NCBI GenBank assembly: GCA_030141585.1 | Contig: JAQIFP010000049.1 | Location: 1 to 41,381, forward strand | Reading direction: 5' to 3' | Length of the DNA stretch: 41,381 nt | DNA from: Ophryocystis elektroscirrha | Lineage: Eukaryota; Apicomplexa; Conoidasida; Neogregarinorida; Ophryocystidae | In this document: positions 1 to 41,381 of the stretch, one piece after another | Layout: each line of letters opens with the position of its first letter | Numbering within the stretch: position 1 is the first letter of the stretch | The notes under the pieces: generated by a model | Seen by the model: the letters and a program-made list of their open reading frames with translations, nothing else | What the model was told of the DNA's origin: nothing | Database searches by the model: none | Made by a program: the position numbers and the translations under genes

Positions 1-116
1 TATATAATATATAATATATAATATATAATATATAATATATAATATATAATATATAATATATAATATATAATATATAATATATAATATATAATATATAATA
101 TATAATATATATATAA
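1..116. repeat. 7-bp AT microsatellite (TATATAA)n
   Basis: The left edge is a nearly perfect tandem array of a 7-bp unit, TATATAA, about 16 copies. It runs into the window edge, so its full length is unknown. It lies downstream of, or within an intron near, the 3' end of the subtilisin gene. No coding potential. Confidence 0.95.
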
Positions 117-231
117 ATATATTGTACAAAAAATAAATTTATTGTAATTAAGATATCTTCATTATTCTATGATTTTACTTTTTATTAAATTCTATTTATA
201 TTATTGGTTTTCGCAAAAATATCTTTGATAC

Positions 232-1759
232 CGTGTCGGGCTTATCAATATTACTAAAATTTGTACAACAATTTGATCATTTTAAATAAGAAATATTGAC
301 ACTAATCTCTTACACATCATTATCAACTCCATTATTTCCCGCAGAGGCAACAACAAGTATACCGTATGAAGCTAATTTTTTAATCATCAAATATTCCAGT
401 TGCCTAGCTTTGCTGAATTATTATAATATTAGGAAACTTATGTGAAATCAAATTGCTATTTATTAACATAAATGAAGCTACCTAATTTTGACTGTTCCAA
501 AGCTTAAATTAACTATGTCTGCTTTTTTATCAATAGCATAGTCTAATGAAGAAAGAAGGCGGCTTATATTAGACTGATTTTTTTTTCGGAACTTAAGGCA
601 CATTATTTCACAGTTAAAACATCCGCCAAGCAAATTTTGACTATTAGAGGCAATTATTGCAGCAAGAGCTGTTCCATGTCCTTCTGAGTCTGGAGATTGT
701 TCCAATGGAATATTATTAGCAAAATCCTGAACGAAATATTATTTTACTAAAATCCATTACAAAGCCAATACAATCGTCAATGTAGCCATTATTGTCATTA
801 TCGATGCCATCATTGCATATTTCGTCTTTATTTCTCCAAAATTTTGTTTGCTTAAACGCTGGATGCTTTAGATCACATCCAGTATCAACAATCGCTATCC
901 TTACTGGCTTAGTATCAGCTGGAATAAATAGTGTATAAATAATGAAAAAACATGTTTTAATTAATGATTTTAATATTCTATAAAATTACATTTATATATA
1001 TTTTTTTTAATTTTAATATACAGACAAATCTATATATATATATAAACATATTACTGTTCAATTAACCATGCATTACATAAACCAAAACTATTAAAATGAT
1101 AGATTCAGTTGCGTATATCAATAGAGATAATTTAAATAAATACATGTAATGTAAGTTAAAGTATAACCTGTTTGTGCCCAAGATACGTATTCTTTTGGAA
1201 CATGAGTACTAAATTTGTATGTAGGATCATAATACCACTGATTTCCAAATAATATCTCTGATTTGCGCAGGTATTGCATTAATCGGGGGTTTGTTTGGTC
1301 TGCTTGTTCTTGAGCGTAAAACTCTGCATAAGGCTGATCGGGTTGCTCATCTTGAAAATCTATCTCGTAATCCTCCACATGAAACTCAACACATGGCAAA
1401 GAATCCACCAAATTTGATACCATTGATTCTGATAGAGCCCTCGTGAATGTCAAAAGCTCAGCATTTAATTTCTGATGATATTGTCCATGCACAGAAAACG
1501 ATTTTAAACTTCTTTCATTACTTAAATTATTAAATAAGTTCTTTGAGCGTTCTTTGATTACACGCATCACATAATTCCGCATTTCCAAAGTTTTTTTATT
1601 ATCACTAATACTTCTAGTCCTATTTGTTAATGGTTTATACATCATGCAATACCGATCCATATTATAAACTAAAATATGAGAAGTGTTGGAACCTTCTATA
1701 TTTTTAGTTAAATATATTACAGGTAATAATGCGAAAAAATATTTCTTTAGCTTTATCAT
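232..1759 (-). CDS. subtilisin-like serine protease (secreted, 3' part outside window)
   Basis: Exons 1759-1168, 918-761, 726-482, 412-314 and tentatively 253-232; the rest lies beyond the left edge. The start at 1759 opens a hydrophobic signal peptide (MIKLKKYFFALLPVIYL), so the enzyme is probably secreted or in the endomembrane system. Residues ~20-195 look like an I9-type propeptide. The S8 catalytic domain follows: Asp in IAIVDTGCD, the insert GIDNDNNGYIDDC, catalytic His in SEGHGTALA, the strand ADIVNLSFG, and the oxyanion-hole region VVASAGNNG. The catalytic Ser block (GTS) is not in the window. The second intron (760-727) is only 34 nt and is required to join GF to DFANN. The Asp and His blocks resemble apicomplexan SUB proteases. 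Family assignment is secure; substrate and subfamily are not. Confidence 0.88.
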
Positions 1760-1911
1760 TACAAATTTGATTAATTACTCATACTACTTTAATGTCAACT
1801 TATTATTTTAAGTCGAGTTATTTAATTAATTTTATAATAAGAAATTTTCTTTTATTTATAGTTTTATCGGTTGATATTATAAAAAAAACCTTAATAAAAG
1901 CGATATTTTCT

Positions 1912-3922
1912 TTAAATGTATTCACTTATTTTAATTATGATTCCACGTTCTTTTTCTTTGATTTGCTCAAATAAAAATTTAATTACATTTTTGCAATGTT
2001 TTACTTTGTTTTCCTTCCTTGGGGATTCTTCCATTAACAACTAAAAATATTATTTAATTTTAATTATACCTTCAAGCAGCGCGGATAATACTTGAATATA
2101 TACACGTCACGGGAATCGCGTAAAAACGTGTGAGCTCCACCCACAAGAATTATACACTGCTTGTCTTCATTTAAAGCCATGCAATGACAACATCGCGAAT
2201 ATTTACTAAGAGAGTTAGAATTAACAGCTGTAGAAGCTGAAATGCTTCTATTTTGTAGATGCCCTTCTTTTATATATATAGGAAGCCAGGTACCAGACTC
2301 AAAATTGAATTCAAAAAAATCACAGTATGTTTTCTTATCGTAGGACCTTCCACCTTGAATTAGCCATCTGTCATTTATTACAACTCCCGCATGCCTAAAA
2401 GTTTTTGTAAATATAATAATACTATAATATGACTATAACATGTATGAAATTATTGAAAGTTAATGTTGCGAATCATCAATACCTTGAACGTGGTGCAGGG
2501 ACGATGCCATGCTCATATTGCTCCTCCCAACTATGAGTATTCAAGTTCAATCTCATCAAGGGGTCGAAATCTCCATTAACATTGCATCCACTGTGTACAT
2601 ACATGTAATCTTTCCAGATAGCTGCTATATGCCAGCTTCGCGTATACACTAAAAACTGTAATGTGCGTGCTTATAACATAAATGTTTCAGCTTAATTTAA
2701 TTGTATTGAACTGCAAATGTGGTAAACTCAGATTAATCAAATTAATTAGAAATAAAGTAATTTAATGTATTGGAAACTTGTATATAATAAATTGAAGTAT
2801 TAGTTGCAAACAATAACACTACGAATGTCTACCTGTATCTTCGGGTGCTTCAATTGTAGACCATTTGAGAGATTCTAGATCAAATAAAAACGTATCGTTA
2901 TATATTTCAAAAAGTTTATATCCTCCGTGAATAATGAGATAATTTTTCCATATTACTGCTGAATGACCTGCTCGTGGAGAAGGACAGTGCTCATCAAATT
3001 TGAGTTTATAATCTTTCCATATTTTTAGTTCTAGGGAATAAAACCATAAAGTATTATCATAACAATTGGCCACCACGCCGCCAAACATCAATATGCAGTT
3101 TTTATCTCTCACGGAGCTAGAATTGCAGTCGAAAAATATTTCATTGAAGCAGTTTGAGTTTAATGAATATATATTGGCGGTATGCCCTATACGATTCAGT
3201 AAACAGTTGCGAGGTACACTTGTTTCATTCCAAATAATGCGATCCCATTCAAGTGTATCTGCAACAGTAGATCTTTAGTATACTTTACAATATTTGAATT
3301 TATTCATAATTATAACAAAGATGACTAATGTTTTGTTAATCTATTATTGCACAAAACTTAAATTATAGTACATATAAGGTTATTCCATCAAGACAGGGAA
3401 TAAATTCAATATTTAAAGTAAAGTGTAATATATATACATGCTGCATAAAATTAAAATTATCCCTTAAATGCAATTATCTTTATAATTATGTTATTAAACA
3501 TATATTCGATAATTCATATATACATATATATATATATATATATTTAACTAAAAACTTATGTTTACATTAACTATTTTAAATAGAATATACAATTATTTGC
3601 TAATCAGATTATTATAGAAAAATACAAAAAGTTTATTACATTTAATTCATATATATATATGTAATATATGTTTACATGTAACATGTTATTTTAACATGGC
3701 AATTAATTAAAACATTAAGTATCTACCAAAATTAAATTCGTAAAATATTATGTTTTCTTCTTGCCAGTTAAGACCTCCAATCAAATAGAATCGGTTTTTA
3801 TGATAAACACCGGCGTGACATGATATAGATATAGGAAGACAAAGGTTGGATAGATTTTCGACTTTTTTATTATTTTGTCGAGAAATTAAAGCAACATATT
3901 CATAATCGGATAGTGAATCCAT
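1912..3922 (-). CDS. kelch-repeat beta-propeller protein
   Basis: Exons 3922-3727, 3258-2833, 2648-2483, 2394-2070 and 2040-1912 give 413 aa. The protein is almost entirely kelch repeats: FYLIGGLNW, ILMFGGVVAN, LIIHGGYK, YVHSGCN, WLIQGGRSYD and IILVGGAHTF mark the second strand of successive blades, with downstream Tyr/Trp (WFYSLELKIW, LNTHSWEE) as in the kelch consensus. It is likely a single-propeller, protein-binding adaptor; no BTB, F-box or RING is attached. The last intron (2069-2041, 29 nt) is inferred: without it the ORF stops two codons later (Val-stop), but with it a further 42 charged, lysine-rich residues follow, ending at 1912. Next gene upstream is divergent (the MscS-like channel). 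Partner and function unknown. Confidence 0.85.
3490..3542. repeat. AT dinucleotide tract in kelch intron 1
   Basis: A run of TATA/ATAT dinucleotides inside the 468-nt first intron of the kelch gene (3726-3259). Similar tracts mark most long introns here. Nothing else recognisable. Confidence 0.7.
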
Positions 3923-4421
3923 AATATCAAATTTTATTATTTAACATACTCAATGAAACCAAAAATAAATTGTTAAAATAATCATTTATATATTGATAAA
4001 AGCTTTCATTTTAAAAATGAAAATTCTTATATAAATTAATAAAAAAAAATAATATTTAGCAAAAATACTTGATGTTTGTATGCAACCTTGCAAACATAAT
4101 TATTTAATTTAAGGAATGTAAAATTTATATGTGAGTAATAAAAAATTAAAAATACATTCAAGTATTATTATATTGATTTGCTATAATTGTTATCAATGTG
4201 TTATTTCTAATTATGTAAGATTTTATGTACAAATGTGTTTGATCTAAATTTTATAGTTATTTCGATCAACCAAAATCACTATAGAAATGAAATTATCAAT
4301 ACAAAACTAATTCATGTAAAATTTATTGATTCAAATCAAATAAAAACTATAATTACAACATTTAAAGTAAATTTTCACTCTTTTATTAATACCAATTTGT
4401 GGAAGTTTTTTGAATTTGTCG
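3923..4421. other. divergent intergenic region, kelch / MscS-like gene
   Basis: About 500 bp between two divergent start codons, so it should hold both promoters and 5' UTRs. It is extremely AT-rich. The short open frame over 4235-4453 does not match the splice phase of the MscS-like gene and is most likely 5' UTR. I see no defined motif. Confidence 0.5.
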
Positions 4422-6419
4422 ATGCAAAATCTGAAAACGTAAGTATTACATAAAATTAGAATCCTAAATTAATATAAATAATTTAGAGTAAACATTGTTT
4501 TAATGCATCATTGTATATAACAATTGCAGTCCAAATAATCCCTCACCTAATTCTTCCGATTTCGCTATAGAGGAAGAAGAGAAAAAGGTGCAGTTGTATG
4601 AAAAGCTTATCCAACCGGGGCAAGAAATAGATCAACAAAATATAGAAGATGAGGACGGAGCAGCCGTAGATGAACCCGTAGACAAGCCTGCCAAAAAACA
4701 AACCAAATGGGAAATATTCTTAAATTATTTAAGAATGCTCTTTCCTTCAAATGCCATATTCTATATGTATCTATTATTAGTGGCAGTATGCATTTTTTCT
4801 TTCTTTCATAGAACTCTTAAAGGGGAAATACCTTCCGTCGTTTTTTACTTTATGTATTTAGGAGGCTCTTTGCTGATATTACTAATTGTCTTAATATCTA
4901 GAGTATTTATTAAATACTGTATACTACATTTTATGTATGATTTCAGCAGTTTATTTATACGTATGGTCATATATGGATTAGACCCGGACATATACTATTT
5001 AATTTTTTCCGTAGTATTAGTGATATTTTGGGACAACATAATAATGCAAAGAAGCAAAGTATTTTATGAAGACTCAAGTCTTGACAAACATGTATTAAGC
5101 TACAACATTCAGTTCTTGAACTCAATAGTATCAGCTGCTGATTTACCAATAGGAGATATAAAAATTATTCGTGTAACTGAAATAATATTGGTTTTATTTT
5201 CATTACGGGTACTAAAAATATATTAATAAATACACAGGGTGTTCTTGCTAACTTAGTTCTATTATTTTTCCTCAAGCATTTTCTCAACAACGTCAATTAT
5301 GGAGTACTACAACATTTGAGTATATATTCTCTTGTAAAGCAACTTATCATTAATTGGTAAAAAATAATTAAATAAATTATTTTTAAATCTATATAGTTGT
5401 ATTAATTAAAACTTTACATATACAAAGCAATTTTAAAAGGTTTAAGAAATTTGCAAATACATCTGTGTATATACCAAATTATCTTTATACGTGTTTATAT
5501 ATATACATATATAGTACAGATAATTATAACTTTAATATACTAACAGTACATTATTAGTTTAATCTTAATATAATATTTATATAATATAAATATGATATTG
5601 ATATAATATTGATATAATATTATTATATTATCAATATAATATTAATATAAACTTAATATAATATAAACCTAATGTAATATAAACTTAATATATATATATA
5701 TATATATGTGATTAATAATAGATAGTTTCTATAATATACTATTAATTTTGTGTTCAGGTCAAAATTAAATGGTTTAAAAAACGCTTTTTGCCATGAGAAC
5801 TCTAAAGATAGCATAAATTTAAAAAATGCCAAATCTGTAATGAAAATATTATGAACAATAATTTAACAGAAACACCATTTACGTCACAGAGCTTATGAAA
5901 AATTGCAAGAAATGAAATCAAAAGCTTTTAATGCCTCTGAAATGCACCATCCTCAAAAAACTGTGTTTCAACGGTTTTTTGCCAAAAAAACTAGCGAAAA
6001 TAGTGAAAATAAACAAGTTGATGTATACTTAACTGATGAGTTCTTGCTGGATACATCAAAAGATGGATACAAAAATTTGTTAGCTTTAGATTTCATTCAT
6101 AATCATATTCCTGTTGTAACGGTTGATGGTAATAAATACAAAATTTAAAGTAAATATTAAGTAATGATTGCTACTACAAATTATATTTGACATAATTTAA
6201 CACAATGATACTATCTTAAATTGCAGTTATTGCTACTAAGAAAATTCTCATACTCTTCAATTTTGTTCACATAATATACATAATATACATAGACATACAT
6301 ATATAGACATACATATATATACATATATTTATACATACATAAACATATATATACGTATATATACTCATAGATAATATATATACATATATATACATATAGA
6401 TAGCTATATATACATTTAG

Positions 6420-6450
<31 letters not shown>

Positions 6451-9052
6451 TGTATACATAAATTGATTGATAAAAGAAATGATATAAAATTGCGTAAATT
6501 TTGATTAATTTTTGATTAATATTAGGTGTAACTATAAAAATATCTTCTATCTATATAGCAAGATTAGTTGGAAAAAAACTTTTTGACGATTTCGTAGCAT
6601 TTCGAAATTTCCTCTGTCCTGATACAACTCTTAATGCATATCAACGTGATGTTATATTTAAAAAAGCTGTGCTCGATAAATTAGGTGTTCAATCGCTTAA
6701 AGATTTTGATGTAAAAAGTTTTGAGCTTAAAGGTACAGTCAACACACATAGCAACATAATTGAATATATTGAAGCATTTTATATTGTTTTGATATGAATA
6801 AATTTAAGAAACTATTCTATTTATATCTTCGAAGCATCTTTAGATTGAAATATAAGCTGTTTGTAACGGCTTTATAATAGCAGCATTTATACGTTTTATA
6901 CCTACCATGCAAATGTATATTAATCACATATATTAGAAAGATTATTAATATTTCAAAAAGTCGGTAGCTATACACGTAACATAGATTATGATGGCAATGT
7001 ATTTTTTGTGCTTATTGTCGTAAATGTTAAATTAATAAATTTATTAATTTATTTTAGAAAAAAAAAAGGAAGAAATAAATGAATTTAAAAACACAAAAAA
7101 TTATATTACAAAACTCTTTGAATTACCAATAGTGACCCGCAGCTTCAGTAGTGACGAAAAACCTACTGGACTTAAAAACTCCAAAGTTGTAGATAAATCT
7201 CAACCCAAAAAAACAACTATTAACCATGAACCATCGCGGGTTTATACTAAATTAACTGCCCAGGAGAAGTCGCATATACTTGAAAAAGTTAATGCTATAG
7301 ATAAACCTACTATGGTCGATCCTTCCCTCTCAAAAAATGTCACTGGAATCATTTTCCAAAGTGAATCTCGAAGTGATTCCGACAAGAAAGAACCAGTAAC
7401 ACTTGATGGGCCGGCTGTCCGTTTACATAAACAAACAGTCACACAAAAACACCAACCTAATCGCTGTTTTTCACGAGAGTTTTTTAGCATGTTTGTCATA
7501 GACGGTTTCGAAAAGTTCATGTATCTATTAGACCCATCAGGTATTCAAATAACTTCTTTAACTTATAAAACAGCTAATTGAGTAATTTACCATATTTTTA
7601 GTACTCATGTAGAGTTAGATCAGAAATATGAATAGTTATTCATGTTACATACGCCCCAGCAATTGTCAAACTTAAATATATATTGCATTAATTTATAATG
7701 CAATTTATTTATAAGTCATCTATTAAATACCATCTTTAAATTGTAATGAAATAAATACAGAAATTCAGGAAGGAAAATTGTTTATCAACGTGAGTTTGAA
7801 GCAATAATTGAAGAAATTTTTCGTTCGCGCGAACAAGTATTAATTCTCGTAAACAGCCAAGATGGTATACAAAAAGTTTTCCATCGTCTTGTGTCTGGTG
7901 TTTTTAGCTGTATAATGGTTCTAGTACTTTTGGTCGTTTTGGGTGTTTCTCTTACCACAATAATGATTTCTGGGGCAGCTGCTTTTTCATCTATAACTGT
8001 TTCATTAAGTAATCTTCATTATTTTATATATAAATAATTATATTATTTATTGTATGTTATAATTTGAAATAATTTCATTCTTTTTATATTTTTTTTGTTA
8101 CTATAATCTATATCCAAAAGTTCATTGGAAAATGTTTACGTATAATTGTACAGTTTATAGAAATAAATAGAATTTAATATACTGTTATTTGTTACTATGA
8201 ATTACTTTATATAAATTAACTTTAGGTGTAATATACACAAATTTCATTCAGTCTGTTATTTTCGTATGTTTTATAAACCCATATGACGTGGGGAATCGTA
8301 TACGTATAGATAATGATAATTTGTACGTTGTTAACAAAATAACTACTTTTTATACGGAAATGTTTGATGTACATGGAAGATTGGTAAAAGAAATCATTAT
8401 CTATTTTAGCTTATAGGTCTATTGGACTCATTCATTATTATCTACGATGAACATTAAAAATGAAAGTAGATGGAAGCATGCTGGTTTGGAATTACATGTT
8501 AGTATTGCTTATGATACTCCTCCATCCAAATATGAAGTAATCAAATATAAATATATGAGATGTTCATTTTAAATTAATACGAATTTCAATTGCAATAACT
8601 TATAATTTTACCTATATAAATGTAATTTGTTAGCAAAGGTTTTTGTTCGTAAAGTTAATTTTGAACTGAAAACTATTAATTATAATTATTTGAAGTTTCC
8701 ATAATTTTTTTAATTAGGCGCTGCATCAGTTTGTTGAAGACTTCATACAAACAACGCCAAACTACGTTAAAAATTCTTTCTTCTGCTTTGTAAATAATGT
8801 GGAAGTAGGGCATTTTATAAGGGTGAGTAGAATAAGTATTTAAAGCTTCAATAGTTTACATATTGGTGCTCCTGTGTCGATAGCTGGCACAACTGGAAGT
8901 CGGTCTGGAATTCACGGGGAAAACTTATACAGCTAATAATACGAAAATGTAAAGAATTGGAGATTCATTATAAATTACCTATACTGCCAGCACAAATAAA
9001 GAATAGCCAATATTTGCCAGAGTTCGGAAATAAAAATGCTGGATTTTTTTAA
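4422..9052 (+). CDS. MscS-like mechanosensitive ion channel, plant MSL type
   Basis: Twelve exons: 4422-4438, 4530-5208, 5238-5356, 5758-5836, 5870-6128, 6526-6732, 7058-7540, 7769-8008, 8226-8383, 8417-8536, 8718-8822, 8855-9052; 887 aa, frame closed. The start is a 17-nt exon (ATG at 4422) whose GTAAGT donor joins in phase to the acidic N-terminus. Several hydrophobic segments follow ([50 protein letters not shown]). A charged cytoplasmic loop precedes the MSL signature: [13 protein letters not shown], the helix [18 protein letters not shown], then [14 protein letters not shown] and the beta-domain ([18 protein letters not shown]). This is the layout of the plant MSL4-10 subfamily rather than bacterial MscS, so it should release ions on membrane stretch; membrane location unknown. 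Introns of 29, 33, 33 and 32 nt alternate with seven of 91-401 nt. Confidence 0.88.
6270..6455. repeat. TA/CATA-rich low-complexity tract in MscS-like gene intron
   Basis: Imperfect TATA/CATA repeats in the 397-nt intron 6129-6525. They create a false Tyr/Ile-rich open frame on the minus strand, which is not a gene. Confidence 0.75.
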
Positions 9053-9384
9053 ATTTGATCAATATGTAATATTCATAATGCTGTTTACAAACATTTTACA
9101 GAAACTTGCTTATGACAATAAGTTAATTTAATTATCTACAAAAGCATTGTTTATTGGTTATTCTGTGGTTTTTTTATGTAAATTTGTATTAAGAATCATT
9201 GCATTCATTAATTCGCAAAAAATATTTTCGGCGACAATTTTGTTTGCAGCTACCGAAAAAATAAAAGTAACCTATTTTCTTAATTAATTGTGAAAATGTG
9301 AAATATTGATAAATTCTTATCAATCTAAAAGTAATTGGAGCATATATCAGTTTCGAAATTATAATTAACGTAATACCTCATGAA
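9053..9384. other. intergenic region between MscS-like and TMEM184-like genes
   Basis: About 330 bp between two genes in the same direction. It holds the 3' flank of the channel gene and the promoter of the next gene. AT-rich, with no recognised motif. A minus-strand open frame (9516-9325) overlaps the first exons of the next gene and is a shadow. Confidence 0.5.
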
Positions 9385-12044
9385 ATGCAAACTTTTTGGG
9401 CATGGGATCAGCTTAAGACAGCCCCACGTGTGATTCAATTGATTTGGTAATTTTAATTTAATTTCATGATAATCAAGGATTTCGACAGCTATATCAACTT
9501 GGGTTGGCTTGATCATTAGCGCTTTTCATCTATATAAACTTTTTGAAGTTTCCCAAGAAATTAAAAAGTGTGATAAATTCAACTAACTTTCATTGCTTTA
9601 GGAAAGAAAACAAAATTTTCATTCCTATATTCCCTAAAACATATATTTTATTGTTTTTGTTTTATCCATTTATATCCCTTTTTACTTTGTAAGCTTCATT
9701 TGAGAATTTTATTTACATATTGATGTTTCATTATATATCTTGATTCGTGCTATGTAATCATATTAATGTGTTTTTTTGTTTCATATCAATGATTAAATTT
9801 ATCCAGTAAGGTGTGATAATTATTTTTTATTATCTCAACAGGGTAGATGTTGTTGATATAGAAAATGATACAATTTATATTATTTGAGCTGTGTCAAAAT
9901 ACAATAATATACACTGAAAATAATAATATCTTTGCAATCATATATGCTGATTAAATTGGTAATTTTGTATAGATGTTTTTTGCTGAGTATAAATAATTTG
10001 TGATATAGATGATAAGACTATAATTATCATTATTATTATTATTATCACTGCAGTTAAATAGTTGTTTCCTGAATTGATAAACATAATATTAATCTTGTAA
10101 TTCAAAAGTCATTACTCAATTTTGTAGATACATAGAGCATCACTTTGATATATAAAAAAAATGTATTTATTAATGTAGCTCTAGCATCATATTTCTTCGA
10201 AGTGCTTTTGTATTTCAATTATTACTACATATATACGAAGCTGGTTGTTTCATATGGTTTTGGGAGTTTATGATGGACTTGATCGGAGGACCCGAAACAG
10301 GTTTAGAAATTTTAAAATTTATAACATCAATCAATTTTCATATGGCTGTTAACCTCGCGAAAAATGCATGTGTACAATCACATCCTCAACACACGATTAG
10401 TGAGTTGATTGAGTATGCTAATTATTCAGACATGTAAGATTTAGTTAACTTATACGTTTTTTTATAGTGATATGCAAAAATACGCACCCGACTATTTCTT
10501 TATGCCAGCGGTATGTTTCACGTTAAGTAAAACTAATAGTGACGCTAGTATATCCAAAAATTAATAATGACGCTAGTATAAGCAAAATTAATAATGAAGC
10601 TTGGACAAACATGAATAGTTTTTCAAGTGCATTATAATTTAAAAAATTTTATGCTTCAAAAAAAATAAATAATAAGAACTATTGTATACATAAATTTATA
10701 TATTTTTGTACACACATAGAGTTATTACTGATGAATAAAAACTTATAACTGTAGCAAACCGTTCTAAAATAAATATATTCAGTTTTAACCATTAATACTT
10801 TTGTTTTAGATAAAAAAACCTTTAAATAATAAATGTAAAACCTTCTATAAAAGACTGAAAAGTTATTTTTCGATCAAAACTTCAAAAAAAATAAATAATG
10901 GAGTTAGTGAAGTAAAGGCATGTCCTCAAAAATCGTTCATTATTCGTCGAGCTATATCAGATTTACAGTGTTTAAGTTCTGCTCAGTCTACTCCTAAAAA
11001 TATTCATTTGTACAAAGGAGTATCATGTTATTGCTTAACTCGCTATAATAATTCATCTTTTTTAGCATCAGATTCGCGATGGGCTAGTAAATATAAATTT
11101 GATGAAGCATCGACATGCAAATACTATACTAATGAAAACAGTTATAATTCGTTATATTATTTAAAAAACATCAAATTGGGAGCATATTGTGTGGATCCTA
11201 TAATTTCTTTTTTTTCTTGTAATAAGAAAAACAGTCAATTTACAGCAGTAAGTAATCTCTTAATATTTGACAAAAATTCATTAAATGCACTGCTACATGT
11301 ATACAAATATAGAGAGCTAACATATTGAAAAAGAAATATTGCTTAGAATTCTATATAAGAAATTACTCATTAATTTATTGTTTATAAAGCGTATAAAATA
11401 CAATAATTATCAAAATACTATAAAAACTTATCCTTTAAGTTGATATGTTTTTCAACCTTTACTGCTTAATTACGGTTCACAGAAATATTTAAAAAGGTCT
11501 TATTTCCTCATTTGGCAATACTTACTAATAAGTACAATCTCTACTTTATTCAAAGTCACTTTCCCTCATTTTTCCTTATTTGCTCAAATAATCACAATAA
11601 TTTCACTAGTGTTGGCTATGTCGGGGTTATTTATAGCAATTAGAGGCGTTGGAAAAGCAATTCCGCAACATGAATATTATTTGGGTAAATTAATTCCGTA
11701 TAAATATCTATAGGGTGGAAATTTTTTATTATTAAAGTTGCAGTATTTGCAGTAAAAGGTTCTGAAGTTTTATTCAAATATATTGTGTCTCTACCAAGAC
11801 CTCCAAAGCCTTTTGACGGAGTAATAAAAAAAAAAATATATGTGTATAGGATGCTATTGATTCAGTTTTTGGAAATTGTCTAGCAAATATTAGCATGCTG
11901 TTTATTATCATTGTTGCAGTATTTTCATATCCCACTTCGGATATTAACAGAAGATATTCAAAATTTCACGAGTCGAGGTTTAATTTGTTGGTTGCAATGT
12001 ATAAAAACTACAACAAGATTTTGAAGACAGATTTAGAAATTTGA
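9385..12044 (+). CDS. TMEM184 / organic solute transporter alpha (DUF300) family protein
   Basis: Exons 9385-9446, 9478-9567, 9602-9688, 10179-10433, 10468-10510, 10810-11247, 11483-11684, 11714-11820, 11850-12044; 492 aa, frame closed. Seven hydrophobic segments in the family order: TM1 (STAISTWVGLIISAFHLYKL), TM2 (TYILLFLFYPFISLF), TM3 ending in IYEAGCFIWFWEFMM and then LIGGPE, matching the family's YEA...GGE block. A ~150-residue Ser/Lys-rich insert follows, where the family normally has a short loop. Then come four helices, including ISLVLAMSGLFIAIRGVGKAI and WKFFIIKVAVFAVKGSEVLF (family: LxVKxxVFxxFWQ). The role in animals is solute or bile-acid transport; in protists it is unknown. Five introns are 29-34 nt, two exactly 29. 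The first three exons were found only through these tiny introns. Confidence 0.75.
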
Positions 12045-12314
12045 GACGTTTGCATTTTTAACTTTTTTCTTGGAAAATGACGTTTCAGAACTAAAATATT
12101 TGAACAAAATATATAGCATTAATTTACTTGTGATTTGTTCTTTTCATCAAGACTAATTTAAAATCTTCCGTTAATCCTTCTAAAAATCAAAAATTACATG
12201 ATAATCTTAGGATATATATATATATATATATATATAAATATATAAATAAATATAGACAACAACTATCTATTTAATAACTGAATTATATTTATATTAATAT
12301 ATTTAATTTTTTTA

Positions 12315-12362
<48 letters not shown>

Positions 12363-12378
12363 GTAATATACATCAACA
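12045..12378. other. convergent intergenic region with AT tracts
   Basis: About 330 bp between the stop codons of the TMEM184-like gene (+) and the condensin H2 gene (-). It contains two long (TA)n runs (about 12213-12246 and 12319-12358) and presumably both 3' UTRs. Nothing else seen. Confidence 0.6.
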
Positions 12379-15320
12379 CTAATACGGTTGAATACCTTCA
12401 TTTTTAATTTGAGATTGCAAGTCAATAGTAGTATCATAACACATCATCAGGGTAGTAAGGAATGTTCTACATACACTTGAACGTTCACGCTTATTTATTA
12501 GTTCTGTAAAACTTGCACATTGTTTTGATTTAATTGTAGAGAGTATATTTTCTTTGTAAGTAGCAACATTGTACAATCCTCTATTATTTATAGCCAGTAT
12601 CCATTTGTCTACTTTAGCTCGCCAATTTGATAATCTGAATGATCAGAAGTTAAAGTATGATACAATATTATATTAACAAGATTCAAGAAGTATAGCATCA
12701 ACTAATTTGAACATAAATAATAACATGACGCTATAGGTAGATGAGCTGCAAATGTATGTTAATTTTATATTAAGACTATCTAATTCAAGGAAACCAATAA
12801 ATTAAATACGTTAAACTAACTACACTACCTTGTATGTAATTGGTTTTGTCGATGATTTATTGAAGATTCGTCTTTGGTTTCATCATAGCGGGTGCTGTGT
12901 AATGTGTCGGCTATAACATTCTAATTGCATGAAAATTTAATTAAAATAATTGAATTTGCCCAATGAATACACAAATAAATAATAAACTTCAATTTTAATA
13001 TAGAAAAGCTTCAATTTTATTAAAAAAAAAGCTTCAATTTTATTAAAAAAAAAGCTTCAATTTTATTAAAAAAAAAGCTTCAATTTTATTAAAGGAAAGC
13101 TTCAATTTTATTAAAGGAAAGCTTCAATTTTATTAAAGAAAAGCTTCAATTTAATTAAAGAAAAGCTTCAATTTAATTAAAGAAACGCTTCAATTTAATT
13201 AAAAAAAAGCTTCAATTTAATTAACAAAAAGCTTTAAATATTCTCAATATATATTTGCACAACTAAGTAATAGAAATATTTCAATTAATAACTGCTTATT
13301 TTAAAAGTAATAATTATTACTTCATAGGAGTCATTTTGAGATTCCATAACAGCTTGTTCTATTTCGCTTAAAGTTACTATTAAATATTTTTATTGCAAAC
13401 AAAATGTTACTTTGCTCGTTTTCCTTTGTAGGCTCAAATTCCCAGCTTTCTGCTGGTTTTAATTCGTCATCTGGTTGATAAGTGGGGAAAATATCTGTTT
13501 CATTGTCATCAATATCATCTAAAACGGGTTCTTGTACTTGTGACTGAACTGGAACTTCAACACCTTTTTCATTTATAATCTTTTTTTTTTTTGAAGAATT
13601 CAAAGATTCCGCCTTAAATACTTCGTTAAATTTTTCTTCTAAACAAATATAAGTGGATCCAAATTTAAGCTTATCCATCAATAAATAGCTGGAAAGTTCG
13701 ATTGCTGGAAATTTGTGAAGGGTATTTTTTTTATCAAAAGTCGGTATCTTTGGTTTTGCTGAATTATTTTTGAAAAAATCAAGTCTTTCTTGTTTTTTCT
13801 TTTCTCTAGTTTCATCGTCAAAAGAGGTCTCTGGCAGTTCGTCAGCATTCCATCTCAACACAATATCCGTTAAAAACCGGCCTTGATTTGTGAGTGAAAA
13901 TAATGTTATAAGTTGCTCAAAATCTACATTTTCTATATCTTTAAGAGCATCCATGCATTTTGGAGGCACGGTCGTTTCTCCGACCACTAATGGCCTATCC
14001 CTTCCTTAAAAAAAAAAGTTAACAGAGAAAAAAAAAATTACCAATGGGTTTATTGCAGTCTAGAAAAGCTAAGGGATCGTCATTAGAACTATTCAATGCT
14101 TTAGATTTCGAAGAAGATTGGGGTTCACAAGGTGTTTCATTCAAAACACTGAAATCATCATTGGTATTAAGTTCATTCATGAGGGATACATTCTCCGGAT
14201 CATTTATATTTGCATCGCCTATAGGACTTAGTACAGATTTATCAAATTGAGGAGTCTCAAAGTTAAGTTCATTTATCGTTGCTTTATTTACATGCAGCAA
14301 ATTGAAATTATGTACATCTTCATGATCTAGTATCAAGTAACCTTTAATAGGATGAATGAATGACGCTGACATCTGTTAATAATAAATTTCATATAAGATC
14401 AAACTTAATTAAATATCCATACATAACATAGAGCTATATATGTATTACTTATCAAATATTTATATTACATTCAATTATTCAAATGATAATTATTCTTGTA
14501 AACGATATATATATATACATATAGCATCTATTATTATTAGTTGAGAACATATAATACAGTATTGACAATATTTATTTACGGTATATGTAATATATTGTAT
14601 ATTATATAATATATAATATAACACTAATAATTATTGTATATAATATATATATCAAATTAAATTTTTATATATTTAATCATTGTATGGATAATTATGTGTA
14701 ATAATGACTATTATTACACATAATTCGGCTTTGCCATTTCTGGGATTCAACAGTTTGGAAAAGTTTGTTGCTAAGTCGGTATATGTTGCATCGTTTGGAA
14801 AGTTACGCGTTGGAATTTTAAGATTTAATGAAGGATTTTCTAGATTGTAAAGATAAGTAACATTGTCGTTAGAGGAAGGTTTTTCTGTTATCAAACTTTC
14901 ATTACATTCTGTTTTATCAAGCATTTGCCATGGTACGTATACGGCTTCAATGAATTCTGTATCTAAAGTTCGAACAATTTTCTTTTGCGACTGTTTTTGC
15001 TCATTTGTTTGAATAGCATATTGTCCTAATTGTGAAGATAGCTGCTGTAGAGTTTGATATGTTAATGATCTCAAATATTCAACTTTACGTCCATATACAG
15101 AAGTGCCGCTTTGTAATCTATACGATAAAGTATTTTACGAGTTTTAAGCTTACAAAAATGCGGCTTCAACAAAGCTAAATTGAGGAGAGTTATTTTTACT
15201 TGGTTCTTCATAGGAATCATTATACTTTTCGAGTTGTTGTAGATAGCTTTCAAGTTCAGCTTCTACATCAATATCCCAGGAATCTTCTAAATCCCTCCCT
15301 GCCTTTAGTAAAGTAGTCAT
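12379..15320 (-). CDS. NCAPH2: condensin II complex subunit H2 (kleisin beta)
   Basis: Exons 15320-15154, 15117-14718, 14372-14042, 14004-13411, 13376-13321, 12920-12829, 12634-12379; 631 aa, near the size of known NCAPH2. The N-terminus is diagnostic: DLEDSWDIDVEAELESYLQQ, then FSFVEAAFLLQSGTSVYG, RKVEYLRSLTYQTL. This is the H2-specific kleisin N-terminal domain that contacts SMC2. The middle is acidic and low in conservation. The C-terminus (NWRAKVDKWI, then CASFTELINKRERSSVCRTFLTTL) matches the H2 winged-helix end that binds SMC4. Condensin II compacts chromosomes in prophase from inside the nucleus. Introns 1, 3 and 4 are 36, 37 and 34 nt; intron 4 removes a frame that would otherwise stop early and gives LSEIEQAVMESQNDSYE. 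Intron 5 (13320-12921) holds a minisatellite. Confidence 0.88.
13003..13240. repeat. minisatellite, 11 copies of a 22-23 bp unit, in NCAPH2 intron 5
   Basis: The core GCTTCAATTTTATTAAA (later copies TTTAATTAAA) recurs with GCTT starting at 13008, 13031, 13054, 13077, 13099, 13121, 13143, 13165, 13187, 13209 and 13231. The first spacings are 23 bp and the rest 22 bp; the difference is the length of the A-run between units. Most units carry AAGCTT; one has ACGCTT. Units form blocks sharing variants, as expected from local duplication. Confidence 0.95.
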
Positions 15321-16024
15321 AATATTTGGACTACATTATGTATTTTTTTTATTTTTAATAATATTATTAGTCTCAAAACAATTGTATGTGCAGTAAATAA
15401 CTAAGTAGATTTTTTTTTTTTTTATATATAAATCAAACAGTAAAAATAACAAAAATTGTAACAAATTTATAATGTCATCATACGCCATTATCTTAATAAG
15501 TATTTAATTAATATTATTAATATATACATGTTCCAATTATTGAACTATGTAATAAATTTAAACTGAAAGTTATTCCAATACTATTATTCATATATTATAC
15601 GCATTATTATTTTATGCATACTTATATTAATATTTATAATTTATCTTAATCATGAAAAATATATATACAATTATATATACATGAATATTTACATATACAT
15701 ATATGTATATACATATATACATATTTGTTATTATTACATATATATATATATATATGTAATCAACTATTGTGGTTATACTTTTATAATAGCATTTTGTAGT
15801 TCAAGTTTGTTTAGTGTAATATGTTTTACCAATAAGTATTTCAATTATGAAAAACATACTTTATATACGCTAATTAACTAAATTATAGTTAAATAAACTA
15901 TGAAAAGTGAACTTGTGCAATTTTGATTTCAATATTATCTGCGACAGAATATCTTATATAAATTAAAACTTTTGTTTAAGTTTAACTTATATGCTTAATA
16001 TAGCGGCGTGATTATTGCTAGAAT
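15321..16024. other. divergent intergenic region, NCAPH2 / F-box gene
   Basis: About 700 bp between two start codons, presumably with both promoters. It contains a T-run at 15410-15423 and TA/CATA repeats at 15660-15760, which produce a spurious open frame. No motif recognised. Confidence 0.55.
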
Positions 16025-17897
16025 ATGTCCAAATTTTTGGATATAATTCCAAATTTGTCTCGGTGGTTAAATGTTGGAGAAGTAATAAAATTATCAAAAA
16101 CTGGAGCCTCTGTTTTCAATAAAATTCAAAATTGTGAGGACTTTTGGTTAAATTTAGATTTTTCATTAAATGAATTTTCAAAGTCCGATTTTTGGAATAA
16201 ATATATCCAGCTTCAAAATTCCGAGTTATCGTGCCAAGGAAAATTGATTCGTGGGGTCTCTTTTGCGTTTCAATCTGAGCTTCGCAATGAAAATTTGTCC
16301 GAATTAACGCCCAATATAATAAAATTAAATTTAAACAGTTGCCAAAAAATAAACAACGAAGGCTTAAAAATTATTGCCTGTCTATTTCATAATTTAGTAG
16401 AGTTCCAAATATACTATAACTTGAATATATCAGACGAGGGTTTAGTACAAGTAATTCAGTCAAACTATAAAACCCTCGAATACATCAATTTGTCAGGTTA
16501 GAATATAAAATTTTTAGTACAATAATATCTGTCATTTATACCATTCTTTTAAGTCGAACATGTATGTGTATATTCTATCCTTTTTATTATTAAATTCTAT
16601 ATTGCCTTTATACTTAGAAAGCACATTTATTTATAATTTAGGTATAGTTGATATATTCTTAATTGTAACACAAACCATAAATAATAAACTATTTCATAAA
16701 CAGCGAAATTCGCGTAAAATTCGTACATTATATAGGTTGCAAATATATCAAAGGGAAATCAATACAACTAATATCACAAAAATGTTCCAAAACTTTAAAA
16801 ATGCTTGATTTGACCAGACTTCCACTTATGGAAGACATTGATTGCATTATTTTGAGTGAAAGTCTCAAAAACCTTCACACTCTTCTTTTATATGCAAATC
16901 AGCACTTAAATTCGATTGCTTTTTCGTAGAATAAATTTATCAATCATTAAATTTTTTCTTAGTTCTTTATGGAAACTTAAATACCTTGAAGTATTAGATT
17001 TGTGTGGCTCTCGGATTGAAGTTAATTTTGTAAAAAAAATTTAGCTTAAATTAATAAATGTATAATTTGAAAGTTTTAAGGGTTTTTTAAACTAATAATA
17101 ATTATATTTCATTAGATTAATGTACCTTGATTAAATGAATAAAGTTTATAGTATTTTTATAGCTATTCTTAATATATAAAAGTTATTATTAATATTATTT
17201 TAATTATCATTGACCGAAGATATTTATATTTTCATGTTTTATTATAATTTTGAATATAATTTTGTTTACAGATGAGGAAATTGATTCAAAATTGTCCAAA
17301 TATAAGAATATTAAACATTACTTGGTGCACAAAGTTAAATGATGAAGTATTGTGTGATTTACAGACACATACTATAGCTTTAGAATGGTTGAGTCTTCAC
17401 GGCTTACAGCATATAACTGAAACAGGTAATTAATAAGCTTTAAAATTATTAAATATTTATATCAATATATTTATTAACATATGAAAAGTTATCTTAATGC
17501 AATTAAGCATTAATATAACTTTTAAGTGTACACCTTATTTCTGTACATTTAATAGTAATAATAATAATGAGAATATTAATATTAATAATGATATTATTGT
17601 ATATACAATTTTTGCTATTTGCTAATAAAAACAATATAAATTTATATATATATACAATCAAGTATACAGTATTAATAATTTTCATATAGTTGTATTACCA
17701 GTATAATTTTTAATCTAGGTTTGAAACAATTAGCCAAAAAACACTCCAATTCTTTGACAAGTTTAGACATACAAGTAAGCAATTCTTCAGTCAATTTTTT
17801 TAAGGCTTGTGGGAACTTGCTTAAATATGTTAAAAATGATTTCGCTGAGCTAAAATTACTATTTCCAAATGTTAAAAATTTTTTTCTGCATTCATAA
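16025..17897 (+). CDS. F-box-like / leucine-rich-repeat protein
   Basis: Exons 16025-16496, 16736-16925, 16963-17029, 17272-17425, 17719-17897; 353 aa. The first ~60 residues look like a divergent F-box (IIPNLSRWLNVGEVIKLSKT ... EDFWLNLDFS). Cysteine-containing LRRs of the FBXL type follow: IIKLNLNSCQKINNEGLKII, LVEFQIYY...ISDEGLVQVI, LEYINLSGCKYIKGKSI, LKMLDLTRL, LEVLDLCGSRIE, IRILNITWCTKLNDEVL. It is probably a substrate-recognition subunit of an SCF ubiquitin ligase. Intron 2 is 37 nt. In the last exon, 17775-17804 (30 nt, GTAAGC...AAG) has intron ends but also reads through in frame, so it may be an optional intron; splicing it gives 343 aa. It ends 59 bp from the convergent BUB1 stop. 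Confidence 0.78.
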
Positions 17898-17956
17898 ATT
17901 ATATATTTCTTGATGTTATTTTATTCAAAAAAAAAATAATTTTGATTTATAAGTAA

Positions 17957-20506
17957 TTATCTCTCATATTGTTGAAGAACAGAAGAAAGCGTATCAATTC
18001 TTTTGATTAGAGATGAACTACTATTGTTAGTAGGTTTATGTCCTTTATACAAAATTGTATTGATTTCATCGCAATAATGCTCGCATACACTAATTGATTT
18101 TTTGTCCTGATTTGGAGCTCCTGGTATAGAATGAGAATCAAAAGTTACTAAAGTTGTATATAATGATTTCCAAAAGTTTTGATGTTCGTAATTTTTCTTT
18201 ATAATAGGATCCATTAATGCGTCTATTACAATTTTTGTTTGCTTCTTATAATTAACACTGGTTTCACTTGAAGAGGTTGGAGGTTCAAAAGGTACAGATA
18301 AATATCTACCTGAAATCAGTACGTGTAATATACACGCGATGCCATAGTAATCTATTCCGAAAGACCATGGTAAACCCAGCAACATCTCACAACTTTGGAA
18401 TCCTTTCGCATGGCAAGAACCTAAAATCAAGTTAATTGTCTATATGAACAGTATTAAAAATTAACTATTTGTAATATATAATATGCAAATTATAAATATA
18501 TATATATATATATATATAATCAACATACATAAATAATTATTATATTTATTATATAAGCAAATATTAACAATATCTATCAATTCGACTTAGCATATAATGA
18601 CAAGCATATATCAATAATGCAGATGTAACATAATTATATTTCTTAACAATACAATATTGCTTTTTTGATATTTACAAAAAAATAATATAATTTATATTTA
18701 AAATAAATTACTTGTGAACCAGCTCAAGTTATTGTAATATCCTTTCACGTCTATACTTCGACCATAATCAAATCCAGATATATGTAACAAAGGTTCTGTG
18801 TCCGGTTTAGTGTATAATAGAAAGTTATCAGGTTTTACATCAGCGTGAATTATTCCAGCCTATTTAAAATATCAAATCAATTATCTTATTTGTTATAATT
18901 AAATTAATTTTGGGTGTATGTATTTATATAAATCAATCATTAAATTAATTTATTTAGCTTAAAATTAGAAACATGTATTTATGAGTTTATATATCTCACA
19001 CTGTGAAAAGAAGATATTAAGGCAAGTAATTGATAAGTTAGAAAGAGAATAACGTCTTCATTTGCTAATGACTTCAATTTTTGCCTTAATGTTTGGGAAC
19101 TATGATGAATTGCGTTTGAAAGATCTAATAATGTGCAGTTGTACGTCAAACTGGTTGGTGAGAATAAAATACTAGCGCACAAAGCGTTGCTAGGTTTTTT
19201 TTTTTTGGAATACCAATAAGATGGCTGTCCTGTGTCTTCTTTATTTACACCAATTAAATCAAAAATATTTGACTCAGGTATTTTAAAAGAAACACTTCCT
19301 TCATGATGTGTTGATTCTGTCAATTGTACGAAAACCAATAACGTTGGTGTCAACCATGAAGTGTTTGTTCGATTGATTTTAGTACTGTTTATACGGCGTC
19401 TTAAATATGACCAAGCAATATAAATTTCTCGCAATGATAAGTGAAATTCTGCTGTCTAAAAAAATATATATGTAACTTAAATGATCACTATATTGGGTGT
19501 GAATATTGAAAAAAAAATTAATAACTACCAACTCATAAAAAATTATATTGAAACAGTGCTTAATACACAAAATTGTGCAAATTAGAATTCATTTACTTTT
19601 TAAAAACTATAAATATAATATGTGTATGTATATATTAATTTGATATTCTTACTACTCTATTTGAATAACTTACCTGTATTTTAGCGGCTAAAGAGCCAGT
19701 GGAACTTTTGAAGTCAGTTTTCAAAACCACACTAACAGCTCCACTTCCTATCATAGACTGACACTTGATTTTGATTTTGGAGGCAGGGTTGGAAGGAAAA
19801 CAATGTTTAATCAAAACGTCGTTGTTCTCTGGACAGGGATGTTTCAGAGAATTCAAGGATTCGTATGTTAAATTAGTTAGACCAATGTGATTAAAGTCGG
19901 CTGATTCATGTGTCATATTTATTAATTCTTGTAACATGTAGGATGCGACAGCTAAACAATGGGATCTTGTATATGGATTGATTTCTTTGTATGTAGGAAC
20001 TTTTGCTACTGGAGTTTGATAGAATGGCGTTTCTAGAGTCGCCGGAACTGGTTCGGACTGCACATAATTGACGGATTCTAACTAAAAAAAAATGATGAGG
20101 TTGATATATATTGAAGTGTTATTATATGATGCTGTAGTATAAGTATATAGTAATATATATATGCATATATATATATACATTTGAAATTAGGTATCTTAAA
20201 TCTCATTGCAAACTCATGCTGTACAATAAGATTGAGAGTCACACACATAATCATAAATATAAATGTTTATATGATACGATATATATAATTGTATTAAATA
20301 GTTATATATTATGAGTGTATATTGCTTAGATAGACATAGAATTTTGATTATAACATAAACACCATTACACTAGAAAATTCAGTATCATTTATGTCCGTTT
20401 CTTTGAAACGAGAACCACGATTTTTACTGGACAACCAATATGGTGTGATTTTAAGGTTAGGGCTTACTACCTGCTGCGTTGGACGAAATAATGTAAAAAC
20501 TTTCAT
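17957..20506 (-). CDS. BUB1: BUB1-like spindle-checkpoint protein kinase, kinase domain without TPR
   Basis: Exons 20506-20369, 20081-19674, 19455-19000, 18859-18712, 18420-17957; 537 aa. BUB1-specific features: the extension INPYTRSHCLAVASYMLQEL (family: NPWDEELI), glycine loop MIGSGAVSVVLK, AAKIQ with the catalytic Lys, IIHADVKPDNFLLY, the altered DFG block GFDYGRSID (BUB1: IDLGQSID), and CHAKGFQSCEMLLGLPWSFG matching BUB1's CETSGFQCVEML..PWNYQ. BUB1 phosphorylates histone H2A at centromeres and recruits shugoshin. Only about 46 residues precede the second exon, and I see no TPR, KEN box or GLEBS motif. All four introns are long (140-291 nt), unlike its neighbours. Start chosen at the first ATG of the exon that joins in phase. 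Confidence 0.85.
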
Positions 20507-20920
20507 TTTTTTTACTGCATTTAAGTACTCAAATAATTATATTTGAAGAACGTGTTAACACGTTCAATGTAAAAAAAAAATACAACTTTAGAAACAATTA
20601 ACTCATTTAAAATTTTTTTTAAATAAACCTCATGAAATGAATCATTGTGCTGTATAAAATTGTATGATTTGCATATTTTCAGTATTTTGATTGAATCAAG
20701 AAATTTCAAAATATTTTGTGATTTCTTGATTTTTTTGGGTTGTTTGATGATAAAATCACTTTATTGTTATTTGTATAATAGATGATTACTTTAATTTCAA
20801 ATTTTTTATAAACCAATTTGAATAAACACTCGAACAATTTATGTGTATCAATTCTTTATACGCCAGGTGCGCAGCGTTGAAACTGTTTTTAAATCCCTAC
20901 ATTGGTAAGGACATATATGG
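20507..20920. other. divergent intergenic region, BUB1 / U6
   Basis: About 410 bp holding the BUB1 promoter (-) and the U6 promoter (+). A TTTTTAAA box at 20886-20893, about 30 nt before the inferred U6 5' end, is a candidate TATA element. A perfect 18-bp palindrome lies at 20548-20565. A minus-strand open frame at 20709-20521 has no recognisable content and no in-phase splice to BUB1. Confidence 0.5.
20548..20565. promoter_or_regulatory. 18-bp perfect palindrome upstream of BUB1
   Basis: GAACGTGTTAACACGTTC is its own reverse complement. It lies 42 bp upstream of the BUB1 start codon, on the BUB1 side of the spacer shared with U6. A dimeric transcription-factor site is the natural reading, but no factor is identified; it could be chance or part of an RNA hairpin. 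Confidence 0.45.
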
Positions 20921-20947
20921 TTGGCCCCCTTACGGGGTGCCATTTGA

Positions 20948-20979
<32 letters not shown>

Positions 20980-21029
20980 GGCCCCTGCGCAAGGATGACG
21001 CTTACAAATCGAGAAGTTTACAAAGTTTT
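20921..21029 (+). ncRNA. U6: U6 spliceosomal snRNA
   Basis: The central block, AAATTGGAACGATACAGAG then AAGATTAGCATGGCCCCTGC then GCAAGGATGACG, is near-identical to human and plant U6. It includes the ACAGAG box at 20963-20968 that pairs with the 5' splice site and the AGC triad with the internal stem-loop sequence. The 5' stem-loop is GGCCCC/GGGGTGCC around 20923-20940. A T-run at 21026-21033 is the RNA polymerase III terminator. The 5' end is set by analogy with human U6 and is uncertain by a few bases. Its presence fits the heavily intron-filled genes around it. Confidence 0.95.
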
Positions 21030-21196
21030 TTTTCTCTCGTTCAATTTTCACCACGGTTTTTTTTTTAAATTACAGAAACTAAAAGGAATTTGAATCAAAA
21101 CTCGATTATACAATGAAAATAGACAATCAACATTCATACAGCTATAATCTTTTGCTTTTGCAAAATTTTATTTATTTTAGGATGCGTTCTGATTAA

Positions 21197-24100
21197 ATGG
21201 GTAAAAAGTCTAAAACAAGCAAAAATCGTTTAGATAAATTTTACCATTTAGCTAAAGAACAAGGTTATCGTGCTCGTTCAGCATTCAAATTAATTCAAAT
21301 TGCTCAAAAGTTTAATTTTTTTTTAAACTGTGATTGTTTATTAGACTTATGTGCAGCTCCAGGAGGATGGTTACAAGTTGCTCGGAAATATTTAGCAGAT
21401 AACAAAATAATAATCGGTGTAGATTTAGCTCCGATCAAACCTATAAGAAATGTTATCACAATACAATCTGATATTCGGACTGCGCAATGCAAAAGCGTTA
21501 TCGCGAATATCTTAAAAAATCAACAATGCGATGTTGTTCTCCATGATGGTGCTCCTAATATGGGTACAGACTGGAATCATGATGCATATAACCAAAATGA
21601 ACTGGTATTACATGCTCTCAAATTAGGCTCGAATTTTTTAAAAAAAGATGGTATTTTTATTACCAAAATATTTAGATCACAATATTATAATTCAGTATTA
21701 TGGGTAGCACAGCAACTATTTCAAAGAGTTATAACTATGAAGCCAACAGCTTCAAGAGATGCTTCTGCTGAATTATTTTTTGTATGTCATGGATATAAAG
21801 CCATACAAAAAATTGACCCCCAATTTTTCAATCCTCAAAAAATTTTTACTGACATTGAAGTGAAGACAAAATCCGAGTCTTCTAAGAGAAGCTTGAAAGA
21901 ATTATTACTTGAAGCCAACCGACCTAGTCGTCAAGGATATAATGATACTAACTTGTATAAAGTAGCTTCGGTTATTGACTTTTTTAACGAAAATATTAAA
22001 CCTGCTGAATTTTTAGTTTCTTATAACAAAATTTCTTTCGACAAAAAAGAAGAAAATGACAAAGGTTTGATTGATCGTATATTAACAGACCCTCTCACTA
22101 ATGATGAAATATTACATTACTGTAAAGATTTGAAAGTAAAAAAAAAAAAAAAAAACGATATCTTTTTAGGTTTTGGGAGTAAGAGAATTGTCTATGATCA
22201 TGAAATGGAGAGCCAAAATATTGCGTGCTTTATCTAAAGAAAATTTATTGACTTTAGAAGATGCATCTACTAAAGCAGATTCTGACCACCAAGAAATGGG
22301 TAAGCCAATTTCCTATCTTTTATCAAACAGAGGAAAAAGAAGTCGATTTATATGCCGAGCAAGAAAACAAGTTTCAAGAGGAACTAAACTCTTTAATAGA
22401 ACAAGAAAAAAAAGCCAAACTAAAGGAGAAAAGAAAAGAGAGAAAGATACTAAAAAAAAAACAAAGCTTAAAAGAAAAATCTTTTTCTGCATTTGGACAT
22501 GTTGTTGAGGACACAGACCTATTTCAAAGAAATATGGCTGAAGAAGCTTTTAAATATGAAGATGAGGTAAATTAATAAAAGAAAAAAAAAAAAACAGGTT
22601 TTAAATACACTGCCGCAATCATCTGATGAAGAGAGTGATGACTTAGGCATAAAAGAACCCGTTTTAGAAGTTGATGAAGAAGATAAAAGATTGGAGAGAA
22701 TTGAAGGAGATTTGAAATTATTTAATGCAATTAAAAAAGAAAAAGAAAGAGCTGCAAGGATTAAGAAGGAATTGAAGAAAGAAAAAAAAACCCGTAGACA
22801 GTTAGCTTACATGAAAATGCATGAACAAGTAAAAGCTGCTTCTAATGCCCTTGAACTTAATCAATTAAATGAAAATCAAGCAAAGTATAACTTAAGTGAA
22901 GAAGATGTTTCTTCTGCTTCAGAGTTTCACATTTCAGAAATAGACGAGTGTTACTTTGAAACAGACCACAAAACTACAAAAAGCAACACAGACTCCCTTT
23001 CACATACAAAAAATAAAAAACTTAAAAATCCCAGTAAACAAGAACGTGAAGCAACCGAAATTGAATCTAAGAATAAAAAAAAAAATTTTAACGCTACAAA
23101 CAACGATGAAGAATTAGAAGCTACCGACAACGATGAAGAACTTGAAGCTACGGACAACGATGAAGAACTTGAAGCTACGGACAACGATGAAGAACTAGAA
23201 GCTACGGACAACGATGAAGAACTAGAAGCTACTGACAACGATGAAGAACTAGAAGCTACTGTCAACGATGAAGAACTAGAAGCTACCGACAACGATGAAA
23301 AACTAGAAGCTACTGACAACGATGAAGAATTAGAAGCTACCGACAAAGATGAAGAAATTGAAGTTACAGATGCAGAGTCAGCAACATCAAACAATAGTGA
23401 AAATAACAGTGATTTTGAAGAGAAGCAAAATGTAAATCAATTGAAACGAGCTTTGGAAAATAAAATGGCTCAACATAGAAAGTCTAACTTAGAAGAGATT
23501 GAGGATCAAAATATATATAACGCGAATGATTCTTGGCTAAATCAATCATTGTTTAAAGAAGTTGGAATAGATCCGGATGCAATTATTGAAAGCAATATGG
23601 AAAATATACCAGAAATTCCACTCACAGACAAGCAATCAAAGCAAAAAAAAAAAAAGGAAAAAGCAGCAAAACTATTAAAAAAAAAACCCAATCAAACTGA
23701 TTTTGATATAGAAGACGACGCTAAGCCTTTTATTGAAGTGTCTCCAGAATTTACTGTAAATGAGGAGGATCCTCTAAAACCGAAAAATATTAATGAATTG
23801 AAAAAGGTAAACATTTTTTTTTTTTATATGTCAGATGCAATCCTTGGGTCATTTATTAATAAAAAAAAGATACCGAGAAGACCTTCTAGATGGTGCCTAC
23901 AATCGTTATGCTTTTGACGATGATGAATACGTTCCTGATTGGTTTTTGGAAGAAGAAGAGCAATATGCTAAACCTGAACTTCCTGTATCTAAAGAGTTAA
24001 TGCAAGAGTATCGTCGAAAGCTACGTGAAATTGCGAGAACTCCTATTCGCAAAGCTCGGGAAGCCGTGGGACGTAAAAAAATGAGGCTAAAAACGAAAAT

Positions 24101-24547
24101 CGAAAATATAAGAAAGCAGGCTGCACCGTAAGCATTTAGTCATTTGTACAATATATGGAAAGCATTTCAAAACGTGTTTTTGAAAAATAATTATATTTAT
24201 TACTAATAAAAAAATTATAGAGAGAATCTTTTTTTCTTGCTTTTATAATAATTGTTTATCATGGTTATAGAATCATGGAATCTAAAGAGTTATCCGAGAA
24301 AGGAAAAGTGGCCCATATAAACAAGTTGATGAGAAAAGTGAAAAAGAAAGGTAAAATAGTAAAAAACTTTAAAAAACCAATTATAGACGGAGCTTTGGAA
24401 AAAACTTACGTTGTAGCTGGAAAAGGTGGTAAAACAAGAGCTGCTAGAAAGACTAGCGAGTACGGAAAAGTTAAACTTGTAGACAAGCGTTTAAAAAAAG
24501 ATAAAAGAGGCATGAAAAGCAAATTACGTAGAAACAAAAGACGTTAA
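21197..24547 (+). CDS. SPB1: SPB1 / FTSJ3 27S pre-rRNA 2'-O-methyltransferase
   Basis: Exons 21197-22135, 22170-22299, 22331-22566, 22598-23806, 23835-24127, 24271-24547; 1027 aa, frame closed. The N-terminal FtsJ/RrmJ domain (~20-220) has the SAM motif LDLCAAPGGW and the K-D-K-E tetrad in ARSAFKL, HDGAPNMG, FITKIF and SAELFF. The central Lys/Glu-rich DUF3381-like part holds ten acidic nonapeptide repeats. The C-terminal SPB1 domain is clear: HLLIKKRYREDLLDGAYNRY, FDDDEYVPDWF, ARTPIRKAREAVGRKKMR, then a very basic tail ending KLRRNKRR. It methylates the large-subunit rRNA precursor in the nucleolus. Introns of 34, 31, 31 and 28 nt change frame between exons; the first contains a 17-A run. The 3' end overlaps the convergent MPP beta gene. 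Confidence 0.96.
23092..23370 (+). repeat. 27-bp coding tandem repeat in SPB1 (ATDNDEELE x10)
   Basis: Ten in-frame copies of a 27-bp unit encoding ATDNDEELE. Variants are ATNNDEELE, ATVNDEELE, ATDNDEKLE and ATDKDEEIE. Synonymous third-base changes show that some copies are older than others. It lies in the disordered acidic linker between the methyltransferase and the C-terminal domain. The antisense frame reads as a serine-rich false ORF. Confidence 0.95.
24524..24547. other. 24-nt coding overlap of convergent genes SPB1 and MPP beta
   Basis: The last eight codons of SPB1, stop included (+, TAA at 24545-24547), and of MPP beta (-, TAA at 24526-24524) occupy the same bases with aligned codon boundaries. 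The MPP beta tail here is TSFVST after the conserved VGVGNL segment. Confidence 0.75.
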
Positions 24548-25547
24548 TTCTGTATATGCTTCGTTTAAATTTTTTAAATTGCCAACACCCACCATAGCAA
24601 CTGGCTAAAATAAACAAATAAATTGATTTTTGTCTTACCTTAGAAATTATTTCATTTTTTATAATGCCTTTAATATTATCAATACTTATAGCGTCTATAA
24701 GTTGAACTATTTCGGTTAAAGGAATTATTCTATTGTGTATTCTAAATAATGATTGATTATAAATTTATTACAATATCTGTCTTCTCATTTCTTCGGCAAA
24801 ATTGTAGTTTGAGTTATACAAATTATAATATAAGGTCTGCAATATTTATAGTGATCTATTTATTTATTAATTTATTCAATCAATAACTAAATGTGTTTTA
24901 TTTGATGAAGATGGCGTTTGAGTCAAATGTATTCGAATTATACAGAAATTAAATAATTACGTACTTTTAATTTTTCTTTCGCTGTTGAAATAATTTCTTC
25001 GTTTAAATGCTCATACAAAAATTTATAAGATTGAACAAATTTTTTGATAACGTCAACAAAGTCCTCTGATTTGGATGCTAAGGATAAACCGAACATGCCT
25101 GTATCGCTGTATGGAGTGTAAAATGAAAATGTTTCATGTGCAGGAAGGTTAAAAAAAGGATTTTTGGGATGATTAATGTAGCAAATCATATTGGGATCAA
25201 GAAGCTGGTCAAAAAGCATGTAAGACAAGTGATTTTCAACATTTGCCGCTTCGAAAGCAAAAACACATTGCGAAGTTCCACTGCCATTTTCTCTGTCAAA
25301 GATTTATCAGCACAAAAGTAAAATTACTCTATAAAAACTTTTCCTCCTACAAACTTCGCTGGTTCAGTTTTCAATTTTTCAATAGTACTAGGTGTCTGAA
25401 ATGAGTAACTTATGTAAGTGCTTTACTTGTGCAAAGTAACTTTCGACTATTTTATTGAAGTCTTTCGAATCTAAATTGCCAATGCCTAGAATCACCTACA
25501 ACAAAAATAATTGTGATTATTATATCAAATGTGAAATTGCTTTTGAA

Positions 25548-25579
<32 letters not shown>

Positions 25580-25856
25580 CTATAATTTACTATGGTTTAT
25601 TGCGTAAATAGATATTATTTACATTAAACCGCACAGAAAATCAACATACATTTATAAATTCATTATTTGATGCCATTTTACACAATATTTAAAAAATCAT
25701 AATAAAGTTGAATACTAAAGCAACTGAATTACTAAAATATATACAGTATTATCTTTACTCAATCATAATAATAGTAAAAATAACATTAATTATAATAGGA
25801 AGGATTATTATTAGTTTTAGATTTGCTATGCACATTTTTTAATAAAAGTCTATTTA

Positions 25857-25902
<46 letters not shown>

Positions 25903-27464
25903 ACATTAAAGAAATCAATTTTAATAATATTAAATTTATATCTGTATGATTTCTGCTTGGTTTTACTGTTTTTGAAATTAAAGAATAATTTTCAAATCTT
26001 AGATAAAACTGTAAATTGCTCATCGGTTTAATATTAATAAGTTTACAAATATCTCGCAATAAAAAATCTACAATTTCTAACCATGTTATTCGGACTATAC
26101 TTTCGGAGATGATTGAATAAATCATATTGCGTGAATTTGAGAATATTGTTTGTAGGCCCTAATATGGTGAATCCAAGAGGAGAATTGGGATATGCTACAG
26201 CATGTAATTTGTCAAACATAATTTCTTCAAGATTTTTATTTATCTCTTCCATCTCACGAAGTATAACATATGCTTCGTTGTTTATGACTTTTTTATTTAA
26301 CTCAGAAGAAGAAATCATGTCGTGCAATATATCCATAGCTTTGGGAATATAATTTTTTATTACGTCAGCTTGAAATCTAATTGAGTATAGCTTATGAACA
26401 AAAACCCTCCAAAAAATAACATACATTTTTTGCTACTTTTTCCTTAGAATAGTTATTATTTATTAATTATATAAATAAATTATTTTTAATATTAACATAA
26501 AAATCTCGTATAAATTTTATCGTGGTTAGAATTCAAATATACAAGTACTCTATAGTAGCTTACTAGCTTTAAAACTTATAATCATCAATTTAAATTGTAC
26601 TAGAGAAAACATACACAGTTGATTCACGCGTCGTATAAGCATTTAAACGTCCTCCAATATTTTCCACCTCATTCTCAATATAAACTTGACTTCTTCTTTT
26701 AGTACCCTATTTAGATAGTTTTATATAATTGAAACTAGTAAACCTTAAATAACATATGTTCTAGGAAATGTGTTATCCCATTATTGACGGCATTTTCTAA
26801 TCTGCTTCCAATTCCTATGTGAACTGATATAGTTGCTAAATTTGTATGCGGTTTATTATAAGTAGCTATACGTAATCCATTTTTCAATTGAGTTAAACCT
26901 GTTTATATAGTATCAACAGAAATCTACAAAATAGTTACTATAATATTATGCAGTAGTGGTTTTTTTTATGTAGAATATTGGTTTATGCATAGTTATATAC
27001 ACATTTTTCCTAAATATGCTATAAAGAAATTAAGCTTTATTATTCCTTCTTATTGTTAATTTTATGATGATACTTATATGCAGCAAAATATACCTAATAT
27101 ACATATTAATGATATACAACAAATACCACCTAGCGTTTACTTATACCAATAATATATAATCAAGCTATGTATTGAAAAAAATTTATAGTATATTCAGTCA
27201 ACTTTGAAAGTATCACTGCACTTCACAAGTTTAATGTTAAAGTATAAGTTTAATAGAAATGTCAATTAAATATTGTTCAAGTTATATATGCATAAACGGA
27301 CAATAAGAAAAATCAATCACAATAACTATGCAGCTATGTAAATGTTGAAAGAAAAATGATTGAAAAATAGTTTACTAACAGAAATTGTGGTTGACAGGGA
27401 GAGTAGAAAAGTAACGCGATAAATAATTGGGTATAAATTTGAGTATTTTATGTGAAGCTCTCAT
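24524..27464 (-). CDS. mitochondrial processing peptidase, beta subunit (M16B)
   Basis: Exons 27464-27380, 26898-26744, 26706-26615, 26406-26082, 25495-25427, 25395-25328, 25292-24965, 24836-24772, 24741-24639, 24604-24524; 456 aa, typical MPP beta length. Residues 1-28 form a basic, Ser/Tyr-rich presequence ([20 protein letters not shown]). The zinc motif is HFLEH in [20 protein letters not shown], with the distal Glu in [23 protein letters not shown] and [11 protein letters not shown] match the beta subunit; the alpha subunit lacks the intact zinc site. The second half keeps SYTDTG-like [10 protein letters not shown] and [16 protein letters not shown]. It removes targeting presequences in the mitochondrial matrix. 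Short introns are 37, 31, 35, 30 and 34 nt. The join between exons 1 and 2 (481-nt intron) is the least certain. Confidence 0.92.
25858..25899. repeat. (AT)n microsatellite in MPP beta intron
   Basis: An uninterrupted TA run of about 40 bp in the long intron 26081-25496. A second, shorter (TA)n run lies at 25549-25573 in the same intron. Confidence 0.9.
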
Positions 27465-27477
27465 TTATTAGGTCCCT

Positions 27478-30142
<2,665 letters not shown>

Positions 30143-30169
30143 ACTGGACCTAAATGCCTATGCCTGCCA

Positions 30170-32903
30170 ATGCCTCAAGCCCATCAATTATCTACTTTGA
30201 ATAGAACTGTAATTTATAATAGTAATAAATGTTTAGCGATTTTTGTATATTTTTTTTTAAATGATTTCCTTCAATTTTAAAATAATTGCAACAAATTTTA
30301 CTCAGTATTTGCGTTCTTAATATTCCCTAAAACAGAAGCAAATAATATAAGTTATTGTGTTTTTAAGCGTTTAACTTTATCGAAATAATTGCTTTATGCT
30401 TAATACGACTTACACTTAATTTTGCTGTTATCAGACTGAGGCTAAAAAATCTAATCTTTCTCTGTTAGAAAAACTTTTGTTTTCACCAAAAAGTCTTTCT
30501 TCACCACCCACAGAAAATAAAATTCATGTAGATAAAAATGTTGAAGAGTCAAGTGAATCATTAAATCAAAAAGAAACACCCACTCAAAATGCGTCAAACT
30601 ATGATAATTCTGGGAATTCACTCAATGCTATTAGAGATGAATTGGAGCTGGAAAAAGTTGATTTAGAAGCCGGAATAGAAGAACAAGAAGAAGAACAAGA
30701 AGAAGAAGAAGAAGAAAAGGAGCATATACCTCTAATACACGGAAGTCGGAGTGTCGATATATATAAGAAGTTAAATAAAATTTCAGAGGGCACATATGGT
30801 GCAGTATACAGGGCTCAAAACAAAAAAACTAAAGAAATTGTTGTAAGTACTATAAACGCTCAAATTAAAATCATGAGAATAAATTACTGGCTCATGTGTT
30901 TTAATATTAGTTCAAATATATATGAATGGATTTAAATTTTGTTGAAATTCGATATATCAAGATTAACAAATTTATGAATATTTGATTAATATATATACAA
31001 ATGTATATAGAATTAAAAAATTATTTTATACAAATTAACTAAACATTCGATTGATAGTAGATATGAATACTATTCATATATATATATACTACACTACTTC
31101 TATATTATATTAATATACTTTTAGGCCTTAAAAAACATTAAATATCATGAAAAAATATGGAACGAAGGATTTCCATTAACATCCTTACGAGAAATTACAA
31201 TTCTTATGCAATTAAATCATGAAAATATTGTAAATGTACAAGAAGTTGTCGTTGGACCCGAACCTACAGATGTTTATATGGTCATGGAATATATTGAACA
31301 TGAATTAATGGTTATTCTCACTCAAGATCGTCCCTGTTTTTCTTTATCTGAACGTAAAGCTTTAGTTCAACAAGTAATATGATAGAATTTTGCTATAAAA
31401 TTTATACTAGTTAATATATACTGACCTGACATATTGAATAATTTTATAAATATATTAAATTTCTATATATATATTTTGATTCTTTAAATGCTTATTTATA
31501 CTTCAATAGGTGCAAAATGTGATATAAATTCATAAATATCTAGTAGTAATAGTAAATAAAATATAATATTCATACATAATAATTAAATTAATTTACTAAA
31601 TTGAATTGAATTAATTTATCATTACATTAACTAGTTCCTATTTTATTATAATTATAATAATGAATATTAGTTGTTGGAAGGTGTTGCGTATCTTCATGAT
31701 AATTGGATTATACACAGAGATTTGAAAACTTCAAACTTACTGTATACAAATAACGGAGTTCTTAAAGTAAATGTATTCAATAATTCAAGAATAAGATAGA
31801 TTTGTGATTTTGGGATGGCAAGGAAATTCGGAGAACCCTTAAAACCATATACGCAAAATGTAAATCCACGTTTCAAATATGTTGTTTACAGACTGTTACA
31901 TTATGGTATAGAGCACCTGAACTTTTACTTGGTGTAAGCAAATATACACCAAGTGTTGATTTATGGTCTGTTGGTTGCATAATGGCAGAAATTTTTTCTA
32001 AAAAACCTTTATTCAGTCCAAAAAATGAAACAGAAGCCTTAGATATGATTTTTAAGCTATGTGGTATATATATAGTACAATGAAGTTAATTAACTAATAG
32101 ATTGACGTTCATATACAGCATATTTGATATATCATTTTTTAAAACATTTAACTGGTTAGGATCACCAACTGAAGAATCATGGCCGGAGTTTTTCAACTTA
32201 CCAATTGTTACCCGAAACAAAATAATTGTTCATCAACATAATCCGACATGGAGACAAGTATTTCCTCCTCCAAAATCTCACTCAAGTGTAATTTTTATAT
32301 TATTTAATGCAATGCAATAAAGAAATAAATATTAATAGATATAAATTCGAATTTATATGCTATATATGTGTTCTTAAAATAATGTATTTCAATTTTTTCA
32401 TGATAGGTTGAAAATAAATTTATTATTTAGTTCAACAAATATAAATGTGTTATTCATAATATTCAACCAAATTGTGTATTATAGGATGTTGCTATACTTA
32501 CGGATTCAGGATTGGATTTACTTATAAAATTATTAACATTAAATCCTGATAAAAGAATTTCAGCTAAATCTGCTTTACAACATCCATTCTTTACAGTAAC
32601 GTTTTCTTTATATAAAGCAAAATGATAGGAAAAACCTCTTGCTCAAAGAAAACATTTGATGCCTTCTGCGCCTGAAACTAACATGAAAGGTAGCTTAAAT
32701 TGACAATTATTTTTGTTTAAGTTCATGATTTAAAAAAAACGGTACGAGACATTGAATTGAAAAATCAAATGTACTACCAAGACGAACAATCCAAAAGATT
32801 TGGATTTAGAGTCAATCCCAAACGATACCTCTCAGAACTTGAAATAGCTTCCAAGGCAAGAAAACAATTAAGAGATAAGTCACCACTCCCACATTTATTC
32901 TGA
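30170..32903 (+). CDS. CDK11 / PITSLRE-type cyclin-dependent kinase
   Basis: Exons 30170-30208 (proposed), 30435-30842, 31125-31373, 31671-31766, 31800-31859, 31892-32063, 32160-32287, 32485-32595, 32629-32689, 32722-32903; 501 aa. About 95 residues of low-complexity N-terminus end in a Glu run, then the CDK11-type lead-in [20 protein letters not shown]. Kinase motifs: EIVALKNIKY, the PITSLRE helix as [86 protein letters not shown] [12 protein letters not shown]. All catalytic residues are present. CDK11 with cyclin L acts in splicing and transcription. Short introns of 33, 32, 33 and 32 nt fall in the second half. The first exon rests on phase and a GTAATT donor only. Confidence 0.9.
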
Positions 32904-32995
32904 AATAAAATGACGCTTCTTTTTGTTATTCGCCAAACGCTTGTATATACAGTTAACAATTCTCATATATATTAAATTGAAAGAATTAATTAAAC
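32904..32995. other. 92-bp convergent spacer CDK11 / ROK1
   Basis: Only 92 bp separate the two stop codons, so the 3' UTRs and poly(A) signals must be very short or overlap. No terminator motif recognised. Confidence 0.6.
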
Positions 32996-34990
32996 TTATT
33001 GATTTGTTGGTATTGGTTTGTATATTTTTCTTCTTTTTACGATACGTTTCTCATTAGATTTTTGACCTGAATAAAGGATATGAGCATTGTCAAAATTACT
33101 TAAACTAGATCTTTTTAATTTCGTCAACCATGAAGGTATTTCACAACCGGACTCTTTCATGACACTGATAATCGGTGCCATATAAGGAAAATCTTTAACA
33201 GTGAAAAATGTTATAGCCTAGAGTAAATCAATTTACATTTTAAAGTATTACTGTCCCTTTTCTACCAGCACGTCCCGTACGACCTATTCTATGAATATAT
33301 GATATTCCAGATTGAGGCACGTCCCAACTTATAACATATTTGACTCCTATAAAGTCAACTCCACGAGCCATAAGATCTGTACAAATTAAAATCCAAATCT
33401 AAATAATAGTAAAAAAACCAAATTTTTACCTTTTTTTCCCGAAATCCTTGTATAATGTTGTCACGCTCAAGTTTAGTGCGCCCAGAATGAATTACATCAA
33501 CGTATAATCCGTCATAAACTAATTCTTTAAACAAATCTTTTGCGCGGTCGATAGATTGTAAAAAAATCAATGTGGGAGGTTCTATTTTTCTAGACGCTAT
33601 CATTTGGCGGAAAATTGTTAATTTTCCTTCTTCATCCGTTACAAACTTTAATTGTTGATCAATTGTAGATGCAGCTGACATTCTATTATCTAAATTATAA
33701 ATTTCAGCAATCAAATCTCTCACTTATTGATATACGAGTAGCGCAGGGAATTACAGAATTAATCAGTTGATTTACATTTTCGGGAAGAGTAGCAGAAAAA
33801 AAAAGATATTGTAAGTTCTGATCTTCATTTATATAAGAAAGAATTTCTTTTATTTGAGGAGCAAACCTAAACATTATATGCTCATGATTAATATAAAATA
33901 AATGTTCAGAACAATAAGACCACAGCGTTACAAGAAGACAATGGTTATTAAGAATACTTTTACTATTTTTCTTCAAAATATAATTTAATAAACGATATGG
34001 GTACGTTGTTTTAAAGCACATTTCTCAACTTGCGTTAAATTATTACCCCATTTCAAGAAGTTTATCTGCTTCATCCATTACTATATGCTTGATATTCGTG
34101 AAATTCAAAAGCTTGTCTCGCAAAAGCTGAACTAACTTTAACGGCGTAGATATGCCTATATCACAACGCTGTTTTTCAATCTTTGCTTTGTGAAACAAAA
34201 TCACTCTGAAAGTTTTTGAACCACGTAATAAATCAAATTCACGCAATCTATTCAAACATGAAAATACGAACTTTGTACATTTGTATGGAAAGTTCCCGAG
34301 TTGGTACTATTACTAAAAGTCGGCATCCACCTTTTTTTGGAGACTATAATAGAACATATGAAATAGTTGATATGTAAGCAGATATGTATCACTTAAAAAC
34401 TAGAAAATTATATTAGACTATGTGCATGCGTATTTAAAATATGAAATAAATATTAGTATGATAATCAAACTTTGCATTATTCTTGATACATTTTCACATG
34501 GTGAATTTAAAATTAATTATGGTAAAATCAAATTACTTTTAGAAGAGATAATAGTGGTACAGCGTAAGCATAAGTTTTTCCCGATCCGGTAGGTGCATTT
34601 ACGATAAGAGAATAGTTTTCTAGAATATAAGGTATACTTTGCATTTGAACACTGAATACATAAAAATAGGCAGACTAATTACGGTGTAAGAATTTTACAT
34701 TTGAGAACATTTGAAATATTGAATAAAAGCCATTCGGGAACATTGTAACTTTTCAACTCTTCGAATGTTTGTATAGGTGGAAGATCTTTAGAATTAATGC
34801 TTCCTTTTTTTACTTTAATGCGTAATTTTTGTCGAAGTGATCTTATGTCTTGTCTATTCGTTAATTGTTTTATTTCAAGGCTTGAATCATCAAGCTTATT
34901 ATTATTTGATTTTAATTCTCGCTCTTTTGTTTTAATATCTTTTTTACGGAATAATGAAGTTCCTGAAGTCAATAAAGAAAAAGTATCCAT
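32996..34990 (-). CDS. ROK1: DEAD-box RNA helicase ROK1 / DDX52
   Basis: Exons 34990-34683, 34651-34537, 34343-34279, 34247-34047, 33866-33724, 33689-33430, 33398-33252, 33217-32996; 486 aa. It starts [12 protein letters not shown], close to the ROK1/DDX52 start. Motifs in order: TPVQMQSIP (Q region), APTGSGKT (I), VPTRELSIQ (Ia), [12 protein letters not shown] (II), FSATLPE (III), [17 protein letters not shown] (IV; very close to DDX52), [29 protein letters not shown] (V), [15 protein letters not shown] (VI), [12 protein letters not shown]1 releases snR30/U17 snoRNA during 40S subunit assembly in the nucleolus. Five introns are 31 or 34 nt. The one at 34278-34248 shifts the donor so that PTREL joins ILREFDLL in frame. 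Confidence 0.95.
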
Positions 34991-35190
34991 TAGGACCACA
35001 AAAATATGTATTAAATTTGTCTTTTGTAGCTTAAAAATCTATAATTTAGAATTAATTATGTGAATTAATTAATTTCTACACATTAAAAGCATATAACAAA
35101 TACATAATTTTCTTTTGAAATTGTGAGAATTGTTGGAAGTGAATAAGTTTATAAATAAAAATCGGAGCGGGAGATAAATTATTATTATAA
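34991..35190. promoter_or_regulatory. 200-bp divergent spacer ROK1 / PEBP
   Basis: The two start codons are 200 bp apart and must share a compact promoter region. AT-rich, with no motif recognised. Confidence 0.4.
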
Positions 35191-36089
35191 ATGCGAAATT
35201 TTCTGTTTTTATTGATTTTTATGAAATTCACTCAATCCTTAAAACTCGATTCTTCTGATATAGAAAACATGACTGACAGGTGTTTAATAAATGGTGGAGT
35301 ATTTCCTATTCATGTATACAACTTAAATAGTTTAATTGTTATTTTAAGAGCTATGGTATTAGCTGCAGCGGCCAGAATAAAGTTCCATCATTTTCGTGGA
35401 CATCTGAACCTTCTGAAACCAAATCTTATGCCCTCATTATGTAACATTTAGAAAGTGAATTTTTGACAGGCACAATGTTAACACTAGTGAAGTTTTTTAT
35501 GTAAAACTATCTCAATTCTAAAACTTTAGGCAGCTTGGAATATCCCTGCATCAGAAACGACGTTACCTAATCTTATAAAAGGTCTAAGATTCTACTTATT
35601 TGTACCAACTTTATAATTAAACCCTACTATATTCGAAATAAAAATTAGTAAAATATCAAATAAATGTACTATTCGGTACTGTTCTCTGCTAATGCTGTTT
35701 AAACGTTCAAATATTACACGTACAGATAAGCAATTTTTATTATCAAAAATAGTTATCAAATCATGAATTTGAATTTTTAAAATAATCTTGCAACATAATC
35801 ATGATGTAGATAATTATATTGAGTACAAAGGTCCATGTGCTAAAGAAGATTTTGAATGGTATAATATCATTGTATCTAATTGTTTGCAGCTTTGTTACAA
35901 CTCTATATGCATTGTCAGAACCAGCTTTATTTGTGGCACATCCTAATCCTGACGAGCTTATGAATGCGTTAGATAGAGCAGCAAAACAGGTATAATAAAA
36001 TTATAAAACAAAGCTTCAAGAAACATGTTCTTGAGTCCGTTAACAAATACAGCGTCTTAATACGCACAAAAAAATCAGTTTCCAAATGA
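35191..36089 (+). CDS. secreted PEBP / YbhB-family protein with altered ligand site
   Basis: Exons 35191-35313, 35349-35440, 35470-35500, 35530-35581, 35810-35858, 35890-35989, 36021-36089; 171 aa, the usual PEBP size. A signal peptide (MRNFLFLLIFMKFTQS) precedes the bacterial-type PEBP core: GGVFPIHSYGISCSGQN, VPSFSWTSEPSETKSYALIM, AAWNIPAS, YIEYKGPCAKE, FVTTLYALS, then a helical tail. The anion-binding residues are not intact. The family DPDAP is replaced by HNVNTSE, the following HW is missing, and the HRY block after GPC reads FECF. So it has the fold but probably not the usual phospholipid-headgroup binding. Five of six introns are 29-35 nt (35, 29, 29, 31, 31), and exon 3 is only 31 nt. 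Without the short introns no PEBP match is visible. Confidence 0.82.
36075..36089. other. 15-nt coding overlap of convergent genes PEBP and EH protein
   Basis: The PEBP stop (TGA, 36087-36089, +) lies inside the last exon of the EH-protein gene (-, stop TGA 36077-36075). This depends on the proposed final 37-nt intron of the EH gene (36134-36098). If that intron is retained, the frame stays open further and the overlap is longer, not shorter. Confidence 0.6.
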
Positions 36090-39000
36090 AGGAGATGCTA
36101 TTTTGAATTAAAAACACAATCAACCTACCGTTACCATTTTTTCGATTCTCTGTAAAACTTTTCGAAACTACAAAATTTTAAATTTTTTTCTTACTACCAG
36201 TTTCAAACCCCTGAAAAGACATATAAATATATATACATTTCTTGTTAAGTAAAGTACGTTAATAATCAACTCACAGTATAATTTTCAAATAAAGTTTCAA
36301 TATTCAATGAAGAATTTTTTTTTAAATTATGACTTAATTATATAAGATATAAGGCAATTGATTATTGTATTGTTTGCTATATATTCACTATTCAATAAAA
36401 AAACTTGACATATGTATTCACTCACAGTCCTAAGAACTATAGGAAATACAAATGCAATTAATCATATAATTGAATCTTAATAATTTACCTTTCTTTCATT
36501 TAAATGGCTTATATCCATCTCTGTAAATACACAAATTGTATTCAATATATAAATTACTTTTTTTGCTTGCTTCATCTAAACAATTAAATTATACAAAATT
36601 CGTTTACCATTTTCCGGTATAAGCGATAATTTATTGTTTCCAGAAAACAAATTCATATCACTCTACCGCAAATACTTTAAAATTCACAATTACTTTATTA
36701 TGGTCAAAATTAACACCCAACGAGGAAAATTCTGTGAATTGAATATATCAGTGTTAGTATAATATCTTTAAAACTTGTTGATATTGATATTTTGAATAAG
36801 TATAATGATCATAAATTTAGTAATACACAGCATTGATTACGCTTAAACTTTTTTATTATATATTTTGTAAATATATTTTGTATATATTTTGTAAACTTTT
36901 CATAAATCGACATAAAACAGTATTTTTTTTATACATAATAATTTTTAATACATGTAAATATATATTATACAAAGATTTGATCCTGTATAAAATAATTTTG
37001 AATATATACATGTATAAAAATCTACTACATATAACCGTGTAAAACTAATATGAGTGAAAATATTCTGTATATAACAGTGTACTTATTTGCGCTTCTTCGT
37101 TATATATATGTCATTACAATAAGTACTTACGACTCATGAATTTACTCAATCCGCGACGTTTAAATTCGGAAGATGATGAATTCATATTATTTGAGCTTTT
37201 AGCCACATTGCCAAACCTGGTCCATGTGTTAGGGTTTACACCTTCAGAATTGAATTTGGCCTGATTAATAATAATTTATGTACAATGATACTCTAAAAAC
37301 TGAAAAAGGATTTGGAGGGTTTGAATTAAATACTGGGTTTCTTGATATGCTGGCACCTGTTGGAATTCCTTTTTGATCCTGTTTTGTATTCATTGTAAAA
37401 CTGCTTACTCTTGCCACTGGTCGACCCGATTGAGAAGCAAATGAAACCTGTATAATCATAAGTAATTGTAATCGATTTATTCTATACATTTTTCAACTAT
37501 ATAGAATACTATATAATACTGAACTTGCCATGACAACAAAATTCATTGATATAAATTTTCGTATTCATTATAGTATGAATCATGTTCAATTTTAAATTTA
37601 ACAACAGTTCTGTATAAACTATTGTTATGTGTATATATATCAACTTATTAATATCATTTTATTCATTTTCATCAAATATAAATTGAGTTTCAGATTATGC
37701 AATCCAATGTAATAAATTTTTGAACAATAAATCTCGAACAATAAAATCTCATAAATTACTCGATTTTGGAGCGTTTCACTTTTCGGCAAAGGAACTGTAC
37801 GTCTTGTAGCAGAAATCCAGTTCTGAGATAAATATTTATCGACATCTTGTGTTACATTGGATTCAGTATCATATATGGCTTGGAGTGTATTAATTTTCTC
37901 ATCGCAATAATTCATTTTTAAATTTTGAATTGATTCTAATTTTTCACGCGCATTTTCAGTTGATCGATTCAACAAAGTACGGTCTTGTTCCGCCTAATAT
38001 TCACAATTTAAAATTAAATTTAATCAAATAATTACATACAACTCATATATAATGATATTTCTGAGTCAATTATTATTTGTATGAATTATATTAACTGAAT
38101 TATAAATATATATAAATATATATACATATATATACATATATATACATATATATACATATATATACATATATATACATATATATACATATATATACATATA
38201 TATACATATATATACATATATATACATATATATATACATATATATACATACATATACATATACATACATATATAGATACATGTGTTTATATTAGATTTAT
38301 TGGCTTCTCACAATAATGCTGTATAAAATTAGAGTATTTTTTAAAAAACAAATTTTCAAATATCAAACCACACAAGTCTCTACGAAACTTCAAATATCAA
38401 ATTCTCTTACTTGCCGTAACTTTTCTTGATAAACCGCAAAATTTGATTGTAAATCTTCTTTCTCTTTTCGCTTCTGTTCAAGTTCTGCTCTTAGCTCAAG
38501 AATCTCAGCTTCTTGCTTTTGAAGTTCTTGATACTCCACTTCTAACTTTCCAATTATATTTTTTCGATTAACATCCAACTGTCGCGTTTCGTTTTCAGCA
38601 GTTTCAATAAGTTTTGAAGTAGTCTAATGCTTAAATTTAACTATATTTATTCATTAATTTACCTACATTTTAGTAAATATTTATTATAAGTTTATAATAA
38701 TTAACTATATTAAACAGTCGTTTATATATTTAAACGAAAAGTTTTTTTTTATCATAATACTATTAGTATCAATCAGTATAAGTAATATACCTATAAACAT
38801 CAATGGATATTTTTACTCCATATTCGTTTGAGAAATTAATAGGCTTTTTCTTTTTGCATAAAATATTTTATGAGTTATTTAAAATAATCAGTTATAATCA
38901 ACATTACTATACTTCTATTATTCTTATTCATATTCTAGAATAAAATATAAAATACTTTTCTTCATTATGCTAAAATAATCATCTACAAAATTATAATTTG

Positions 39001-41234
39001 AGTTCGCTCAGAAAAGTAACGTTTTAGTTAATTGAGTGTATATTGTTAATTGAATACAAAAACATAAATTATCCCAACTTACACTGATGGATTCTGTATA
39101 TATTCGGATATCAGTTTGTGCAGCGTTTATTAGTTGCTTTAAAAAAACTATTTCTCTCATGTAGTGATCTGCGTCCCTGGCAATTGATATCTGATCTAAT
39201 TCAATCTATCAAAACTTTGATAGATTTGCAATTAAGATTACTTTTCTTCTTTCTTTATAAGTTTCTTTGAGCGATTTTTGTAATTCATAAATTTGATTCT
39301 CAAAGTCTTGACGGCGGTCTAACTGTCTTTGTAAATCTTGTTTCTTTATAGCTAATTTATTTTTTGTAGACTCCGAAAGTGAGGATAAATGACTATGTAA
39401 GTATAATTACATTAACGCTCTATGTGTATGTATAAATGCAGATAACAAAAAGTAAATAATCATAGAACTCAGTAAACAGAAAATCTGATCATAATATTTA
39501 ACAAAACTTTTAAATAAATAATGCTTTTAATGATTCTAAAAAAACGTGAAAATCTTTTTGACAGTTATTTGAACTTATCGAACTACAACTATGCAACAGT
39601 GTGATTGGAATTGAGTAATATAAGCAGTTTCCAATAAAATTATATAACAAATTATAAGTATTTACTTCATTTGAGAACAAAGTGCATCAATTTGTTCTTG
39701 AGCTACTTTGGTAAGTATATTCGCAGACTGTCATTTAAAAATTGAGTATAACTTAAACAATACTTTTATTGCTTGTTGAGCGTAAGCTTCAGACAATTCA
39801 AATTCAGTATTTTCCTCATCATCAAAACCTAAAAACCTAAAGAATTAATGAATCCATTTTTACTTTTCCAATTTTGATATGGTATCAGTTTTTTTTGGCT
39901 TGATTGTTTCAGATTTGACTAAATCTCCAAAAGTTCCTTTTGTACTTAACACATAGCATATGTTGTAATAATTACCTTTTTTTTTTCTTTGAATTTATCG
40001 ATTTATTTGGATTAAAATCAGAGTCCTGAATATTTAAATGTAAACTTTCAAATATTACTTCACAGCAAGATCCAGCATCGGGAGGTGAAAAAAAAGACCA
40101 GTTAGTATCATCACCCTAATATTCTGATACAAAGTGTTGAATATTACTAGCTCATCGATATTTAAAGCTTCTAATGATTCTGGCAAGCTTTGAGGTACTG
40201 GAATTCCTTCACGACAAACGGTGATCTTGATATTATTTAATTTGATATTTATACCAAATGCATTGCAATTATGAATTGTTTTGGATTTAATTGACCAGTT
40301 TGATTTGTGTCAGCAAGTTCCCTATAGTGTATAAAAACTTTTGACGTTAATACCATATCTGTGATAAAGTGTTGTCATCTAAACCAGAGCGACTGAAAAA
40401 AACTCTTGCTTGTTCACCTTATAATGTGTAGTACGAATTTTCGTCTTACCATTTAAACAACAATCTTTGCTTAATTTTCTTAGAAGTTCCAAATATATTA
40501 AACTTTGTTCTCGCGTTATATAGAAAGGATCCCCTTCGTATAAAGGTTTTTGTGCTAAAGAAGACCAGCCAGTCTGTTTTATGCCAATAATTTCTTATTG
40601 CCTACAGATGGAAACGCTGTATATAAATCAGCTGGAACTTCCAAATTAGGTTGCGTCTTATTTGGAAATTATTATTTTAACAAATTTACAGAAATATAAC
40701 CACTATGAGAAAAAACTGGTAATTCAGGAGGAGCTACATAAGCATATAATCATCAATTTAATTTTTACCAAACATAGCATTTTCAAAAGAAACGGGATTA
40801 TTATTTTGTGCGTGTCCTATTAAACGACACGCAATACAAAATTCTTCAAAACTTAAGCTATTTTCCATAGTGCGATCTGCAATGCTCCAAATCTGAAGAA
40901 AATAGCAGCTATGTATATATTAAATGTATCTACTAAAACAGTTATTAACTTGTTAGTTATAAAATAATTAGCGTATAATTAATACACAAATTTAGTCATT
41001 TTATATATTGTAAAATTAATACTTAAAAAAAAATACATATGTTATGAAATTTTGACTACGGATGAAATTTACTTTTTGTAGCAGCTGATTAGATAAATTA
41101 GACTGTTTCAAAAATTCCATAGCAGATGCATAAGGCAATCTTTTTAACGCAGGCCCTTCTGTCATATTCCAGTTTTGCTCATAAAGAGCACATTCTACAT
41201 CTGTTACTTGGGGTAAGGCTGGCGGATTCGGCAT
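36075..41234 (-). CDS. Eps15-like protein with two EH domains and coiled coil
   Basis: Twenty-five exons, 762 aa: 41234-41073, 40892-40769, 40733-40690, 40656-40606, 40573-40449, 40416-40354, 40321-40255, 40225-40148, 40115-39976, 39944-39864, 39836-39764, 39727-39666, 39392-39242, 39205-39083, 38623-38411, 37993-37760, 37447-37292, 37260-37131, 36731-36694, 36662-36608, 36575-36558, 36520-36489, 36210-36198, 36167-36135, 36097-36075. EH1 (~10-95): [33 protein letters not shown], with a degenerate EF-hand. EH2 (~150-235): [22 protein letters not shown]-hand [19 protein letters not shown], then [16 protein letters not shown] long heptad-rich region (~340-600) follows, then [10 protein letters not shown] with an NPF motif. 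Eps15-type proteins act in clathrin endocytosis; EH domains bind NPF peptides. Seventeen introns are 27-37 nt. An upstream exon beyond the right edge is possible. Confidence 0.85.
38106..38236. repeat. 10-bp microsatellite (TATATATACA)n in EH-gene intron
   Basis: About a dozen nearly perfect copies of a 10-bp unit in the 417-nt intron 38410-37994. It makes a Tyr/Ile/Met-rich open frame on the minus strand that is not a gene. Confidence 0.92.
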
Positions 41235-41381
41235 TGATTCGGCAATTTCACTTGCTAAAAATCAATAATGAGTGCGAAAAATAATAGAATGCTTCTAGCT
41301 TTCTTTGCAAGTTTTGTTCACAGTTGTGTTTTTAAACAAATATTGATTGAAGCGCTTCTACTACGCTTCTACTGCATTTAT
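41235..41381. other. right-edge flank of EH-protein gene
   Basis: Upstream of the proposed EH-protein start on the minus strand. The frame stays open upstream to a possible acceptor (TTTTTAG at about 41258-41264), so a 5' exon outside the window cannot be excluded. Two direct copies of a short motif, AGAAGCGC or AGAAGCGT, lie at 41347-41370. Otherwise nothing recognised. Confidence 0.4.

What the first reader, a model, noticed from the sequence alone, without database searches (positions are those of the whole stretch)
1..41381. Sharply bimodal introns: about 57 introns of 27-37 nt, with a gap before the long class
Across 13 of the 14 genes I placed about 57 GT-AG introns of 27-37 nt. Examples: 27 (39863-39837), 28 (23807-23834), 29 (5209-5237, 11685-11713, 11821-11849, 35441-35469, 35501-35529, 40254-40226), 31 (22300-22330, 33429-33399), 34 (10434-10467, 28312-28279) and 37 (26743-26707, 16926-16962). 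The other introns run from 69 nt (481-413) to about 600 nt. Only one doubtful case (60 nt) lies between 38 and 68. Summed exons of every complete model divide by three, which would not happen if these were guesses. Two discrete classes suggest two definition modes: a minimal spacing for single-step intron recognition, and long introns carrying extra signals. Minimal introns like this are reported in some ciliates, piroplasms, gregarines and Blastocystis.
Basis: partly seen in the sequence, partly recalled or inferred. Interest (0 to 1): 0.85.

Follow-up and report, generated by a model that had tools for sequence, protein, structure and literature searches.

The report
Thirty-base introns in a gregarine parasite
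The small genome of what is probably a gregarine parasite is full of introns only about 31 bases long, near the shortest known; they are real, but similar tiny introns were already known in a relative, and the claimed clean gap before the longer introns does not hold across the genome.

Summary
The short introns are real. Eight of the 14 lie in conserved domains or alignments. In a 272 kb sample of the same 8.0 Mb genome, GT-AG gives 352 introns of 27-38 nt (mode 31, not 29) against 36-43 with three decoy pairs. Length-agnostic spliced alignment in the window keeps 10 introns of 29-37 nt, 11 of 96-429 nt and none between. The gap is local: conserved genes on other contigs have introns of 46, 61, 61 and 68 nt. 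So: a sharp peak, a thin tail and a long class, not two discrete classes. The genome is apicomplexan, probably a gregarine; size and GC roughly fit Ophryocystis elektroscirrha, unproven. A like class (25-30 nt, mode 28) is published for the gregarine Porospora. 'Two definition modes' is not supported by the little I could test. New member of a known kind; its practical weight is that some annotation tools (limits recalled, not checked) would reject introns this short.

The parts
22136..22169 (+). 34-nt intron in Spb1 (DLK|VLGVREL)
   Evidence: Spb1 ORF aligned to solved SPB1 up to the donor; DUF3381 profile positions 3-76 before and 72-160 after the junction; GHMM
22300..22330 (+). 31-nt intron in Spb1
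   Evidence: junction after residue 43 inside DUF3381 match 1-87 (25.3 bits, cut-off 25); GHMM
23807..23834 (+). 28-nt intron in Spb1
   Evidence: junction after residue 525 inside Spb1_C match 498-707, 151.2 bits; GHMM
28279..28312 (-). 34-nt intron in V-ATPase subunit B
   Evidence: length-agnostic spliced alignment, loss 32.7 nats if its donor is forbidden; alignment to solved V-ATPase B has no gap there
28922..29345 (-). 424-nt intron in V-ATPase B (long class; the gene's others are 146, 168 and 429 nt)
   Evidence: spliced alignment, loss 21.3
26707..26743 (-). 37-nt intron in mitochondrial processing peptidase beta
   Evidence: spliced alignment, loss 28.7
31767..31799 (+). 33-nt intron in CDK11-like kinase
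   Evidence: spliced alignment, loss 8.3; CDK11B alignment continuous there
31860..31891 (+). 32-nt intron in CDK11-like kinase
   Evidence: spliced alignment, loss 12.0
32064..32159 (+). 96-nt intron in CDK11-like kinase (shortest long-class intron passing the loss cut in the window)
   Evidence: spliced alignment, loss 22.7
33218..33251 (-). 34-nt intron in DDX52/Rok1 helicase
   Evidence: spliced alignment, loss 40.5
33399..33429 (-). 31-nt intron in DDX52/Rok1
   Evidence: spliced alignment, loss 39.1
33690..33723 (-). 34-nt intron in DDX52/Rok1
   Evidence: spliced alignment, loss 18.0
34248..34278 (-). 31-nt intron in DDX52/Rok1
   Evidence: spliced alignment, loss 17.8
35314..35348 (+).
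   Evidence: needed for the frame of the PBP model; junction at residue 41, just outside the Pfam match 46-143
35441..35469 (+). 29-nt intron in PBP/PEBP gene
   Evidence: junction at residue 72 inside the PBP match of 46.1 bits
35501..35529 (+). 29-nt intron in PBP/PEBP gene
   Evidence: junction at residue 82 inside the PBP match
35859..35889 (+). 31-nt intron in PBP/PEBP gene
   Evidence: junction at residue 115 inside the PBP match
40226..40254 (-). 29-nt intron inside an EH domain
   Evidence: spliced alignment to one template, loss 5.4; EH match 61.1 bits
40322..40353 (-). 32-nt intron inside an EH domain
   Evidence: spliced alignment to one template, loss 7.8
727..760 (-). 34-nt intron inside subtilase domain
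   Evidence: junction after residue 53 of Peptidase_S8 match 5-163
413..481 (-). 69-nt intron inside subtilase domain, lower edge of the long class in the window
   Evidence: junction after residue 134 of Peptidase_S8 match 5-163; GHMM
8384..8416 (+). 33-nt intron inside MscS beta-domain
   Evidence: junction after residue 133 of MS_channel_2nd match 86-151, 24.2 bits
15118..15153 (-). 36-nt intron in condensin-II CAP-H2
   Evidence: junction after residue 55 inside CNDH2_N match 3-110
20923..21030 (+). U6 spliceosomal snRNA gene, the only U6 match in the genome search
   Evidence: Rfam RF00026, 103.4 bits; ACAGAGA box intact

Best explanation
The genome is that of a gregarine-like apicomplexan whose ordinary U2-type GT-AG introns have been compacted to a floor set by the spliceosome. 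Most short introns sit at 29-37 nt (mode 31), just enough for a donor, a weakly defined branch adenosine and a 3' splice site, and are recognised as one unit across the intron. A second population of about 70-600 nt introns has not been compacted and uses nearly the same splice sites. Between the two lies a thin tail (39-68 nt), not an empty interval. SHOWN by sequence: GT-AG introns at these coordinates that restore conserved proteins; the length peak; its occurrence on several contigs; U1, U4, U5 and U6 genes. INFERRED: that the peak is a steric floor; recognition by intron definition; the organism (roughly fits Ophryocystis elektroscirrha).
For: Unsupervised GHMM on 272,079 bases: 352 GT-AG introns of 27-38 nt against 43, 36 and 38 with three decoy pairs (bonus 0.15); stricter settings agree, 95 against 4-12 and 89 against 4-10, nine decoys each. 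Counts by length: 27:1, 28:5, 29:17, 30:19, 31:73, 32:61, 33:48, 34:42, 35:42, 36:18, 37:16, 38:10. Length-agnostic spliced alignment of nine genes: 38 introns kept of 46 called, of which 19 at 29-37, 4 at 39-68 and 15 at 96-429 nt. Retaining the short introns drops centrin EF-hand_7 from 101.6 to 35.7 bits, UBC from 136.7 to no match and TYW1 Radical_SAM from 54.8 to 23.2. U1 (5' end AAACUUACCUGG), U5 and U6 keep their usual cores. Among named V-ATPase B hits, gregarines, Cryptosporidium and coccidia stand at 76-80% identity. 8.01 Mb and 28.1% GC in the sample, 27.3% in the window, lie near O. elektroscirrha (8.63 Mb, 27.18%).
Against: No RNA-seq was available, so no junction is seen directly. 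The decoy control is not fully symmetric: GT-AG runs began with a mild preference for A at +3 and T/C at -3, decoy runs with flat values there. Decoy subtraction says nothing reliable about bins above 38 nt. Profiles for V-ATPase B, DDX52 and MPP beta were built from homologues found with my own spliced models, though those models were left out of the profiles. Branch signal is weak: an EM motif beats shuffles (40.8 against -2.2 to 10.8 in four shuffles, but with 8 starts against 2) and has no fixed place; TAAC, CTAA and yTNAy are not enriched, TGA, TTGA and ATGA are (z 4.7, 4.0, 3.7). Some domains hardly change on retention: M24 36.0 to 31.4, Wyosine_form 67.7 to 67.5, Flavodoxin 50.4 to 50.0, as expected where retained introns lie outside the domain or keep the frame. 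Organism: the best-scoring V-ATPase B hit is a Brassica cretica entry (74% over 80% of the query) and the next are unnamed; the DDX52 and MPP beta searches show no clear affinity. G000 has 118 contigs, the published assembly 156 scaffolds.
Confidence: 0.82

Rival explanations
1. Two discrete classes recognised in two ways: a fixed-spacing mode for 27-37 nt introns and a separate mode for introns of 69 nt and more that carry extra signals.
For: Window: 0 of 21 homology-supported introns at 38-95 nt and 0 to 1 GHMM intron at 39-68 nt depending on the setting. In the GHMM set the long class has more T before the acceptor (position -5: 0.69 against 0.53) and more G at +5 (0.34 against 0.20).
Against: Introns of 46, 61, 61 and 68 nt elsewhere, in prohibitin, PP2A-like and CDK-like genes. 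The GHMM long set is heavily contaminated (decoys give as many above 100 nt). With homology-supported introns only, G+5 is 5/19 against 6/15, p = 0.47, too few to settle it. 57 of 155 gene models hold both classes.
Confidence: 0.1
2. The short introns are mis-called: frameshift errors in the assembly, pseudogenes, or chance GT...AG pairs chosen to keep frames open.
For: GT and AG are common in AT-rich DNA; decoy pairs still give 36-43 false introns of 27-38 nt per 272 kb.
Against: Roughly ninefold excess over decoys in one narrow length range; 19 window short introns lie in, or in one case at the meeting of, conserved domains or alignments; centrin aligns to Cdc31 without a gap over 148 residues across at least four such junctions and one of 311 nt.
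Confidence: 0.02
3. The short intervals are removed by something other than the major spliceosome (e.g. programmed DNA elimination or non-spliceosomal elements).
For: U2 snRNA was not found; branch motif weak.
Against: GTA...YAG borders like the long class; U1, U4, U5 and U6 genes above cut-off. An undetected U2 is easily explained by the missing part of the assembly or by divergence.
Confidence: 0.01

Closest known systems
Porospora cf. gigantea (marine eugregarine), 25-30 nt intron class (PMC9250747; passages seen)
   Same: Gregarine; a narrow tiny-intron class (mode 28) making 71-72% of introns, beside longer ones; compact ~9 Mb genome.
   Different: Mode 31 and range 27-38 here; Porospora has a strongly conserved A 6 nt before the acceptor, here A at -6 is only 0.32; GC 54% against about 28%.
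Babesia microti ~20 nt introns (seen only as cited in PMC9250747)
   Same: Tiny-intron apicomplexan.
   Different: Shorter; a piroplasm, whereas no piroplasm is named among the 120 V-ATPase B hits listed.
Theileria parva bimodal introns (PMC2612703; passages seen)
   Same: Apicomplexan with a reported bimodal length distribution.
   Different: Modes 55 and 80 nt.
Ciliate short introns: Stentor 15-16 nt (PMC9505925; passages seen); Paramecium ~25 nt and Oxytricha/Stylonychia classes with means 33-35, 47-51 and 78-80 nt (PMC5014332; abstract seen)
   Same: Introns near the spliceosomal minimum; weak branch consensus in Stentor; several length classes in Oxytricha.
   Different: Ciliates, not apicomplexans; in Stentor the branch A sits at a nearly fixed place, here no fixed place was found.

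Membership tests
Minimal U2-type (GT-AG) spliceosomal introns | GT...AG borders with a donor that can pair with U1 | tested here: met
   A at +3 in 0.87, T or C at -3 in 0.91 of 352 short introns (GT and AG were required by the model); U1 5' end AAACUUACCUGG
Minimal U2-type (GT-AG) spliceosomal introns | Narrow length peak near the spliceosomal minimum, above chance | tested here: met
   352 at 27-38 nt against 36-43 in decoys; mode 31 at four settings
Minimal U2-type (GT-AG) spliceosomal introns | Removal restores conserved proteins | tested here: met
Minimal U2-type (GT-AG) spliceosomal introns | Branch adenosine used, lariat formed | not testable with these tools
   only a weak motif by sequence
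Minimal U2-type (GT-AG) spliceosomal introns | Major spliceosome snRNAs in the genome | tested here: inconclusive
   U1, U4, U5, U6 found above cut-off; U2 not found
Two discrete intron classes with an empty interval | No introns between the classes | tested here: not met
   nearly empty in the window, but 46, 61, 61, 68 nt introns elsewhere
Porospora-type short introns | Strongly conserved A 6 nt before the 3' splice site | tested here: not met
   A at -6 is 0.32, T 0.50
Genome of Ophryocystis elektroscirrha | Size, GC, gregarine affinity, sequence identity | tested here: inconclusive
   8.01 Mb and 28.1% GC in a 281 kb sample against 8.63 Mb and 27.18%; affinity from V-ATPase B only; no named sequence of the species was compared

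The most novel reading that the evidence does not exclude
A neogregarine-like parasite splices thousands of ~31-nt introns (about 9,000 by scaling) with no fixed branch site and with a U2 snRNA too divergent for the Rfam model, so that short introns are chosen mainly by donor-to-acceptor spacing, while longer introns use a stronger pyrimidine tract and +5G.
Probability: 0.08. Interest if true: 0.65.

Novelty: new member of a known kind. Interest (0 to 1): 0.38.

Why it matters
This would be a second gregarine case of tiny introns after Porospora, with a different mode and without its fixed A at -6, which makes the minimum length and branch-site needs of the spliceosome comparable within one group. 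It also has a practical side. If the genome is Ophryocystis elektroscirrha, its published RNA-seq mapping used TopHat and one of its two annotations used BRAKER. The default minimum introns of TopHat (70 nt) and AUGUSTUS (39 nt) are recalled, not read here; if right, they would exclude nearly the whole short class. The official gene set came from GeneMark-ES, whose limit I do not know. The paper reports the fewest annotated genes in Apicomplexa and found BRAKER worse than GeneMark-ES by BUSCO, which would fit.

Tried and rejected
The SSU rRNA search (RF01960) did not complete. The first GHMM runs read N runs as A; their counts are not used. A lightly smoothed dicodon model shrank the gene set; I went back to codon usage with a small per-codon bonus. 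The bonus (0.05-0.25) changes how many introns are called, not the mode of 31. GC was first taken as 27.18% with Ns in the denominator, which matched the published value by accident; without Ns it is 28.1-28.2%. Confidence in the best explanation was lowered a little for this and because only one protein points to gregarines. Decoy counts above 38 nt were first read as proof of an empty gap; rejected, because decoy runs cannot use true introns and fill those bins. A hit to a U2-like word with a changed branch-pairing base gave no Rfam match and by my reading lies in coding DNA. The U1 word failed because the second base differs. In-frame stops in 86 of 86 predicted 3n short introns (90 of 136 and 89 of 130 in the other two length classes) are a detection bias of the GHMM. 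GHMM models are wrong in places (99 for 168 nt in V-ATPase B, 84 for 180 nt in DDX52, 93 nt for two 29-nt introns in PBP). PP2A-like, prohibitin and CDK-like genes were picked because the GHMM gave them mid-length introns, and centrin because it had many short ones, so 4 of 17 outside the window is not a rate. Of the 46 introns called by the spliced aligner I dropped 8 for loss under 5 nats: DDX52 31, MPPB 31 and 586, EH 26, PP2A 69, prohibitin 35, CDK(L016) 60 and 80. The cost per intron was 9 nats (V-ATPase B, DDX52, MPPB, CDK11) or 7 (EH, a second MPPB run). A run with the second half of the MPPB profile found no intron. Ascetosporea were considered as a source (PMC11069148, passages) and dropped. 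Literature: searches showed no paper on intron lengths in neogregarines; only open-licence PMC papers are held.
Full report
WHAT THE WINDOW IS. The window is contig C62 (1-41381) of a genome of 8,008,172 bases in 118 contigs. GC is 27.3% in the window and 28.1% in the 281 kb that I held, Ns left out. A hand-curated V-ATPase subunit B (487 aa) has among its 120 listed hits (of 7,996) named gregarines (Lankesteria, Protomagalhaensia, Porospora), Cryptosporidium and coccidia at 76-80% identity and Plasmodium at 75%. The top score goes to a Brassica cretica entry (74% over 80% of the query) and the next to unnamed sequences at up to 82%. DDX52 and MPP beta searches gave no clear affinity. So the genome is apicomplexan and probably, not surely, a gregarine. 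Size and GC are near those of the neogregarine Ophryocystis elektroscirrha (8,631,036 bp, 27.18%; passages of PMC10210345); no named sequence of that species was compared.

THE LISTED INTRONS. All 15 listed intervals have GT and AG at their ends and the stated lengths. I wrote a two-strand generalised HMM that learns codon usage, splice-site matrices and intron lengths by iteration, starting from a length prior proportional to 1/L. At bonuses of 0.05, 0.1, 0.15 and 0.25 it introns in the window, of which 24, 40, 42 and 47 are 27-38 nt and 1, 0, 0 and 1 are 39-68 nt. At 0.15 it of the 14 listed short introns. The two it missed, 35441-35469 and 35501-35529, are nevertheless right: removing them with 35314-35348, 35859-35889 and a 228-nt intron yields a 150-aa protein with a PBP domain (46.1 bits), while an earlier GHMM model of this gene has none.

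MORE THAN CHANCE. The same training was run with decoy border dinucleotides. In 272,079 bases (window, 20 stretches of contigs 1 and 2, five pieces of other contigs, cut at N runs), GT-AG gave 95 introns of 27-38 nt against 4-12 for nine decoys, 89 against 4-10, and, at the more sensitive setting, 352 against 43, 36 and 38 for three decoys. One asymmetry: GT-AG runs started with a mild preference for A at +3 and T or C at -3, decoys with flat values. The learned mode is 31 nt (73 introns at 0.15) at all four settings. Scaling the excess to 8.0 Mb gives roughly nine thousand such introns; this is an estimate from a sample mostly of two contigs and the window.

HOMOLOGY WITHOUT A LENGTH PRIOR. 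A spliced aligner (profile or single template against DNA, any GT-AG length from 10 nt, flat cost) was run on nine genes. It called 46 introns; I keep the 38 whose donor, when forbidden, costs more than 5 nats. Window (V-ATPase B, DDX52/Rok1, MPP beta, CDK11, EH domain): 34, 34, 31, 34, 31, 37, 32, 33, 29, 32 nt and 146, 424, 168, 429, 180, 193, 238, 227, 96, 297, 282 nt, none between. Outside (PP2A-like, prohibitin, centrin, CDK-like): 37, 36, 33, 33, 34, 35, 31, 34, 34 nt, then 46, 61, 61, 68 nt, then 171, 280, 311, 180 nt. In the window nine more short introns fall inside, or in one case (Spb1, 34 nt) at the meeting of, Pfam domain matches: Spb1 34, 31 and 28, MscS 33, subtilase 34, CAP-H2 36, and PBP 29, 29 and 31. 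Leaving the short introns in was tested for four genes: EF-hand_7 of centrin falls from 101.6 to 35.7 bits, the UBC domain is lost (136.7 bits to no match), Radical_SAM of TYW1 falls from 54.8 to 23.2; M24 of an EBP1-like gene (36.0 to 31.4), Wyosine_form (67.7 to 67.5) and Flavodoxin (50.4 to 50.0) hardly change.

THE GAP. In this window the interval 39-68 nt is empty by homology and holds at most one doubtful GHMM intron. It is not empty in the genome. A PP2A-like gene (L012) has two 61-nt introns; its joined protein aligns to human PP2A without a gap over 212 residues, and forbidding either donor costs 11.8 and 31.3 nats. Prohibitin (L015) has one of 46 nt (loss 18.7) and a CDK-like gene (L016) one of 68 nt (loss 24.1). 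These genes were chosen because the GHMM gave them mid-length introns, so they prove existence, not frequency. The GHMM introns of 39-68 nt in the sample against 89, 60 and 98 in decoys; decoy runs must bridge true introns by other means and overfill those bins, so this cannot measure the true number. The fair description is a sharp peak at 29-37 nt, a thin tail, and a broad long class.

SIGNALS. Short introns: A at +3 in 0.87 and +4 in 0.59, weak T richness and YAG at the acceptor. There is a slight A excess at -12 (0.48) and none at -6 (0.32), unlike the fixed A at -6 reported for Porospora. An EM motif in the short introns beats four shuffles (40.8 against -2.2 to 10.8; 8 starts against 2) but is broad; TAAC, CTAA and yTNAy are not enriched, while TGA, TTGA and ATGA are (z 4.7, 4.0, 3.7), which I cannot explain beyond a possible detection bias towards stops. 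Long introns in the GHMM set have more T at -5 and more G at +5, but that set is contaminated; in homology-supported introns G+5 is 5 of 19 against 6 of 15 (p = 0.47). So the second definition mode is not supported, and not excluded. The GHMM finds 3n short introns only with an in-frame stop (86 of 86), so no statement about 3n avoidance is made.

MACHINERY. U6 lies in the window (20923-21030, 103.4 bits, the only match in the genome search). U1 (74.8 bits), U4 (88 bits) and U5 (65.7 bits) each give one match above cut-off. U2 was not found with the Rfam model (best 16.4 bits, cut-off 46), with two words or with a 66-base probe; the tool's first look scores only the best candidates. The assembly may lack U2 or it may be divergent; I cannot tell.

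WHAT IS KNOWN. Porospora cf. gigantea has introns with median 28 nt, 71-72% in a 25-30 nt class (passages of PMC9250747), and that paper cites 20-nt introns in Babesia microti. Theileria parva has modes of 55 and 80 nt (passages of PMC2612703). [quoted passage not shown] The main text of the O. elektroscirrha paper as held has the word 'intron' once, for a TopHat maximum. My searches turned up no description of intron lengths in a neogregarine; subscription papers and preprints are not in that library, and supplements were not open to me.

VERDICT. The short introns are real, abundant and present on several contigs; the sharp gap is local; the two-mode reading is not supported. This is a new member of a known kind.

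Noticed in passing
whole genome G000; U1 C31:263312-263473, U4 C1:19927-20059, U5 C118:10827-10929, U6 C62:20923-21030: U1, U4, U5 and U6 snRNA genes are each found once above the Rfam cut-off, but U2 is not found by model, words or probe.
   Followed up: partly
window 20923-21030 +: The genome's only detected U6 gene lies about 165 bases before the Spb1 start codon at 21197, on the same strand.
   Followed up: no
window 23089-23370 +: Spb1 carries an acidic tandem repeat (units like DNDEELEAT) between its methyltransferase and C-terminal domains; the 22001-24000 bin has AT skew 0.30 and GC skew 0.12.
   Followed up: no
window 27560-24300 -: A mitochondrial processing peptidase beta gene with a leader that looks to me like a presequence suggests that the parasite keeps a protein-importing mitochondrion.
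   Followed up: no
window 15320-12379 -: Condensin II subunit CAP-H2 (CNDH2_N 84.9 bits, CNDH2_C 42.2 bits).
   Followed up: no
L010 UBC gene (3048-3868 -) and L015 prohibitin (3351-3319 -): Homology suggests stop-free short introns of 3n length that the GHMM read through; in prohibitin a 33-nt one is supported (loss 8.0). GHMM counts miss such introns.
   Followed up: partly
short introns of the 272 kb sample: TGA, TTGA and ATGA words are enriched inside predicted short introns while TAAC and CTAA are not.
   Followed up: no
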